This document shows, one piece after another, positions 1-64,000 of a stretch of 64,000 nt of DNA. The stretch is from the NCBI GenBank assembly GCA_918797485.1, contig CAKKNE010000004.1, forward strand, positions 3,782,001-3,846,000. Direction: 5' to 3'. The stretch's first letter is position 1; every line of letters starts with the position of its first letter. The notes under the pieces were generated by a model. It searched no databases, was not told the origin of the DNA, and was given only the letters and a program-made list of their open reading frames with translations. The position numbers and the translations under genes were made by a program. The stretch comes from Pelagomonas calceolata. Lineage: Eukaryota > Sar > Pelagophyceae > Pelagomonadales > Pelagomonadaceae.

Positions 1-423
1 GGTCGGATTCGGGCGAGGACGAGGACGAGGACGAGGGCGAGGCGCTCGTGATCGCCCTGTCTTTGCTTGCGTCCCATCCGGACGCCGCCGAGCGCGACGC
101 GAGCCGCGCGCTCCTACTCAAGGCTGCGACGAACCTGACGAACGACCCGTGGAATCCAGTGTGGAGACCCCCACCACCACGCCATCGAGCAGACGTCGCG
201 TCGATGGCGTGGAGGTCGACGCGCTGATCCGCACAGGTCCAACCCAAAATACCGGCGCCTCCGCAAGCAGAACGCCATCATCGCCGCCAAGGTCGTCAAA
301 GTCACTGGCGCCCCGGAGGTCCTCGCGTGCATGGGTTTCGAGGACGCGGGCGACGAGTGGGTCGTCCGCGACGACGACGTGTGGCAGCGCGCCGCTGCCA
401 CCGCGGCCGCGCTGAAGATGTAG
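1..423 (+). CDS. PUB-domain protein, C-terminal end (5-prime end outside window)
   Basis: Exons 3-148 and 237-423 join in frame (phase 2) to give an acidic stretch followed by a PUB-like helical domain ending at the TAG at 421-423. The run NLTNDPSNPKYRRLRKQN bridges the splice junction and matches the start of PUB domains (NP..KYR.IR..N); the core continues with VTGAPEVLACMGFEDAGDEW. PUB domains bind the C-terminal tail of the p97/Cdc48 ATPase, and occur in PNGase and UBX-type adaptors, so a ubiquitin or ER-quality-control role is plausible by family. Upstream domains are outside the window, so the exact orthologue cannot be named. The intron is an introner element and the frame is continuous only if it is removed. 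Confidence 0.7.
149..236 (+). mobile_element. Introner-element intron (88 bp) in PUB-domain gene
   Basis: The donor GTGGAATC is the left target copy and the right copy after the acceptor is GTCCAACC, 5 of 8 identical, so this is a decayed insertion. The element ends in CGCACAG and holds the family hairpin (CCACGCCATCGA near 177, TCGATGGCGTGG near 201). Removal joins GACCC to GTCCAAC and restores the PUB reading frame, which supports the boundaries. Confidence 0.8.
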
Positions 424-456
424 TCTGTTGTCCTAAGAAATGTTCATGCGCTGTTC

Positions 457-1465
457 TTAAGAACTGTTACCATGACAGGCGAGGCGCCGCCCCATGAACG
501 CCTCGCGCGCCAGCTCGTAGAAGGCCGCGTCGGCCACGTTTGCCGCGACGAACGCGGCCTCGCGCGCGCGGTCGACCTTCGCGGGCGCGCGGCGCCGCGG
601 GCCGTCGCGGCCGCGGTGGTGCCGCGACAGGCGCAGGAAATGCGACGGCAGCAGACGCTCGAGCTCGGCCGCCGTCGCCGTCGGCCGGTCGCTCAGGCCC
701 ACCAGCAGGAAGCGCTCCTTCGCCCGCCGCCAGGCGATCTGCGCCGCCTCGGCGCCGCGAACTCCGGCGCACGCATCGCCGCAGAACCACGCGACGTCCG
801 CGTCGTCGTCGACGTCGAGCACGTTGCGGAAGCACGACGAGGCTTCCGCGGCCAAACAGTCGTCGACCTGATGGAGCACGCGCCGCGGGCGCCCCGCGAC
901 CTGCTGCGCGTAGCGCTCGTGCGGGTCCCTCGCTATTGCAACGACGAGCGGCGTCCGCCCGAAGCTAAAGTCCGTCGCCGTCGTCGCCAGGACCACCGCG
1001 TACTTGTTCGACTTCAGGAGGCACTTTTGCGTCGCTCGCGCGTCGAGCCAGGCGCAGATCGAGAAGTCGTTCGCGACCGTGAGGGGCTGCATGGCTCGTA
1101 CGAGTCCCTTCGTCGCCGGCGCGGCGTCCGGCGGCGCCGCCAGCACGACGAGCCGGTGCGCGCCCGACTTCACGGGCGGGCAGGCGGACGCCGCACCCGG
1201 TGCGTAGGGCCTCGACGGCACCGCGACGGCCCGCGCCCGGTCGTAGAGTTCGGGCTCGAAGTCGTGCGCGTGGACCACAATACAACCATCCTCCGCGACG
1301 GTCTTGTCCTTCAGCACCGTCGCGCGGCAGTGGCGCACGTTGCGGCCTGTGTGGAAATCAAATTTTACGGCGCGTTCGTCCTGAATCCTCCACGCCATCG
1401 ACGCGACGCCTGCTCGATGGCGTGGTCGTTCTCGTTCCACACAGGTCGCGACAATTATAAGTCAT
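457..1465 (-). CDS. Sulfotransferase-family-like protein
   Basis: Exons 1465-1453 and 1346-457 (minus strand) give about 300 residues. Visible family signs are TPLVVAIARDPHERYAQQ, matching the RDP-x-ER segment of 3-prime-phosphate-binding loops in sulfotransferase-2 type enzymes, then KERFLLVGLSDRP...LERLLPSHF and, near the C-terminus, DAAFYELAREAF, all in the usual family order. The N-terminal PAPS-binding loop (KxGST) is missing, so the gene may be 5-prime truncated or have unseen upstream exons; the ATG at 1465 is only the first in frame. It faces a TPR fragment that begins right beside its start. Function is inferred: transfer of sulfate to a glycan or small molecule, perhaps inactive. 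Confidence 0.5.
1347..1452 (-). mobile_element. Introner-element intron (106 bp) in sulfotransferase-like gene
   Basis: On the plus strand it reads CTGTGTGGAAATCAAATTTTACGG ... in the standard element direction, but the host gene is on the minus strand, so it is spliced in the inverted orientation. Minus-strand donor GTCGCGAC (left target copy) pairs with GCCGCAAC after the acceptor CACACAG, 6 of 8 identical. It contains the hairpin CCACGCCATCGA / TCGATGGCGTGG near 1390-1424. Confidence 0.8.
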
Positions 1466-1500
1466 GGGCAATTTCTCCGCGACGAGGCCGTGCGACGCGC

Positions 1501-1830
1501 GTTGTGGCTGCCTACAACTACGCGGTGTCCCTTAACCATCTAGAGCGATTCGAAGAAGCCAAGGCAGTGCTGCGCAACATGATGCCCGTGGCGCCACGCG
1601 TTCTCGGCGAAAATCATGAACTCATGCTCAGGACGAGGGCGCTTTACGCGGAGGCGCTCTACCTTGACGAGGGCGCCACGCTCGGCGATCTCCGCGAGGC
1701 CGCGACGGCGTTCGAGGACGTCGTACGGATTTCGCGGCGCGTGCTCGGTGGTTCGCATCCGGTCACGACGGAGGTTGAGAACGACCTGCAAAAGGCGCGA
1801 GACGCGCTCTACGCCCGCGGGCTGCCCTGA
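1501..1830 (+). pseudogene. TPR / kinesin-light-chain-like C-terminal fragment
   Basis: The frame reads AYNYAVSLNHLERFEEAKAV, then VAPRVLGENHELMLRTRALY and RISRRVLGGSHPVTTEVEND before the stop at 1828-1830. This is the TPR repeat pattern of a large multicopy family that I associate with Aureococcus-type genomes (RRVLGxxHxxTL spacing). The frame is open further upstream, but that part runs through an introner and the opposite-strand gene and carries no TPR signature. Only about 2.5 repeats are present and no start codon can be supported, so I call it a fragment that landed beside the sulfotransferase-like gene. Confidence 0.55.
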
Positions 1831-1953
1831 GAACTCCTAACTACTCAGTATCTTTAAAGAAACACAACATCTTACACGTGAGGGGGATGGACGGCCGAGG
1901 GGAGTCACAACGTCCGCCACGAGATTCGCAGCCGGCTCGCAAGAAAAACTCCA

Positions 1954-2271
1954 CTACTTGCCCGCCGCCTTCTCCCGCGCCTCCCTTAATAGATCCTGCT
2001 TGCTCTTGAAGCCGATCTCGCGCGGCTTGGGCGTCGCCTGCATCTCGCGCTGCACCGTGGCCGAGACCGACTCGGCGGCCTTCGAGGCCTCCTTCGCGAG
2101 GTTCTCAGCCGCCGCCGTTACCTTCGAGACGTCGACCTTCTCCGTGAACTCCTTGAGCTTGTGGTCCGTCCGCAAGGCAAACCGCTGGAAGGCCTTGTTC
2201 TCGGCGAGGCCCTTGACGACGACCTCCTGGGCGAGCCAGTTCGCCACGCGCTGGACGAAGGGGTTCGACAT
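1954..2271 (-). CDS. Small conserved-looking helical protein, 105 aa
   Basis: The protein starts MSNPFVQRVANWLAQEVV and ends in KQDLLREAREKAAGK. It is mostly amphipathic helix, with an Ala/Lys/Glu-rich middle (AAENLAKEASKAAESVSATV) that could form a coiled coil or lie on a membrane, and has no clear transmembrane segment. I chose the ATG at 2271: the open frame extends to about 2544, but only by a GTG start lying inside the promoter-like palindrome and through a tandem-repeat leader. I do not recognise the family. Transcription probably starts from the palindrome site at 2524-2548. Confidence 0.55.
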   Translation of the reverse strand: MSNPFVQRVANWLAQEVVVKGLAENKAFQRFALRTDHKLKEFTEKVDVSKVTAAAENLAKEASKAAESVSATVQREMQATPKPREIGFKSKQDLLREAREKAAGK

Positions 2272-2412
2272 GTGTTTGCTGCGGCTTCCGCTGCTCGGTT
2301 GCGTGTTAGCTGTGGCGTCCGCGTGTTTGCTGCGGCTTCCGCTCGGTTGCGTGTTAGCTGCGGTCCTCCTGGTTGCTGCAGGCGTCCGCTCGGTTGCGGT
2401 GGCTTGGCGTCC
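2272..2412 (-). repeat. Tandem repeat in the 5-prime leader of the small gene
   Basis: A unit of about 50 bases beginning GTGTTTGCTGCGGCTTCCG occurs at 2272-2322, again with a short internal deletion at 2323-2366, and a third degenerate copy follows to about 2412. It lies between the ATG at 2271 and the palindrome at 2524-2548. The rest of the spacer up to 2624 shows nothing else. Confidence 0.75.
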
Positions 2413-2523
2413 TCGCAGCGACAGAGCCCGCTGTGAACGACTGGAGGGGTCCACCGGTGGCTCTAGTCGACTGTCAAGGTCGGCACCCGCGGGCGACAAA
2501 GGTGCGTGAGCAAAAAATAGTCG

Positions 2524-2548
2524 GCTAGCGTTCGAGTAAGACACTAGC
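2524..2548 (-). promoter_or_regulatory. GCTAG palindrome, promoter-like site
   Basis: GCTAGCGTTCGAG then TAAGACACTAGC; ends form an inverted repeat GCTAG/CTAGC. It sits about 255 bases upstream of the minus-strand ATG at 2271. Member of the window-wide motif family. Confidence 0.6.
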
Positions 2549-2624
2549 GAAAAAGTAATATTGATAACGCCGCGTTACACTCGTCGAGGCGGCCGGGGTT
2601 CGGGGGAAAGGGGATAAACAGCTC

Positions 2625-5417
2625 CTAGAGCGCGGCCGGGATGAGCTTCTCGGCCTTGGCCGCCGCCGCGGCGACCTCCGACGCGCCGCGCGCGGGCACC
2701 TCGCACTTCCAGAACGAGATCGAGCGCCGGCCGACGACGGCCGCCTCGTTGTACCGCAGTTGCAGCGAGAGCCGCGAGGCGAGCACGTCCGAGATGTCGC
2801 GGAGCACGCCCGGCCGGTCGCCGACGTCGCAGGCCACGAGGAGGATCTGGTCGAGCGCGTCGTCGTCGGCGACGCAGACGATGGTCGGCGGCGCCGGCGC
2901 CTCGGGCTCGTCGGCGACGGGGTTCGCGCCGGACGACGCGCCGCCGTTCTGTTGTATTATCGACCGCAGCGCGCGCACCGTGTCGCGCTTGTGCGCCGGC
3001 GTCGCGGGCGGCGAGGGTGCCGGAGGCGGCTTCACGGCGGAGGGATCGCTCTTCGACTCCTCCTCGTCGGCGTCGGCCAGCGCGGCCAGGGCCTTGGCCT
3101 CCGCCGCCGTCGAGCCGCGGTGCTTCTTGCCCCGCTCGACGACCCTATGCTTGGCCGCCATGACCAGCACGGACTTCTTGTCCTCCTTCTCCAGGTTATC
3201 CGAAGACGCGTTCGACGCGCGGCGCATCCGTAACGTACCCTGTGAAGGTGTCTCCGTCATGTCGAGCGAGTCGGCCTCCAACCTACCGACGACGGCCTTG
3301 TGCGCCGCCGCGTGCCGGATGCAGAACTCGACGGCGTGGGCCACGTTGTCGTGAAACCACTCGTAGCCGCACTTCCTTTGTACTCCGGCTAATCTTAAAG
3401 TTTCCTCGACCCTAGAACCGATCGACGCGAGACACACCTCGACGCCTTTTCTTCTCATATCTGCGAACAAATCTTCCAACATGTGCAAGGCCGTCGAATC
3501 CACCGAAGTGACCGGAGTCATCTCGACGACCACGTACTTCGTATCCTCCACTTGCCGACATAACTCTATTATGGTGTCCTTGATGTACGCAACATTGGCA
3601 AAGTACATCGAAGCACCCACCCTCACGACGAGCACGCCCTTGACGAACTGGCCGGGGGACTCGCCCTGCTTCACGTTTCGGTAGATGGCCGTGCCGGGCA
3701 GCTTCCACAGCACACTGATCTGCGGTCTTACGGATTCGTAGAGTACGACGATCAGCGACATGCCGACGGCGATTATCAAACCATAGAGTACGCCAGCAAA
3801 CAAGGTACCCAAAAACGCGATGACCCACAGCATGAAATCCAGCTTCCTCACCTTCCAGAGGTGCTTCGCTTCTCCGATCGCAACTAAGTTCACCACTGAT
3901 GATATCACTATGGTCGCTAAGACGAACTTCGGCAGCTTGCGGATGAAGCTCGGCAGGATGACCAACGCGAGCATGACGAACAACCCCGTCACCAAACCAG
4001 CTAACGGCGTCTTCGCGCCCGTCGAATTGGCCACAGCTGAACGAGAAAAGGAGCCGGCCACGGGGTAGCCCGCCGCGAAGCTACCGATCAGGTTCGCCAG
4101 CCCAATGGCCCCGAGCTCCTTCCCCGCCGAAAGCTCCTCGCCGTGCTTCGCCGCGATGGATTTGCCGATCGCGATCGACTCCATGAAGCCAATTAATGCG
4201 GCAGATATGGCCGTCGGTAAGACGGTAGAGGCCTTCGACGGGACGTCCCTCAAAACGCGAGGTAGGGTGAAAGGGGGTAATCCAGAAGGCACTAATCCAA
4301 TGGTCTGCACGCCGTAGTCGTCTCGCAGCGTATCACCTAATCCTGGGATGATCATCATCACCAAAGATAAAGTACAGATGATCAAAGGACCGAGGGGCTT
4401 CATCCAGCCGAAGGTCTTCGGTTTTTTTGTCGCGAGTTCTTTGACACCCTTGAGCATGTAATACGTGATGACACCCAACAGAAACGGCATCCAGTGGGCT
4501 TTTCCTCTAAGAACTTTCGTGCAGATGGCCTTGATGGTCTCGTGGCAGTACTGGGACTTCGGTATGCTGATCCCGAGCCAGAACTTGAACTGCGAGAGGC
4601 CGATCGTGATGGCTGCACCAGACGTAAAACCGGAAATGACCGGGTGGCCCAGGAAGTTGATGAGGAAGCCTAGGCGGCAGATCGCGGCGCCGAACTGGAT
4701 GATTCCGACAAAGAACATGGCCACAAAAACTAAATTGGCGTACGCGTCCGGGCACGTCCCCGCCAGAGAATCGTCGGACGCCCCCAACATGCGTCTTGCT
4801 GGATCGTCGTCTTCGTAGTATTCCGGGCACTCGCCCTTGGTCAAAGCGTCTGACAACCCAGCTTCTACTAACAATGACACGAGCGCGACGGGACCCACGG
4901 CTAATTGCCCAGAGGTCCCAAAGAACGCGTAGACCACGGTCGGGACGAAGGACGCGTACAAGCCATACACCAAATCTAGGCCGGCAATAGACGCGTAGGA
5001 CATGGACTGGGGGATGACCATGACGCCGACCGTCAGGCCCGCAATTAAATCGGCCTTGAACCCTTCCTTGGAAGTTCTCGGTAGCCAGCCCAGGATAGGC
5101 AGGGCGTGCCTCGCCGCCTTTTCGCACTTCTGGGGGCACGTTGTTTCTTCTTCATCGTCTTTGGACGAGCAGGGCCCCTGGAGAAACGTCGTCGCCTGGC
5201 CGCACGCGGCGTGTAAACCAGATACGGTCTCCTGGTCGGGGTCCTTCCGCAACCCTAAACCCACGGCCTGGCCCAGGGACTCCTCCACGGTCTTGGTCGG
5301 TAGCTCGACGACGTACAATGATTCTTCGTCGCCCGTGTTCGAGGGCGACGGCCGCGGCGCCTCGCTGCCGTCGTCGGCGCCGTGGTTGGCCAGGGCCGTG
5401 TCGGCGACGTACTGCAT
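2625..5417 (-). CDS. SLC26/SulP anion transporter with STAS and C-terminal ACT-like domain, 930 aa
   Basis: A single open frame. An acidic cytosolic N-terminus (residues 1-110) is followed by a SulP transmembrane region (about 115-560) with the family blocks GLTVGVMVIPQSMSYA, LYGLYASFVPTVVYAFFGTS and FPVAGSFSRSAV-like (GYPVAGSFSRSAVANSTGAK). A STAS domain follows at about 590-700 (VEMTPVTSVDSTALHMLEDL). The linker is charged. The last 90 residues read IVCVADDDALDQ..LVACDVGDRPGVLRDISDVL, resembling an ACT regulatory fold. SulP proteins move sulfate, bicarbonate or other anions across the plasma or an internal membrane. The ACT-like tail is not normal for SLC26 and suggests ligand control of transport; its ligand is unknown. 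The gene is far longer than the usual 650-750 residues because of the two extra cytosolic parts. Confidence 0.9.
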   Translation of the reverse strand: MQYVADTALANHGADDGSEAPRPSPSNTGDEESLYVVELPTKTVEESLGQAVGLGLRKDPDQETVSGLHAACGQATTFLQGPCSSKDDEEETTCPQKCEKAARHALPILGWLPRTSKEGFKADLIAGLTVGVMVIPQSMSYASIAGLDLVYGLYASFVPTVVYAFFGTSGQLAVGPVALVSLLVEAGLSDALTKGECPEYYEDDDPARRMLGASDDSLAGTCPDAYANLVFVAMFFVGIIQFGAAICRLGFLINFLGHPVISGFTSGAAITIGLSQFKFWLGISIPKSQYCHETIKAICTKVLRGKAHWMPFLLGVITYYMLKGVKELATKKPKTFGWMKPLGPLIICTLSLVMMIIPGLGDTLRDDYGVQTIGLVPSGLPPFTLPRVLRDVPSKASTVLPTAISAALIGFMESIAIGKSIAAKHGEELSAGKELGAIGLANLIGSFAAGYPVAGSFSRSAVANSTGAKTPLAGLVTGLFVMLALVILPSFIRKLPKFVLATIVISSVVNLVAIGEAKHLWKVRKLDFMLWVIAFLGTLFAGVLYGLIIAVGMSLIVVLYESVRPQISVLWKLPGTAIYRNVKQGESPGQFVKGVLVVRVGASMYFANVAYIKDTIIELCRQVEDTKYVVVEMTPVTSVDSTALHMLEDLFADMRRKGVEVCLASIGSRVEETLRLAGVQRKCGYEWFHDNVAHAVEFCIRHAAAHKAVVGRLEADSLDMTETPSQGTLRMRRASNASSDNLEKEDKKSVLVMAAKHRVVERGKKHRGSTAAEAKALAALADADEEESKSDPSAVKPPPAPSPPATPAHKRDTVRALRSIIQQNGGASSGANPVADEPEAPAPPTIVCVADDDALDQILLVACDVGDRPGVLRDISDVLASRLSLQLRYNEAAVVGRRSISFWKCEVPARGASEVAAAAAKAEKLIPAAL

Positions 5418-5972
5418 GGTCTCCTGACGGGTCGGCTTGCTTGCTGCGGTCGGTTTTCAAATGAGTGTCGCTGGAGAGTGTCTCTTGCTGTGCTGCGTAC
5501 GTCCTTAGCGGTCGTCGGCGCAGCTCGGCGCTTCGCTCGTTAATGAATGCCGACACTCCGAAAAGCTACCGATTGCTCCAAAGTTGTATTGGCTTATTTG
5601 TGCGGCACCGGAGGTGTGTTTGCACGCTGCACGATGATGAGATGAAAGAGACTGCTTTTGTCCGACGTAAAGTTTAAGCTTCTATACAGATTCACACGCC
5701 TACGGACTCCTCCCGACTTCCTCCAACCGCGGACCGACGCCGAGCAAAGTCCAATTTTGAGGCCAGCCGCGTCTGATTGGTGGGAATGCTCTTCAGTTCA
5801 GCCGTCCCAAGCGAGGTTCGAACGAAAGAAAAGTGAGCAATAACTACCCGCACGGACGCCTGCAGCCGCCTCTAGGCCCAGGCCGCAGTTCCGTGCGAGC
5901 GCGGCCGGGCGCCGAGACTCAGCAACTCGTAGAACTGGGCGCGTCATGCCGCAATCACAATACAAGCTCTCC
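5418..5972. other. Spacer upstream of SulP gene and downstream of C2HC gene
   Basis: About 550 bases with lower GC than the flanking genes. It should hold the SulP promoter and the 3-prime end of the C2HC transcript. I see no palindrome site, RNA gene or mobile element here. Confidence 0.4.
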
Positions 5973-7487
5973 TTAGTACGCGTACTGCCCCCCGGCCACG
6001 GCGAACTGCTTGTTCCCCGTCCTCCGCCGCTCGACACGGTTCGCGATAGACGCGGCGACGAGCCGCGCCCCGCGTCGCTCCGCGCTCGCCCGGGCGCCGT
6101 CGCCGCGCTGGTCCGCCAACGCCGCGGCGCGGAGGCCCTCGCGGACCAGCGGGTCGCGCATGGCTTCGCGGCGGGCGACGGCGCGCGCGGAGGGACCGGC
6201 GCGGCGGCGCGGCGGCGGCGGCGGCGGCGCGTCGAGCGGCGGGCGCAGGCGGACGTTCGGCGCCCGCGGCTGCCGCGAGGCGCCGCCGCGGCTCAGGTCC
6301 GCCTCGGCCGGCGGCCGTTCCGCGCGCGCGCGCCCGCCGGCCCGCGAGACCTTGGACGCCTTGGCCTTGTGGCCGCGGCGGTGCGGGCACTCGTTGCGCA
6401 GGTGGTCCCGGAGCTTGTCGGCGACCGTGCGCGAGGCCGAGGGCGCCTGGTGCACGACCTTGCCGCAGAGCGGGCACGCGCGCTTGCTGTGCGCCGCGTA
6501 GGTCGCGGCGGCCTGCCGGTTGTACGCCGCGAGCGCCGCGCCGCCCGCGGGCACGACGACGGCCGGCGGGAGCGGCCGCGCCTCGGTCGCCGGCCAGCGC
6601 GCGGCGCACTTCTCGTGATGGAAGCGGATCGACTTCGTGCCGGCCTGGAGGCCGCACATGTAGCACGTCACGCGCCGCGGGCCCCGGGGCACCGCCGGCG
6701 CCGGCGCCGCGGCGGTGACGTAGACGTACTGGTAGCCGGCCGCGTCCGTGTTCTCGTCGGCGGCCGCGGGCGCCGCCGGTCGCTCGGGCGCCTCGGACGG
6801 CGGCGCGGGCGGCGACGGGTCGCGGCGGAGCCGGTGCAGGCGCCGGTCCCGCTCGTCCTGGAACTCGACCCAGGTCCAGCTGTGCCGCCCCCGCGTCACT
6901 TTGCGTCCCACGCAGCGCTCCTTGTCCGCCGTCGCCGGCGACCGCTCGCGCCGGAAGCGGGATGCGGGCGACTGCTCGCGGTGCAGCCGGTCGAGGATGG
7001 ACTCGCCCTCGGCGGCCGTGGGCGACTGCTCCCGGTGCAACCGGTCGAGGATCGACTCTTCCTCCCCGTCCGGCGGTGGCGGTGGCGCTGCAGCTGCTGC
7101 CACCGGAGACTGCTCGCGGCGCAATCGGTCGAGGATGGACTCGCCCTCCACGGCCGCCGCTGCTGTGGGCGACTGCTCGCGGTGCAGCCGGTCGAGGATG
7201 GACTCCTCTCCGTCTGGCGGCGGCGGCGGCGGCGGCGCGGCAGGCGTCGACGAGGAGCGCCGCCGGCCGAGCATCGGCTGCTCCGGCGTCAGCGACACGC
7301 GGTCCTCGCGGCGCAGGCGGTCGAGGATGTCGGTCGGTTCTTCGTCCTCTGTAGGCTGCCCTGCCTCCTCCTCTTGTGCCATGGTGGGGTCCCCAGTGCT
7401 GCCCACCGCAGCGGTGCCGGCCGGCCCAGGCTGCGCCTCGTCGTCGGCGTCTGGCGCCGGCGTCGCGGCGTCGTCGGAGGCGCTCAT
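5973..7487 (-). CDS. C2HC zinc-finger protein with ILDRL repeats, 504 aa
   Basis: The N-terminal part (about residues 45-205) carries six copies of a motif of the form ILDRLHREQSP separated by Pro, Ala and acidic linkers. At about 275-300, VTCYMCGLQAGTKSIRFHHEKC has the C-x2-C-x12-H-x3-C spacing of the C2HC finger found in FAM164/ZNF474-type proteins. A second pair of zinc ligands appears at 336-366 (CPLCGKVV..HLRNEC). The C-terminal half is Arg/Ala/Pro rich. Homologues of this finger are often linked to cilia or cytoskeleton, but that is family knowledge only. I chose the ATG at 7487; the frame extends upstream only through unrelated sequence. Long overlapping frames on both strands here are GC-driven shadows. 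Confidence 0.75.
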   Translation of the reverse strand: MSASDDAATPAPDADDEAQPGPAGTAAVGSTGDPTMAQEEEAGQPTEDEEPTDILDRLRREDRVSLTPEQPMLGRRRSSSTPAAPPPPPPPDGEESILDRLHREQSPTAAAAVEGESILDRLRREQSPVAAAAAPPPPPDGEEESILDRLHREQSPTAAEGESILDRLHREQSPASRFRRERSPATADKERCVGRKVTRGRHSWTWVEFQDERDRRLHRLRRDPSPPAPPSEAPERPAAPAAADENTDAAGYQYVYVTAAAPAPAVPRGPRRVTCYMCGLQAGTKSIRFHHEKCAARWPATEARPLPPAVVVPAGGAALAAYNRQAAATYAAHSKRACPLCGKVVHQAPSASRTVADKLRDHLRNECPHRRGHKAKASKVSRAGGRARAERPPAEADLSRGGASRQPRAPNVRLRPPLDAPPPPPPRRRAGPSARAVARREAMRDPLVREGLRAAALADQRGDGARASAERRGARLVAASIANRVERRRTGNKQFAVAGGQYAY

Positions 7488-7924
7488 GTTTGTATGCGCA
7501 TCGGGCAACGGAGACTGGCACCTGAAACTGGTGCCGACAGGTGAGACGAAGCGCGTTGCTTGTATGATCGATCGGTTGAGCCATCTGGAGTCCTTCCTGC
7601 CGGCTGATTCGTACACACATCTAGCGTACAACGGCACTAGCCAAGATAAGGCTATCTTTCAGCTCTCAAGCACAGTTTTTGCCGGCGTCCGGTAGACTCG
7701 CAATCGCATCAGAGCTCAAAAAAAACATGCTCAAAAGGTCCCAGCCACCTACCGGAGGGCCTGTGCGAGCCGACAGCGCTGCGCGCGCGCGTCCGGTCGA
7801 GCAGCTTGCTGCCAAAGAGGATCGGATCGGAAAACACACATCTACGCGCGCGCGGAGGCCTCGCATTCTCCACTCGAGCAGTCATCTAACGCACGCACCC
7901 CCCGCAGACACCAAACAATCTAAA
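7488..7924. other. Divergent spacer between C2HC gene and first LHC gene
   Basis: About 440 bases shared by two divergent starts. It holds one palindrome-type site at 7621-7641; otherwise no RNA gene or repeat was seen. The last 20 bases before the LHC ATG (cccccgcagacaccaaacaa) resemble those before the second LHC gene. Confidence 0.5.
7621..7641 (-). promoter_or_regulatory. GCTAG palindrome variant
   Basis: CTAGCGTACAA then CGGCACTAGC, with CTAGCG and CACTAGC ends as in the family consensus but a diverged centre. It is 134 bases upstream of the C2HC ATG and about 285 upstream of the first LHC ATG. Confidence 0.45.
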
Positions 7925-8560
7925 ATGGCCAAGCTCGCTCTCGCCCTCCTCGCCGCCCCGGCCGTCGCCTTCGTGGCCCCCGGCCAGCAGGCCGCCTCCA
8001 AGGTCGTCGTCAAGGGCGACATCGGCGTCGACCCCGGGCCGATCACCCCCTCGGGCTTCATGTTCGAGGACACGGAGGGCCTCGCCCGCCGCCGCGCCGT
8101 CGAGATCAAGCACGGCCGCATCTCCATGATGGCGTTCCTCGGCATGATGGTCCAGGAGCTCGGCATCACCTTCCCCGGCTCCATGACCCTTGACGGCTCG
8201 GTCCAGTTCTCGGACATCCTCAAGGACGGCATGGGCTTCGCGGCGCTCTCCAACGTGCCCACGTTCGGCCTCGCCCAGATCCTCCTCTTCGGCGGCATTG
8301 CCGAGACCGTCGCCATGCCGGCGTCGCAGTACACGGGCGGCCCGCAGAACCTCCCGGGCGGCTACGACGGCTCGGCGGGCACCATCCCCGGCGGCTACCC
8401 GTTCACGGAGCAGATCACGGACCCCGCCGCGCGCACGCGCGCGCTCACGTGCGAGCTCCAGAACGGCCGCGCGGCCATGCTCGGCACGTTCGGCGCCATG
8501 TGCCACTCGTGCGTCGACTCGTGCGACCACCACTTCTTCTACCCGATCACGCACAACTAA
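7925..8560 (+). CDS. Fucoxanthin chlorophyll a/c-binding light-harvesting protein, 211 aa (copy 1)
   Basis: The leader MAKLALALLAAPAVAFVAP is an ER signal followed by the AF-V type cleavage site used for import into complex stramenopile plastids. The mature protein has LHC helix 1 with the chlorophyll-binding ELEL-like motif RRRAVEIKHGRISMMAFLGM (residues about 56-75). Helix 3 is TCELQNGRAAMLGTFGAM (about 177-194), the paired Glu/Arg salt-bridge helices of the superfamily. It collects light for the photosystems in the thylakoid. The C-terminus ends in an unusual cysteine cluster CHSCVDSCDHHFF. A second copy encoding the same protein lies 1,188 bases downstream. The frame extends upstream of the ATG, but without LHC similarity. 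Confidence 0.95.
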   Translation: MAKLALALLAAPAVAFVAPGQQAASKVVVKGDIGVDPGPITPSGFMFEDTEGLARRRAVEIKHGRISMMAFLGMMVQELGITFPGSMTLDGSVQFSDILKDGMGFAALSNVPTFGLAQILLFGGIAETVAMPASQYTGGPQNLPGGYDGSAGTIPGGYPFTEQITDPAARTRALTCELQNGRAAMLGTFGAMCHSCVDSCDHHFFYPITHN

Positions 8561-9112
8561 GCTGCGTCGTCGCCGAGGACTCCGAGCTCGGCGCAAGTGT
8601 CGCGCTTATGGACGCTCGTCCCTCGCTTGCCGGTAACAACAATCTGTGACATCGAACCAGTTCTACGAGCCAGTATCTTCAGGAGCCCAGCGGGCGGCGC
8701 ATGATTCGGACCTTTTGCTGAACCAGCGTGCGCCACGTGTCCGCCCACGAGCTCCGACCCGCGGCGCGCTTCGGACGACGCCTGCGGCCGCCCGCGCGGC
8801 CCGCCTACCGGGTCCGGACTCTCGCATAGATGCGAGCTGTGATCCTCATCTCAACCAAACAAAAACTCGTAAGTAGATTCCGCCTGCCCAAACCCCGCTC
8901 CTTGCCTGCGCGGCCGCGCGAGAGTACCCTGGCCCGTCCCTCTCCGCGCTGCAGCAAGGGGGCAGCGCGCGCGCGCGCACAAGCGGCGCATGGGGCCCGA
9001 AATCCGGGGCAGCCACTTTTGCAATGGCACGGCGCCTCGCGGCCGCGCGTCGGCGGCGCGTACCTCACGCGCGTAGCTCACCCGCCGCGCCCCCCGCAGA
9101 CAACAAATCAAA
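8561..9112. other. Spacer between the two LHC genes
   Basis: About 550 bases holding the 3-prime end of copy 1 and the promoter of copy 2. The block ending CGCTTATGGACGCTCGT near 8605-8622 recurs after copy 2 near 9804-9820, so the duplication includes 3-prime UTR. No palindrome site seen. Confidence 0.5.
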
Positions 9113-9748
9113 ATGGCCAAGCTCGCTCTCGCCCTCCTCGCCGCCCCGGCCGTCGCCTTCGTGGCCCCCGGCCAGCAGGCCGCCTCCAAGGTCGTCGTCA
9201 AGGGCGACATCGGCGTCGACCCCGGGCCGATCACCCCCTCGGGCTTCATGTTCGAGGACACGGAGGGCCTCGCCCGCCGCCGCGCCGTCGAGATCAAGCA
9301 CGGCCGCATCTCCATGATGGCGTTCCTCGGCATGATGGTCCAGGAGCTCGGCATCACCTTCCCCGGCTCCATGACCCTTGACGGCTCGGTCCAGTTCTCG
9401 GACATCCTCAAGGACGGCATGGGCTTCGCGGCGCTCTCCAACGTGCCCACGTTCGGCCTCGCCCAGATCCTCCTCTTCGGCGGCATCGCCGAGACCGTCG
9501 CCATGCCGGCGTCGCAGTACACGGGCGGCCCGCAGAACCTCCCGGGCGGCTACGACGGCTCGGCGGGCACCATCCCCGGCGGCTACCCGTTCACGGAGCA
9601 GATCACGGACCCCGCCGCGCGCACGCGCGCGCTCACGTGCGAGCTCCAGAACGGCCGCGCGGCCATGCTCGGCACGTTCGGCGCCATGTGCCACTCGTGC
9701 GTCGACTCGTGCGACCACCACTTCTTCTACCCGATCACGCACAACTAA
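9113..9748 (+). CDS. Fucoxanthin chlorophyll a/c-binding light-harvesting protein, 211 aa (copy 2)
   Basis: The protein is identical, residue for residue, to copy 1 at 7925-8560, with the same plastid leader, the same two LHC signature helices and the same Cys-rich tail. Reading the two DNA copies side by side I see a single synonymous change (GCATTGCC in copy 1, GCATCGCC in copy 2, around 8297 and 9485). The spacers differ far more than the coding regions, except for short blocks right before the ATG and about 45 bases after the stop. This is either a very recent tandem duplication or gene conversion limited to the transcribed part. Both copies presumably add to antenna protein dosage. Confidence 0.95.
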   Translation: MAKLALALLAAPAVAFVAPGQQAASKVVVKGDIGVDPGPITPSGFMFEDTEGLARRRAVEIKHGRISMMAFLGMMVQELGITFPGSMTLDGSVQFSDILKDGMGFAALSNVPTFGLAQILLFGGIAETVAMPASQYTGGPQNLPGGYDGSAGTIPGGYPFTEQITDPAARTRALTCELQNGRAAMLGTFGAMCHSCVDSCDHHFFYPITHN

Positions 9749-9865
9749 GCGCGTCGTCGTCGGCCCGAAGACCAAAGGACTCCAGAGCTCGGCGCGGCGG
9801 CGCTTATGGACGCTCGTTCGTATAAACCTACCTGAATCTTATTTCTTGGCCCTTCCGTTTGGTTG

Positions 9866-9887
9866 GCTAGTATGTCAGCACGCTAGC
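9866..9887 (+). promoter_or_regulatory. GCTAG palindrome, promoter-like site
   Basis: GCTAGTATGTC then AGCACGCTAGC, 144 bases upstream of the exonuclease ATG at 10031. It is in the same orientation as that gene. Confidence 0.6.
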
Positions 9888-10030
9888 TGGTCCTTGTTTT
9901 TTGTCTCAAAAGCGCTGGCTGCAATCGCTCGCATTTGTGATTGCTATAACTGAAGGATAAGCTGAAAGACCCCACCACTCCACGCTGTCAAGAGCAAGCT
10001 CCTTGCAGGGGCAGACAAGCCCATATTACT

Positions 10031-11863
10031 ATGGAGAGCACCCAGCCGCAGAGCGATGCCAAGCAGAGCGACGCCAAGAAGCAGAGCGATGCCAAGCAAA
10101 GCGACGCCAAGAAGCAAAAGGGCCGCGTGAAGAAGCTGCGCCGCTGGGCCGCCGCGGGTGACGTCTACACGCGCGCGCGCCTCGCCGAGTGCGCCGCGCA
10201 CGGCGTCGACGCGAAACTGACGGCGGAGACCACGCCGCCGGCGAAGGGCGGCCGCGTCCCGACGGTCAAGGGCGACGTCGGCACCGTCGTCTGGCGCGCG
10301 CTCGCGCCGAGCCTCGACGCGGCCGTCGGCGCCGTCTACGCGGACCCCGCGAGCGAGACCGAGGCGCGCCGGGAGTGGCCGCCCTGGCTGCGCCTCGGCA
10401 ACGCGGCGCGCGCGCGCCGCGTCGTGCTGGCCGTCGCGCCGGGCGTGGCCGACGCATCGGCCGTGCCGTTCCTGCGCGGCGGCGTGGCCGCGCGCGTCTA
10501 CGGCAAGCGCCACGGCGACGCGGACCGCGACGCGCTCGACGCCGTCGCCGCGGCGCCGCCGCCCTGGGAGGCCCCGCCGCCGAAGCGCAAGAAGGGCTCC
10601 GGCGGGCGCCGCGCGCAGAAGCGGCGGCGCAAGGAGGCGGCGCGCGCCGCGGAGGCGTCGTCCGACGACGACGACGACGAGCCGGACGTCGACTTGATGG
10701 AGGCGCCCTGGGCGCTGCTGCGGGACGCGGTCCTGACGCGGGCGCAGCTGGCGGCGAACGACTACCCCCTGCCGCGCGAGGCCGCGCCGCGCCACGTCGC
10801 GCTCGGGGCCGACGACGACGGGGAGGACCTCGGCGTCGTCGACGGCGCCGAGGCGTACCGGCTGCCGAGCCGGCCGCGGGCGGCGGCGATCTTGGAGAGG
10901 TGCGGCGCCGAGACGGTGCGGCGGAGCGGCGCGCCGCCCGGCGCGCGCCGCCGCGTCTTCGGGCTCGACTGCGAGATGGTCCAGACGACGGCCGGGGCGC
11001 GCGTGGCGCGCTGCACGCTCGTGGACGGGGCGGGCGCCGTCGTCTTTGACGAGCTCGCGAAGCCGGCGGAAAAGGTCGTCGACTACTGCACGCAGTGGAG
11101 CGGCCTCGACGAGGCGGCGCTGCGCGGCGTCGCGACGAGCGTCGACCAGGTCCGGGCGGCCCTCCTCGAGACGGTCGACGCCGACGACGTCTTGGTGGGC
11201 CACTCGCTCGACTGCGACCTGCGGGCGCTGGGCCTGGCGCACCACGCGTGCGCCGACACGGCGCTCCTCTACGGCCACCCCCGCGGTGCGCCCTACAAGA
11301 AGAAGCTCAAGCAGCTCGCGAAGGAGTTCCTGGACCGGGAGATCCAGGACGGGGCCCACGACTCGGCCGTCGACGCGCGCGCGGCGCTCGACCTCTTCGC
11401 GCTGCGGGTCGCGCGCGGGCCGGCGTTCGCGGGCGGCGCCGAGGACGCCTTCGCGCGGCTGGCGCGCCACGGCTGCCGCGTCTGCGTCGTGGGCGACGCC
11501 GCCACGCTCCAGCGACGCGCAACGGGCGCCGTGTCCGCCGTCCGCGCGACGGGCGCCGGCGTCGCCGCGGCCGCGGCCCAGAAGCACGCTGAAGGTTGGA
11601 ACCTCGTCGTGGCGCGGCTCGAGGAGGGCGGCGACCTCGACGGCGCGTGCCGCGTGCTAGAGGCCGCCCTCGCGGACGACGCGCTCCTGGTCGTCGTCGC
11701 GCAGCCGCCGCTGGACGAGGCGAACCGCCTGGCGCGCCAGAAGCGCCTCGCCACGGACCCGCGCGCGTCGACGGTCTGGACGGCCGAGCGCGAGAAGGCC
11801 TGCGCCGCCGCGCTGCAGGCCGCGTCGTACGCGGCGGTCGTCGTGAAGGCTCGCGGTGGCTAA
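10031..11863 (+). CDS. REX1/REXO1-type DEDDh RNA exonuclease, 610 aa
   Basis: The exonuclease core spans about residues 305-465: GLDCEM at 311 supplies the first acidic pair, DVLVGHSLDCDLRAL the second Asp, and HDSAVDARAALDLF the catalytic His and last Asp of the DEDDh family. REX1-type enzymes trim 3-prime ends of 5S rRNA, tRNA and other structured RNAs in the nucleus. The N-terminus has a short repeat of QSDAK units (residues 6-27) followed by a basic stretch, and another basic plus acidic block near 190-220 could direct it to the nucleus or nucleolus. The C-terminal region (480-610) has no domain I recognise. The gene has no intron. A palindrome site lies 144 bases upstream. Confidence 0.85.
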   Translation: MESTQPQSDAKQSDAKKQSDAKQSDAKKQKGRVKKLRRWAAAGDVYTRARLAECAAHGVDAKLTAETTPPAKGGRVPTVKGDVGTVVWRALAPSLDAAVGAVYADPASETEARREWPPWLRLGNAARARRVVLAVAPGVADASAVPFLRGGVAARVYGKRHGDADRDALDAVAAAPPPWEAPPPKRKKGSGGRRAQKRRRKEAARAAEASSDDDDDEPDVDLMEAPWALLRDAVLTRAQLAANDYPLPREAAPRHVALGADDDGEDLGVVDGAEAYRLPSRPRAAAILERCGAETVRRSGAPPGARRRVFGLDCEMVQTTAGARVARCTLVDGAGAVVFDELAKPAEKVVDYCTQWSGLDEAALRGVATSVDQVRAALLETVDADDVLVGHSLDCDLRALGLAHHACADTALLYGHPRGAPYKKKLKQLAKEFLDREIQDGAHDSAVDARAALDLFALRVARGPAFAGGAEDAFARLARHGCRVCVVGDAATLQRRATGAVSAVRATGAGVAAAAAQKHAEGWNLVVARLEEGGDLDGACRVLEAALADDALLVVVAQPPLDEANRLARQKRLATDPRASTVWTAEREKACAAALQAASYAAVVVKARGG

Positions 11864-12319
11864 CAGTGGTGTGTTCGTTGTTTATTTTTAGAAAGGTTAG
11901 TCAGACATGCCGGAACAGACCGCGGCGCCGAAATGGGGCTTTCCGTAGGCGCTCGATGCGCGTCGTTTGCGCTCGTCACGCGGCTCGTGAGAGCTTTAAG
12001 TCGGCGCGAAGGCCTTCCGTTTAGTTCAAGGGGGTCAAGAGCTCGACCTTGGGCTAACGTTTGGCGGTTCAACCGGTTCAACAAACGGGTGGCTCAGAGT
12101 GGTAACCTGGCCTAACCTGGCCACCTTGCCCCTAAAGCCACTCATTTTCGCTCTGCTCGCGTTCCGTAAAAGTTTCATTCTGGTCGTCGACACTCGAAAG
12201 AGCGCTTCTTCGCTATCTATCCGCCGCGCGCGCGCGGCGCCCGTGGCGCCCCGCCACCAAAAGAGCTGTGGCCCATTGAGTGCCTCTTTCCGCCGCGCAG
12301 GGACACAAACCAAACAAGC
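11864..12319. other. Spacer between REX gene and small membrane-protein gene
   Basis: About 450 bases, less GC-rich than the genes. It has a short direct repeat (ggtaacctggcctaacctgg at 12100-12120) and no palindrome site. No RNA gene could be supported. Confidence 0.4.
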
Positions 12320-13071
12320 ATGGCCGGCAAAACCTTCGCCGACGACGAGCAACCGCTCCTCAATGAGCAGAAGCCCAAGTCCTCGCTGACGCGCGTCGCC
12401 GTCCTCGCCGTCGCGTGCTCGTTCGTCCTCGGTTCCGTGGCCGGTACCGTAGTCCACCGCGGCGGCCACCCGTGTGGAATACGCGCCGCACGCCGTCGAC
12501 GCGACGTTGGCCCCGGGAATCGAACACGTGGTCCAGGAGGCACCACGCTAACGAAGAAGAGAAGTTAAGCGGCCCGTAGCGCGTTATAAGTTGTTTTCCC
12601 CACACAGGCGGCCGCGTCGGAGCCATGACGCGCCTCGACGACGTCGCTTCCAAGGACATCACCGCCGACCAGATTACGGGCGAGGACGCGCCCGCCCCGG
12701 CCCCGGCGCCCGGGTCCGTACCCAAGCAGATGCCCACTAGCTGCTATGAAGGGGGTCATCTGGCGGGCTATGGAACGGATCTCGCCATGGAGGGAAAGTC
12801 TTCCGACTGCTCCTTTATGAAGTTTGCTCCTGCTACGGACTGGGCTACCTTTGGGGATGGATCTTATGACGATAGTTGGATCTTATGCCTCTTCCCCGAA
12901 GGTGTCCACGCAGCGCCGGGGTGCCAACAAGCGCATTGCTCCTCGCCGGAGGTTTGCGCGAGAGAGGGCGGCGAGAACCTGGGGCAACCCAAGCACCACG
13001 ACGGCGCGCTCGCCTGGTCGACGGGATTCGCGGCGGTGACGGTCGCGGCCTCGACGGTCGCCTTCCTCTAG
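12320..13071 (+). CDS. Small secreted or membrane protein with hydrophobic ends, 201 aa
   Basis: Exons 12320-12461 and 12608-13071 join in phase 1. Residues about 24-45 (TRVAVLAVACSFVLGSVAGT) form a signal anchor after a polar acidic start with an EQPLL motif, a dileucine-like sorting signal. The middle is extracellular-looking, with six cysteines (TSCYEGG, SSDCSF, WILCLF, GCQQAHC, EVCARE). The last 17 residues (STGFAAVTVAASTVAFL) are hydrophobic and end the protein, as in GPI-anchor signals or tail anchors. I do not recognise the family. If the donor is instead the GT at 12474, four extra residues (GHPC) are added and the frame stays open. Confidence 0.6.
12462..12607 (+). mobile_element. 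Introner-element intron (146 bp), GC-AG, in small membrane-protein gene
   Basis: The left target copy GCGGCCAC and the right copy GCGGCCGC agree at 7 of 8 bases. The element ends in TTTTCCCCACACAG. By the seamless model the donor is GC at 12462; an alternative GT donor lies at 12474, four codons downstream. The hairpin core is weak here (GCCGTCGACGCGACG near 12490). Confidence 0.65.
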
Positions 13072-13339
13072 TCCGTCGCTACGTGCAGTGGTACGTCTCC
13101 CCTCCCTCCCCCCGCGCTGCGCCGTCGTACTTCTCTGTACTTCGGACGCGCACAACGTATAAAACCCTTTAGTGACTCTAGCTGTCCGCCTAGTAACGCT
13201 CGCGAGCAGTATGTTAATTTGAACGTCTGGACTCTACTACTACTAGTACTACACGTGAGAAGTCCCATAATTCGGTCGTCGCTGCGGTAGTAAACTGCCT
13301 AAAACAAACGTCGAAGAAACCTACTTAAGAGTCGGGAGG

Positions 13340-15400
13340 TCAAGCCTCGCCCTCCTCGCGGTCGGCGGCCGTCGCCTTCGTCTCGGCAGCCGTGGCCGCG
13401 CGCTCCTCGGCGTCCCACGCGGCGGGCACTGCCGCCGGCAGGCTGAGCCCGTCCTCGTCGAGGTGGAGGTGCTTCGCGAGGCGCCGCGCGAAGGCCGCGC
13501 CGCGCGTCGCCGCGTCGGTCGCGCTCGCGTCGCCGAGCCAGGCCGGCGCGTCCTCCGGGAGCTCCTCGGCGCTCCACGTCGTCACCTTCGTCGACGCGGC
13601 CGTCTGGGGCTCGAGGAGCCACGCGTCCAAGACGACGGGGCAGCGCTGGTGCGTCGTCGTCTCCGGGACGAGGGCCGACGTCACCGAGAAGCGCAGCCGC
13701 AGCCACGCGCCCGCCGCGCACCCGAGCGCCGGCGGCGCCGCGCGCCACGCGATTAGGACGGAGCGGTCGTGCGGCGCCTGGAAGGGCGCCAGGACCCCGC
13801 CCTTCTCGTGCACCAGGGCCGTCCGCTGGTCGTAGCGGTAGACGACGCGCCGCTGCACGGTGTCGCGCGACGCGTGCAGCGACACGTGCGGCGGCTCGTC
13901 CAACACTGTTACTAAAGCACCAATCGGCCGCGCGACGACGCACGACGAGAAGACCAAAGGTGCGTCGGCGTCGGCGAAGGCCCGCCGGCCGCCCTTGCTC
14001 GTATACGTCGCAGGAGAAGCCCAGGCCGGGTCATCACATAAAGTCTCCTCAACCACCAAATCCCAGGCGTGCAGCGCTTGTAAATTAGGCGCGTGCTTGA
14101 CGGCCTCCTTCGCCTTCTTCTTCACGAACCTTTTAACCTGCTCCGCGTCGGACGGGAGTTGCGGCGACTTGCGGAGCGCGTCCTCGGCCTTCTTGCGTAA
14201 TCTCTCCTCCTCGGCCTGGGCCGCGGCGGCGGCCTTCGCCCTTTCGTCGGTCTCCGCGAGCTGCTTCCAGGGGTCCGCGAACGTGTCCGTGTCGAGCATG
14301 GACTTTTCCAGATCACTAATCTTCTGGCCGTCGTAGGTCACGCCCGAGGCCGCCTCGCCCGGGAGGTACTTCCTCAAAACGCCCATCATGTAGCCGCCCT
14401 TGTTTCGGATCGACGAGTGAAGGTCCTCCATGGCCTCGCGGAACTCGTGCAACGCGGCCATGGCGTGCTTCGGGTTCAGTCTCAGTATAGTCTTGATGTG
14501 GCGCGTGTCGATGTGGCCGAGGCAGCCGGGGATCGCGAGGATCGCCTGGCGGTAGCTCTCGGGCAGCGGCTGGAGCAGGGGTAGGACTTCGTCGATCTCC
14601 GCCTGGGAGGCCTTGGGCGGCGGCTTGCGCTCGCGCTCGTTCGGCAGGCCGAAGCCCAGGGCCTTTTGCTTCGCGTTGAACTCGGCGATGGTCGTCACGC
14701 CGGCCTGCTTGAAGAGCTCGGCCATGCGGTCCGTGTCGCCGCCGGAAGGCAGGACGCGCGCGCCCTCGGGCACCTTGGCGCCCTCGCGTATCAACTGCTC
14801 GGGCACGGCGTTGTCGTCGCCGATCGCTAATCCAGAAGAAGGGTCGATGCCCGCGTGCGAGTAGCGGCAGTTGTCGCCCCGGAGGCACTTGCCTGTGCGC
14901 AAATCAATCGGTGAGTCGGGTGCAACGCGTCGATGGCGTGGCGGAGACGCGACAATTTCATTTATGCACTGGAACTTGCCGTTCATGAAGTCGCGGCACA
15001 CGTCGTTGAACCGCGGTTGCTGTCTTCGCGGCGGCGGCGGGCCGCCGTAGCCTCCGCCGCCGTAGTTGCCCGGGCCGCCCCCGCCGCCGTAATGGCCTCC
15101 ACCTCCGCCGCCCCAGCGGCCTTCATCGCGGCCTCCGGGCGGCGGCGGCCGGTAGCTCGGCTCGGGCGTCCGGCCGCGCCGCCCGCGACTCCGTGACCGC
15201 GACCGGCGGCGCCGCCCGCGGCTGCGGCTGCGCTCCCTTCGCCTATCGGAGCCCCGCCGGTCCCGGCTCCGCGACCGCCGGTCGCGCCGGCTCCGCTCCC
15301 GGTCGCGGTCGCGTCGGTCGCCGCCCCCGCGCTCTTCGCCTTCGGAGCGTCGGCGCTTGCGCTCCGTTCCTTCTTCCTTCGGCGGTTCCTGCTCGCCCAT
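13340..15400 (-). CDS. RS-rich CCCH zinc-finger protein with hnRNP-Q-like domain, 657 aa
   Basis: Exons 15400-14980 and 14892-13340 join in phase 1. Residues 1-75 are an Arg/Ser/Asp repeat region typical of splicing factors, followed by a Gly-rich linker. The splice junction rebuilds a CCCH finger, VCRDFMNGKCLRGDNCRYSH (C-x7-C-x5-C-x3-H), which is broken if the intron is retained. A helical module (LNPKHAMAALHEFREAMEDL..IRNKGGYMMGVLRKY, about 280-325) resembles the acidic N-terminal domain of hnRNP Q/R. The C-terminal 250 residues look globular and are unrecognised. RNA processing in the nucleus is the likely role. The gene diverges from the unknown gene at 15788 across a palindrome site. Confidence 0.75.
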   Translation of the reverse strand: MGEQEPPKEEGTERKRRRSEGEERGGGDRRDRDRERSRRDRRSRSRDRRGSDRRRERSRSRGRRRRSRSRSRGRRGRTPEPSYRPPPPGGRDEGRWGGGGGGHYGGGGGPGNYGGGGYGGPPPPRRQQPRFNDVCRDFMNGKFQCINEIVASPPRHRRVAPDSPIDLRTGKCLRGDNCRYSHAGIDPSSGLAIGDDNAVPEQLIREGAKVPEGARVLPSGGDTDRMAELFKQAGVTTIAEFNAKQKALGFGLPNERERKPPPKASQAEIDEVLPLLQPLPESYRQAILAIPGCLGHIDTRHIKTILRLNPKHAMAALHEFREAMEDLHSSIRNKGGYMMGVLRKYLPGEAASGVTYDGQKISDLEKSMLDTDTFADPWKQLAETDERAKAAAAAQAEEERLRKKAEDALRKSPQLPSDAEQVKRFVKKKAKEAVKHAPNLQALHAWDLVVEETLCDDPAWASPATYTSKGGRRAFADADAPLVFSSCVVARPIGALVTVLDEPPHVSLHASRDTVQRRVVYRYDQRTALVHEKGGVLAPFQAPHDRSVLIAWRAAPPALGCAAGAWLRLRFSVTSALVPETTTHQRCPVVLDAWLLEPQTAASTKVTTWSAEELPEDAPAWLGDASATDAATRGAAFARRLAKHLHLDEDGLSLPAAVPAAWDAEERAATAAETKATAADREEGEA
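14893..14979 (-). mobile_element. Introner-element intron (87 bp), GC-AG, inside a CCCH finger
   Basis: Minus-strand donor GCAAGTTC and post-acceptor GCAAGTGC agree at 7 of 8 bases. The donor GCAAGT is an excellent match to the consensus for GC-type donors. The element ends TTGATTTGCGCACAG and has half of the hairpin (CCACGCCATCGACGCG). Removal restores the finger spacing. Confidence 0.85.
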
Positions 15401-15787
15401 GGTATCGTTACCTTTTTATCGTCGCAGGTCCCGCAGTGCGGACGACACGGGTGCCGCGCGGCGGCGTAGAGGCGCGCTGAGCGAGTGTGGCTGCTGAGCA
15501 CGGTGTGGTGCCCCCAACGGCTGCTCGCTGTCGTTACGTCGCCCTTCGCTGCACTTGGCAACGCGCTGAGCGGAATAAGACGAACGGACGCGTCCAGGAT
15601 CAGGTCCCGCGGCTCGCGCGAGCTCCAGCTGCCGAGTTAGCTAGCGGCATGTAAGACACTAGCAAACGCTGGACAAGCTCTGCCGGCCAGAGCTCGGCGA
15701 ATAGGCCTTGGCCAGCCCACAGAACTCATTTTGGACTCAATCTCGCACTCCTGCGCCGAGGCAGACACTCAGCTCTCTTGAGAAGAG
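15401..15787. other. Divergent spacer with one palindrome site
   Basis: About 390 bases between the CCCH gene and the unknown gene at 15788, likely a shared bidirectional promoter. Apart from the palindrome at 15640-15663 I see nothing. Confidence 0.5.
15640..15663 (-). promoter_or_regulatory. GCTAG palindrome, consensus copy
   Basis: GCTAGCGGCA then TGTAAGACACTAGC. It is 125 bases from the plus-strand ATG at 15788 and 240 from the minus-strand ATG at 15400. Confidence 0.7.
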
Positions 15788-17068
15788 ATGTCCAGCTCCT
15801 ACGATCCCTCCGTAGACCGCGGCGCATTACGCCGCAGAGCCGCAGAGATAGGTAGAAGACGTTTGGGCACACAGCCCCTCTCACCAGACCTGGCAACGCG
15901 ACGGACGGGCCTGAAACGGTCGGACGACCAAGCCGTCGCCGCGCGGCGGCGCCTCGCGCGCTGCTACGCGGCCCTGCAGGCATCGCCGCGGCGACCAGAC
16001 TGGGACGCACTGACACGCCTGGCCCGCGGGGCCGAGGCCGCCGCCGCCGCCGCGCGACCAAGCATCGACGGCGAGTCGCCCGCGGCGCTGCGGCGCGAGG
16101 CACGTTTCGTCGCGGCGCACGTGGACCTCGCCGAGGCCCTGTACCGCTGCGACCTCGGCGCGACGGCCTCGGCGCTCGTCTCGGCGACGAAGGCTAGAGC
16201 CGCGCTCTGCGGCGAAGGCGCCGAATCGCCCTCGCTCAAGGCCGCGCAGCAGTTCTGCTCGGCGGCCTACGCCGCGCACCTGTCCAAGATCCCCATTCTG
16301 TTCGACGTGGACTGCGCGGCGGCGGCGACGGCGTCGGGCTCGGCGGACGGCGCCGCGCCCGCGCTCGCGTCGACGCTCGGTCGGCTCGCGGCCGCCACCA
16401 AGGTCTCCCCGGTGGAGGCCGACGACAAATCGCGACCGCTCGTCGCGCGGCCGCCGGCGTCGCCGCGCGCCGTCGAGCGCGTCGCCTCGGACTTCGTGGC
16501 CTGGCTCGACTCGCGGTCCGAGCGCGGCGGCGTCCTCGTCGTGCTGCTGGACGGAGGGCCGCCGGCGCTGCTCTACGCGCGGGCGTCGGCAGCGCTCCGC
16601 AAGAGCGCGGCCGCTCCCAGGAGGCGGCCGGACGCCTTCGAGGAGACCGCGCCGCCGAATTCCGGGGGCTGGTCGCTCGACGCCGTGCACGCGCGATTTG
16701 CGGCCCGCGCGGCGGCGGTCGCGGAGCGCTGCCGCGACGCGCCGTCGGACGCGGCGACGCGCTGGCGCTGCTCGCCGGGCGGCGCCGACGCCGACGAGAC
16801 GACGTTCTTCGCCGCGCGGAGCTGCGCGGCCCTCGCCGTGGCCTGCTTCGTCGTCGACGTCGCAGAGCCGCAGCGCCGCCGCCGCCAGGCGTCGCGCGAC
16901 GCCGCCTGCGGGAAGTTCGTCGTGGCATTCGCCAGGCCGTTCCGCGACGCGACGGCCGGCGCCTTCGTGCCGCGCGCGCTCGCATCGGTCGCGGCGGCGC
17001 CGGTCGAGAAGGCGGACGCCTCCGCCGCGGCGCGCGCGCCCGAGCGGCGGTGCTTCTGTTGGGGTTAA
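15788..17068 (+). CDS. Unknown helical protein, 426 aa
   Basis: A single-exon gene starting MSSSYDPSVDRGALRRRAAE. The protein is Ala/Arg rich with long predicted helices (ALRREARFVAAHVDLAEALY, ATASALVSATKARAALCGEG) and a more globular segment around VVLLDGGPPALLYARASAAL. It ends in a cysteine pair, CFCWG, which could be lipid-modified or bind metal, though no family motif supports either. There is no signal peptide or transmembrane segment. I do not recognise it; coding status rests on length, codon bias, a clean ATG 125 bases after a promoter palindrome and a compact convergent neighbour whose stop lies 7 bases away. Confidence 0.65.
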   Translation: MSSSYDPSVDRGALRRRAAEIGRRRLGTQPLSPDLATRRTGLKRSDDQAVAARRRLARCYAALQASPRRPDWDALTRLARGAEAAAAAARPSIDGESPAALRREARFVAAHVDLAEALYRCDLGATASALVSATKARAALCGEGAESPSLKAAQQFCSAAYAAHLSKIPILFDVDCAAAATASGSADGAAPALASTLGRLAAATKVSPVEADDKSRPLVARPPASPRAVERVASDFVAWLDSRSERGGVLVVLLDGGPPALLYARASAALRKSAAAPRRRPDAFEETAPPNSGGWSLDAVHARFAARAAAVAERCRDAPSDAATRWRCSPGGADADETTFFAARSCAALAVACFVVDVAEPQRRRRQASRDAACGKFVVAFARPFRDATAGAFVPRALASVAAAPVEKADASAAARAPERRCFCWG

Positions 17069-17074
17069 ACTTAC

Positions 17075-17878
17075 TTATGACAGTTTTCGTGGCAAAGAAC
17101 CTCTCAGCGTGCCGCGCCACGTCGCCATGAGCTCGTCGTCGGCGCCGGCAGGCGTTGGTGTTTCTATGAAGACGTTGCCCGTCTTCCAGATCGTCTCGCC
17201 CTTTTTGACCGCGCCGCCCGCCTTGATCCCCTCGATCCAGTCCGCGTTCTGGCGCACGGGCGCCAAATCCGCCTCGTTCGACCGCCGCGAGATGACGCGC
17301 GCCTCGGCCATGCCCATCGGCGGCAACTTCCAGCATTTCTCGTGCACTTGAGCGAGCTTGGCGCCGCCATCAGGATTCTGCGAGGCGTTTTGGCGGTCGA
17401 TCAGGGTCTGGTTGTGCTTGCCCCGGAGCTGGAGCTTCAGGATCCTCCCGCCAGGCCCACGCTCGGCGACGCGGTCCAGGTACGTGCCGTGCGCCGTGCC
17501 GCCGGGCTTGCCGACCTGCACGCGGGCCCCGTTGCCGCAGATAACCTCACAGTCGTGGCGCCCCCGCAGGACAAGGGTGTACGACGTCCCCACCCTCATC
17601 TCGAAGGGCGTCCGCGGCCCGTCGCGCTTGCGCCAGACCCACTCCTCCACGATGTCAGTGTCGGTGTCGCAGATGCAGCCGCCGACCTCCGTCGTCGTCA
17701 CCGCGGGGTGCCCCGACGGGTGGTTGGCAAAACCATTACCCTGTGAGTCGAAGGACATGAGAACTTTGCCGCTGCCGCCCTCGTCGAAGAATGTCTTGCC
17801 GTATTTTGACACAAGCACTGTGCTGGGCAGCGGCGTGGAGGCGCCCGCTGATGCGGCGGCGCTGCCCGGTGCGCTCAT
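17075..17878 (-). CDS. Unknown globular protein, 267 aa
   Basis: It starts MSAPGSAAASAGASTPLPST and has a low-complexity N-terminus. A beta-rich body follows (TVLVSKYGKTFFDEGGSGKV, SYTLVLRGRHDCEVICGNGA, GGRILKLQLRGKHNQTLIDR), with a charged C-terminal region. The central stretch VGGCICDTDTDIVEEWVWRK places an acidic cluster next to two cysteines. No signal peptide or membrane segment is visible and I recognise no domain. It overlaps nothing but ends 7 bases from the stop of the convergent gene at 15788-17068. It shares the palindrome at 18086-18109 with the MAT1 gene. Confidence 0.65.
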   Translation of the reverse strand: MSAPGSAAASAGASTPLPSTVLVSKYGKTFFDEGGSGKVLMSFDSQGNGFANHPSGHPAVTTTEVGGCICDTDTDIVEEWVWRKRDGPRTPFEMRVGTSYTLVLRGRHDCEVICGNGARVQVGKPGGTAHGTYLDRVAERGPGGRILKLQLRGKHNQTLIDRQNASQNPDGGAKLAQVHEKCWKLPPMGMAEARVISRRSNEADLAPVRQNADWIEGIKAGGAVKKGETIWKTGNVFIETPTPAGADDELMATWRGTLRGSLPRKLS

Positions 17879-18085
17879 CCTGAATCGTGGTGGTGCGCTG
17901 CTGCTTTTGCTGTATTGCTTGCTTGCCTAGTTAACGCTGTGGGGCAAGGTGCGATGAGACAGACATCCAAGCGCTGTGCATGCAAGCTCTCACACAGGAG
18001 AGAGCAAGCGGAAGCGGAGGAGAGACGGGTCCTTCCGACGCTTTCCCGCCAAAAACATCGTCGCCAACACTGGTGTACGAATCTT

Positions 18086-18109
18086 GCTAGTGTCTTACAG
18101 GCCGCTAGC
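18086..18109 (+). promoter_or_regulatory. GCTAG palindrome, consensus copy
   Basis: GCTAGTGTCTTACA then GGCCGCTAGC, the reverse complement of the 15640 copy. It lies between divergent starts, 131 bases before the MAT1 ATG and about 210 from the minus-strand ATG at 17878. The 360-base spacer holds nothing else I can support. Confidence 0.7.
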
Positions 18110-18239
18110 AAGAGAATATAGTCGAGTTTGCGGCGCCTCGCGCGGCGCACAAAGTGCGCCTACATGCTGTGGTAGAGGTGGTGGTAGCTCGCACAAACAA
18201 GCATCCATCGACGCACGCAATAGCGCAGCACTTGCAAGG

Positions 18240-19172
18240 ATGGACTCGGACGACTCCGCGGACGACGACCCCTGCGAGATGTGCGGCGTGGACCCGACGA
18301 CGCGGGCGTCGAACCTCACGAAGCGCACGCTCATGACGAACGCGCCGACGGGCCAGCGCTGCGGCCACCGTTTTTGTGGCGCGTGCGTCGAGCGCGGCAG
18401 CCAGGCGTCCAAGGGCCAGGGGTCCTTCCCCTGCCCGGCGCTCGGCTGCGGCGCGCCCGTGCGGCGCGCGACGCTGGACCCGCGGCGGCTCGACGCCATC
18501 GAGGTGGCGCGCGACGCGTCGGCGCGCGCGCGGACGCTCGCCGTGCACAACAAGCCGCGCGACGCGTTCGCGACGCGGCGCGACTACGACGACTACCTCG
18601 AGGAGCGCGAGAACGTCGTCCACGCGCTGACCTACGGCGGCGCCGGCGCCGACGCCGCCCAGAAGAAGCTAAAAGAGGAGGCAGAGCGGGCCGCGACGGA
18701 CATCGCGCGCCAGGCGGCGCAGGAGGCCGACGCCGCGCGGCGGCGCGCCGACGCCGTCGACGACGACCGGCGGCGGACCGAGGCGCGCGCCGCGCGGCTG
18801 CGCGAGTCGCGCCGGCGGCAGAAGGATGCGCGCGGCCGCGATCGCGACCACGCCGTGGCCTACGCGCTCGGCGACCGCGACGACGCGCCGCTCGCCGCGC
18901 CTCCGGCGATGCAAGCCGTCCGATTGCCGCGGCCCGTCGGCCCGCCCAAGAACGAGCGCGTCGTCGCCGGCGCGGAGCTGGACAGGCGGCGGCGCGCGGG
19001 CGGCTGGCGCCGCGAGGCCTTCGGCCTCCGCGACGCCTTCGAGCTCGCGGCCGGCGCCGACGCTGGCCAGCTCACTGGGCCCGCGGCGCGGCCCTACCGC
19101 AAGCCGGAGCTGCTCTTCGGCCAGAGAGCAAGTGCCGCGAGCCCGCGCTCGGCCGGACCGCGGTTCTACTGA
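18240..19172 (+). CDS. MNAT1: MAT1, CDK-activating kinase assembly factor of TFIIH, 310 aa
   Basis: The N-terminal C3HC4 RING runs from CEMCGVDP through CGHRFCGACV to FPCPALGC (residues about 10-65), with the spacing of MAT1/Tfb3. It is followed by NKPRDAFATRRDYDDYLEER, equivalent to the conserved MAT1 motif NKREEDFPSLREYNDFLEE, and then a long charged helix (residues 140-200). MAT1 joins CDK7-cyclin H to core TFIIH and supports RNA polymerase II CTD phosphorylation and nucleotide-excision repair. The length fits the family. The ATG at 18240 is the first in frame that keeps the RING at the N-terminus. Confidence 0.92.
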   Translation: MDSDDSADDDPCEMCGVDPTTRASNLTKRTLMTNAPTGQRCGHRFCGACVERGSQASKGQGSFPCPALGCGAPVRRATLDPRRLDAIEVARDASARARTLAVHNKPRDAFATRRDYDDYLEERENVVHALTYGGAGADAAQKKLKEEAERAATDIARQAAQEADAARRRADAVDDDRRRTEARAARLRESRRRQKDARGRDRDHAVAYALGDRDDAPLAAPPAMQAVRLPRPVGPPKNERVVAGAELDRRRRAGGWRREAFGLRDAFELAAGADAGQLTGPAARPYRKPELLFGQRASAASPRSAGPRFY

Positions 19173-19418
19173 GCTTAACTTTATGTAGTCAAAGATTTCC
19201 CGTCCCCCTCAGGAAGGGGCCGGACCGTGACGCCAAAGTGAGAAATTACCGTAGCTTTTCTCCCTGGATAGCTTGAACCCCGAAACTTGCTACGAACATA
19301 CTTAAGGTAATGACTAATATTCACGCAAAACAGGGGCTGCAAACGGTAGGGGGTTTTGGGGTGCGCCGGCCGCGGGCAGGCCGCGGGCAAGTCCCTCAGG
19401 CTAGCAAGACTAGCAAGA

Positions 19419-20561
19419 CTAAACCAACACAGAATTAGCCAACCTCCTCTGAAGCCGCGCCACGTCCGCACGCGCTCGTTCGACCGCGCCGTTCGCAGCG
19501 AGGAGCGCCGCCTCGATGTCCGCGCGGTGCGCGTCGCGCGTCGCCGCCGCGGTTTGCGCGTCGGCCACGGGGAAGTGGGTGTCCGCGCAGTCACCGACGC
19601 CGCGGAGCTCCGGGGCCGCCAGGTCTTTTGCAGCGTCGAGGCCCGCGTGGGCGTAGCGCCAGCGCGTCAGCCTATCCAGGTCGTCCCGGTGGATGCCCGA
19701 CCGGGCCGTCTTGAAGAAGATGGCCTCGAGGGGGCGCACGTCCTTGTGCTCGCCGGGGAAGTAGACGTCCCCGAGCTGCAGCTCCGTCGCGGCGCGGAGG
19801 TCGGCGCAGGTCTGGGCGGTCGCGTTGCCCGGCGGTTCCTGGATGCGTGCTCCGCGGCCGCCGTGCGCGAGCAGGAACCCACCCAGGCTCAGCCCCGCGT
19901 CGAGGATCGCGCGCGACAGCGGCAGCTCCCCGCCGTAGATCGCGTCGCCCTTGGACGGCGCGCAGAAGCGGTCCAGGTCGAAGAAGGGCGCCGCGGCGCC
20001 GTCGAGCTCCCGCGCCCGCAGCGCCAGCAGCATCGACTGGACGTGCGCGGACCGCGCGTTCCCGGCGTCGAGGTCCGCGCAGTGCACCGTCGTGCCGAGG
20101 AGCCCGAGGCCTTGGTCACCCGCGAGCGCGTCGCGGAAGACGCGCCACCAGGGCCGCGCCTCGTAGGCGGGCAGGAACGGCCCGCGCACGGACGCGTTGA
20201 GGAAGATCGCGTAGGCAAACTCGACGCCGCGCTCCCGCGCCGCCCGCAGCCCCGCCGACCACGCCCCAAAGTCGAAGCACGTGTTCTCGCGCTCCACGAC
20301 GATGACGTTGTCGCCCGCGGGCCAGTCCACGCTGTGGCAGCCGTTCGCGACGAGGACGAAGACCACGTCCGGGCTCGCCGCGTCGACGCCGAAGCGGAGG
20401 AAGTAGCGCGCGTTCGCGGCGGCGTCCGCCGAGTGCTGCGAATACGCGTAGACGACGAGCGTCTTCTCGCGCTTGAGCTGGATGGGCCCCTCTCCGTCGA
20501 CGGCGACGGCGACGCCGCGTGCTGCTCGCAGGAGTGCGAGGGTGATGAGCTGCTTAAGCAT
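19419..20561 (-). CDS. RgpF/rhamnan-synthesis-F-like glycosyltransferase, 380 aa
   Basis: The N-terminus MLKQLITLALLRAARGVAVA is a signal peptide or anchor. The body has KTLVVYAYSQHSADAAANAR, VVFVLVANGC, then ENTCFDFGAWSAGLRAARER, which matches the NRGFDFGAWK-type block of RgpF-like proteins, and FAYAIFLNASVRGPFLP, matching the N-x-S/T-x-GP-x3-P step seen in the same family. RgpF proteins transfer sugars in polysaccharide synthesis. Here a Golgi-luminal enzyme for cell-surface glycans is likely. The C-terminal 40 residues form a coiled-coil-like helix (AAATRDAHRADIEAALLAAN). No intron. Confidence 0.75.
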   Translation of the reverse strand: MLKQLITLALLRAARGVAVAVDGEGPIQLKREKTLVVYAYSQHSADAAANARYFLRFGVDAASPDVVFVLVANGCHSVDWPAGDNVIVVERENTCFDFGAWSAGLRAARERGVEFAYAIFLNASVRGPFLPAYEARPWWRVFRDALAGDQGLGLLGTTVHCADLDAGNARSAHVQSMLLALRARELDGAAAPFFDLDRFCAPSKGDAIYGGELPLSRAILDAGLSLGGFLLAHGGRGARIQEPPGNATAQTCADLRAATELQLGDVYFPGEHKDVRPLEAIFFKTARSGIHRDDLDRLTRWRYAHAGLDAAKDLAAPELRGVGDCADTHFPVADAQTAAATRDAHRADIEAALLAANGAVERARADVARLQRRLANSVLV

Positions 20562-20688
20562 AGTGTTTACGCATGCATCTCCGTTGCGGCGCGGCTGCCC
20601 CCATCAGTCGCGTACTATTGCGATACACAGTTCGCCTGCCGCCTGCACAGACGGGCTGCCCACGCACTGTGTTTGCCAGCCGTAGTTC

Positions 20689-20709
20689 CTAGTATGTCTG
20701 TCACGCTAG
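20689..20709 (+). promoter_or_regulatory. GCTAG palindrome variant
   Basis: CTAGTATGTCTG then TCACGCTAG, between divergent starts: 130 bases from the minus-strand ATG at 20561 and about 220 from the TOP3 ATG at 20928. The 366-base spacer is otherwise without recognisable features. Confidence 0.55.
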
Positions 20710-20927
20710 TCGCTGCGGCTTTGCGACCGGCCACCAACCAATTGGCTTGGCAACGGCATTCAGAGTTCGCGAAAGATCGTTCAGCATTCGTCTGCATCTC
20801 TCGTAACCTGCACGCAAGCTTAGCGCACTGCACTACAATCACAGCAGTGCTACAGGGCAGGCAGGAAGTGCGTGTGCGCGCAGCGCTGCAGGAAAAGCGC
20901 ACCGCGCAGCGCTGTCGCATATAATAG

Positions 20928-23534
20928 ATGGACTGCATCATAGCAGTAGCCGAGAAACCGAGCATCGCGGACGCCATCGCAAAAGCATTGGCGTCGTCGT
21001 CAATCACGACGCGGTCCGCGACGGGCGTCCGCACGCACGAGTTCCAGGGTCGCTACGAGGGCCGCCAGTGCGAGTTCCGCGTCACGTCCGTGCTCGGCCA
21101 CTGCTTCTCGCTGGACTTCGCCGAGGCCTACCGGGACTGGGACGCCTGCGACCCGGCCGAGCTCTGGGACGCGCCCGTCGTGAGCGTGCCGACGTCCGGC
21201 GGCGTGCTCAAGAACCTGCGCGAGACCGCGAGCGGCGGCGACGCGCTGATCCTGTTCCTCGACTGCGACCGCGAGGGCGAGGCCATCGCGTTCCAGGTCA
21301 TCGACGTCTGCGGCCCGCAGCTGCGGCGCGGCGCGGCTATTCGCCGCGCCAAGTTCTCGTCGGTCACGGCGGAGGACATCGCGCGGGCGATGCGGAGCCT
21401 CGGCGAGCCCGACGCGAATTTGGCCGAGGCCGTGCTCGCGCGGCAGGAGCTGGACCTGCGCGTGGGCGTGGCTTTTACGCGCTTCTCGACAAAACATTTC
21501 CTTGACAAGTACGCTCTATTAGATGCGCGCCTTTTAAGCTACGGCCCCTGCCAGACGCCTACTCTTGGCTTTGTAGTCCAGCGCGAGGACGAGATCGCGA
21601 CGTTCGCGCCCGAGCCCTTCTGGGAGCTCACGGCCGAGGCGACGCTCGCCGGCGAGACGGTGGACGTGGCGTGGCAGAGAGGAAGGTGCTTCGACCGCGC
21701 CGTCGCGGCCGCGCTCGCGCGGGGCTGCGGGGCCGAGGCCGTCGTCGCCGAGGCCAGCGAGGGGACGCGCGCGCAGCCGCCGCCGCTGCCCTTCAACACG
21801 GTGGAACTGCTGAAGACGGCCTCCAAGGTCCTGCGCCTGAGCCCGGCGCAGACGATGCGCCACGCCGAGCACCTCTACCTCGACGGCCACCTCTCGTACC
21901 CGCGCACGGAGACGAACAAGTTCCCGCCGTCCTTCGACGTCGAGGGCGCCCTGCGCCAGCAGGCGGGGGACGACCGTTGGGGCGCCTACGCGCGGCGGCT
22001 CCTCGACGACGGCGCCTGGTCGCGGCCGCGGCGCGGGACCGACGCCGGCGACCACCCGCCCATCACGCCGACGGCGCCCTTCGACGGCGGCGGGCCGGCG
22101 GGCCGGCTCTACGAGCTCGTGGCGCGGCGCTTCCTCGCGGCCGTGTCGCCGGACGCGCTGCGGCGGGCCCAGCGCGTCGCGCTCCGCGAGCGGGCCACAG
22201 GCGAGGCCTTCACGTTTTCGCGCGAGGTCCTCCTCGAGCCGGGCTTCCTCGAGGTGCTCCAGACGCGCCGCGACGACGAGGGCTGCAGCCTCGTCGCGGC
22301 GCTGCCGGCGGCGGGCGCCGCGGTCCCGCTCCGCGTCGATGCCGTGCCGCGCGAGCGGCAGACGCGGCCGCCCGACCGCCTCACGGAGGCCGAGTGCGTC
22401 GCGCTCATGGAGAAGCACGGCATCGGCACGGACGCGTCGATCCCGTCGCACATCGAGAACGTCTGCAAGCGCAACTACGTCCAGGTCGACTCTGGCCGGC
22501 GCCTCCGGCCGACCACCCTGGGCCTGGCCCTCGCGCGCGGCTTCGGCGTCGTCGACGCGGCGCTCGTGCAGCCCGCCGTGCGCGCGCAGATCGAGAAGCT
22601 GTGCGACGTCGTGGCGCGCGGCGACGCGCCGCGGGGCCGCGTCGTCGCGCACGCGATCCAAATGTTCGCGGCAAAATTTGCCTACTTCACCAACAACCTC
22701 GCCGGCGTCGAGGCCCTCTTCGACGCCGTCTTCGACGAGCGGCCCGAGGGCGACAAGGCCGAGCGGCCCTTCGCCCGCGACGGGCCGACGGCGCAGTACC
22801 TGCTCAAGCGGGGCCGGCGCCTCTTCGCGCCAGCGACGAAGGAGCTCCTGCAGCTGCCCGCGCCCGGCGCCGTCGCGAGCCTCAACGGGGCGCGCTGCCC
22901 CGCCTGCCGGTCGGAGCTGCTGCGCTACGCGCTCCGCGACGGGCCCGGGGCCCACGACCGCACGGACGTGGCGTACCCGCTCTGCGCGCGCTGCTTCGAC
23001 GTCGTGGCCGGCGGCGGCGCCGGCGTCGACGGCGCGCTCGCCGCGCTCCACGCCGCCGCGGAGGAGAGTTGGGGCGCGGCGCCGCCGTCGCTCTGCCTCG
23101 AGTGCCCGATGCCCGACGGCCACCCGGCGCTCGGCGCGTTTCTCGTCGCGCGCGATGCGCGAGACATTTTTGGCGGCGCGGCGCGGGGGGTGGCGGTGCT
23201 GGAACCGGGACGCGCCGGCGCGAAGACGCGGCCTCGCGTCGTGTCGACGCGGCCGCCCGTCTTCGTGGGCACTTTTCACGCATCCGTCGCGAGCGTCGCC
23301 ATCATCGCCGGCCCTCGGCTCCGCCTCACATTTGCCAAGGGCGAGTCCCCGCTGGACCAGGGCGCGGGCGCCTGCACGCGGCCGCCCACCGACCCCCTCG
23401 TGAAAGCGCTCCTCGCCGCGAAGCGGACGACGCTCGCGCCGCACGTCGGGCGCGGCCGCGGCCGCGGGAAGGGTCGCGGCGGCGGGCGTGGAGGCAAGGG
23501 GCGGCGCGGTGGTGGCAAAGGGAAGAAGGGATGA
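20928..23534 (+). CDS. TOP3B: DNA/RNA topoisomerase III beta, 868 aa
   Basis: A type IA topoisomerase. The TOPRIM domain (1-150) starts IIAVAEKPSIADAIAKAL and has the acidic motif FLDCDREGEAIAFQVID at about 109. The catalytic tyrosine is in HLSYPRTETNKFP near 324. EKHGIGTDASIPSHIE (about 490) and the gate domains follow in order. A Cys-rich zinc segment (CPACRSELL..LCARCFD) begins near 656, and the last 25 residues are a Gly/Arg/Lys-rich RGG-like tail. The SYPRTETN form and the RGG tail favour TOP3-beta, which resolves DNA crossings and can act on mRNA, over TOP3-alpha. It is a single exon, unusual length for an intron-free gene in most algae. Confidence 0.9.
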   Translation: MDCIIAVAEKPSIADAIAKALASSSITTRSATGVRTHEFQGRYEGRQCEFRVTSVLGHCFSLDFAEAYRDWDACDPAELWDAPVVSVPTSGGVLKNLRETASGGDALILFLDCDREGEAIAFQVIDVCGPQLRRGAAIRRAKFSSVTAEDIARAMRSLGEPDANLAEAVLARQELDLRVGVAFTRFSTKHFLDKYALLDARLLSYGPCQTPTLGFVVQREDEIATFAPEPFWELTAEATLAGETVDVAWQRGRCFDRAVAAALARGCGAEAVVAEASEGTRAQPPPLPFNTVELLKTASKVLRLSPAQTMRHAEHLYLDGHLSYPRTETNKFPPSFDVEGALRQQAGDDRWGAYARRLLDDGAWSRPRRGTDAGDHPPITPTAPFDGGGPAGRLYELVARRFLAAVSPDALRRAQRVALRERATGEAFTFSREVLLEPGFLEVLQTRRDDEGCSLVAALPAAGAAVPLRVDAVPRERQTRPPDRLTEAECVALMEKHGIGTDASIPSHIENVCKRNYVQVDSGRRLRPTTLGLALARGFGVVDAALVQPAVRAQIEKLCDVVARGDAPRGRVVAHAIQMFAAKFAYFTNNLAGVEALFDAVFDERPEGDKAERPFARDGPTAQYLLKRGRRLFAPATKELLQLPAPGAVASLNGARCPACRSELLRYALRDGPGAHDRTDVAYPLCARCFDVVAGGGAGVDGALAALHAAAEESWGAAPPSLCLECPMPDGHPALGAFLVARDARDIFGGAARGVAVLEPGRAGAKTRPRVVSTRPPVFVGTFHASVASVAIIAGPRLRLTFAKGESPLDQGAGACTRPPTDPLVKALLAAKRTTLAPHVGRGRGRGKGRGGGRGGKGRRGGGKGKKG

Positions 23535-23594
23535 GTGTTTTTTGTTGTTGTCTAATTTTGGTCAGGATTCAAGGTCACACAGAGTAGTAGAGAT

Positions 23595-24738
23595 TTAAGG
23601 CCGGTCCACGTCCGACGGGTTCGCCGCGCGGGCCGCCTCGACGCGCGGGTCCTCGACGATTGCCGTCGCCGGCGTCAGCGCGTCGGCGAGGCGTCCGCGC
23701 GGCGCTAGACGCGTAGCAACGACGCTTTCGCCCTCGACGCGCTTGAGCCATATCCACGGTGCTCCAGTGCCTGTAAAGTTCGGAACGTCGCGGTCGGCGA
23801 GCGCCGTCCCTGGCTTGCCTTCTAAAGACAGAATCGAGTAGTCGGCGCCGTCGACGACGAGCGCCGCGAAGTGGTCGATGCATACGCCCGTTTCCCCGTT
23901 GTGCCGGCGCATCATCGCGTCGAAGTCGTCGGCGCCTTGTGTGGAAATCAAATTTACGGCGCGTTCGTGCTGAATCGCCGCGTCGACCTCCACGCCATCG
24001 ACGCGACACCTGCTCGATGGCGTGGCGATGTCGGTTCCTCACCCGGAGCCAGTGCACCCGACTCACTGGTTGATTTCCACACAGGTCCGCACGGAGCACG
24101 CCGTTTGACTGTGTCCGGTCGTGGTGCGGGCAGCACAATCCGGGCAAGACTCCGAGCCCCCCGCACCGGATGTACTCCCAGGGCTTTGCGTCGCTGCCGG
24201 ACGCGCCCTGCGTGCTCGCCTCGGCAGAACCGCCTGCGATCATGGCGTCCGCGTAGGATTCGGGGTCCGCGCTATCGCTGTGGCCGGCGTCGAACCAGCA
24301 GATGGCGCCCGCAGACCCGCCGGTTAGCACGCATCCCCGCGCCGCCGCCTTTCGCAGCTCCTCGTCTAAGCCGAAGCGCTTCCAGCGGTCCACCGCAAAC
24401 AGTGTGTTTCCGCCGCTGACCAGCACGATGTCAGCGCGCGCCAAAAGAGCTTCGACGGCTCCTGGCGTCGGTGGCATGCGCGCGACGTCCAGCGCCTCGA
24501 CGGCGACGCCGCGACTGCGAAATCCGCTCACCTGCTTCTCGCGGTTCGCGGCCAGGTCGTACGTCGCCGTGCCGAGGTAGCACAGGAGGCAATCCTTCGC
24601 CGGCTTGCTTGTGAGCTTGAGGACGGCGTCGACGATTGCCGGCTCGTGCATGATTGCGGAACCTGAACCACCCAGGACGGCGCGCAGCGCTGTTGTTGGC
24701 CATGCAGCAGCCATTATTATACAGCAGAGGGTGCGCAT
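23595..24738 (-). CDS. Peptidase S51 (dipeptidase E / cyanophycinase-like), 328 aa
   Basis: Exons 24738-24093 and 23935-23595 join in phase 1. After a hydrophobic leader (LCCIIMAAAWPTTALRAVLG), LGGSGSAI opens the fold. DIVLVSGGNTLFAVDRW and VLTGGSAGAICWF (nucleophile Ser near residue 138) give the S51 signature, followed by GLGVLPGLCCPHHDRTQSNG, the conserved histidine region. The exon junction reads VLRADDFDAMMRRH and the second exon ends with a beta-rich segment. S51 enzymes cleave dipeptides with an N-terminal Asp or the Asp-Arg polymer cyanophycin, by a Ser-His-Glu triad. The leader suggests secretion or organelle entry. The DIVLVSGGNT order fits dipeptidase E slightly better than cyanophycinase. 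Confidence 0.85.
23936..24092 (-). mobile_element. Introner-element intron (157 bp), inverted, in S51 gene
   Basis: It has complete terminal repeats on the plus strand (TGTGTGGAAATCAAATTTACGG near 23938, TTGATTTCCACACAG at 24070-24084) and the full hairpin. Minus-strand donor GTGCGGAC and post-acceptor GCGCCGAC agree at 6 of 8. It is shorter than the calpain copies but shares their left 100 and right 30 bases. The acceptor reads CACAAG instead of CACAG. Confidence 0.88.
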
Positions 24739-24797
24739 GCGCAGCTGTCAAGATATGATTCGATGAGTTCGCTCGTAGCAACTTGTGAGCGCAAGAT

Positions 24798-24819
24798 GCT
24801 AGTGAAGTGTCACTCTAGC
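24798..24819. promoter_or_regulatory. GCTAG palindrome, variant centre
   Basis: GCTAGTGAAGTG then TCACTCTAGC; near-perfect inverted repeat with a GTGTCAC centre. It is 60 bases upstream of the minus-strand S51 ATG. A close sister copy is at 25563. Confidence 0.5.
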
Positions 24820-24985
24820 GCGCAGACGTCGCCGACGCGCTCCGTGGAGTCCCGCCCGCGCGCACGCGGCGCGGTCGCCCAGGCCGAGGTCCGCGAGCTT
24901 TTCCTTGAGAGAGACGAAAGACTTAGGAGGGGCCTTGAGCGCCGCGCCCTTGCGACGCGTGACGAACGCGCCAGAGCGAGAGCGC

Positions 24986-25435
24986 CTACTTGGCCTCCGA
25001 CAGCATCTTGAGGTACTTGGCCTTCTTCGCGGCGGGCGGCGCGTTCTCCTTGCTGCCCTCGATCTCGGCGTGCATGCGCGCGACGTCGTCGGCCGTGATG
25101 ATCTTGGAGTAGGTGGCGTTGATGTGGGCCTTGTAGGCCGCCATGCCGACGTCGGCCGGCGTCTTGGTGCACTCGAAGAAGCCCGGCTTGCCCGAGACGG
25201 CCGCGAGGCCGCACGTCGCCTTGCGCCACTGGAAGGTGTCCCAGACGTCCGGCCGGCCGGCGAAGAGCTTCGCGCCCGCGTCGAGGACGGACGTGCCCGT
25301 GGGCACCTGCACGAACATGAACGCCCGCGCGCCGAGGACGCCCGAGCCGCCGTGGGCCCGTAACGGGTCCTTCAGGATTGCTTGCGCGGCGCCCTTCGCA
25401 GGCGCGACGAAGTTCTTGACGATTCGAAAGTTCAC
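24986..25435 (-). CDS. Unknown small protein, about 149 aa or slightly longer
   Basis: The frame reads NFRIVKNFVAPAKGAAQAIL, then GVLGARAFMFVQVPTGTSVL, TCGLAAVSGKPGFFECTKTP, ADDVARMHAEIEGSKENAPP and ends KYLKMLSEAK. Composition and the clear amphipathic C-terminal helix support coding. There is no ATG at the 5-prime end: the frame is open upstream past a GTG at 25435 with coding-like residues (LPEVQQLERGGAAE), so an upstream exon or a missed start is likely. An ATG near 25499 lies in another frame. I do not recognise the family. It shares a 230-base spacer and one palindrome with the calpain gene. Confidence 0.5.
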   Translation of the reverse strand: MNFRIVKNFVAPAKGAAQAILKDPLRAHGGSGVLGARAFMFVQVPTGTSVLDAGAKLFAGRPDVWDTFQWRKATCGLAAVSGKPGFFECTKTPADVGMAAYKAHINATYSKIITADDVARMHAEIEGSKENAPPAAKKAKYLKMLSEAK

Positions 25436-25562
25436 CTCCGCCGCTCCCCCGCGTTCGAGTTGCTGTACCTCGGGTAATTCAGTTTGAAATTGGGCATGTT
25501 TTACGGGGCGAACGGCTGAGCTCCTTCCCCGGAGATAAAAGGCTGCACACTTGTATCCGAGA

Positions 25563-25584
25563 GCTAGTGAAGTGCCACTCTAGC
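25563..25584. promoter_or_regulatory. GCTAG palindrome, variant centre
   Basis: GCTAGTGAAGTG then CCACTCTAGC. It lies 80 bases upstream of the calpain ATG (25664) and about 130 bases from the divergent gene at 25435. Confidence 0.5.
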
Positions 25585-25663
25585 CTTGACAGTCCGCAGA
25601 GGCAGCGCTGTGCATGCTCTCTGGTCCATAAAGCTGCCCCACGTCAGATAAATACCTCACACA

Positions 25664-28289
25664 ATGGGCAGCCAGCAATCCGTCGCCGGCGAGCTCCAGG
25701 GGCTCCACGAGAAGTGCGTCGACGCGCTGGCAGAGCCGAGCAAGGGTGCCCAAGATGCCGCCCGGCTGCGGGCCTTGCTCGGCGACGTCCTCACCGCGAT
25801 CGGCCGCCTCCAAGGCGTCGAATCCGACGACGAGGCTCTGAGAACCTCTGATGGGGTCTCTGAGAACCTAGATCTCGGCAACGACGATGAGGGGGACGAG
25901 GACGAGGACGACGCTGTCGACGAGCTAGCGCCCGTGGATGCTGATGCGGTAATACGCCGCGGCGAGGTGTGGTCGGACCCTGTGAGGAAATCAACCGTGA
26001 GCCATGGCGCCTGAAATATTGCGTGGACCTTTGTGGACCTCCTCGCCATCGAACCGACGCGGTCACAGCGACAACGTCGCGTCGATGGCCTGAGAACTCC
26101 ACGCCATCGAGCAGACGCAGCTACGGAGACAACATCGCGTCGATGAGGTGGGGCGCCTGAAATTTGTTTTCCATACAGGTCGGACCCGACGTTTCCCGCG
26201 AACGAAGCTTCGCTCGGCTTGCGGGACGACGTCGACGAGGGACGGGGTCCTGAGTCTCGGGGCTGGGGCGGCGTCGCTTGGGAGCGGTGCGGGGAGCTCT
26301 TCAAACAATGTAGGCTGTTTAAGAACGCACCGTCGCCGTTTGACGTCGCCCAAGGCGGCCTCGGGGACTGTTATCTCCTGTGCGGAAATCAAATTTACGG
26401 CGCGTTCGTCCTAAATCGCGCGTCGACCTCCACGCCATCGACGCGGCACTTGCTCGATGGAGTGGCGGTGTCGGTTCCTCACCGCTCGACGGAACCAGCG
26501 CGGCCACGTCATCGCCGAGAAATGACTTAGCGAAGAATTATTGGGTGCACCCGACGCACTGGTTGATTTCCACACAGGTTATCTCCTCTCGGCTCTGTGC
26601 GTGCTGGCTGAGAGGCCGGCGAGGATTTACAAGCTCTTCGAGACGACGGAGTTGAATACCGCGGGCCTCGTCGGTGCACGACTCTACCTGCACGGCGAGG
26701 AGAGACTCGTGTTGGTCTGTGCGGAAATCAAATTTACGGCGCCTTCGTCATGAATCGCCGCGTCGACCTCCACGCCATCGACGCGACGCCTGCTCGATGG
26801 CGTGGCGATGTCGGTTCCTCACCGCTCGACGGAGCCAGCGCGGCCACGTCATCGCCGAGAAATGACTTAGTGAAGAATTATCGTGCACCCGACGCACTGG
26901 TTGATTTCCACACAGGTGTTGGTCGACGACCAGCTGCCGACGCGGGGCGACAATCTGTTCTTCGCGCGCTCGCGCACGGAGGGGGAGATGTGGGTTTCGA
27001 TGTTCGAAAAAGCCTTCGCCAAGGCCTACGGCTCCTACGCGAACATCGAAATGGGGTCGACCGCGCGCACTCTGGAGACGCTCACCGGCGCTCCGTCGAC
27101 AACAACAACAATCCGCGGCCGCGACGCGGCGGCGGCGACCGCAATGTTCGAGACGATAGACGGGGCGCTAAAAAGGCGCCACGTCGTCTGCCTGGGAATG
27201 GGAGATCACCCGCAAGATCTGCAGCGGCTGGTGGGGATCGTCGAGAAGCACGCCTACGCCTGCCTAGGCTCCGCAGAAGTCCAGGGCGAGCGGCTCGTGA
27301 GGATACGGAACCCCTGGGCGGACGGCACGGAGTACCGTGGGAAATGGTCCGACGACAGCGAAGAGTGGACGCCCGAATTGCGGCGGGACCTGGATCACGG
27401 CGTCGCCGCCGACGGTGTGTTCTGGATGGCGATCGAAGATGTGGTCGGCCTGTTCGATGATGTCGTGGTATGTGCTGTGGACGACCACGCTCACTACTGT
27501 CACTCGCCGCGCGCGGCGTTGCCGGACGCCAAGACGCGGTTGCTAGCTTTCGAGCTGCGGCCGCTGCGTACGGCCCACGTCGTGGTCACGTGTCGCCAGC
27601 CGGACACACGCGACGACGACGCCGCAACCGGCTACCACGCCGTGCGCGCGGCCGTCTACCGCTTGCCCGATGCAAACTCGCCTGCTGCAAAGCGCGTCGG
27701 CGCGTCGGGTGGCGAAGACCACACTTACCTGGTGGCCCGTGACGTCGTCGCCGCTGACGCCACGCTACACGCGAATCGATCGTACATTGTCGTTGTCGAG
27801 ACGTTCGAAGATCGCGAGCGGCTAGGTCCATTGGATGGGACGTGTGTTGTTTCGACGTACGGTGGCGCGACCTGCGCCATCGCCCCGCTCGCGCCAAAAC
27901 AGGGGGACCTCGCGCAAGCGACGTGCGCCCTGGCGTTCACGCGCTTCGCCAAGGACGCGCGCGAGTCGAACTACGGCGACGACGCGCCCAGCGTGACGCT
28001 GCGCACCTGGTCACGCCGCGGAGAGAGCCTGTACACCATGCTCTACGCCAACGCGTCGGAGGGCCTGGTTCTCAAGGAAAGGGTTACATTCGAGCTCGAG
28101 AACTGTCAAGTCTACCGCGCCACGCTCGACGCCGACGGCGACGCCGTCGTCGCGCTCACCGCCGTCGACCCAACCGTCAAGGTGACGTTGGCGCCCGGCG
28201 CGGCGACGCTGCTCCTCATCCGCAAGTCACCGGACGCGCAGTCGTTCGGCTACAACTACCGCCGAGCGTACTCGATTCGCGGGCGGTAG
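25664..28289 (+). CDS. Calpain-type cysteine protease, 667 aa, four exons
   Basis: Exons 25664-25971, 26179-26369, 26578-26708 and 26916-28289. The short acidic N-terminus is followed by a CysPC domain: WSDPTFPANEASLG, then GGLGDCYLLSALCVLAERP with the catalytic Cys at 167, EKHAYACL with His at 322 and RNPWADG with Asn at 342. All three catalytic residues are present. The region after residue 380 is beta-rich and could be one or two C2-like calpain beta-sandwich domains (LLAFELRPLRTAHVVVTCRQ; SYIVVVETFEDRE; AATLLLIRKS). There is no EF-hand or membrane domain. Calpains are calcium-regulated cytosolic proteases. Three introner insertions interrupt the protease domain within 1 kb. Confidence 0.9.
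25972..26178 (+). mobile_element. Introner-element intron 1 of calpain gene (207 bp), compound
   Basis: Perfect 8-bp target duplication GTCGGACC on both sides; donor GT from the left copy, acceptor CATACAG. Termini are diverged (CTGTGAGGAAATCAA, TTTTCCATACAG). Inside are two separate hairpin cores and a direct repeat GGCGCCTGAAAT near 26009 and 26151, suggesting one element inserted in or duplicated within another. Confidence 0.85.
26370..26577 (+). mobile_element. Introner-element intron 2 of calpain gene (208 bp)
   Basis: Perfect 8-bp duplication GTTATCTC. Left end CTGTGCGGAAATCAA, right end TTGATTTCCACACAG, full hairpin near 26430-26465. It splits the codon of the catalytic cysteine (T at 26369, GT at 26578). 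Very similar along its whole length to intron 3. Confidence 0.93.
26709..26915 (+). mobile_element. Introner-element intron 3 of calpain gene (207 bp)
   Basis: Perfect 8-bp duplication GTGTTGGT. Same ends as intron 2 and shared internal blocks (CACCGCTCGACGGA, CCACGTCATCGCCGAG, AATGACTTAG). Phase 0; removal reads ERLVLVDDQLP without gap. Confidence 0.93.
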
Positions 28290-28293
28290 AATG

Positions 28294-30171
28294 CTAAACA
28301 GACTTAAGCTCGGCCCTAGGCGGATAGCCCGCCCGAAAATTGGGGTCGATGCTCCGCGCGACGAGCGGCGTGTCGGGCCAGAGTTCCGGATCCGCCGGCG
28401 CCTCGGCGAGAGCTGGCGCGGCCTCCGCCGGCATCGGCGGCGCGGCGACAGGTGCGTCCGCCGCGGGCAGCAGGTCGAGCCCGTAATCATGGATCAGCTC
28501 AGCGAACCAAGACTGGAGCTGGTCGAACTCGAGGAAGGTGAGCCCGCGCGGGTCCTCCGGTTCGTACTTCGAGGCGCACTTGCGGATCACCGGGTAGGAG
28601 CGGATCGACCGTAAGATGGGATGATCCTTCAGCTCCTCGCTCGCCTCTCCGTCCGCCATCGCCAGGAGCGTCGCGACGGGCAGATGGTTCGGTGACGGCG
28701 TCCGTGCGGTGGCGCAGAGCTCCCCGAACAAGTTCTCAGCGTGGATACGACCGAGATCTCCCTGCCCACTAGTAGTCCCTTGGCTCACAAGCACAGTGCC
28801 CTGGGGCGTCTGGGGCGTGCGCGCCCGCGCCTCGACCACCGGCGGCGTGCCGCTGCGCGCCGCCGCGACCGCCGCGTCGAGGCGCTGCGCCTCGCGCGCG
28901 TCGAGGCGCCCGAGCGACGGCGGGTACGGTATCGGCGGGTCCGAGGCCACAGAAAAATCGTCACCGGTCAGCGCCGACGCCACGGAGCGGGCGCCCGCCG
29001 ATGCGGCGGTCGACGCGAGGGCTCGAGCGACCGACGCGGTCCCGCCCCCCTCCAGGGGACGGAGGCGCGGACCCGGCCCGACGCGGCGGCTGTAGGGCGA
29101 GTTGTACCGCTGGCGGCCCCGCGGCGCCCCGCGCATCGGCCGCGCGCGCGCCGCCTCTACGATGGAGCGGTCGAAGAACGTTTCCACGTCCGCGTCGCGC
29201 GCGACATCCCGCGCGAACGCGGCCTCGGCGTCCGACCCGCCCTGGTGGCTCACGCTCGTCGCGGCGCGGGACGAGAGCTCGTAGCGCGAGCCGTCGACGT
29301 CCGTGACGGCGAAGCGGGGCGGCGCGAACGGGTCGCGCGGCCGCGGCGGCAGGGGCTTGATCTTGTCGATGGACGGCATCAAGGGCCCGCGATGGGACGA
29401 GCGGCCGGTGCGGAAGACCCCCCGGCGCTTCGCCGCGAGCGCGCGCCGCCGCGTCTCCGCGTGCGCGCGCCGCCGGTCGTGCGACCCCAGCAGCGCCGGC
29501 TCCTCGTCGGCGGTCCGCTCCGGCACCGGCGCCGTGGCCGCGCCGCCGCGGGCCGCCAGCGGCAGCGGCAGGCCGTCGGGCCCGAGCTCGGGCTTGGGCC
29601 ACGCGTAGCCGATGACGTCGTCGGTCGTCGCGAGCCGCGAGAACTCCTCGAGGTAGCGCGCGCGCGCCTCGGCCTCGAAGTCGGCGAAGGCCTTCGCGCG
29701 GCGCGCGGCGCCGGGCTCGGCCGCCGGCGCGGCGGCCGGGGCGACCGGCTTGAGGTAGCTCCGCGGCACGTAGCCGGAGGCCCCGTCGTAGGCCGCGGCG
29801 AAGACCCAGCCCGTCGCCGCGAGCTCCGCCCGCAGCACGACGACGCGCTGGTCCTTGGCCAACCCGAGCTCCGTGCGCTCGACGGGCGCGATGGCCCCCC
29901 GCGCGCGCGCGCGGCAGAGCGCTTTTTCGTCCGTCGCCGCGCCGCCGGCCCGGTCGCGCGCGGCCCAGTAGGCCCGGGCCTCCTCTTCCGAGATCTCGGC
30001 CGCGTCGTCGGGCGCCGGAGGCGCCGCGGGCGCCGGCGCCGGCGCCGCGGCGGGCTCCTCGGGCGTGCCCGGCGGCGTGATGTCGAACCCGAACAGGTCG
30101 CACATCTCCCGGAACTCGCGCCGGTCGTACTCGGCTCCTAGGATGTCATCCTTATCCTCCTCCGGTGCCAT
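28294..30171 (-). CDS. SH3-domain protein, 625 aa
   Basis: After an acidic start and a Pro/Ala linker, residues about 85-150 form an SH3 fold: CRARARGAIAPVERTELGLA, then QRVVVLRAELAATGWVFAAA and SGYVPRSYLKPV with the closing G-Y-V-P-x-x-Y-L. The rest is mostly disordered and Pro/Arg rich. A compact C-terminal helical block (LKDHPILRSIRSYPVIRKCA..FLEFDQLQSWFAELIHDYGL) may be a second domain. The SH3 resembles the one ending the gene at 52445-54148, which hints at a family of cytoskeletal or signalling adaptors here. Its stop lies 4 bases from the calpain stop on the opposite strand. Confidence 0.75.
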   Translation of the reverse strand: MAPEEDKDDILGAEYDRREFREMCDLFGFDITPPGTPEEPAAAPAPAPAAPPAPDDAAEISEEEARAYWAARDRAGGAATDEKALCRARARGAIAPVERTELGLAKDQRVVVLRAELAATGWVFAAAYDGASGYVPRSYLKPVAPAAAPAAEPGAARRAKAFADFEAEARARYLEEFSRLATTDDVIGYAWPKPELGPDGLPLPLAARGGAATAPVPERTADEEPALLGSHDRRRAHAETRRRALAAKRRGVFRTGRSSHRGPLMPSIDKIKPLPPRPRDPFAPPRFAVTDVDGSRYELSSRAATSVSHQGGSDAEAAFARDVARDADVETFFDRSIVEAARARPMRGAPRGRQRYNSPYSRRVGPGPRLRPLEGGGTASVARALASTAASAGARSVASALTGDDFSVASDPPIPYPPSLGRLDAREAQRLDAAVAAARSGTPPVVEARARTPQTPQGTVLVSQGTTSGQGDLGRIHAENLFGELCATARTPSPNHLPVATLLAMADGEASEELKDHPILRSIRSYPVIRKCASKYEPEDPRGLTFLEFDQLQSWFAELIHDYGLDLLPAADAPVAAPPMPAEAAPALAEAPADPELWPDTPLVARSIDPNFRAGYPPRAELKSV

Positions 30172-30793
30172 GCTGCCCTTGCCACAGGGCTGCCTTTCCA
30201 GCGTCTTGGCCGGGCTATGACTATCAATGATGATCCGCGCGCACCACTGCGCTCATGCAAGGCCAAGAAGCAGCACGATGAGTCCGCCTTTTGTCCTGTG
30301 TTTTAGGCACACATCCAGGCGCTGCAGGCGGTGGGCCCATGGGAGACCTCTGGGCACGTTCACCCGACGGACGCCATACATGGCTCTATGTACTCGTAGT
30401 GAGGTATACATACGACTCGTCTGTCCAGGCATTGGACTCGCCGGGCGCGGCGGACGACGCGCGCCGTCAAGGCGCCGGCCTAAGTCTCAACACGCAGTTG
30501 GTAGTGAATTTGCTTTCGAAAGGCCCGTGGGTGGGCCGCACGCTGCTCGTGAGGCTTGGATCGAATACGCGACCAAAAAAAACGGGTTTGCAGCACGTTT
30601 GACCTAGCCTCGGCTTGTACGCCCGGCACACTGGGCCTCTTTCTGTCGACTCTGCCTGAAACGACCTGCGGGAACAACAGATGGTCGACCACAACTCGAT
30701 GTGCAACAGAGACAAATGAATTGACACAGCAATTTTATTGAATTCCTGCTGTGACAGTGCTGTCACACAGTCACAGTGGTGGCTGCAGTTACT
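30172..30793. other. Spacer of about 620 bases, no gene seen
   Basis: Lower GC than the surrounding genes, with only short open frames. It includes a run of eight A at 30574-30581 and a GTGACAG inverted repeat near 30750-30770 just before the fragment at 30794. No palindrome of the GCTAG family and no tRNA could be supported. Confidence 0.4.
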
Positions 30794-31171
30794 ATGCGTC
30801 GGCTCGCGCTACAACTCTGCGTCGTCGCGACGGCGCATTCAGCGCGTCTCGTCTATACAACGCCCGGGAGCGCCGAACGCCTTGAAATTTGCGTGCCAGC
30901 GAAGGCCGGCTCGACGACGATATTTCATGCCCTCCATCGCGCGATCGTCGGCACCGAGTTCAACGCATCTACCTCCCCCGCCCGAGTCGGCCCGACCCTC
31001 GGGTATGTGCAAAACGTCGCGGCTTGGTCCCGGGAACGCGCATGCGACCAGTCGCGACGGCGACGAGAGGGCCCGGATCCGCTCGAGGGAGAACTCCGGC
31101 CCATCGCGCTCGTCGTAGATGTAGAATTTGTCGAGCGGCGCGTTCGCCGAGGCTTGGCTCTTGCGCGATGA
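30794..31171 (+). pseudogene. Sulfotransferase N-terminal fragment
   Basis: It begins MRRLALQLCVVATAHSARLV, a signal peptide, then EICVPAKAGSTTIFHALHRA. KAGSTT matches the 5-prime-phosphosulfate-binding loop of sulfotransferase-2 type enzymes, followed by a helix. Family-like sequence stops around 31040 (VQNVAAWSRERACD); the rest of the open frame reads across the antisense of the neighbouring minus-strand fragment. No catalytic RDP block follows. It is either a truncated gene or the first exon of a gene whose other exons are not here. Confidence 0.5.
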
Positions 31172-31291
31172 TGCGCGGGCCGGCTTCGCTGGTTTGTCGG
31201 CCCATGGCGTCCAGCCCGGCCCGTTGACGCAGCTCGTGAGTCGGCTCGCTACCAGTTTGAGGAGAAGCAGGCCGCCCAACGTCGCGCGCAT
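30839..31291 (-). pseudogene. N-terminal fragment of a secreted or Golgi protein
   Basis: The minus-strand frame starts MRATLGGLLLLKLVASRLTS, a good signal peptide, and continues LDKFYIYDERDGPEFSLERI, reminiscent of the FYVYD opening of exostosin-like glycosyltransferases. Recognisable sequence ends near 31050 and runs into the antisense of the sulfotransferase fragment. Two 5-prime gene ends facing each other with both bodies missing suggests a rearrangement joint. Family assignment is tentative. Confidence 0.35.
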
Positions 31292-31540
31292 TTGCTTATT
31301 TTACAGCGCACCGTCTGGGCGGCGTTCCTGGTTGAGAGAATTTAAGCGGCGTGATGGAGATGGTTTCAGGCTTTCAGCCCTGGGCGGTGATGAGGTGAGA
31401 ATGTTGTCTCTGCCTGTTTATAGCATGATAACCACACACAAATTTCCGGTAGAGAGCTGAGCGCCGCAAGCGGTGCAAAAGTGGTCGGATAACGTGAAAA
31501 ACCCGCGCAGTAAGAAAAAAAACAGTACTCAACTTATCAG

Positions 31541-34087
31541 TCACGACGACGGCTCGGAGACCGCCTCGGACGCGGACCGGCCCGCCGGCCGCTCGCTCAG
31601 GAAGACGCCGTCGTCCGAGTAGACGCGGACGTCGCCGTTCGGCGCGCGGAGGATGACCGTGCCGTCGCCTGTTGAGGCGCCGTCCTTCTTCATCTGGCGC
31701 ACGACGTCCGCGTCGAGCGCGCGCTCTATTACTGAAGCGGCCTCGGCCGCCGCGGGCCTATCAGTGGGGTCGCGCGCGAGAGCGGTGGAGACGAGCTCGG
31801 CCACGTCCTTGTCAATATGAGGCAGCTCCTCTCGCAAGATCCGGAGCCGTTCTTCTGAAGACGCCCGCGCTATTTTTGAGATGCACGTGACGCGCTCCAT
31901 CGTCGTCCCGAAGCGCGGCCGTAATAACTCATAAAGCACGACGCCCAGCGAGTAGACGTCGGCCTTCTCGTCGTAGTCGTCGGAGGCGAGCTGCTCCGGC
32001 GCCGCGTACAACCGCGTCCCGACGCCTCTTGTAATATCCTCGTCCTCCCCAACATCGTCCTCCTCTTCCGGGATGTCGTCCTGGCCGACGTGGCGCGACA
32101 ATCCAAAGTCCCCGATCTTCGCCACGCCATCAATTAAGAAAATATTCGCCGGTTTCAAGTCCCTATGGACCAACCCGCGCTCGTGGACGTACGTCAGGCC
32201 CCGCGCGATCTGCGCAAAAATCTTCAGAGATTGGTCGTCATCATCTCTATCATCCAGGAAGTCCCGCAACGTTCGAGACGAACAGTACTGCATCTGGATG
32301 TGCAGTACCAAATCGTAGTTGACCGGTTTGCTCGGTTTCTTCTTCTGTTGTGGGATGCTGACCGGTTTCCGCGGGGCCATCGACGGCATATCTGACGCGC
32401 ACATGTCGAAGGATTTTAACGTTTCGGTAAACGGCTCTTCGACCTCGTCCTGGGTCCAGGCTTGCGTTGCTGAGGACGGCGGCTGCACGGCGGAAGTTAA
32501 TGAAGCGTTCGAGGATTGGTGGACCAGTCCCGCATCACTAGAACCGGCCTCGAGCCAGGCCTGGTAGTAGCGCACGATGTGGGGGTGGTCCAGCAACGCC
32601 AGGATCTTCACCTCGCGGAGCATCTTGTCCAACCTAGGTCGCCAGGTCACGTCCGACGAGAGCCTGATTTTTTTTATCGCGTAGTCGATCTTGTCGAGCT
32701 TGTTCGTGGCCTTGGCGACCGTGCCGAAGCCGCCTCTCCCCAACTTCTCTCGTTCGTCGAACTCGCGCTCGTAGCGCGCCGTCGAGACCAGCGCGTCGGG
32801 GCCGAGCTCGGGGATCGCCGGCGGCGGTTTAGGTGTATCATCCTTCTTCTGGAGGCTGCCGAGGGCCGAGAGGGACTGGGTCGTGCGTATTTGTGTTTCT
32901 GGAAGCGGTAGTAGCGCCGGCGACGGCGTCCTTTGTGGTGGTACCTTGCGCCTCCGTAACAGCACCCACCAGCCCGCGGCTACTGCCAAAGCGACCAACA
33001 GCACCCTTAATAACAGCAGCTCGCGTCTCACTTTCAACGGTAGCGCCGCCGTCGCGTTCGGCATCGGCAGCAGCTTCAAATTCGGCGAATACTCGGTCAC
33101 GGGCGGCCCCGCGGCGCGCGCGACGCGCGCCGCCAGTCGCGCGTTCTCCGCTAGATCAGAAGACAGGGGCCGGCCCACGGCGTGGGCCAGTAAATCCGTA
33201 CCGGCACCAGCGACGAGGGCCTGCGAATTTTCACGAGGCGCCGTCACGGCCAGGGACGACCACGCGCCACTTCTAGATGCTCCAAAAAATTCGGTAGGCA
33301 AGGCAGGTAAATCCGTCGTCCAGACGATTCTATCTTCGTCAAACGCCGTCACGGCGTAGCCAGTAGTCGTGGAAGCCACTTCCAACGAGGGGAACTTTGG
33401 TGGACTGCGTTTTTCGCACTCCCAACCCACGCTCCCTTCCTCCATGCAGTCCTTCGTCTCCTTCTTCAGCAGACCGGCCACGGCCACCACACCCACCCTT
33501 TCGGACACGTCCGCCGACGTCAGGCCGAATGCCGACAGGTGCGCGACGGAGACGCTCCAACTCTCCGTGCCCGTCTGCGCGTCCATGGCCGCGACCGTGT
33601 ACTCCTCCCGTTGTAAGAATGCGGGTGTCCCCTTGCCCTTGTTTCTCTCGCCGTTCTTCCCGTCGTCCGGATGCACCCACTGCAACTCTCCGGTGTCGAC
33701 GTCCACCGCCCAAATCGATTTCTCTCGATGCGACGTCAGGATCCCACAGTTGCGCCAGGCCGGACCTTCCGAAGCGGGTACCAATGTATCCGGCAAATTC
33801 TCGCAGGCCATCATGGGCACGTCCATCGCCGCGAGCTCCTGCGCCGTCGCCGGCAGCGCGCGCGGCTCCAAATCATCATCAAACTGGTAAATCCGACCGT
33901 CGACGCCGGGCACGACGCCCGCGCCGTGGTCCCGCACGAGCGGCGCGCCCGACGAGAAGGCGCCCACAGCCTGGCCGGACCACGCGTCGAGCGTCACGAC
34001 GAGGCCGTCGACCAAACCCACCACGATGCGCTCGCCGTTCTGCGCTGTCGCTGTTGCTGCTAGTAGTGCGCAGGCGAGGCGCCGCAT
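31541..34087 (-). CDS. PERK-like eIF2-alpha kinase (ER stress sensor), 848 aa
   Basis: Signal peptide MRRLACALLAATATAQ, then a luminal beta-propeller region with repeated VVGLVDGLVVTLDAWSGQAV, SIWAVDVDTGELQWVHPDDG and YTVAAMDAQTGTESWSVSVA units (PQQ-like, as in PERK and IRE1). A transmembrane segment LLLLRVLLVALAVAAGWWVL sits near 362-382. The kinase (about 440-810) has LGRGGFGTVAKATNKLD, YAIKKIRL, an acidic insert between the N-lobe strands, HRDLKPANIFL, KIGDFGLSRHV and YAAPEQL. The HPHIVRYYQAWLE block and the insert place it in the eIF2-alpha kinase group. By family it phosphorylates eIF2-alpha to slow translation under ER stress. A short tail follows the kinase. Confidence 0.85.
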   Translation of the reverse strand: MRRLACALLAATATAQNGERIVVGLVDGLVVTLDAWSGQAVGAFSSGAPLVRDHGAGVVPGVDGRIYQFDDDLEPRALPATAQELAAMDVPMMACENLPDTLVPASEGPAWRNCGILTSHREKSIWAVDVDTGELQWVHPDDGKNGERNKGKGTPAFLQREEYTVAAMDAQTGTESWSVSVAHLSAFGLTSADVSERVGVVAVAGLLKKETKDCMEEGSVGWECEKRSPPKFPSLEVASTTTGYAVTAFDEDRIVWTTDLPALPTEFFGASRSGAWSSLAVTAPRENSQALVAGAGTDLLAHAVGRPLSSDLAENARLAARVARAAGPPVTEYSPNLKLLPMPNATAALPLKVRRELLLLRVLLVALAVAAGWWVLLRRRKVPPQRTPSPALLPLPETQIRTTQSLSALGSLQKKDDTPKPPPAIPELGPDALVSTARYEREFDEREKLGRGGFGTVAKATNKLDKIDYAIKKIRLSSDVTWRPRLDKMLREVKILALLDHPHIVRYYQAWLEAGSSDAGLVHQSSNASLTSAVQPPSSATQAWTQDEVEEPFTETLKSFDMCASDMPSMAPRKPVSIPQQKKKPSKPVNYDLVLHIQMQYCSSRTLRDFLDDRDDDDQSLKIFAQIARGLTYVHERGLVHRDLKPANIFLIDGVAKIGDFGLSRHVGQDDIPEEEDDVGEDEDITRGVGTRLYAAPEQLASDDYDEKADVYSLGVVLYELLRPRFGTTMERVTCISKIARASSEERLRILREELPHIDKDVAELVSTALARDPTDRPAAAEAASVIERALDADVVRQMKKDGASTGDGTVILRAPNGDVRVYSDDGVFLSERPAGRSASEAVSEPSS

Positions 34088-34609
34088 CCTCGGGGCCGCC
34101 GGCCGCGCGGCGCGCGGACCTCTGGGCTGGGCTGGAGCTCTCTAGCTGCTTTTGGTCATCGATGTTGTGAATAAGCTATGGAATTGGGCTGGCTGCTGAC
34201 TTGGTATGAAAAATGAGTTCAAGCTGCGCTTCTTGCGAGTAGTGGGGCGCACTGCGCCTGGCTCGGACGCGCACTGAGGTTGGGCAAAAGTGCCAAGTGT
34301 AGCCTCACAAAGCCCACCAGAACGCGTCGCCACGTCTCTCCTCTCCAGCCGAGTGCTCGAAAAACCGCAGGAAAGGGGCGATTGTTCAACCCGCACGATA
34401 AGCTAGCGGTGTAAGACACTAGCACAGCTGATAGAGGCCGCGGCTGGCGGAAGAGCAGCGTAGTTGCTGTTTTAGCTCAGCAGAGCATCGATTCTTGCCT
34501 GCAGCAGCTCAGCTATTGCCTCATTAGCTGCACACGAACGACTGCACCGTCAGAGGGAGAGAGAGCTGCCCTCCTCGCCGACGAGATTTCGCACTGCTCG
34601 CGCGGGAAG
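34088..34609. other. Divergent spacer between PERK-like and U2AF-like genes
   Basis: About 520 bases; one consensus palindrome at 34402-34423. No RNA gene or repeat otherwise. Confidence 0.45.
34402..34423 (-). promoter_or_regulatory. GCTAG palindrome, consensus copy
   Basis: GCTAGCGG then TGTAAGACACTAGC, 187 bases before the plus-strand ATG at 34610 and 315 from the minus-strand ATG at 34087. Confidence 0.7.
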
Positions 34610-36520
34610 ATGAGCGATCGCTACGACGACCGCTCGCGGCGCGACGATCGCTACGACGAGCGCTCGTCGCGGGACGACGACCGTTCTTCGCGCCGACGCG
34701 ACGACGACGACGACGAGCGTCGGGACCGAGGCTACGACCGAGACCGCGGCTATGACCGGGACCGTGGCTATGACAGGGATCGTGGCTATGACAGGGACCG
34801 AGGCTACGGCCGAGACCGGGGCGACCGTGGCTATGACAGGGATCGTGGCTATGACAGGGACCGAGGCTATGACAGGGACCGAGGCTACGACCGAGACCGG
34901 GGCTACGACAGGGACCGTGGCTATGACAGGGACCGCGGCTACGATCGTTCGCGCCGCGAGTACTCGCGCCGCCGCGACGACGACGACGAATACTACTCGC
35001 GCCGCCGCGACGACGACGACGAATACTACTCGCGCCGCCGCGACGAGGACGAGCCGCGCCGCGACGACGATTACTCGCGCCGCCGCGACGAAGACGATAG
35101 ACGCCGTGAGGAGCGCCACGAACCGCGGCGCGACGACGAGTGCTCGCGCCGCCGCGACGAGGAGCCACGGCGCGAGGACGACGAGTACTCGCGCCGCCGC
35201 GACGAGGAGGATCGCCGCCGCGAGGCGCGCCACGAGCCAGAGCCAGAGCCAGAGCCCGAGCCCGCGCCGGTCGACGACGCGCCGCGGCCGCGGAGCCGCG
35301 CCGGCTCGCGCGCCAACGACCCGCCGCGGCCGCGCGGCGCGGCTCGTGGCGACCCCTCGCCGGCGGCCGACCGCGGCGACGGCGACGACGATGACCGCCG
35401 CGCCTCCGGGGCCTCCGGGGGCAGCCGCCGGGAGCGATCACCGGAGGCCGCGTCGGCGAGCCGGAGCGCGAGCCGCGAGCGCGGCCGGCGCCACCGCCGA
35501 AAGCACAAAAGCCGGCGCCGCCGCCGGAGCCCGAGCCCGTCGTCGTCGCCCGAGGTCCGCCGCAAAAAGGCGTCGCGCTGGGACGCGACGTCGGCGCCGG
35601 CGACCACGGCGCTGGGAGTCGCGGCGCAGGCCGCGCTCGAGACGGCGGGCGGCGCGCCCGCGCTCGAGCCGGCGGCGTCGTCGCTGCTGCTGCCGGCCCA
35701 GGGCCTCGCGACGAAGAAGCAGCGCGAGCTCTACGTGGGGAACCTGACGGCGAACGCCATTTCCGCCGAGGGCCTCCGCGAGCTCTTCGCGTCGCTCTGC
35801 GCGGCGCTGCCCGACCACGACGACTCGCGCGGCCCGGCCGTCATCAACGCGCAGCTCTGCGAGGGCGGCATGTTCGCCTTCGTCGAGATGCAGACGGAAG
35901 CCCTCGCGTCGACGATGCTCCGATTTCATGGCCTCGAGGTGGCGGGCCGGCCGATGAAGATCGGCCGGCCCGCCGGCTATTTAGATCCCCCGCACGGGCC
36001 CGTGCCGCCTTTGGATGTCCCGATGGAGGTCCTGAAGGAGCTGGGCATCTCGGGCCAGGTCGGCCCCGCGCGCGTCGACGTGCTGGGCCAGCACATCGAC
36101 GCGCGGAAGCGGCGCGAGTTATATGTTGGGAACCTGACGGCGGGGGCCGTGTCCGGCGTCATGCTGCGCGACGCCATCACGCGCGTGCTGGCGGGGGCTC
36201 TGGGCGGCGACGGCGGCGGCAACCCCATCGTGCGCAACGCCGAGATCCAGGCCGGCGGCATGTTCGCCTTCGTCGAGTTTAGGGATGAACCGACGGCGAC
36301 GATGGCCCTCGCGCTGCTCAACGGCCACGACCTGTGCGGCCGGCCGCTGCGCGTGGGCCGGCCCGCGGGCTACACAGAGATGGGGGGCGCGCCCGAGGCG
36401 CCGACGGCCGCGTCGCTCGGCGCGCCTTCCTATATACCTCCACCGCCCGCGCCGGAAGTGGCGCCGCGGCCGCCGCCGCCCATCTACGAGTCCGTCGAGG
36501 AGCCGGAGCTCCTTGGATAA
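34610..36520 (+). CDS. U2AF65-like splicing factor with two RRMs and RS/RD repeat domain, 636 aa
   Basis: The N-terminal 210 residues are tandem repeats: about eleven RGYDRD units (34727-34950), then units of the form YSRRRDDDDE, then an Arg/Ser/Lys-rich part. RRM1 (about 375-460) starts RELYVGNLTANAISAEGLRE and ends GRPMKIGRPAGYLDPP. RRM2 (about 500-595) starts RRELYVGNLTAGAVSG and ends GRPLRVGRPAGYTEMG. The RxLYVGN opening and K-I/V-x-RP-x-x-Y close match the first two RRMs of U2AF65, which bind the polypyrimidine tract before 3-prime splice sites. The third, UHM-type RRM is absent, so it may be a U2AF-related factor instead. Confidence 0.75.
   Translation: MSDRYDDRSRRDDRYDERSSRDDDRSSRRRDDDDDERRDRGYDRDRGYDRDRGYDRDRGYDRDRGYGRDRGDRGYDRDRGYDRDRGYDRDRGYDRDRGYDRDRGYDRDRGYDRSRREYSRRRDDDDEYYSRRRDDDDEYYSRRRDEDEPRRDDDYSRRRDEDDRRREERHEPRRDDECSRRRDEEPRREDDEYSRRRDEEDRRREARHEPEPEPEPEPAPVDDAPRPRSRAGSRANDPPRPRGAARGDPSPAADRGDGDDDDRRASGASGGSRRERSPEAASASRSASRERGRRHRRKHKSRRRRRSPSPSSSPEVRRKKASRWDATSAPATTALGVAAQAALETAGGAPALEPAASSLLLPAQGLATKKQRELYVGNLTANAISAEGLRELFASLCAALPDHDDSRGPAVINAQLCEGGMFAFVEMQTEALASTMLRFHGLEVAGRPMKIGRPAGYLDPPHGPVPPLDVPMEVLKELGISGQVGPARVDVLGQHIDARKRRELYVGNLTAGAVSGVMLRDAITRVLAGALGGDGGGNPIVRNAEIQAGGMFAFVEFRDEPTATMALALLNGHDLCGRPLRVGRPAGYTEMGGAPEAPTAASLGAPSYIPPPPAPEVAPRPPPPIYESVEEPELLG
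34727..34950 (+). repeat. 18-bp coding tandem repeat (RGYDRD units)
   Basis: Copies of a GGCTATGACAGGGACCG-type unit of 18 bases, encoding six residues per turn. Synonymous variants (TAC/TAT, AGG/CGA, GAT/GAC) show that the repeat is under coding selection or old. One unit is shortened near 34805-34830 (GYGRDRGDRGYD). Confidence 0.85.
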
Positions 36521-36528
36521 CTAGATAC

Positions 36529-38706
36529 TTAAGTCACATCGGCCGCCGCGACGAGCGCCTCGAGCTCCTCCCACTCGGCGTACATGGCGTCGACCTCGGC
36601 TTGGAGGGCCGTCTTCTCCGCGAAAAGGTTTTGAACCTTCTCGACGTCGGCCGAGGCCCTCGTAAGCTCGGCGTCGAGTTCAATAATAGCCGCTTCCTTC
36701 GCTTCGATCTTCGGCTCCAGCATTTTGATCTTCTTCGGCGCGTTGTGCGCGGCGCGCCGCGCGTCGTCGGCCGCGCGCCGGTCTGCGCGCGCCGCGGCCT
36801 CGGCCGCCGCCTCGTCGACGTCGACCTCCTCCTCCCAGCCGTCGTCGTCCGCGTCGATGATCTCCAGGTATTCGCTCATGGACCCCGCGAAGGAAGAGAC
36901 GTAGCCGTCGCCCGGGAGAACGAGCAGTTTGTCGCACGTCGCGTCCACCAGGGACCGGTCATGTGAGACAAGGAGAAGTGCTCCGCGAAAATCATTGGTA
37001 AGAAACCGCTCCAGCGACTGCAGCGCGCCGAGGTCCAGGTCGTTCGAGGGCTCGTCCAACACTAAGATATCGGGATTAGCATCCAACACGGCCATGAGCT
37101 GGAGCCGCCGCCGCTCGCCGCCCGACAATCGTGACAAAGGCGCCTGCCACGACGCGCCGTCGATCTGGTAGCTCTTCAGCAGCGACGCCGCCGCGGCGAG
37201 CACGTCCGACGCCGCGCGCGCCGCGTCCGGCCGCCGCGACACGACGTCCACCGCATAATCCATGGGCGACGTCTCGTCATGCGCGTCCAGGGGCGTCTGG
37301 GCGTAGTAGCCCACGGTCACGGTCGCCAGGGCGATGGTCTCGTCGTCGTCGTGCTCGACCAGCGCGTTCCGCTCCGCGTCCGTGCAGCCGATGAGCTTGC
37401 CCTCGCGCGCGGCCGCGGCCACGACGGCGCGCACTAATGTCGATTTGCCCGCGCCGTTCGCGCCGACGACGGCGATCCTATCGTTGTGCGCGATCTCGTA
37501 CGAGAAATCTTCAAAAATGACCTCGTCGCCGTACGCCGCGCCCAGCCCGTCGACGGTCACCACGACCCGCTTCCGCCGCGTCTCGTCGCGCCGCCCCGCG
37601 TCGCCCCGCGCCGCGCCCGACGCGAGGCCGAGGTCGCCCCGGCCCTCCACTTCCGCGGCGCCCTTCTTGAGCACCTCCACCCTTGCAATGCGGTTCACGG
37701 CCTTGGACTGGCGCGCCTTCGCGCCGCGCGCCAACCACGCGAGCTCGACCTCGAGCTGCTTTCTGGTGGAAGACGCCTGCGACCGCGCGTCCGCGAGGCG
37801 CGTCGCCTTGCCCTGGAGGTAGGCCTCGACGAGCGACCCTTGTGAAGTTGAGTGCTCATACAAGGCGCCGCCGTCCAGCTCGACGATGGACGTCGCCACG
37901 GTCTCGCTGAAGGTCCGGTCGTGCGACACGAAGAGTAGGGTCTTCGACGAGAGCTCGTCGCCCACTAACAAATCCTCGAGCCAGCGCACGGCCCACAGAT
38001 CCAGGTGGTTCGTCGGCTCGTCGAGCACTAAAATGTCGCCCCCACTCAGTAATGCACCGGCGAGCGAGACGCGCTTCCGCTCGCCCCCGCTCAGGTCCGC
38101 GACGCGGCGGTCCTGGAGGTGCTCCACATTCAACTTCGCCGCGGCGGTGGCGACGGCGGCCTCGACGGCCCAGCCATCATGTAAATTCATCGCGTCGGCG
38201 GCGCGCTCGAAGCTCTTTGCCACTTTAACGTCGTCCGGCTTTGCCTCGTAGGCCGCCGCCGCCGCCGCGTAGGCCCTTGCCGCTTCCACGCCGGCGCCGT
38301 CCCCGCCCAGGAGCACGTCCCTGACCGTCTTCGTGGCGTCCTCGGGCGCGACGAGCGGCTCCTGGGGCACGGCCGTCACCTTCACGCCGCGCTTCAGCCG
38401 GACGCCGCCGCCGTCGGGCCGGTCGCTGCCCGAGATGATTTCGAGCAACGTACTTTTACCGCATCCGTTGTGGCCGACCACACAACAGCGCTGGCCCTCG
38501 CGCAGCACCAGCGACGCGTCGTCGAGTTGCCGCCGCGCACCGTCGTGCGACTTGACGAGGTTCTCGCCCCAGAGCACAGGCTGGGCGGCATCTGACATCG
38601 TCATCGCTGCTCGTCGCGCTCTTCGTCGTCGGCACGGCGCGAGCAGCGGCTCGACGCCGCCGAGCAGCGCTGCTGCCAGCAGTGTCTGCAACATTTTATG
38701 CGACAT
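36529..38706 (-). CDS. ABC-F ATPase (EttA/Uup/GCN20 type), probably plastid-targeted, 725 aa
   Basis: Two ABC domains. The first has GHNGCGKSTLLEIIS, DLSGGERKRVSLAGAL and ILVLDEPTNHLDL; the second has GANGAGKSTLVRAVV, RLSGGERRRLQLMAVL and ILVLDEPSNDLDL. A linker of the ABC-F type lies between, and there are no transmembrane domains. The C-terminal 120 residues are a charged coiled coil (KIKMLEPKIEAKEAAIIELD). ABC-F proteins act on ribosomes. I chose the ATG at 38706: it gives a leader MSHKMLQTLLAAALLGGVEP followed by an Arg-rich stretch, like a stramenopile bipartite plastid signal. A longer frame to 38802 is possible. Confidence 0.88.
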   Translation of the reverse strand: MSHKMLQTLLAAALLGGVEPLLAPCRRRRARRAAMTMSDAAQPVLWGENLVKSHDGARRQLDDASLVLREGQRCCVVGHNGCGKSTLLEIISGSDRPDGGGVRLKRGVKVTAVPQEPLVAPEDATKTVRDVLLGGDGAGVEAARAYAAAAAAYEAKPDDVKVAKSFERAADAMNLHDGWAVEAAVATAAAKLNVEHLQDRRVADLSGGERKRVSLAGALLSGGDILVLDEPTNHLDLWAVRWLEDLLVGDELSSKTLLFVSHDRTFSETVATSIVELDGGALYEHSTSQGSLVEAYLQGKATRLADARSQASSTRKQLEVELAWLARGAKARQSKAVNRIARVEVLKKGAAEVEGRGDLGLASGAARGDAGRRDETRRKRVVVTVDGLGAAYGDEVIFEDFSYEIAHNDRIAVVGANGAGKSTLVRAVVAAAAREGKLIGCTDAERNALVEHDDDETIALATVTVGYYAQTPLDAHDETSPMDYAVDVVSRRPDAARAASDVLAAAASLLKSYQIDGASWQAPLSRLSGGERRRLQLMAVLDANPDILVLDEPSNDLDLGALQSLERFLTNDFRGALLLVSHDRSLVDATCDKLLVLPGDGYVSSFAGSMSEYLEIIDADDDGWEEEVDVDEAAAEAAARADRRAADDARRAAHNAPKKIKMLEPKIEAKEAAIIELDAELTRASADVEKVQNLFAEKTALQAEVDAMYAEWEELEALVAAADVT

Positions 38707-39050
38707 GATACGGTAACGCCAGACGTCTCGCGCTACAGGCCTGCAGGCCTTGCACCACTCACAAGTTGCACACTGATGTCGTGCGCCGACCCGAGGCGCC
38801 AAGTGTCTGTGCCCTTATGTGCTTCAACGTCACTCTCTGCGCGCCGCTGCGCTCCCGCACTCGTGACGCCTGTGCGTGGCAGAGCTCGACTGCTCACAGC
38901 GGTGGCTGGAGAGCTTGTGCCACAGCCTGCAGCAACGCCGCGTCGCCGCCGCTAGCGCTGGCCATACATCGCATAGATATCGCACGACTGCGTCTTCGTC
39001 GCGCAAGGCGCTGCCTGTGGACCACGGCGGGACGCGAAACTTCCGCAGCA
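38707..39050. other. Divergent spacer, 344 bases
   Basis: It separates the ABC-F and D-glutamate-cyclase starts. It contains one half-site GCTAGCG at 38951 without a partner; no other feature. Confidence 0.4.
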
Positions 39051-39938
39051 ATGCTCCCACCATCACCACTCGACGCCTTCCGGCGCGGCATCGGCCAGGT
39101 GCTGAGGACGGGCCTGTCGCCGGCCTTCGAGGGCGCGGCGTCGTCGGCGACCGCAAATAGATCCTTGGCCGCAGCGGTCCGACAAAAGTGCCGCGCGGGC
39201 GCGTTGACGGGGCCGACGGCGGGCCTCGCGCCGGGCCACGCGCAGGCGAACCTGGTCTGCGTGCCGAAGGCGCACGCCTTTGATTTTGCGCGGTTCTGCC
39301 TCCTGAACCCGCGGCCCTGCCCGCTGCTCGCGATCGCGGCGACGCCGACCGACCTGTCTCCAACAATCGCGCGCGACGCGGACCTCGCGCGCGACCTGCC
39401 GCGCTACCGCGTCTGGCGCGACGGTGTGGTCGTGGAAGATGTCAATGACGCGTCGCACGTCTGGACCGGGGACGAGCTGACGGGCTTTCTGCTGGGTTGC
39501 TCGTTCTCGTGGGAGCAGGCGCTCGCGGACGCGGGCTATCCGCCGCGGCACGTCGAGGCCGGGACGAACGTGGCCATGTACGTGACTAACGTGGAGAACG
39601 CCGCGTCGGGCCCCTTTGGCGGTTTTTTGGTTGTGTCCATGCGGCCGTACGCGCCGGAGGCCGTGCCGGCCGTCGCGGCGCTGACGGAGGCGTACCCCGC
39701 GGCGCACGGCGGTCCGGTGCATTGGGGCGACCCCGCCGCGCTGGGCATCGGGGATCTGTCCGCGCCGGACTTCGGCGACGCCGTCCGCGTGGCCCCGGGC
39801 GAGGTGCCCGTCTTCTGGGCCTGCGGCGTGACGCCCCAGTCGGCGCTCGCGGAGGCCGCGCTGCCGCTCTGCGTGACGCACGCGCCGGGCCACATGTTCG
39901 TCTGCGACCTCGTCGACGAGGCGCTGCGCGTTGTGTGA
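39051..39938 (+). CDS. D-glutamate cyclase / DUF1445 family, 295 aa
   Basis: Family blocks appear in order: ANLVCVPKAHAFDFARFCLL with NPRPCPLLAI (NLVxVPKxxAxDFxxFCxxNPKPCPL), WTGDELTGFLLGCSFSWEQA, TNVAMYVTN, GPFGGFLVVSMRPY, then GGPVHWGDPAALGIGDLSAP, EVPVFWACGVTPQ and THAPGHMFVCDL. This is the complete single-domain form, about the usual 260-300 residues. In vertebrates and bacteria the family converts D-glutamate to 5-oxo-D-proline; some members were called putative hydro-lyases. Localisation is unclear: the short N-terminus is not a clear transit peptide. The minus-strand MFS gene ends 24 bases downstream. Confidence 0.9.
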   Translation: MLPPSPLDAFRRGIGQVLRTGLSPAFEGAASSATANRSLAAAVRQKCRAGALTGPTAGLAPGHAQANLVCVPKAHAFDFARFCLLNPRPCPLLAIAATPTDLSPTIARDADLARDLPRYRVWRDGVVVEDVNDASHVWTGDELTGFLLGCSFSWEQALADAGYPPRHVEAGTNVAMYVTNVENAASGPFGGFLVVSMRPYAPEAVPAVAALTEAYPAAHGGPVHWGDPAALGIGDLSAPDFGDAVRVAPGEVPVFWACGVTPQSALAEAALPLCVTHAPGHMFVCDLVDEALRVV

Positions 39939-39961
39939 ACTCTGAATGTAATGTGACACAC

Positions 39962-41365
39962 CTAGACCTTCTTATGATAGCCGCTCGACCGGCTGCGCGC
40001 CGACCCGAGGAGGGGCCTCGAGAGCAGACCGTCGTGTTTTCCGTTGCTGTCAAACTCTGACAGGATCGTCGAGACGCTCCGCCGGAGGCCGCGATCGTCG
40101 CGGGCGGCCGGCGACGCGTACGCCGCCTGCGCCGCCGCGGCGAAGGATACGGCTGCGATGAGGAGGATCCCGACGGGTCCGAGTTTGCCGAGCACGTCGA
40201 ACAGCCAGCCGTAGAGATATGGCCCGGCGCCGCGCGCGCTGACGATCGCGACGACTGCAAGCGCGCCTTGCGCCGCCGCCGCGTCACGCGCTGGTACTTC
40301 CAGCATCAGCTCAGCGCGAACCAAAGGCTCGCCGAGGCCCACGAGGATGGACAGTGTAGCTATTCGGAAGACGCCCGCGACACGCGCGACCGCAAGAGCG
40401 CCAGCTAACTCCACCGCAGTCGCCGCGTAGGAAATCGCGAGCACACGCTGTCGCCGTCGCGGTCCGAGATGTCTTTCAGGGACAAAGGGCAGCAGTCCCG
40501 CGCCGGCGCACCGCAGGATCGCGGCGTAGGCGAGGAGCCACGCGAACTGTGCCTGCGTCATGCCGAGCCGCTGCTTGTATGCGGGAAACAAGACCGGCGC
40601 GACCGCTGCGCCGACGTGGGCCAGGACGAACGCCCGGACAAGCAGCACCGCGCGGCGCGACGGCGGCGCGATGAACAGCACCCGAAATCCCCGGCACCCG
40701 TCGGCGACCACCGTCGAGAGGTGATCCTTCGGCGGCGCAGCGTCCTCGTCGTCGCTGTCCTCCACGAGCGCCTCCTGAGGCCAGCACAAGGCTACGATGG
40801 ATGCGGACGCCGCGCAGGCGAGAAATCCCGCGACGAACGGCGCCCGCTTCGACACTTTGTGGTAGAGCGCCGATCCGAGGGCCGAGCCCAAGACCTGGCC
40901 CGAAAGCAAGGCGCCGGAAAACGCGCCGTAGCGGCCCGCCAGCACCGCGCCGCGCCCGCCGCCGCCGCCGTCGTCCGCCGTCGCGAGCGCCGCCGCCGCG
41001 AGCGGGGCTATCGCTGCGGCTACGCCGTGCGCGATGGCCAACATCGAGAGTGTCGCCGGGTCGGCAACACCGTTCCGCGCGAGGGCCGCGAACCGCAGCT
41101 CGACCCAGGCGTCGGCGGCGATCGCCGCGACGACGACGAGCTTCGGCCGCCGCGTCGCGCTGGCCGCGGCCGTGGCGAGCGGCACGCAAACCAACGCCGA
41201 CGCCGCGGAGCACAACGCGAGCCGGCCGAGGAGCCGTGCGAGCGCCGCCGGCGAGTACGCGTCTCCCAGCAGCGCCGGGAGCAACGCTTGCTTCGCGAAG
41301 ACGAGCGAGACGTGCACGCAGGTGGCCAGCGCGGGCGCGCCCACGACGCGCGGGTCGAGACCCAT
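39962..41365 (-). CDS. Major facilitator superfamily transporter, 467 aa
   Basis: About twelve hydrophobic segments in two sets of six with a central acidic loop (residues about 205-225, EDSDDEDAAPPKD). Visible membrane runs include CVHVSLVFAKQALLPALLGD, LSMLAIAHGVAAAIAPLAAA, PFVAGFLACAASASIVALCW, FAWLLAYAAILRCAGAGLLP and GILLIAAVSFAAAAQAAYAS. The GRYGAFSGALLSGQVLGSAL block resembles helix 4-5 of tetracycline-transporter-like MFS proteins (SLC46/HIAT1 group). The C-terminus is Ser/Arg rich. Substrate cannot be inferred. A palindrome site lies 200 bases upstream. Confidence 0.75.
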   Translation of the reverse strand: MGLDPRVVGAPALATCVHVSLVFAKQALLPALLGDAYSPAALARLLGRLALCSAASALVCVPLATAAASATRRPKLVVVAAIAADAWVELRFAALARNGVADPATLSMLAIAHGVAAAIAPLAAAALATADDGGGGGRGAVLAGRYGAFSGALLSGQVLGSALGSALYHKVSKRAPFVAGFLACAASASIVALCWPQEALVEDSDDEDAAPPKDHLSTVVADGCRGFRVLFIAPPSRRAVLLVRAFVLAHVGAAVAPVLFPAYKQRLGMTQAQFAWLLAYAAILRCAGAGLLPFVPERHLGPRRRQRVLAISYAATAVELAGALAVARVAGVFRIATLSILVGLGEPLVRAELMLEVPARDAAAAQGALAVVAIVSARGAGPYLYGWLFDVLGKLGPVGILLIAAVSFAAAAQAAYASPAARDDRGLRRSVSTILSEFDSNGKHDGLLSRPLLGSARSRSSGYHKKV

Positions 41366-41565
41366 TTCGACTGCTGCTTTTATGCAGCGGTTTCAGCTGC
41401 CTGCGGCTCCAGCTGCCTATGGCTGCTGCTGCGGCGTTGCCCACTCGCTGCAACCAAGCGATCAGGTGTGGAAGGGTAGCGATAAAAGCAGCAATGTGAC
41501 GAGATCTGGGTCCACAATGCGCGGCTCCAGGGCTCCTGAGCTTTTTTTGGGGAAATCCCTGTGTG

Positions 41566-41589
41566 GCTAGCGGCCTGTAAGACACTAGC
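41566..41589 (-). promoter_or_regulatory. GCTAG palindrome, consensus copy
   Basis: GCTAGCGGCC then TGTAAGACACTAGC, 201 bases upstream of the minus-strand MFS ATG and in the same orientation as that gene. Confidence 0.7.
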
Positions 41590-41679
41590 CAGCAAGCAGT
41601 AGTCTCGAATGAGTACGTTCCAGTCGATTACTCGCGTCCAGAGAGGGGGAGAGCGCCAAATGGTGGGTGGGTCGGCGTA

Positions 41680-41970
41680 GGATTCGTCAGTCGGGAGGAC
41701 GAGGAGGCCGCGGCTTACGTGGCCTTCGACTCGTTCGGTAACGGCGGCGGGAAGGCCTGGCAGACGCCGGCGCCGGCGGAGAAGCCCGAGAGCGCCGCCG
41801 CCGCGGGCCACTCGCTCGCGCCCACGATGCGCGTCGGCGGCGGGCCGACCGACGGCTGCTCGTCGAGGCCCGACCTCGCGTCGGCGCTGGATATTTTGCT
41901 GCAAACGAGACCTAGCGATATACCTACTAGCACTTATAAAAGATACGCCTCGATAGCGTCAAAAGAATGA
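41680..41970 (+). pseudogene. Possible 3-prime gene fragment, unrecognised
   Basis: The frame reads VGFVSREDEEAAAYVAFDSF, then GNGGGKAWQTPAPAEKPESA and ends in DIPTSTYKRYASIASKE and a stop at 41968-41970. Composition and GC match coding DNA here, unlike the sequence right after it. No start codon supports an intact gene; a 3-prime exon or remnant is likelier. Confidence 0.3.
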
Positions 41971-43397
41971 GCCAAATTCAGAATACATCCTAGTCGTCCG
42001 CCGCGACCAAATATTTTACAGTAACGGCCCGGGAACATACCCTCGCGCCTCCCGGAAGGCACCGCCCGCGACATTCACGAATGAGACTTACCAGTCGCCA
42101 ATTTACACCAGCGATTGAAGGTGCCTTCTATGATCCAATTGATACATTATATCAACTCCAGCCCAGTTTTCATACATAATCGACGGAACCGGAGCCGACG
42201 GCCCGCGCTCGCAGGGCGGGAGAAGAATTCTACTAGACAACTCTCGCGTTTATGTTCGTTTCCTTCCGTTTGGTAGTGGTAGAGTCCATCTAACCCGCAT
42301 CAGCGACCACTGAGCTATTTTAGATGATCCGTTAGAGCCACGCGAAACGGCGATTCGGCAGCCCCGCGTTTATCCAAATATTGGCTCAAGACCTGCACCC
42401 GCGAGTATCAGCGACGCCACCATCCAGATGGACCATAACGCCGTTGTTCTATTCACAATCGACCGACCTGCCCGTTCTCCGCGGACGACTGTACGGTGAC
42501 GGAGCACCGGAAAGGCCCCAGACCGGTGGTTTATAAAATAAATTTGCGTTTCAGGCGTTTTGGTTGCAGGACGGGCCATCCGACCGGCCTGAACACCTAC
42601 TACATTGGATTACCTGTCCCGTTTACAACTCGCGCCTTGTCGGTCTCGGGACCGCATCATCTCGTCAATTTGGGGCTAGTTACTTGGACCTGCGACGATC
42701 AGCGCGTGTACCATCACCATGGACCTTGATGAGATCGTTTGTTCCATGATCGACCGACTTATGCGAGGTCCAGATCAAGATGTTCACGTCCTGAGCGTGG
42801 GCAGTCAAAAGTACCCTTCTTATAATGTAGATGTCATATACTTGTAATTGACTATCGGTGGGGTAGTATAGGGTCCAACGAGACCGCTACGGCGACTACT
42901 GGGGGCCCTCAGGTAATTGACGTTTTTGACGGGAACGGGGCGCCATCGGGTCCAAATTGCACACTTTTTTCGGGGGCAGATCGGCTCGCAGACGCCCTCT
43001 GGGATAGGTCTGGGGTCGGGTAGTCCCCGGGACCGCATACGCCGCCGATGCGGCAGTCTAGTGCTCTCAGAGAGCCCTGGAAGCCATTGCCAAGTAATTC
43101 ATGCTAAAACTCCGTGGGCTGCTGAGAGAAATCGACCAAAAATGCTTGAAGCGGCGGCGCACGCGGTATAGGCGCTTGCACGTGTATAGTACTGACCCTA
43201 GGCGACCCCAGGGACACCTCTTTGGCGGGGATTGACTGGATTAAACCGGGGCGGCCGGCCTGTGGACCGTGGCCATCGTCGGCCGCGAATTAAAAAAATT
43301 CCTTTTTCGGCCCCCAGTACGTGTCCCATTGATCTCTTTGGACCATTAGCGAACGGAACGCTACTCAAACGACTGCATGGCGCCATCTCTTTCAAAC

Positions 43398-43419
43398 CTA
43401 GTATGTCTGTGTCGTTAGC
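43398..43419 (+). promoter_or_regulatory. GCTAG palindrome variant
   Basis: CTAGTATGTCTG then TGTCGTTAGC, 172 bases upstream of the mitochondrial-carrier ATG, same orientation. Close to the 20689 copy. Confidence 0.55.
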
Positions 43420-43590
43420 CAGCCTCCGGCCCGGCGGCCCCAGGCAAAAGACAAAGCAATTCCACCCGCTATCATTTATTCGCGTTTCGTTAGCCACATT
43501 GTGACCGCCCGTAAAGCAGCCAAGGAGTTTGCTCGTGCAAAACCCCACACGCACAACGGCGCAGCGCTCGTTTCCACACCCAACAGCTAA

Positions 43591-44562
43591 ATGATGATCA
43601 ACGGCGCCGTCGAGGTGATCACGGCGTCCATCGTCGCCGGGCTCACGCAGCACGCGGCGCTGCACCCGCTCGACACGCTCAAGGTGCGGCTGCAGTACAG
43701 CAAGGGCGTGCCCATGTCGACGTCGGTGCGCGGCGCGCTGGGCGACGCGCTGCGCGACCTCGAGCTGCCGCCGGGCACGACGAAGGCCGCGCGGCCGCAG
43801 CCGCCGAAGGAGAGTAGACTGTGGCGCGCGCCGCTCGTCGTCGACCTCGTCGGGGCGACGCGCCTCCTGCGCCGGACGCCGCTGAAGTCGCTCTACGCGG
43901 GCCTCGTGCCGAGTTTGGTCGCGGTCGTGCCGACGGCCGTGGTCTACATGCCGGTCTACGAGGCCGCCGCGGCGGTCTTCGGCGGCGTGCTGCCGACGCC
44001 CATTGTCGCGCCGGCGGCGGGCGTCGCGACGGGCGTGGCCTGCTCGCTCGTGCGCGTGCCGCTCTCCGTCGCGAAGAGCCGCGTCCAGCTCGGCCTCGCG
44101 CCGTCGGCCGGCGCGGCGCTGCGGCAGGCCTACGCGACGGGCGGCGCGGCGGCGCTCTACACGGGCTTCGGCGCGACGCTGGCCCTCGACGTCGCCGTCG
44201 CCGTCGTCCAGTTCACGGCGCTCGACGCGGGCCGGCGCCACCTCGACATCAAGAACTCGGCGGCGCTGGGCTTCATGGCCTCGGCGCTCTCGACGGCCTG
44301 CACGGAGCCCGTCGACGTCGTCCGCACGCGCATCATGGCGCAGCTCCGCCGCGGCGACGGCGCCAAGGCCAAGGGCACGGACTTCAACTACACGTCGCTC
44401 GCGGACGGGCTCCGCAAGGCCGCGGCCGAGGAGGGATTAGTGGCGCTCTACCGAGGACTTCTCCCGCGGCTCCTGCTCAAGAGCGTCGGCGGCGCGATCT
44501 GGTACTCCACCTACGTGTCCTGCCGCGCGGCCCTCGGCGCGCCCGTCGCGGCCCACAAATAG
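43591..44562 (+). CDS. Mitochondrial carrier family (SLC25) protein, 323 aa
   Basis: Three repeats, each with a Px[DE]xx[KR]x[RK] signature: HPLDTLKVRLQ (about residue 27), VPLSVAKSRVQ (about 159) and EPVDVVRTRIM (about 241). The second copy has Ser in the acidic position. Paired helices follow each (LKSLYAGLVPSLVAVVPTAV; AALYTGFGATLALDVAVAVV; VALYRGLLPRLLLKSVGGAI). The first repeat has a longer loop (KAARPQPPKESRLWRAPLVV). SLC25 proteins exchange metabolites across the inner mitochondrial, or sometimes plastid, membrane. The arrangement loosely resembles the S-adenosylmethionine carrier, but substrate is not established. Confidence 0.88.
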   Translation: MMINGAVEVITASIVAGLTQHAALHPLDTLKVRLQYSKGVPMSTSVRGALGDALRDLELPPGTTKAARPQPPKESRLWRAPLVVDLVGATRLLRRTPLKSLYAGLVPSLVAVVPTAVVYMPVYEAAAAVFGGVLPTPIVAPAAGVATGVACSLVRVPLSVAKSRVQLGLAPSAGAALRQAYATGGAAALYTGFGATLALDVAVAVVQFTALDAGRRHLDIKNSAALGFMASALSTACTEPVDVVRTRIMAQLRRGDGAKAKGTDFNYTSLADGLRKAAAEEGLVALYRGLLPRLLLKSVGGAIWYSTYVSCRAALGAPVAAHK

Positions 44563-44608
44563 TGTATTCTGTTAAAATTTAGTCCGTTGACACCCGCATG
44601 TTCTCGGA

Positions 44609-46036
44609 TCAGAGGAATTTCTGCGGCGGCTTGGGCTTGTCGTCGGCGCGGAGCTTCGGCCCGCAGCGCGGCGCGACGAGGTCGCCGACGGCGTCGGCCG
44701 CGCGGCGCATCGCGGCCGCCGGCGCGAGGCCCTCGGCCCGCGCCGCGGCGTACGTCTGGCGGTACTTGCGGTTGTGGTCCTGGACCTTGGCCGACTCGTA
44801 GGCGCGCGCGTCGTCGGCCGCCGCGCCGTTGAATTCTACTAAATTTGGGAAGCACGTGTTCTTCGCGGCCGCATCAGCAAAAGCCGTGTAGGACAGGCCC
44901 CGCACCGTAAGCGTCTCGAGGCGCTCGAGCGCCGGCGGCTCGCGAAACAGCGCCGCCGCGTAGGGCAGCGTGCCCCTTACGGTCAGCTCGCGCAGCTTCG
45001 GGAAGCGCGCGAGCCCTTCCAGGCGCGGGCGGTCGTGGCCGCTTTCCGCGACGAGGAGCAGCGCCGAGAGGTTCGGGCACCGGTCCGCTAAAGGTTCCAG
45101 ATCCACACCGCCGGCGCAGCTCCGGAACGACGCCTTCTCGAGCTTCGGGAGGCTCGGCAGCGTCGCGAGGCCATGCACTGACGGGAAGCGGCAGCCCCGA
45201 AATTCTATGGACGCGAGGCGCGGGAGCTGGGCCAGCGCCGCCAGCAGCGGCGCGTCGAGGTCCGCTCCCCTTAACCCGAGGTGCGTCAGCGACCGCGCCG
45301 CGTCACCGGACGCGACGCCGGCCGGGTCGCCGACCCACTCGAGCGATTTCAAAGAGAGCCCCGCGAGGGGACTGGCGTCGATGGCCTCGCCGCCGGGCCC
45401 CGGCGGCAGGGACAGGTGCGTCAGGCTCGTGCAGGCCGCGAGCGGTGTTAGGTCGGTCGGCCGGCACGTCGACCGGTCGCCGCCGCCGTCCCCATATCCA
45501 ATCTGCGTGACGGCCAGGTGCTCGAGGTTGCCGCATCTCCTCAAGGGCGTGAGGTCGAGCGCGGTGCCGGCCCGGACGCGGACGCGCTGCAGCGTCAGGC
45601 CCCGGAGCTGCGCGCAGCCGCCGATCTGCTCGAGGTCCTCGGCGTTGACGGCGGCGAGGTGCAGCGTGCGGAGGCTCGGCAGGTGCGCCGCGATGGGCGC
45701 CGGCAGCGGCGACGCCGTCTGGTGCAGGGAGACGTGCAGCAGGGCGCCGACGCGCGTCTTCGACGCCGCGAGCACGAGGCCGTCGGCCGTCGCGGCGTTG
45801 ATCGCGCCGTCGGCGGCGCCGAAGCGCATCAATGCCTGTTCCAGCTTGACCAGGGGCCACGGCCGCGCCCAGAGGTCCAGCGGCGCGCGCGCCGTCGTCA
45901 TGAGCCGCCGGAGCGTGCGGTCCGTCGCCACGAGGGCCAGCGTGCCTTGGAGTTCCAGGTGCGGCGTCAGCGTGCGCACGGAGGTGTGCACGGCGGCGTG
46001 GAGCCCCGCCGTAGTTCGGGGCTGCTGCGACGTCAT
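44609..46036 (-). CDS. Leucine-rich-repeat protein, 475 aa
   Basis: From about residue 110 to 380 there are ten or so LRR-like units, for example LPSLRTLHLAAVNAEDLEQI, CAQLRGLTLQRVRV, CGNLEHLAVTQIG, CTSLTHLSLPPG, ARSLTHLGLRGADLD and FPKLRELTVRGTLP. No signal peptide, kinase or NB-ARC domain is attached. The C-terminal 80 residues are charged (KVQDHNRKYRQTYAAARAEG) and end in KPPQKFL. It is probably an intracellular interaction scaffold. It converges with the carrier gene, stops 46 bases apart. Confidence 0.75.
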   Translation of the reverse strand: MTSQQPRTTAGLHAAVHTSVRTLTPHLELQGTLALVATDRTLRRLMTTARAPLDLWARPWPLVKLEQALMRFGAADGAINAATADGLVLAASKTRVGALLHVSLHQTASPLPAPIAAHLPSLRTLHLAAVNAEDLEQIGGCAQLRGLTLQRVRVRAGTALDLTPLRRCGNLEHLAVTQIGYGDGGGDRSTCRPTDLTPLAACTSLTHLSLPPGPGGEAIDASPLAGLSLKSLEWVGDPAGVASGDAARSLTHLGLRGADLDAPLLAALAQLPRLASIEFRGCRFPSVHGLATLPSLPKLEKASFRSCAGGVDLEPLADRCPNLSALLLVAESGHDRPRLEGLARFPKLRELTVRGTLPYAAALFREPPALERLETLTVRGLSYTAFADAAAKNTCFPNLVEFNGAAADDARAYESAKVQDHNRKYRQTYAAARAEGLAPAAAMRRAADAVGDLVAPRCGPKLRADDKPKPPQKFL

Positions 46037-46510
46037 CGTATAAGCGGCACCTCACCGGCGAGGAGGTAAGCTCTTCTTGTGTGGTTTCCCTGTAAATGCA
46101 GGCAACGCCACTTCGTATGTAATTTGTGTTCGGTGTTTGCGTTATAGGGCGCTTGTCTGTTACGTTATTGCTTTGTTCCTAACAGCGTTTAGAGCTGGCG
46201 GCGAGATGTCGGCCATCGATGCCTGTTGGGAGGGAGGTAGAGGCAGCCTCCACCGTTCGAAGCCGTACGCTGGACCGCTGCAGCAGCTCTCTTCCGCAAT
46301 CATAAACGAGGCCTCGGTTTCTAGAGAAAGGTTCGGCCATCAAAACAGGTTTTCAGCGCTTGGCAGCGCTTGAATTTGAAGCTTAAATGCCGTCGTAGAA
46401 GCGCAACTGCAGCTGTGAACCACGCCTTGTGCCACCTTCCAGCCGAACTCATCATACGGCACAGCTCCAGGACGATAAACGTGCTCACTGCTGCCCTCAC
46501 AGTGCACAGG
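46037..46510. other. Divergent spacer, about 470 bases
   Basis: Lower-GC spacer between the LRR and beta-propeller starts. No palindrome, RNA gene or repeat was supported. An upstream open frame continues 5-prime of the chosen ATG at 46511 but lacks coding character. Confidence 0.4.
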
Positions 46511-47722
46511 ATGAAACTGCTCCGGGCTGCCATTGCGGCGGCAGCTCTGGCAGTGGACGTGGACGTCGCAGTCGGACCATTCGGGCCCATACAAGGCGCC
46601 GAGAACAGACTGCTCGCGCGCCTGCGACGAGACGCCGCGGGCAGCCGCAAACCCGCGGCGGCTGCACGCGTTTCGCATCCGACAGGCCTCCTAGTATGGG
46701 GTGAGAGCCTCTTCGCGACCGAGTTCCGACGCGACCGCGTGCTCGTGGCGTCGACGGCGCGAGCGGCAAAGCGAGAAGGCTCTACAAAGTTCGCTAAAGG
46801 CTGGACGGTCTTTGCTGATCGTGGGAGGCACTGCGCGACGACGCGCGGGAAGGTGCGCTGCGCACGGCTCGACGGCGCGTGGGGCCTCGCATCAGACGCG
46901 GCGCGTGGCCTGCTATTCGTCTCGAGCTTCGGAAGCGACGAGGTCCTGGCGTTTTCCGAGGGGGGCGATTTCAAGTACGCTTTGACTGGTGATCTCGACT
47001 GCCCGGAGGGCCTGGCACTGAACGGCGATCAGCTATACGTAGCGAGCTTCCTCGATTCTCGGATTGTCGCGTTCGATCTATCGACGCGGCGCGGAAGGAC
47101 GCTCGCCCTCGGACCGCCCGTCGGCGTCGACTACGAGTCTCTTGCCTTCGTGCCGGCTGCATTCGACGACGAGCTGTCGGCTCGCGCCGCGAGGCAGCGC
47201 GCCGCAGAGATTTGGAACGAAGACGCCGAATCTGCGCCGTTTGTCGACCGCCTGCGGGGCCCCGAACAGCTCGTTGTCATAGGGAATGCGACGCTTGCAG
47301 TATCTTCGCTTCACAATGATTCCGTCTTGACGCTCGACCTCGCGACGGGCGAGCTCATTGAAGTCATTGTCGATGGTGCCACGGACGACGAGCTTTCGGG
47401 GCCGCTGGGCGTGGCCAGTGCAGGCGCCGCCGTGGCCGCGGCGGCCGACACCGACGAAGACTGCAGCGACGAAGACGGCGGGCTCCTCGTGGCGTCGTAT
47501 CGGTCCGACGTCGTCTCGGTGGTGCGGAACTGCGGAGGTGTCGCGCCACTGCAGCTGTCGGATAGGCGGCTTCGAGGGCCAGTAGCCATTGCTCACGATG
47601 AAGAAGACCCGGGAAGCCTCTACGTCGGCGCATACGAGGCGAGCGCGGTTTTGTATTTCAACGTGTCGGACGCAGGCGCGGATGCAGCGCTCCTTCGGCG
47701 CGTCGCCGACCGAGTCATGTAA
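46511..47722 (+). CDS. Secreted NHL/SMP-30-like beta-propeller protein, 403 aa
   Basis: MKLLRAAIAAAALAVDVDVA is a signal peptide; the ATG at 46511 was chosen for that reason. Repeating four-strand blades follow: HPTGLLVWGESLFATEFRRD, GAWGLASDAARGLLFVSSFG, CPEGLALNGDQLYVASFLDS, GPEQLVVIGNATLAVSSLHN and GPVAIAHDEEDPGSLYVGAY. The G-(L/I)-A-x(5-8)-LYV-x-S pattern is that of NHL/SMP-30 propellers. Such proteins bind partners or hydrolyse lactones and phosphoesters; no metal-ligand set is obvious. An acidic insert with two cysteines (DTDEDCSDEDG) lies in a late blade. Its stop is 10 bases from the convergent minus-strand gene. Confidence 0.7.
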   Translation: MKLLRAAIAAAALAVDVDVAVGPFGPIQGAENRLLARLRRDAAGSRKPAAAARVSHPTGLLVWGESLFATEFRRDRVLVASTARAAKREGSTKFAKGWTVFADRGRHCATTRGKVRCARLDGAWGLASDAARGLLFVSSFGSDEVLAFSEGGDFKYALTGDLDCPEGLALNGDQLYVASFLDSRIVAFDLSTRRGRTLALGPPVGVDYESLAFVPAAFDDELSARAARQRAAEIWNEDAESAPFVDRLRGPEQLVVIGNATLAVSSLHNDSVLTLDLATGELIEVIVDGATDDELSGPLGVASAGAAVAAAADTDEDCSDEDGGLLVASYRSDVVSVVRNCGGVAPLQLSDRRLRGPVAIAHDEEDPGSLYVGAYEASAVLYFNVSDAGADAALLRRVADRVM

Positions 47723-47732
47723 TGTTTAAAAG

Positions 47733-48565
47733 TTACGACCGGTTGGGGTAGGGGACGATCTCGGCCTGTGCGACCGGCTCCGGCTCCGGAGCGGCCGAGG
47801 AAGCCCTCAGCGGCGCGGGCTCGGGCCGCGACCACCGCCAGCACTGGAGCATCAGGAACAGTCCGAGTATAATCACTACGACCAAGGTGCTGTAGAAGAG
47901 GGCCTTGATTGGTTTCTCATCGTAGATGCAGCCTGCGCGCGGGCAACGGTTGTGGGCGTGTCTCCGAGGTCTCGCGGAGTGTCGTGTCCGAAAATCTGAT
48001 TTCCACGCCGCGCTCAGGCAGTGCTCCTGCTTGCTCGCGCAACACAATTTCTCTCCACTCGCGCCGTGGCAGACGATGCTCGCTTCCTTCTTCAACAGAC
48101 CGCACGAGTGGATCTCCCAACAAGAGTCGCTCGGGTCGAACGAGGCCGTGTCCGCGCAGGACTTGAGGCGCCGTCGCTCGGGCAGAACTTCAAGCCGCCG
48201 CGGCGAGGATACCTCGGGCAGGACTTCAGGTCGGACGAGCGTCAGGTTCCGGAACGCGTCCTCGGCCTTCAGGTGGACGCCGCGGCTAGCGAGCGCGACC
48301 GAGACGGCGCACTCCGTCCCGTGCTTGGCGTGGATGCCGAGCGGCGCGCAGACGCGCCGCAGCCGCGCCTCGTCGGGCGCCGCCGCGCCGAGCCCGAGCC
48401 GCTCGCCTGTGCGCAAACCATACCGTCGCGTCGATGGCGAGAAGCGCCGCGAGATTTGATTGCGCACTGCCACTCGCAGCCGTCGTCCGCGAAGACGTCC
48501 CGCCACACCTCCGCGTAGGCCTCGGCCGCGCCGCTGGTCAACGCGGCGAGCACGCGGCGCGGCAT
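47733..48565 (-). CDS. Cys-rich single-pass membrane protein, 224 aa, three exons
   Basis: Exons 48565-48478, 48406-48020 and 47932-47733, both junctions in phase 1. The long luminal or extracellular part has many cysteines (DSCWEIHSCGLLKKEASIVC, GASGEKLCCASKQEHCC). A single membrane helix follows (ALFYSTLVVVIILGLFLMLQ), then a short Pro/Glu tail. Joining exon 2 to exon 3 gives EHCCIYDEKPIKALF. The N-terminus MPRRVLAALTSGAAEAYAEV is not a clear signal peptide. It lies 155 bases downstream of the receptor-like fragment at 48720-49331, on the same strand; the two could be parts of one transcript, but nothing proves it. Family unknown. Confidence 0.55.
47933..48019 (-). mobile_element. Probable old introner intron (87 bp), GC-AG
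   Basis: Minus-strand left copy GCCTGAGC and right copy GCTGCATC agree poorly. The element retains GCGTGGAAATCAGATTTTCGG as a decayed left end and ends CGCGCGCAG. Its length is a multiple of three and the frame stays open through it, so retention cannot be excluded. Confidence 0.5.
48407..48477 (-). mobile_element. Introner-element intron (71 bp), GC-AG, shortest copy
   Basis: Left copy GCGAGTGG, right copy GCGAGCGG, 7 of 8. Ends CAGTGCGCAATCAAAT and ATGGTTTGCGCACAG; hairpin core reduced to CGCCATCGACGCGACG. Nearly a minimal element of two ends plus core. Confidence 0.8.
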
Positions 48566-48719
48566 CGTTGTGCTAGGTCCTCAGCTGCGCCAGATCTTTA
48601 ATAAGGAAGGCCGGTTAGGGCGTCTCGCGGGCCGGTCGTGCGTGCTTCCTAGGCCCGCGTCAGTAGCCCTGAGCCCTCTGTACGTACAGCGCACTCCAGT
48701 GCTCCTGAGTGGAGCAAAG

Positions 48720-49331
48720 TTACCTGAAGCTGTCAGACTTTGCGATGATGCCGACGGTCGTCCACCCCTGGTCCCGGCACCAATCGCAGAACGCCTCCGC
48801 GAAACCATCACCGTCGCTGGGGATTGTCCGCACGAAATTTGAATGGACCGCCTCGTCCAGCACGGGACTCGTGGCCGACGGGCTGATCATGTCAAAACTG
48901 TTCGCGCCCGCCACGATGGAGAGCGGCACGGCCACGGACGAGAATTTGGGCCCCACGATGACTGCGGGTTTTCTAAAATTCGGATAAAAGCAATCATCGA
49001 AACCCGACGAAATGTAAGCTTCGGTGAAATCCTTGATCGCCACCGTCGGACCCTGCGAGGTGTCCCAGACGTCGACGGAGAGCACAAAGGGGCACGCCGG
49101 CGGCACCTCTGCGAACTCCGCCACGATCGAGCCGTTTCGCGCGTTGAATTGGTCCGCGGCCATCTTCGCCGCGACGGCCCATTGCCTCGACTGGATGTCG
49201 CCTTCCGAGAACGGCAGCCAGAGGCTCGCGCGGAACGATTCCCAGCATTTCCAACACTTGCCGTCCCAGGCAGTCGTCGGGCGCGCGCACGAGATTGCCG
49301 CGAGTACGCCAAGCAGGGCGTGGCGCCTCAT
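48720..49331 (-). CDS. Receptor-type ligand-binding (ANF/periplasmic-binding-like) N-lobe, 203 aa, truncated
   Basis: Signal peptide MRRHALLGVLAAISCARPTT, then ASLWLPFSEGDIQSRQWAVA and AAKMAADQFNARNGSIVAEF, the opening of class C receptor and guanylyl-cyclase ligand-binding domains. KPAVIVGPKFSSVAVPLSIV, MISPSATSPVLDE, FVRTIPSDGDGFAEAFCDWC and GWTTVGIIAKSDSF complete the first lobe. The frame stops right after SDSFR, where GTAACT would be a plausible splice donor. The second lobe and any membrane domain are missing, and the next gene starts 155 bases on. It is either a secreted single-lobe binding protein, an exon of a larger gene, or a truncated gene. Confidence 0.65.
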   Translation of the reverse strand: MRRHALLGVLAAISCARPTTAWDGKCWKCWESFRASLWLPFSEGDIQSRQWAVAAKMAADQFNARNGSIVAEFAEVPPACPFVLSVDVWDTSQGPTVAIKDFTEAYISSGFDDCFYPNFRKPAVIVGPKFSSVAVPLSIVAGANSFDMISPSATSPVLDEAVHSNFVRTIPSDGDGFAEAFCDWCRDQGWTTVGIIAKSDSFR

Positions 49332-49497
49332 CTTTCTCGCTCTAACCAGGGAAACTTCTTAGAGTGCCAAGAGTTTCAGGGCCGATTGATGCGCGGGCCT
49401 CTCCCACGAGCACGAGCTATGTTTTTTTAAATAAGAACACGACTGATCTGGTCTCGTTTTGCCAGATGCGTGGCCTCGAGCCCAAAAAAACGCTTGA

Positions 49498-49519
49498 GCT
49501 AGCGGCGTAACATACTAGC
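49498..49519 (-). promoter_or_regulatory. GCTAG palindrome, intermediate variant
   Basis: GCTAGCGGCG then TAACATACTAGC. Its reverse complement links the GTGTCTTACA and TATGTC types of the family. It is 80 bases before the USP ATG and 167 from the minus-strand ATG at 49331. Confidence 0.65.
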
Positions 49520-49599
49520 AAGCTGGGTCTTCGAGACGACGCGCAGCAATCGAGCCCTGAGCCACAGACTCACGGGCTTCGAGCCCGACGACAGCAGCC

Positions 49600-52179
49600 A
49601 TGAGTGCGCTGCACGCGCGTAAGACGGCGCACGGCACCGCTGCGACAGCCGATGAAGCGGTAGCAACACAAGCAGTGGGCGACCGTCCGCCGCCCGAGGC
49701 CCAGCGCGAGCTCTTCGCGCGGGCCTGCGCGGCGCCCGCAACAACAACAATCCTCGTCGACGCGCAGTTCCTCGCGCAGTGGCGCCTGCACACGTCGCGC
49801 AAGAGTGGCGCGCCGGCGCCCGCAGCGATGGACAACCGCGCGGCGGCGCGGCGCGGCGCGGTCTGGTGGCGCGACTTCGAGTGCGTGCCGCCGGCGGCCT
49901 ACGACCTGTTGGTGAAGTGGTACGGCGGCGGCCCGCGCGTTGCGCGGCCCGTCGCGGCGAGCGGTGTTGTTGGAGATGCCGTCGCGCGGCCCTGCGCGAC
50001 GGCAGTCGCGCGGCCCTGCGCGGAGCCGGTCGACGCGGCCTGCGGCAATTGTGGAAGGGCCCTGGCCGTGGCGACGGCCCGCGGCTGCGGCGCCTGCCGC
50101 GCCGTGGCCTACTGCGGCGAGGCGTGCCAGCGGGGCCACTGGGCGCGGCACCGGCGCGACTGCAGTCAATGGCGCGACGACGATGACAAACCATCGAAGG
50201 ACGCCGTCGAGGCCTTCGCGCGGTTGCGAGATGCGTGCTACGTCGACCAGCGGCGCGGGCTGCGCAATCTCGGGAACACGTGCTACTTCAACGCGACGCT
50301 CCAGTGCCTGGCGCGCTGCGCGCCGCTGTCCAGATATTTGCTGAGCGACGCGTTCGTGAAGGATATCAATGAAAGTAACAAGCTCGGGTCGCCGCGGGCC
50401 GAGCTCGCGCGCGAGTACGCCGCGGCGCTCAAAAGATGTAGAAGGGCGCCGCGCGGCGCCGTCGCGCCCAAGGGTTTGTTGAATGCGGTCGCGCGCTTCC
50501 GGAGCGACTTCGAGGGCCGGCGCCAGCAGGACGCGCACGAGCTCCTGCAAGTGCTACTCCACGGCCTCCACGAGGACCTGAACAGGGTGCGGGGGCCGAA
50601 GCCCTACTTCACGAAGCCCGAGTCGACGAAAGCGACGGACGACGCGAAGGTAGCGAGGGCGCACGCGCGGGGCGAGGCGCTCCGCGACGACTCGGTCGTG
50701 ATGGAGGCGTTCGGCGGTTTATTGAGATCGACGGTCGAGTGCCCGGCCTGCGGCCACCGGTGTGCGCACTTCGAGGAGTTCCTGTCGTTGGAGGTGGAGC
50801 TCGAAGGCGAGGACAATGGGACGGAGACGGTCGACGACGACGACGACTCGGGGAACTCGGACGACGATTCTAATGATACGATGCCGGCCGGGGCCGTGGT
50901 CCTGTACCCTTCTCCTGTAGGGATCCCCTGCCCGCCCTTCGAGGTGCCCGACGAGGGGAGGGTCAAGGCCGTGCGCGCGGCGGCGGCGAAGGCGCTTGAT
51001 GCGAGTGTGAATGATGTTGTGCTCGCGACGCTGGCCGCGGGCGACGTTGTCGACGACGGCGACGAGCTCCCGGACGGTTTGGCCGCGCTCGCGCTGCCTG
51101 ACAACTCGAACGCGTGCCTCGCGTACGGCGGCGAACCCCTGCCGCGCGCCGTTTTATATAAACCCGACGAGCCCGCGGCGGACCTCGCCGCGCGCGCGCT
51201 CGCCGCCTACGATCAGGTAGTAGGCTCCGACCCCTGCGCGCGGCTCCGCGTCGCCGCGCGGCCCGCCAACGACGACGACGACGACGCCGTGTCGGTCGGC
51301 GACGACTGGCGCGTGGCGCGCGACCGGCGGCGGAAGAAGCGGCGCGACGGCGACTGCGGCGCGTTGCTGGGCGCGGCGCGCGTGCACCGCGTCGATGTCG
51401 TGCTCGACGAGGACGAGGATCCCGCCGAGAAGCCCGCCGAGAAGCCGCGCGACCGCGCCGCCGTCACATGTGCAATCACCTTCGCGACGGCAGCGAGGGA
51501 GACGGCCGCGGTTGTCGAAGAGGGCGAGGCGCTCGAGCGGCGGCGCCGCGCGCGCGCGGCGCGGCGGCGGTCGCGGCGCGCGCTCGCGCGCGCGGCGCGC
51601 GAGGTCGCCACGTGCGACCCGCTCGCGGGCTTAAACTTGCCCTACGTGCCGCGCGTCGCGCCGCTGTCGCTGCGGGGCTGCCTGCGGCGGTTCACGGCCC
51701 CGGAGACGTTGCTGGAGGAGGAGGCCTGGCGCTGCGAGGGCTGCGCCGCGATGCGCCGCGCGACGAAGCGCGTCGCCGTCTGGCGCGCGCCGCGGATCCT
51801 GGTCATCACGCTCAAGCGCTTCGCGTTCGCGCGGTCGTCGCGCAAGGTCGATAGGTACGTCGACTTCCCGCTCGAGGGCTTAGATCTGGCGCCCTTCGTC
51901 GCGCACGCGGGCGGCGAGACGGGGCGCGCCGACCTGACCTACGACCTTTTTGGGGTGGTGAACCACTTTGGCGCGGCGGGCTACGGCCACTACACGGCCT
52001 TCGTGCGCGACCTCTTCGCCGTGGGCGGGCCGGGGCCCTGGCTGCGCTGCGACGACTCGAGCGTCGCCGAGGTGCCGGCCGACGACGTCCGGTCGTCGGC
52101 CGCGTACGTGCTCTTCTACGCGCGGCGCGACGCGGTCCGGGCGGAGAGCCTGTCCTCTCCTCCCGATAGTAACGTGTGA
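49600..52179 (+). CDS. MYND-finger ubiquitin-specific protease, 859 aa
   Basis: A MYND zinc finger at about residues 148-188 (CGNCGRALAVATARGCGACR..AYCGEACQRGHWARHRRDC) is followed at once by a USP catalytic domain. The Cys box is RNLGNTCYFNATLQCL with Cys at 228, then QQDAHELLQVLLHGLHEDLN, a CPACG..C zinc pair, and the His box GYGHYTAFVRD with His at 797. WLRCDDSSVAEVPADDV and AAYVLFYARRD close the fold. A 350-residue insertion with acidic and Arg-rich parts and a possible ubiquitin-like piece splits the catalytic domain, as in the USP4/15/19 and USP32 groups. MYND plus USP recalls USP19. It removes ubiquitin from proteins. Confidence 0.9.
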   Translation: MSALHARKTAHGTAATADEAVATQAVGDRPPPEAQRELFARACAAPATTTILVDAQFLAQWRLHTSRKSGAPAPAAMDNRAAARRGAVWWRDFECVPPAAYDLLVKWYGGGPRVARPVAASGVVGDAVARPCATAVARPCAEPVDAACGNCGRALAVATARGCGACRAVAYCGEACQRGHWARHRRDCSQWRDDDDKPSKDAVEAFARLRDACYVDQRRGLRNLGNTCYFNATLQCLARCAPLSRYLLSDAFVKDINESNKLGSPRAELAREYAAALKRCRRAPRGAVAPKGLLNAVARFRSDFEGRRQQDAHELLQVLLHGLHEDLNRVRGPKPYFTKPESTKATDDAKVARAHARGEALRDDSVVMEAFGGLLRSTVECPACGHRCAHFEEFLSLEVELEGEDNGTETVDDDDDSGNSDDDSNDTMPAGAVVLYPSPVGIPCPPFEVPDEGRVKAVRAAAAKALDASVNDVVLATLAAGDVVDDGDELPDGLAALALPDNSNACLAYGGEPLPRAVLYKPDEPAADLAARALAAYDQVVGSDPCARLRVAARPANDDDDDAVSVGDDWRVARDRRRKKRRDGDCGALLGAARVHRVDVVLDEDEDPAEKPAEKPRDRAAVTCAITFATAARETAAVVEEGEALERRRRARAARRRSRRALARAAREVATCDPLAGLNLPYVPRVAPLSLRGCLRRFTAPETLLEEEAWRCEGCAAMRRATKRVAVWRAPRILVITLKRFAFARSSRKVDRYVDFPLEGLDLAPFVAHAGGETGRADLTYDLFGVVNHFGAAGYGHYTAFVRDLFAVGGPGPWLRCDDSSVAEVPADDVRSSAAYVLFYARRDAVRAESLSSPPDSNV

Positions 52180-52244
52180 GTTTAGTAATCTGCTTTGGCG
52201 GCGTGGAACGATGCTTCGATATTCTGTTACGCTAGGACTCGTGG

Positions 52245-52265
52245 GCTAGCGCTGAGAGACACTAG
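52245..52265 (-). promoter_or_regulatory. GCTAG palindrome variant
   Basis: GCTAGCGCTGA then GAGACACTAG, 180 bases before the SH3-gene ATG at 52445 and 66 after the USP stop. It is the one single-gene case where the motif faces against the gene. Confidence 0.55.
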
Positions 52266-52444
52266 GGCGCTGCAGCGGCGCTGTGTGTTGCCGCAGACAG
52301 TCTGCGTGCGCTAGCTGAGGCCAGAGGGCGGAAGCCATTGAGCCTCGGCCGCGTCGTGCGCGGTGCGCGAGAAGGGCTGCCTCTCCAACGCCATCGACGC
52401 GACAGGCTCTGGCAGAGCAACAAAGTCCAAGGGGCAGCCAGAGG

Positions 52445-54148
52445 ATGGCGGATGACGCCGTCGCGGCGACGCACAAGACCTTCGCCTACCTCCATGGGCT
52501 GCCCGTGCCCCTGGACGAGGTCTGGTCGTGGGTGGGGGACCGGCCTGTGGACGTGACCGTGATCCGGGACGAGAAGGACTGCGCGGCGCAGGCCGCCAAG
52601 CGCGAGGCCCAGCTCGAGTTAGAGAAAAGACTGGAAGAGGTCGGCGCGCTCTTCGGCGTCGACGACCGCCACGCGCACCGGGGCCGCGGCGGCCCGCCGC
52701 CGCCGGAGCGGCCGTGGTTCGCACGGAGCGGACCAAGCGCCGCCGCCGCGAGCGAGCTCGAGTACGCGCGGGTCGCGCGGCTCCCGAGGGACCTCGCGGT
52801 CGACGCGCGGCGCGCGAGGGAGGAGGCGGCGCGGCCGACGCGCGAGGACCTGCGTATGCTGAGGCTGGAGCGCTCGCGGCGCGCAAAGACGTTGCAGAAA
52901 CTCTTCGACACGCTCGCGATACCCGTGCGCCAGCGGCCAATTGCTGACGTTTACCACCCAGCTACATTACGCCCGTTCAGCCCCGGCGGCGGGCCCATCG
53001 AGTGGACCCGGCGGCCCTCCGTCGCCTGGACCTGGGCGCCTCCGAAGGTCGAGGTCGAGGCGCCGCCGCTGACGCCCGCGGAGCGGGAGGAGCGCGCGGC
53101 GCGCGCGGCGGCGCAGCGCGCGGCGTTGGCGCGCATGACCTCGCCGATGGAGAAGCGGCCGCCGCGGAAGCCCAAGCCGCCGGAGCCGTACCCCGACGAC
53201 TTCGGGCCGCCGCCGGAGGCGCAGGCGCCGGCGCCGGCGCCCGAGCCTGTGGCGCCCGAGGAACTCCCTGCGGCCGTCGAAGCGCCGCTTGTACCGGAGC
53301 CGCCCGCTACCGAAGAGCCCGCGGCGCCGGCCACCGCGCAAGAGCCAGCGCGGCCGCCGTCGCCGTCGCCGTCGGAGCCGCTGGCCAGCGGGGAGGAGCC
53401 GTCGTACGCCTGCGAGTCGTACGGCGACGACTTTGCCCGGGCGCCGGCGCCGTCGCAGGACTCGTACGCCGCCGACTTCCTGGCGCCCGAGCCGGAGCCC
53501 GCCCCAGCGCCGCCGGCCGAGCCGGAGCCCGAACCGCACGAGGCCGCGCCGGAGCCGGCGCCTCAACCGGAGGAGCACGGGCTGCAGCCCCGGCCGTCCC
53601 AGATCTCCTACGAGACGTACTCCGAAGACTTCGCGGCCTCGGCGCCGGCCTCGGCGCCGGCCTCCGCGGCTCCGACGCCCCGGGGCTTCTTCAGCGCGGA
53701 ATCCTCGGCCTCGGGGCGCCGGAGCTCGGCGGAGCAGTCGCTGCGGGAGCCCGTGCCCGATCCTGATCCGGAGCCGGCGCCGGAGCCCGAGCCGGAGCCC
53801 GAGCCCGAGCCGGGGCCGGTGTCCTGGGAGGCCTGGACCCCAGCACCCGCGCCGGACCCGATGCCCGCGTTCTACTGGCTCATGCGGCGCGAGTACGAGG
53901 GCGACCACGCGGCGCCGGCCAGCACGAACTCGCCGGGCCGCGGCCTCGTCGCCGCCGTCGCGCGCCGCGCCTTCCATCCCGAGGAACTGCCGGAGATGGC
54001 GCTCGACCCCGGCGAGCGCCTGCTCATCCTCCGCGACGAGTACGACCCGTCCCCGGGCTGGATCTTCGCCGCGAAGGGCACCTCGAACGCGGGCTACGTG
54101 CCGAGGAACTACCTGGATATCGACGACTCGGACGGTCCTGCGGAGTAA
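52445..54148 (+). CDS. Pro/Ala-rich protein with C-terminal SH3 domain, 567 aa
   Basis: The C-terminal SH3 (about residues 495-560) reads GLVAAVARRAFHPEELPEMA, ERLLILRDEYDPSPGWIFAA and AGYVPRNYLDIDD, with the ALYDY-like start degenerate. The middle is a long disordered Pro/Ala/Glu region with repeated SY-x(5-7)-DF motifs (ACESYGDDFARA, QDSYAADFLA, YETYSEDFAA). The N-terminal 170 residues are charged helices (QLELEKRLEEVGALFGVDD). It resembles the SH3 protein at 28294-30171 in design with the SH3 at the other end; both may be flagellar or actin-linked adaptors, which is inference. A short piece of introner core (CGCCATCGACGCGACAGG) lies in the leader near 52391. Confidence 0.75.
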   Translation: MADDAVAATHKTFAYLHGLPVPLDEVWSWVGDRPVDVTVIRDEKDCAAQAAKREAQLELEKRLEEVGALFGVDDRHAHRGRGGPPPPERPWFARSGPSAAAASELEYARVARLPRDLAVDARRAREEAARPTREDLRMLRLERSRRAKTLQKLFDTLAIPVRQRPIADVYHPATLRPFSPGGGPIEWTRRPSVAWTWAPPKVEVEAPPLTPAEREERAARAAAQRAALARMTSPMEKRPPRKPKPPEPYPDDFGPPPEAQAPAPAPEPVAPEELPAAVEAPLVPEPPATEEPAAPATAQEPARPPSPSPSEPLASGEEPSYACESYGDDFARAPAPSQDSYAADFLAPEPEPAPAPPAEPEPEPHEAAPEPAPQPEEHGLQPRPSQISYETYSEDFAASAPASAPASAAPTPRGFFSAESSASGRRSSAEQSLREPVPDPDPEPAPEPEPEPEPEPGPVSWEAWTPAPAPDPMPAFYWLMRREYEGDHAAPASTNSPGRGLVAAVARRAFHPEELPEMALDPGERLLILRDEYDPSPGWIFAAKGTSNAGYVPRNYLDIDDSDGPAE

Positions 54149-54230
54149 TTTTTACTACTCTAGATTACTTCCTCGCGCGATCCGCGACCGTGCGACGTGA
54201 TTGCGTCTTGAAATTCCTAACTTACAACAT

Positions 54231-54659
54231 TTACACGAGCAGCTCCGCGAGTCGCTCAGGCGTCTTGGCGTCTGCAGGGAGCTGGACCTCTCCGGCCGCG
54301 CCGGGCATCGCGTTGAACACCGCGGACTTTTGCAGCTGCGCCTTGTTGCGCTTGATGATGCCCACGTCCGCGCCGACGTAGAGGAGGTGGTAGAACTTCC
54401 GCGCATTCGCTGGGCCGTCGAGGAGGCCGCAGAAGTTGACCGCGGCCTCGTCTAGCGCCGCGACGAGTTCCGGTCGTCCCGAGCCCTCGGCCGCGAGACG
54501 ATAGGTCTTCCCATCTAGCACATAGACGACCCACTCGACATTGCTCATTGAGTCGTCTCGCACGCGCGCCCAGCCGTCGACGACGGCTGCGACGGCGGCG
54601 TCTGCCGTCTTCATGCCGTCGGCGCTGCTTTTATCCATTCGTGCGTATGTTTCCGCCAT
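54231..54659 (-). CDS. ADF-homology (coactosin-like) actin-binding protein, 142 aa
   Basis: One ADF-H fold fills the protein: DAAVAAVVDGWARVRDDSMS, VEWVVYVLDGKTYRLAAEGS, ELVAALDEAAVNFCGLL, KFYHLLYVGADVGIIKRNKA and KSAVFNAMPGAAGEVQL. The segment FYHLLYVGADVGIIKRNKAQ matches the F-x-x-x-x-G-x-x-x-x-x-x-K-x-K actin-binding strand and helix of coactosin. It lacks the cofilin N-terminal MASG with regulatory Ser. It probably binds F-actin in the cytosol. It converges with the SH3 gene and diverges from the His-rich gene. Confidence 0.8.
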   Translation of the reverse strand: MAETYARMDKSSADGMKTADAAVAAVVDGWARVRDDSMSNVEWVVYVLDGKTYRLAAEGSGRPELVAALDEAAVNFCGLLDGPANARKFYHLLYVGADVGIIKRNKAQLQKSAVFNAMPGAAGEVQLPADAKTPERLAELLV

Positions 54660-54857
54660 CGATGCGATTAATACACGATCGGTTCGGCGCGTATGGCAGC
54701 TGGCTGTTCCACTCAGTAGATGCAGCTGTGGCTGTGGTGCCCAGGGTGCAGCCTAAAGCGTCTCACGGCTTCGCAGCTTGTGCGCAATAAACTTGCGACC
54801 AACAATCGTTGCTAACACAGGCCGTCCACTTGTTTAGCGTCGCGGCGCCGCGGCCGA

Positions 54858-54880
54858 GCTAGCGTTGTGTGACACACTAG
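54858..54880 (-). promoter_or_regulatory. GCTAG palindrome variant
   Basis: GCTAGCGTTGTG then TGACACACTAG, 128 bases before the plus-strand ATG at 55009 and about 200 from the minus-strand ATG at 54659. The 350-base divergent spacer holds nothing else. Confidence 0.6.
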
Positions 54881-55008
54881 GAAGCTTGGCCGGGCAAATT
54901 TGCGCGGCCAGAATTCGGCGTTTCACTGCGTGCTACGAGCCTAACGTTTGCAGAAGACTGCTTAGAAACGTCTACAGGCCAGCGCTCCAGGCACCAGGAG
55001 GGTGAAGG

Positions 55009-55650
55009 ATGCGCTACCTGGCCACCAATGTTGTGCTATTGGCCCTGACACTGCAGCCAGCATTTTCTCAGCAAATGCGCAGGAGTAGTGGCAGAAGACA
55101 CTTGCGCAGGCGATACCTCCCGTCAGACCTCGACGACGCCCGAGAGACCGACGACACGATCGAGTGGGACGATACGACCATCGAGGACGACACGCGGGTT
55201 GTCGGCCCGCGGTGGCGCCGCCGCCCCTACGGCGTGATTGATGACGACGGCTGGGCGGGCGACGGGGAGCCGGTGGATCCGGGCGCGGAGCTGGCTCTTG
55301 TCCTATTTCTAGTCATTGTCATCTTCTGGCTGGCCGTCGGCTCGGCGTTTGCGCCCAGGCAGCGCTACACCGGCGCGACCCTTTATGGCGAAACGTATGA
55401 TTACTATTCGGAGCCCTCGTTCTACTACGGCTCCTCCTACGCGTACGAGCCGGCCTACGTCGTGCCGCGGCGGTCCGGCTGGGGCTGGGGCTGGGGCTCC
55501 AGCTGGGGCGGAGGCCACCACCGCGGCGGGCGCGAGCGCGTCGAACGGCACCGCCACGTCGAACGGCATCATCACACCGAGCGACACCACCACGGTGGCG
55601 GCCATCACGGCGGTGGCGGAGGCCATCACGGCGGCCATCATGGCCGATGA
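55009..55650 (+). CDS. His/Gly-rich single-pass membrane protein, 213 aa
   Basis: Signal peptide MRYLATNVVLLALTLQPAFS, an acidic and basic luminal part, then one membrane helix (ELALVLFLVIVIFWLAVGSA). A Tyr-rich segment (GETYDYYSEPSFYYGSSYAY) and a Trp/Gly block (GWGWGWGSSWGGGHH) follow. The last 40 residues hold about 16 histidines in HRHVERHHHTERHHHGGG and similar strings. The tail could bind metals such as Ni, Zn or Cu, or it may be a low-complexity wall or scaffold part; neither is shown. I recognise no family. Confidence 0.65.
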   Translation: MRYLATNVVLLALTLQPAFSQQMRRSSGRRHLRRRYLPSDLDDARETDDTIEWDDTTIEDDTRVVGPRWRRRPYGVIDDDGWAGDGEPVDPGAELALVLFLVIVIFWLAVGSAFAPRQRYTGATLYGETYDYYSEPSFYYGSSYAYEPAYVVPRRSGWGWGWGSSWGGGHHRGGRERVERHRHVERHHHTERHHHGGGHHGGGGGHHGGHHGR

Positions 55651-55727
55651 CTCTAAAAATAATTTGTCACATATAGTATTCACCATCGAAACCGTCGAAG
55701 AAAATAGGAGTTTTCTTGTAACATCAC

Positions 55728-57025
55728 TTAGATCATCATGCCCGCGAGAGCGCATACCCCGAAGCCGGCCGCGCCGCAGAACCAGTACGCGGCGACGGCT
55801 TGAGCTTGCGACAGCTGCGCGACGGCGGGCACCGCGCGGGCGAGGCGTCCCATGCGCCACGCCCAGACCGGCCCGACGGGCGCGACGACGACGGCGACGA
55901 GCGCCGGCTTGGCCGCTTTTCGGAGGACCGAGCGCACGCGTTTCGCGAGCACGCCCTTCGGCGCGGGCTCAGCGAGGAGTAGCGGCGGCGGCGGCGCGGG
56001 TTTCGGCGGTGCGCAAGCCAGGCGCCTTAGCGTGAGGTGGACGCATGCGCCGGGCGCGACGCGCTCCGGCCACGCGATGCGGCGCGGCCGAGCCGCCTTG
56101 GCGGGCTTGATGGCGGGCGGCGCCCGGCCCAGGGCGGCGCAAGCAACGAAGGCGACCGCAACGGCGGCCGCGACGACGCCGAGGCGGCGGCGGCGCGGCG
56201 GAACAAACCTGTGTGGAAATCAAATTTTGGACGCCCCCACGCCATCGACGCGACCCCATAACTGCATTGATTCCACACAGGCACGAACGTGGCGGCGCCC
56301 GGCACCGTGATCGGAGAAGTAGCAACGCTGACGGTCTCGACGGTCGCTGCAGCAGCAGCGTCACAGAAGAAGCGCGCCTTGACGGCTTGCGCGAGGCGGT
56401 CGGCGAGGTTGATGGACGGCGGCCAGACCTTGGGCGGCGACACCTCGGGCACGTGCCGCACGGACGGCGTCGTCAGCGGCGGCGACGAGGCCTTCGGCTT
56501 CACGGTCTTCGGCACCTCGACCTCCGGCGGCACGCACGTATCGACGGAGCGGCGCTGGGGCGCCCGGAGCGGCGCCGGCGCGGCGCGCGGCCGGTAGGGG
56601 CTCGTGATGGTGTGGCGCCGGCGCGCCGCCTTGGCGGGCGACTTGCTCGGCGGGGGCACGTTTTCCTTGTCGACGTCGTGGGAGAGCTGCTTCGGCCGGC
56701 GCGGCGGCGGCGCGTTCTCCTTGTCGTCGGCGTAGAGCCGCTGTCCTACCGCACAGAGCGCCGCCGACGCGGCCGCGCCGTAGCGCTTGCTCAGGTCGCG
56801 GAGCAGCGCGTCGTGGCGGCCGTCATAATGCTGCAGCACGGTTTTGAGGCGGTCCGGCGCCGCGTTCGCCGGGTTGTGCTGCTCGTAGAACGCCCGGAGC
56901 GACGCCTCGGTCACGACGACGGCGTTCGTTGTGTCTTGCGCGCCGGTCGTGGGCTTGAGGGCGCGGCGCTGCCGCGCGAGGAGTTCGGGCGTCGTGTTGG
57001 CGCGCGCTTGAGCCGCGGCCTCCAT
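55728..57025 (-). CDS. KEN-box protein with C-terminal hydrophobic region, 405 aa
   Basis: Exons 57025-56289 and 56208-55728 join in phase 2. The N-terminal module (ASLRAFYEQHNPANAAPDRL..VLQHYDGRHDALLRDLSKRY) is a short helical domain seen near the N-terminus of many algal proteins (FYxxxxPxKxxxVxxxLxxYxGxExxL). Two KEN degrons follow, DDKENAPPP and DKENVPPPSK, in a Pro/Lys-rich region. The second exon gives a basic segment and two hydrophobic stretches (LGVVAAVAVAFVACAALG; AAYWFCGAAGFGVCALAGMM) that could be membrane helices. KEN boxes suggest cell-cycle-timed destruction by APC/C. Without splicing the frame runs through the element into unrelated sequence. Confidence 0.65.
56209..56288 (-). 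mobile_element. Introner-element intron (80 bp) in KEN-box gene
   Basis: Minus-strand left copy GTTCGTGC, right copy GTTTGTTC, 6 of 8. Ends CTGTGTGGAATCAATG and TTTGATTTCCACACAG are intact; the hairpin is half present (GTCGCGTCGATGGCGTGG). It shows that ends plus half core are enough. Confidence 0.85.
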
Positions 57026-57303
57026 TTTTTTGCCTCCTGTTGCACGAGCAGTTTTGAGGATCTTGCGCCCCTTGCTGAGCGCAGCGCTGCCAGCAGGGCG
57101 GTACTGTCGTTAGACCGCAGTGCGGAACCGCCTCGGCGAAACCCAAAACGCGCTATGCGCTGTCTACGAGGCCTGGGCTCGATTGCAACAGGCAGACATT
57201 TTTCAGGAGGCTCCGCGGGGTTGTGGGCTTCGTACGTGTGCGCGTCGGCTCTTGGACCTCTCTGCGCCGAGACAGACCCCTCAGGGAGCCTTTCGTTATC
57301 CAA

Positions 57304-57326
57304 GCTAGTGTCTTACAGCCGCTAGC
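57304..57326 (+). promoter_or_regulatory. GCTAG palindrome, consensus copy
   Basis: GCTAGTGTCTTACA then GCCGCTAGC, 51 bases before the plus-strand ATG at 57377 and about 280 from the minus-strand ATG at 57025. The rest of the 350-base spacer shows nothing. Confidence 0.7.
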
Positions 57327-57376
57327 CAGGCTGGGTCTTGGACTTTGTGAGCAGTGCACAGGCTCGTACAGGGCGC

Positions 57377-58333
57377 ATGCATCGAATTAGATCGATGAGA
57401 GCACTCCTGGCCTTCCTGGCAGCCGTCCCAGCCAGCAGCCTCCACAGCACGCCGCCGCCGCGGCGCCGCGCCAGCCGCCTCCACGCGACGGAATGGCAGG
57501 CAGCGCTGGACGACATCGACGGCGACGCCTGGCGCGATTTACGAAGGGAACTCTACGGCGCGCCCGACGCGGCGCCGCCGAGCACGCTGAAGCGCTTCGA
57601 GACCTACTGCGAGAATCGGAGAAAGAGCCTCGAGGAGGAGGTGCTCGAGGACCTCGGGGGCCGGCGCCTGCTGGAGTGCCAGCAGAACTACCCCGATTTG
57701 GAGGCGACCCCGATCTGGGACGTGACGACGGAGGCCTGGCGCTGGCTCGACCCGATCCTCGCGCAGACAGAAAAAATGCGGGACGAGGTCCGGCGGCGCG
57801 CGACGACCTTCCGCGAGTCCAAGTGGGTCGATACTTATGGAAGGGACGGGGCGTACGACAGCGGCTGGGGCATGGTCGACATCACTCCACAAGCGTTCCC
57901 GGCGGTGGCGCGCGCGCTGCGCGGCGCGCCCCTCGCGCCGCGGCGGAGGTGTATCGCGCGGCAGCGGGCCGACCGGTCGATCCACGCGCACTCGGATCGC
58001 GTGCCCTGGGCGCTCACGTGCCACATCACGCTGGAGGGGCGCGGCCACATGGTCGTGGACGGCGAGCGGCTCGACTGGACGCCGGGCGAGGCCACGGTCT
58101 GCGACACGACGTTTTTTCACTCCGCGCACAACGAGCACCCGTCGGAGGACGTCTACCTCGTCCACCTCGACGTCTTCCACCCGGGCCTGTCGACCGACGA
58201 ACGGCATGCGTTGGAAGCGCTGTCCCGCCACCTCGCGGCGGCGCGGCGGCGGCGCGCCGCGGCGCTGTCGCCGTTCGTCGCCGGGCTCGAGAGCGCGTTC
58301 TCGGCTGGGGATGCGAGCCGCGACGAGTCGTAG
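57377..58333 (+). CDS. Aspartyl/asparaginyl beta-hydroxylase-type 2-oxoglutarate dioxygenase, 318 aa
   Basis: MHRIRSMRALLAFLAAVPAS plus a Ser/Thr/Arg-rich stretch looks like a bipartite plastid or secretory leader. The catalytic double-stranded beta-helix has RSIHAHSDRVPWALTCHITL (iron-binding His and Asp region), MVVDGERLDWTPGEATVCDT and FFHSAHNEHPSEDVYLVHLD (second His and the 2-oxoglutarate Arg position, here partly replaced). HVDxxN-like spacing and the D-T-x-x-x-H-x-A-x-N block are those of the Asp_Arg_Hydrox family. By family it hydroxylates Asp or Asn side chains or small amino-acid-like substrates. The R-x-x-L-x-x-D close is altered to YLVHLD, so 2-oxoglutarate binding should be checked. 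Confidence 0.8.
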   Translation: MHRIRSMRALLAFLAAVPASSLHSTPPPRRRASRLHATEWQAALDDIDGDAWRDLRRELYGAPDAAPPSTLKRFETYCENRRKSLEEEVLEDLGGRRLLECQQNYPDLEATPIWDVTTEAWRWLDPILAQTEKMRDEVRRRATTFRESKWVDTYGRDGAYDSGWGMVDITPQAFPAVARALRGAPLAPRRRCIARQRADRSIHAHSDRVPWALTCHITLEGRGHMVVDGERLDWTPGEATVCDTTFFHSAHNEHPSEDVYLVHLDVFHPGLSTDERHALEALSRHLAAARRRRAAALSPFVAGLESAFSAGDASRDES

Positions 58334-58501
58334 TATCCTACCCTGGGAGCTATGCAACCGCAGGGGTGATGTCCGGGCCGGTACTCCCCGAGAGGGTTGC
58401 TGGGCCGCGGGGCGCGATGAGCGCGCACGACGGGATGCGTAGTATATGTTTTGTGTTCTAGATGACGCTATTGACGAGGCCAAATACACACTACCTAGAT
58501 A

Positions 58502-60893
58502 TTAGTCAGAGACCACAAACGTCATGAGCATCTGGTCCGCGGCGACGACGTCCCCGACGTCGGCGAGGAGCTCGTCGACGACGACGCGCGCCTCGGCCCG
58601 CAGGACGTTCTGCATCTTCATCGCCTCGACGACGGCGAGCGGCTCGCCCGCCTCGACCGTGGCCCCCACCTCGGCCTCGAAGCGCAGCAGCGTGCCGGGC
58701 ATGGGGCACGCGAGGCCCGCGGCCGCGGCCTCGGCCGCCGCTGGCTTCATGTGCTTTGACAGCGCGTGCGTTTGTGGTGTGCGCACGGCCGCGTCGACGC
58801 GGACGCCGCGCACGCGCAGCGCATGATCAAAACCCGGCCGCGCATCAGTTGAAACGTACTGGCACGCGACCGCACCGTCATTGAGTACCAGCGGCGTCGC
58901 GAGCGGCGCGGCCCAGGCCGCTTTATCAAGCTCAATTTGATGTTCTTCTCCCTCATACCTAACGGTGTAGGCTCCATCAAAACCATCGACCTCAAACACG
59001 AGCTCGGCGTCCGCGCGCGCCGTCCTCAGCAAAACGACCTGGGGCCCCGCCGGTTGTAATTCGCCCCGCACTTCTTTTGAAGCAGCGTCAACACCAAGAA
59101 CTAAACAAGCGAGCTTTGCCAGATCTTGCGGAGCCATGTTTGTCAGTACACTCCCTTCGTCGAACCCACCAGGGTAGTGCTCCTCGATAAACGCCGTCGT
59201 GTAGTCGCCGCTCAGAAACGCTTCATGACTGCACACGTCCCGACAGAACGGCACGTTGTGCACCAGACCCTCGACCACATAAGCGTCCAGCGCGCGGCGC
59301 TGCGCGTCGAGCGCGGCCGCTCGGTCCTCGCCCCGCGTGATGACCTTGGAGATCATGGGATCATAAAAAATCCCGACCTCGCTGCCGTCCTCGACGGCCG
59401 CATCCACTCGAACATCGCTCGCGTGAAAGAACTCGATCGACGCGGGCGGGTTCGCGTAGGCGGTCAGCGACCCCGTCGACGGCACGAAGCCGCGCGCCGC
59501 GTCCTCCGCATAAATACGCGACTCGATGGCCCAGCCGACGGGCGGCACGCTGCCCACTAGTTCTGATGGTAAAGCCTGCCCGTCGGCCACGCGCAACATC
59601 AACGCCACCAAATCCTGATCCGAGACGGCCTCGGTCACGGGGTGCTCGACCTGCAATCTCGTATTCATCTCCAAAAAATAAAAGTCCGCCGTCGTCGCGT
59701 CGACCAGCATCTCGACCGTGCCCGCGCTCGTGTAGCCCACCGCAGTCGCGAGCTGCGCGGCCTCGGCCTGCATCCTCGCTCGCAACTCGGGCCTTTGATG
59801 GACGAAGGGCGACGGCGCCTCCTCGACGACCTTCTGATTGCGGCGTTGGACGGAGCACTCGCGCTCCGGGAAGCAGGCCACGTTGCCGTGCGCGTCGGCC
59901 ACGAGCTGGATCTCGACGTGGCGCGGCGCCGCCACGAACTTCTCCACGAGCAGCCGGTCGTCGCCGAAGCTCTTTTTGGCCTCGTCCGTCGCGAGGGCGA
60001 AGCACTCGGCGACCTCGCGCGCGTCGCGGGCCACGCGCATGCCCTTGCCGCCGCCGCCCGCGCTCGCTTTGAGCATGACCTGTGTGTCGTTGCTTTCTTC
60101 TTTCTGCGCCCCCTGTTCCCGACGGCGGCGTCTCTAGCGGTCGCGGCGATGGCGTGCTTTTGTGGGGCAATGGACTTGCGCCACCAGCACGCCATCGACG
60201 CGACGTGTCTTGCCTCCACGCCGTCGAGCCGAAGGCGCCCTCGCTAACGCCGCGTCACGTACCGGGTAGCCGATGTCCTCGGCGACGGCGACGGCGTGCT
60301 CCGCCGACTCGACGACGCCGTTGAAGCCCGGGATCACGCTCACGCCGGCCGCCTCCGCGATGCGCTTCGACTCGACCTTGTCGCCCATGGCGTCGATCGC
60401 CGCGGCCGGCGGGCCCACGAAAGTAATGCCCGCCTCGGCGCAGCGCCGCGCGAAGGCCGCGTTCTCGGAGAGGAAGCCGTAGCCCTGCGTTTGTTTTTTT
60501 GTTTTCTACCTCTCGCGATTTTCCCTGTTTCTCTCTCGCGGTGGCGTCGTCCAGACCGGTGTGACCGCGTCGATGGCCAGCGTCCCCCAGACGCCATCGA
60601 CGCGCCACAGAAGAGTGTTTTGAGACGTCGCTAGGCACGGGATGGATGCAGTCGGCGCCCGTCGCCCGTGCCGCTTCCAACACCGCGTCGGCGTCGAGGT
60701 AGGACGTCGTCGCCGCCGACCCGCTGCCGACCTGGACGGCTTCGTCGGCATATTTTACATGCTTGGCGCGCGCGTCGGCCTCGCTGTGGACCGCGACGGT
60801 GTCGAGTCCTAACGCGCGGGCGGAGTTCATGACGCGGCAGGCTATCTCGCCGCGGTTGGCTACTAACAGGCGTTTGAGGTTGGTGAGGGCCAT
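58502..60893 (-). CDS. PCCA: Propionyl-CoA carboxylase alpha subunit, 684 aa, three exons
   Basis: Exons 60893-60639, 60484-60263 and 60079-58502, both junctions in phase 0. Biotin carboxylase: [40 protein letters not shown] across the first junction, [20 protein letters not shown] (ATP loop) across the second, and [22 protein letters not shown]-type middle domain follows. The biotinyl domain ends [10 protein letters not shown] and [11 protein letters not shown] with the biotin-accepting Lys near 647. Together with a beta subunit it carboxylates propionyl-CoA to methylmalonyl-CoA in mitochondria; methylcrotonyl-CoA carboxylase alpha is the main alternative, but the middle domain and tail favour PCCA. 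No long presequence before [16 protein letters not shown]. Confidence 0.92.
60080..60262 (-). mobile_element. Diverged introner intron (183 bp) in PCCA gene
   Basis: Donor GTACGTGA at 60262 and acceptor CGACACACAG at 60080. Two core pieces remain (ACGTCGCGTCGATGGCGTG and CACGCCATCGCCGCGACC) but target copies no longer match well. Splicing restores the ATP-grasp loop exactly. Confidence 0.75.
60485..60638 (-). mobile_element. Diverged introner intron (154 bp) in PCCA gene
   Basis: Donor GTGCCTAG at 60638, acceptor AAACAAACGCAG at 60485. Core pieces GCGCGTCGATGGCGTCTGG and CTGGCCATCGACGCGGTC remain; the terminal repeats and target duplication are gone. Splicing joins IHP to GYGFLSEN. Confidence 0.75.
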
Positions 60894-60895
60894 CT

Positions 60896-60962
60896 TTGCT
60901 CCCTTGCGCAGCGTTCCGCAGCGTTTTTTGCTCCCTCGCGCAGCGTCCGCAGCGTTTTTTAG
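60896..60962. repeat. Direct repeat upstream of PCCA start
   Basis: TTGCTCCCTTGCGCAGCG then TTCCGCAGCGTTTTTT, repeated at once with small changes. About 34 bases per unit, two units, beginning 3 bases from the ATG in the leader. Confidence 0.7.
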
Positions 60963-61432
60963 TGGCTGGAATTAAAAGGGCTCTCCGGGGCGTGTGGTGC
61001 TCTCCGGGCTGGAAAAAGCTTGAGCGGCGCTTGGGTTGTACTGAGGCGGTTCGATTGGGTGGGTGCTGGTTGTTTGTTGGATTTTTAGCGGCTCAGCGCG
61101 GCAGCCCCGCAAGGGCCTCACGGGTTTTTCCCCTTTTTGGAATAAGGGGCAAAAAACACCAGCTTTGTACGAGTGCGCCACCGATGGCTGCACCGTTGGA
61201 CACCTCTACCTCTCCCAAATGATCTTTGGCCAAGGAGACCCTTGGAGTTTAGTGTAGAGGGGTACCCCCCCACACCCTGGTTATCACTTTAGGTTTTGAT
61301 TCTAAGCTTAGCTTACGTCGAAGTAACGGCGAATTCACAACCTGGGTTCGAATCCCAGTGGGAGATGTCCATTTTTTTTGTCGCTTTGAGCCTACCCTCA
61401 CCCCCCTGCCATTTTGAGACACCCGCGGGCCC
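60963..61432. other. Spacer with a tRNA-like T-arm and T-tract
   Basis: About 470 bases of lower GC. At 61338-61356 CCTGGGTTCGAATCCCAG forms a perfect 5-bp T-stem and 7-base loop with a textbook B box, followed 20 bases later by eight T (61372-61379), a Pol III-type terminator. I could not fold a full tRNA: TCTCCCA at 61211 could pair with the bases after the T-arm (TGGGAGA), but no D-arm or anticodon arm fits. It may be a tRNA remnant or a SINE-like piece. Confidence 0.35.
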
Positions 61433-61684
61433 TCAGACACCCACACGCCCGAGAAAAGCGAAATGATGAAACGATTTCGGCAGAATCGACACCGAGAGGC
61501 CAATTCCGACCATTTCGGTGCTTGGACGACCGTGAACGGACCGTTTCTCGCCGAGATACGGCCCCGAGCGCGCCCGCGCGAGAACGTCGTCGGGCTGCAG
61601 CGGGGAGAACCAGGTCACGTCTGGCCGCGCCACGATCACCCAACCGAACCGTTTGCCCGTTTGGCGCTCGTCGTCCGCGAACAT
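61433..61684 (-). pseudogene. Glycosyltransferase-like fragment
   Basis: The frame reads FADDERQTGKRFGWVIVARP, then DVTWFSPLQPDDVL. The (Y/F)-x-W-V-(V/I)-R/A-x-RPD-x-x-W-x-x-PL pattern is a common block in algal putative glycosyltransferases. Only this block and about 40 following residues are present, with no proper start or rest of the domain. Confidence 0.4.
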
Positions 61685-61888
61685 GTCCCAACACCGTTAA
61701 GTCACAAGTACCCAGCCGACGCCGCGAACCCAACTCATAGAGGAAAGGTACTTTAAGCGGGCACAGAACCCGACCCTGCCAGTATCAGCGACGTTATTAT
61801 CGCAGTGCAGTATACGAAGCTAGTAGCCGAAAAGCCACTTCCTTAGATCCTAAAAAAACGAACGACGGGGGAGGAGGGGATATCATGT

Positions 61889-63429
61889 TCAGATCAGCCC
61901 GTACGCCGACAGCGTCTGCTGCGCGCCGAGCAAACCGAGGCCGACGCCGAGCAGCGCCAGCATCAAACACCCGACGCGCCCGACCGCGCCGGCGTTCGGC
62001 CAGCGGATCATCGCCGGCAGCACGTAGACCACGAAGCCCCCGAGCAGCGACCCGGCCAGCCCCGCGGGCAGCCCGATGTCGCCCGCCGCGAGCGCGACCT
62101 GCGCCGTCAGCAACACCAAGCACAGCGACCCGAGCGTGCGCCGCGCGCCCCGCCGCTTCTGGAGCGACGTCTCCCACGCCGGCGGCAACAACCGCGTCGC
62201 GGAATCGTAAAAGCCGGAAAACACGAGCGGAAAGCCGAAGACGATCGACGCGCCCGTCGCGAGGCGCGCGACGCGGGCGAGCGCGTCGGACGCGCCGTAG
62301 TTGAGCAGCACGTTCGGGCCTGCGCGTTCGGGGGCGCGTCGACGGCGTCGAGGTGTGGCGCGTCGATGGCGTCGAGAGGAGCGTCGCGTCGCTGGCGTCG
62401 AGGTGGCGCCTCGGGCCGGACGCCATCGCCGCGCGAAGGCACAACACAGAAGGCACAAAAAAAGAAAGGACGCGGACGCGAACGCGCCGCGTCGCCGAAC
62501 GTCGCCTTGCCCGCCGCCATGACGCCCGCGTACAACGCGACGAGCACCGTGAACGACAGGAACGTGACCTGGCGGAAGCGCCGCCGCGCGCCGCCGTCGC
62601 CGCGCGCCAGCGACTCGGCGAGCGGCGGCGCGTTGTAGTGCGCGACGTAGGCCAACCCCAGGTTCGCGGACAGCACCAATGCTTTCGCCGAGACCCCGCA
62701 GCAGCCGCCTGTCGCCTCCGACGCCACGGCGCTCGCTCTGTGTATGCCATCCTCAGCATAAGTGCCGTCGACCGCTCGATACAAAATCGCAAAGGCCGTG
62801 AGGAAGACGGACGCGCAGCCCATCAACGAGAATTTTGCTAAAGTAGCCAAATCCAATTGACACAAAGGAAACAAGGCCAACAAAGCCACGGCGTAGACCG
62901 TGATTGATGGTGGAATATCTAGATATTTCTCCACCAGAGGCCCAAATACATCCCCGACGATGCCGTGGTAGATGACGGCAGCAGCACCGCAGAAGGCCGC
63001 GACGGAAGCGTCCACGGCCCAGGCGTTCGCGCCGACGGCTTCGGACCAGAGCGAGCGCACGTCGGACGCCTGGTAGCGCAACGCATCCTCACCCAACAAC
63101 AGGAACGACCCGCACGACACCGCCCCGAGGAAGGCCACGAGTCCTATGGCGGGGAGGTAGCCCGTGCCCGCGGCGCCCGCCGTCAGCGTCAAGAAGCCGC
63201 AGCCCGCCACGTTATTCACGAGGTTGAAGGACGCGCCCAGGACGTCCGTCCGCTTCTGCACGACGACGGCGCGCGGGTTGCGCGTGACCGTTTTTTTTGT
63301 GCTTCCTCCTCTTACGGTGAGCGCGCCATGTTGCGGGCGCAGGCTCCTCTTGAGGGGTGGGAGGGCGGCGACGCGTGCTATAGCTGCAATAGCTACATAG
63401 AGCACCAGCCTTGCACCGGTGCGCGGCAT
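61889..63429 (-). CDS. Amino-acid transporter (AAAP/SLC38-like), 458 aa, two exons
   Basis: Exons 63429-62484 and 62319-61889 join in phase 1. After a leader rich in hydrophobic and basic residues (RLVLYVAIAAIARVAALPPL), the AAAP opening is SFNLVNNVAGCGFLTLTAGA (normal form N-x-x-x-G-x-G-x-L). About ten hydrophobic segments follow, including GYLPAIGLVAFLGAVSCGSF, SITVYAVALLALFPLCQLDL, KFSLMGCASVFLTAFAILYR, TFLSFTVLVALYAGVMAAGK and CLMLALLGVGLGLLGAQQTL. The junction reads ATFGDAARPNVLLNYGASD, a typical loop of the family. I chose the ATG at 63429; the longer frame to 63750 lacks coding character. Substrate and membrane are not known. Confidence 0.8.
62320..62483 (-). mobile_element. Diverged introner intron (164 bp) in transporter gene
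   Basis: Donor GTTCGCGT at 62483, acceptor CGAACGCGCAG at 62320. At least four partial cores (CCATCGACGCG, CGTCGACGCG and similar) are strung together near 62340-62400, as if the core had amplified. Target copies do not match. Confidence 0.7.
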
Positions 63430-63779
63430 TGCTCCGTTTGCAATTCGCGCTGCTCGCTCGTTTCGAATGGCTTTTTTAGCAGTCTCTACAGCCTTGCAGC
63501 TGCAGCCTCCGACGCGCGCCGCGTCGTGTGATGGATTAGCTTGCAAACCCAAAGCCTCTCCGCCCACCCGAGCGGCCCTACGGTGGAGAGTCGCCCACCC
63601 GAAAGATCCCTCGGCCTTCGACGGATTGTCGTGTCTTCGAGACGGCTGACTCTCCGAGAGCGATTTGGCAGAGGCTGGTGACCAGGCACTCAAGGGCAAC
63701 CGGCTAAAACGCGATCGCTGCTGCAATCCACGTCCGTACGCATCGGTCACAGCACGTATTCTTCACCAACTTACATAAA
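63430..63779. other. Divergent spacer, 350 bases
   Basis: Shared by the transporter and the last gene. It has a C/T-mixed low-complexity stretch and no GCTAG palindrome or RNA gene. Confidence 0.4.
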
Positions 63780-64000
63780 ATGGCGAAACTCCTGGTCCTC
63801 GCCGCTTGCACGAGCGCCCTGGTGCAGCAGCCTGCAAGACGCATCAGCCGGCGCGCAATCAAAGTTCAGGCGCCCAACGCCATCGACGCGATGCTGTACC
63901 CGTAGCTGCGTCTGCTCGATGGCGTGGAGTTGTCGGGCCATCGACGCGACGTTGTCGCCGTCGACCGCGTCGGTTCGATGGCGTGGAGGTTCACTGGTTG
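63780..64000 (+). CDS. First exon of a plastid-targeted protein (continues past window)
   Basis: The ATG at 63780 starts MAKLLVLAACTSALVQQPAR, followed by RISRRAIK. The short hydrophobic leader and basic stretch match the bipartite leaders of the LHC genes, though nothing downstream shows the mature family. Coding probably stops at about 63863 with a GT at 63864, because sequence after it is introner. The mature protein lies outside the window. Confidence 0.5.
63864..64000 (+). mobile_element. Introner-element intron, right end outside window
   Basis: From GTTCAGGC it runs through two hairpin cores (CGCCATCGACGCGATG near 63880, CTCGATGGCGTGG at 63919, CCATCGACGCGACG at 63939, TTCGATGGCGTGG at 63977). 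It ends at TTCACTGGTTG, the standard sequence just before the right terminal repeat in the calpain copies. Confidence 0.75.

Follow-up and report, generated by a model that had tools for sequence, protein, structure and literature searches.

Introners of Micromonas pusilla and Aureococcus anophagefferens were reportedly described in 2016 by Huff, Zilberman and Roy, and in these elements one splice site is said to lie within the element while the other is co-opted from the duplicated target, a mechanism of seamless splicing. According to two sources, the introners of both species are short and non-autonomous, with inverted and direct repeats and copies in both orientations (PMC10228655; PMC7789003), the former, a review, crediting orientation-independent intron making to the 2016 study and the latter giving the Aureococcus elements canonical splicing motifs. 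Gozashti 2022 counts 548 introner families in 175 genomes. Those of Symbiodinium microadriaticum have terminal inverted repeats, a 3' splice site in the element and a 5' splice site that the duplicated target provides, as proposed below for the present locus, but their target duplications measure 4 bp instead of the 8 bp found here; family 4 of Aureococcus sp. does make 8-bp duplications, yet both splice sites lie within the element and the transcript gains 12 bp, in contrast to the seamless splicing predicted here (Gozashti 2022).

The elements in the window, the whole 64-kb stretch of DNA analysed, are a further, well-preserved example of this published mechanism, and their orientation-independence is not new. 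They share with the Aureococcus and Micromonas introners the features listed above and differ from the canonical motifs of the former in using GC donors in 3 of 10 cases; the Aureococcus introners were compared by description, and the family in the window may be identical to one of theirs. The sequence-only reading of this DNA had pointed to Aureococcus as a precedent, which Gozashti 2022 bears out, and the seamless splicing that it stressed is the published mechanism. The locus offers an added example with features open to testing (GC donors, ends that differ, a bias in intron phase and the order of decay), as well as a readable case of intron birth, in which splicing at the element boundaries would leave the protein intact, judging by the conserved host domains.

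Element family in the window

It is very likely that a non-autonomous cut-and-paste DNA transposon creates the introns of this locus on landing in exons. Thirteen complete element introns (e1-e13) and one partial one (e14, at the window end) were found; fourteen complete and one partial had been claimed from the letters, of which the partial one was recovered and the fourteenth complete one could not be matched. In the following list, fractions of 8 give the bases alike between the two target copies.

149..236, plus strand: intron e1, host PUB domain; left copy GTGGAATC followed by the element, right copy GTCCAACC (5/8); alignment to PNGase 2hpj runs across the junction without gaps, Pfam PUB 58.9 bits
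1347..1452, minus strand: intron e2, frame only; donor copy GTCGCGAC, right copy GCCGCAAC (6/8); frame open if spliced, shifted if retained
12462..12607, plus strand: intron e3, frame only; donor copy GCGGCCAC (GC), right copy GCGGCCGC (7/8); splicing gives a 201-residue open reading frame
14893..14979, minus strand: intron e4, within a CCCH zinc finger; donor copy GCAAGTTC (GC), right copy GCAAGTGC (7/8); donor-side end CAGTG; Pfam zf-CCCH_4 19.8 bits unspliced and 36.6 spliced (spliced region scored alone)
23936..24092, minus strand: intron e5, S51 peptidase; donor copy GTGCGGAC, right copy GCGCCGAC (6/8 after shifting the element start one base by hand, 1/8 at the scan position); acceptor AAG; Pfam S51 rising from 76.9 bits (one exon) to 86.3 (spliced)
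25972..26178, plus strand: intron e6, calpain; target copies GTCGGACC (8/8), core palindrome present twice; no gap at the junction in the alignment to calpain-8 2nqa
26370..26577, plus strand: intron e7, calpain, within the GD|CYLL motif; target copies GTTATCTC (8/8); junction gap-free against calpain-8 2nqa; 93% identical to e8
26709..26915, plus strand: intron e8, calpain; target copies GTGTTGGT (8/8); junction gap-free against calpain-8 2nqa; RNA fold z -4.70
48407..48477, minus strand: intron e9, frame only; donor copy GCGAGTGG (GC), right copy GCGAGCGG (7/8); donor-side end CAGTG
56209..56288, minus strand: intron e10, frame only; donor copy GTTCGTGC, right copy GTTTGTTC (6/8)
60080..60262, minus strand: intron e11, propionyl-CoA carboxylase alpha; core motif present twice, acceptor end ACACACAG, copies 2/8; junction gap-free against 3n6r
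60485..60638, minus strand: intron e12, propionyl-CoA carboxylase alpha (PCCA), as e11; core present, copies 2/8; junction gap-free against 3n6r; boundaries from the gene finder, family membership by core only
62320..62483, minus strand: intron e13, amino acid transporter; three core-like motifs, copies 3/8; Pfam Aa_trans rising from 42.1 bits (upstream exon) to 85.9 (spliced); boundaries from the gene finder, family membership by core only
63841..64000, plus strand: partial element e14; left copy presumably GCATCAGC (GC), start of the element CGGCGCGCAATCAA placed by hand, right end beyond the window; 138-bp match to e6 at 90%

The terminal repeat CTGTGTGGAAATCAA has 13 matches in the window at up to 3 mismatches, against 0.33 expected, and when paired ends are scored with their flanking 8-mers, six places reach at least 24 of 28, the maximum in 20 random first-order sequences being 22. 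For the core CGCCATCGACGCGAC there are 23 matches with at most 2 mismatches, where 2.55 are expected and none of 20 random sequences has more than 5; of the 23, 20 lie inside the 14 listed introns and 3 elsewhere, a distribution that is partly circular because e11-e13 were listed partly on account of the core. Both terminal repeats are present with 8-bp target copies in 10 of the 13 complete introns; the duplication length is fixed at 8 bp, with all bases alike in three introns and 5-7 alike in seven. The sequence-only reading ascribed a common terminal repeat, 8-bp copies and hairpin core, intact or decayed, to all the introns; target copies are unrecognisable in e11, e12 and e13 (2/8, 2/8 and 3/8). 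Perfectly duplicated, fresh copies adjoin decayed ones within the same 64 kb.

As in known introners, intron edges coincide with the element end and the target-copy boundary (10/13; unrecognisable in e11-e13), and alike introns occupy unrelated positions, e2, e5, e7 and e8 aligning with one another from three different genes. Copies are directly seen in both orientations, since the shared interior of these four runs in the same plus-strand direction and their hosts are two minus and two plus. Terminal inverted repeats are present, and the introns, at 71-208 bp including the left copy, are too short for a transposase; that the element is a MITE, with the inverted repeat and 8-bp target duplications, is well supported. 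Compared by description, e6-e8 (207-208 bp) resemble in length the introns of Pelagomonas calceolata reported in PMC9481584, whereas the remaining complete introns (71-183 bp) differ. Exact-pattern scans gave 0 matches in viral_contigs with the A-end, B-end and core and 0 in genome_contigs with the A-end, and ARAGORN (bacterial code) and Rfam (gathering thresholds) returned no matches.

Splice sites and host proteins

The inverted repeat read outward, TTGATTTCCACACAG, resembles a 3' splice site, with a pyrimidine-rich stretch followed by CAG, and its TTGAT is a possible branch site. Since the repeat mimics a 3' splice site at each end, it would supply an acceptor from either orientation. The donor would be the start of the duplicated target, provided that its sense strand reads GT or GC there; left copy and element would be spliced out together, and the right copy would stay, so that the protein would be unchanged. 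A transposase is predicted to act in trans, and insertions where the target has no GT or GC were presumably purged by selection.

Host domains restored on removal of left copy and element are observed directly: six junctions are gap-free against solved homologues (calpain 3, propionyl-CoA carboxylase alpha 2, PUB domain 1), three further ones have Pfam support (e4, e5, e13), and an open frame is the sole support for four (e2, e3, e9, e10). An unchanged host protein, as claimed from the letters, is accordingly backed by homology in 9 of 13 cases. Tabulating the 8-mers within the window gave GT or GC starts on left and right copies in 10/10 recognisable cases (p ~8e-8 against 19.6% in coding sequence), the left copies beginning with GT in seven and GC in three. 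The claim of GT or GC donors made in the sequence-only reading holds for these ten and meets an exception at e12, where the right flank begins GG and the donor is therefore not a plain target copy; a final CAG as acceptor holds in nine of the ten, e5 having AAG.

The e12 flank, the e5 acceptor, the unrecognisable copies of e11-e13 and the absence of a transposase from the listed Pfam matches are points against an intron-making transposon. The phase distribution also counts against it, with phase 1 in 7 of 13 introns where 20-25% is predicted from the GT/GC supply (16 single-ORF genes), as does conservation of the outer 10 bases, where the acceptor side (85/100) does not surpass the donor side (87/100). 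The terminal triplet is conserved in 9/10 on the acceptor side versus 6/10 on the donor side.

Alternative explanations

Retention of the insertions in the mRNA, which would leave genes broken or with extra residues, is exceedingly unlikely. Retained stretches of e4, e5, e9, e10, e12 and e13 do lack an in-frame stop, but with retention modelled on 13 introns nine shift the frame and three bring a stop, and the only one keeping the frame without a stop (1/13) is e4, which adds 29 residues and splits a zinc finger; after exact removal of left copy and element, on the other hand, conserved domains align without gaps in six cases. It is very improbable that ordinary older introns were invaded later by a repeat family that did not make them. 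The core without recognisable target copies in e11-e13, and flanks of e12 that misfit a target duplication, would agree with such an invasion, but it predicts target copies within the intron and not at its edges, whereas the boundaries of e1-e10 are those of element end and target copy, with three copies at 8/8. Spread via RNA by reverse splicing, an idea put forward for introners of fungi, would account for the sequence likeness of introns from different genes, yet it is scarcely credible: inverted repeats at the ends, target copies of 8 bp and insertion in both orientations are marks of a DNA transposon.

An improbable reading, although less so than these, attributes the GT/GC starts to a target preference of the transposase and not to survival of splicing-competent insertions. 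Among the right copies, G at position 1 (13/13) is mirrored by C at position 8 (9/13; p 0.013, uncorrected), as expected of a palindromic preference. Against this, the right copy starts with GT or GC in 12/13 complete introns (p 3e-8) and the antisense reading of its far end in 5/13 (20.6% expected, p 0.11), so that the bias follows the sense strand; since every copy seen is in or near genes, preference and selection are not fully separable here. Taken together, the inverted repeats, 8-bp copies, both orientations and six gap-free junctions uphold the earlier proposal of a DNA transposon turned intron maker.

The main type of this intron maker, with CTGTG and CACAG ends, would be capable of splicing in both orientations. 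In e1, e4 and e9 the sense-direction ends are unequal, CAGTG on the donor side and CACAG on the acceptor side, and splicing would therefore be possible in one orientation only. A stepwise origin, in which an element ending in CAGTG and CACTG underwent a small change at one end that was later copied to the other, is unlikely; it draws on three copies only, whose donor ends may more plainly have decayed independently. If it were true, the window would hold an intermediate between transposon and intron maker.

Relation to hAT transposons

Target duplications of 8 bp are a feature of the hAT superfamily present here, and they are known in further superfamilies as well. Elements of the hAT type have CAGNG ends, and the donor-side ends of 10 introns are CTGTG in six, CAGTG in three and CCGTG in one. 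The target preference of hAT elements is nTnnnnAn; in the 13 right copies, T occupies position 2 in six and A occupies position 7 in three. Because 8-bp duplications are shared by other superfamilies and no transposase was seen among the listed Pfam matches of the scanned segments in the window, the hAT-like assignment is not settled.

Other introns in the window

Pfam domains above cut-off were found in 23 genes, of which 17 are uninterrupted; the other six contain nine introns, all assigned to the element family, two of them (e12, e13) by core alone. For these genes the earlier claim of no other introns is confirmed. That one family supplies essentially all introns is not settled, the window being 64 kb of one contig and e11-e13 having the core without recognisable target copies.

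A home-made, element-blind gene finder proposed 38 introns; it placed e1 and e10 correctly at either edge and several others at one edge. Eleven of the 38 overlap listed elements, 63302-64000 by position only, on the opposite strand. Among the remaining 27, eleven do not stay open when unspliced:

11856-12263, 24690-24836, 25444-25590, 30215-31058, 31233-31550 and 41887-41986
48573-48723, 52152-52431, 54602-55178, 55303-55518 and 55651-55757

These are read as joins of neighbouring genes or wrong-strand calls, and non-family introns are possible there. The other 16 were treated as false, as the stretches stay open unspliced and several lie within genes with intact Pfam domains. One of these 16, a possible exception at 47933-48058, adjoins a match to the terminal repeat with 3 mismatches.

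Element ends, core and inventory

The 15-bp terminal repeat that had been proposed from the sequence alone proved real, with 13 matches at up to three mismatches against 0.33 expected. Outward-facing ends were paired at spacings of 50-420 bp and scored together with the 8-mers outside them, to a maximum of 28, and at least 24 of 28 was reached at six places, compared with a best score of 22 in 20 random sequences. Weaker places were admitted only if the core motif was present or the host frame was restored. The inventory comprises 13 complete predicted introns assigned to the element (e1-e13) and a partial copy at the window end (e14); the partial copy had been anticipated by the sequence-only reading, whose count of 14 complete introns was not reproduced. 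Both ends and the 8-bp target copies are present in ten introns (e1-e10), the copies matching at 8 of 8 positions in three, 7 in three, 6 in three and 5 in one, with the element start of e5 placed by hand one base upstream of the scan match. The core is also present in e11, e12 and e13, in which the target copies match at only 2, 2 and 3 of 8 positions. The core matches 23 times in the window with at most two mismatches, against 2.55 expected, and 20 of these matches lie inside the 14 listed introns. The other three are found at 46745, 52389 and 54654 (2, 0 and 2 mismatches, respectively); the latter two stand directly upstream of genes and may be remnants within 5' untranslated regions, or matches by chance.

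Predicted splicing and other introns

Splicing was judged from the host proteins, by removing the left copy plus the element and aligning the junction to homologues. Six junctions were gap-free: three of them lie in a calpain (2nqa), two interrupt propionyl-CoA carboxylase alpha (3n6r) and one falls in a PUB domain (2hpj). Domain matches extend from one exon to the spliced protein in the transporter (42.1 to 85.9 bits) and in S51 (76.9 to 86.3 bits), and for the CCCH zinc finger the score is 19.8 bits when the protein is left unspliced and 36.6 when the spliced region, a shorter query, is used alone. Support for e2, e3, e9 and e10 consists of an open frame only. Retention would cause a frameshift in nine of the 13, a stop in three and the addition of 29 residues in one.

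Pfam was scanned at the curated cut-off over 39 unspliced segments and six spliced proteins. A domain above the cut-off was detected in 23 genes, 17 of them uninterrupted frames and six containing nine introns (e1, e4-e8, e11-e13), all assigned to the element family, with the core as sole basis for e12 and e13. The earlier claim that no other introns occur holds among these 23 genes. An element-blind gene finder proposed 27 introns beyond the list, 16 of them unneeded and the other 11 still candidates. The matches for MAT1, FAM194, ANF_receptor, RRM and MFS are partial, and these genes may therefore hold introns outside the matched part.

Proposed origin of the splice sites

As the sequence-only reading had stated, the left copy begins with GT or GC throughout e1-e10 (GT in seven, GC in three). 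The donor of e11-e13 was placed by means of the gene finder or by following the protein frame, and the GT found there is therefore not independent evidence. The interior shared by e2, e5, e7 and e8 points the same way along the plus strand in all four, yet two of these copies interrupt genes on the minus strand and the other two genes on the plus strand; both element ends would therefore serve as acceptor, and the target would have to supply the donor. Of the right copies, 12 of 13 begin with GT or GC, where coding sequence gives 19.6% (p 3e-8); on the antisense side the count is 5 of 13, with 20.6% expected (p 0.11). Such an asymmetry suggests that the bias arose through survival of insertions able to splice; a C at target-copy position 8 (9/13; p 0.013, uncorrected) may reflect a weak target preference. 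In RNA fold prediction, e8 surpassed each of its 200 shuffles (z -4.70); e6 was less clear (z -2.45, with 5 of 200 shuffles equally good).

Several results run against the simple reading. The right flank of e12 starts with GG and the acceptor of e5 is AAG. Phases 0, 1 and 2 are represented by 3, 7 and 3 of e1-e13, against 41-45, 20-25 and 35% expected from the GT/GC supply in the codons of 16 single-ORF genes, which places phase 1 (7/13) above prediction. The outer ten bases are equally kept on the donor (87/100) and acceptor (85/100) sides; the terminal three bases are kept in 9/10 acceptor ends and 6/10 donor ends.

Relation to published introners

One survey of introners, the intron-generating transposable elements, counts 548 families across 175 genomes. 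It describes a case in which the element supplies the 3' site and the duplication the 5' site, a share of GC donors that ranges from 0 to 50% among families, and 8-bp duplications in one Aureococcus family (Gozashti 2022; PMC9860276). Related literature includes PMC7789003, PMC10228655, PMC12768974 and PMC12730881. The introns described here are a well-preserved further example of this published phenomenon, and the element is possibly the very family already published.

Host genome and neighbouring genes

GC content in the window ranges from 58 to 75% (2-kb bins); values listed in PMC9481584 are 67.4% for A. anophagefferens and 63.6% for Pelagomonas. Other features are as follows.

41900-43590: few genes and lower GC (58.4% for the bin at 42-44 kb); apart from 43198-44241 (minus strand) and genes at the edges, there are no 150-aa ORFs
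About 24994-25500, minus strand: conserved-looking frame that seems to change near 25430, beside a C run; the cause may be an indel in the assembly or a minor feature of the gene structure
34610-36517, plus strand: uninterrupted gene, related to splicing factor U2AF 65 kDa (E 7e-9 for the best match in PDB); it carries long repeats of ~18 bp, rich in Arg/Asp/Gly/Tyr
7914-8213 and 9102-9401: 300-bp stretch, 99% identical, common to tandem light-harvesting (chlorophyll a/c type) genes

The stretch common to the light-harvesting pair is read as a recent duplication or gene conversion. Of the two light-harvesting proteins, one was searched against PDB; its closest matches are fucoxanthin chlorophyll a/c proteins, which is consistent with a chlorophyll c alga.
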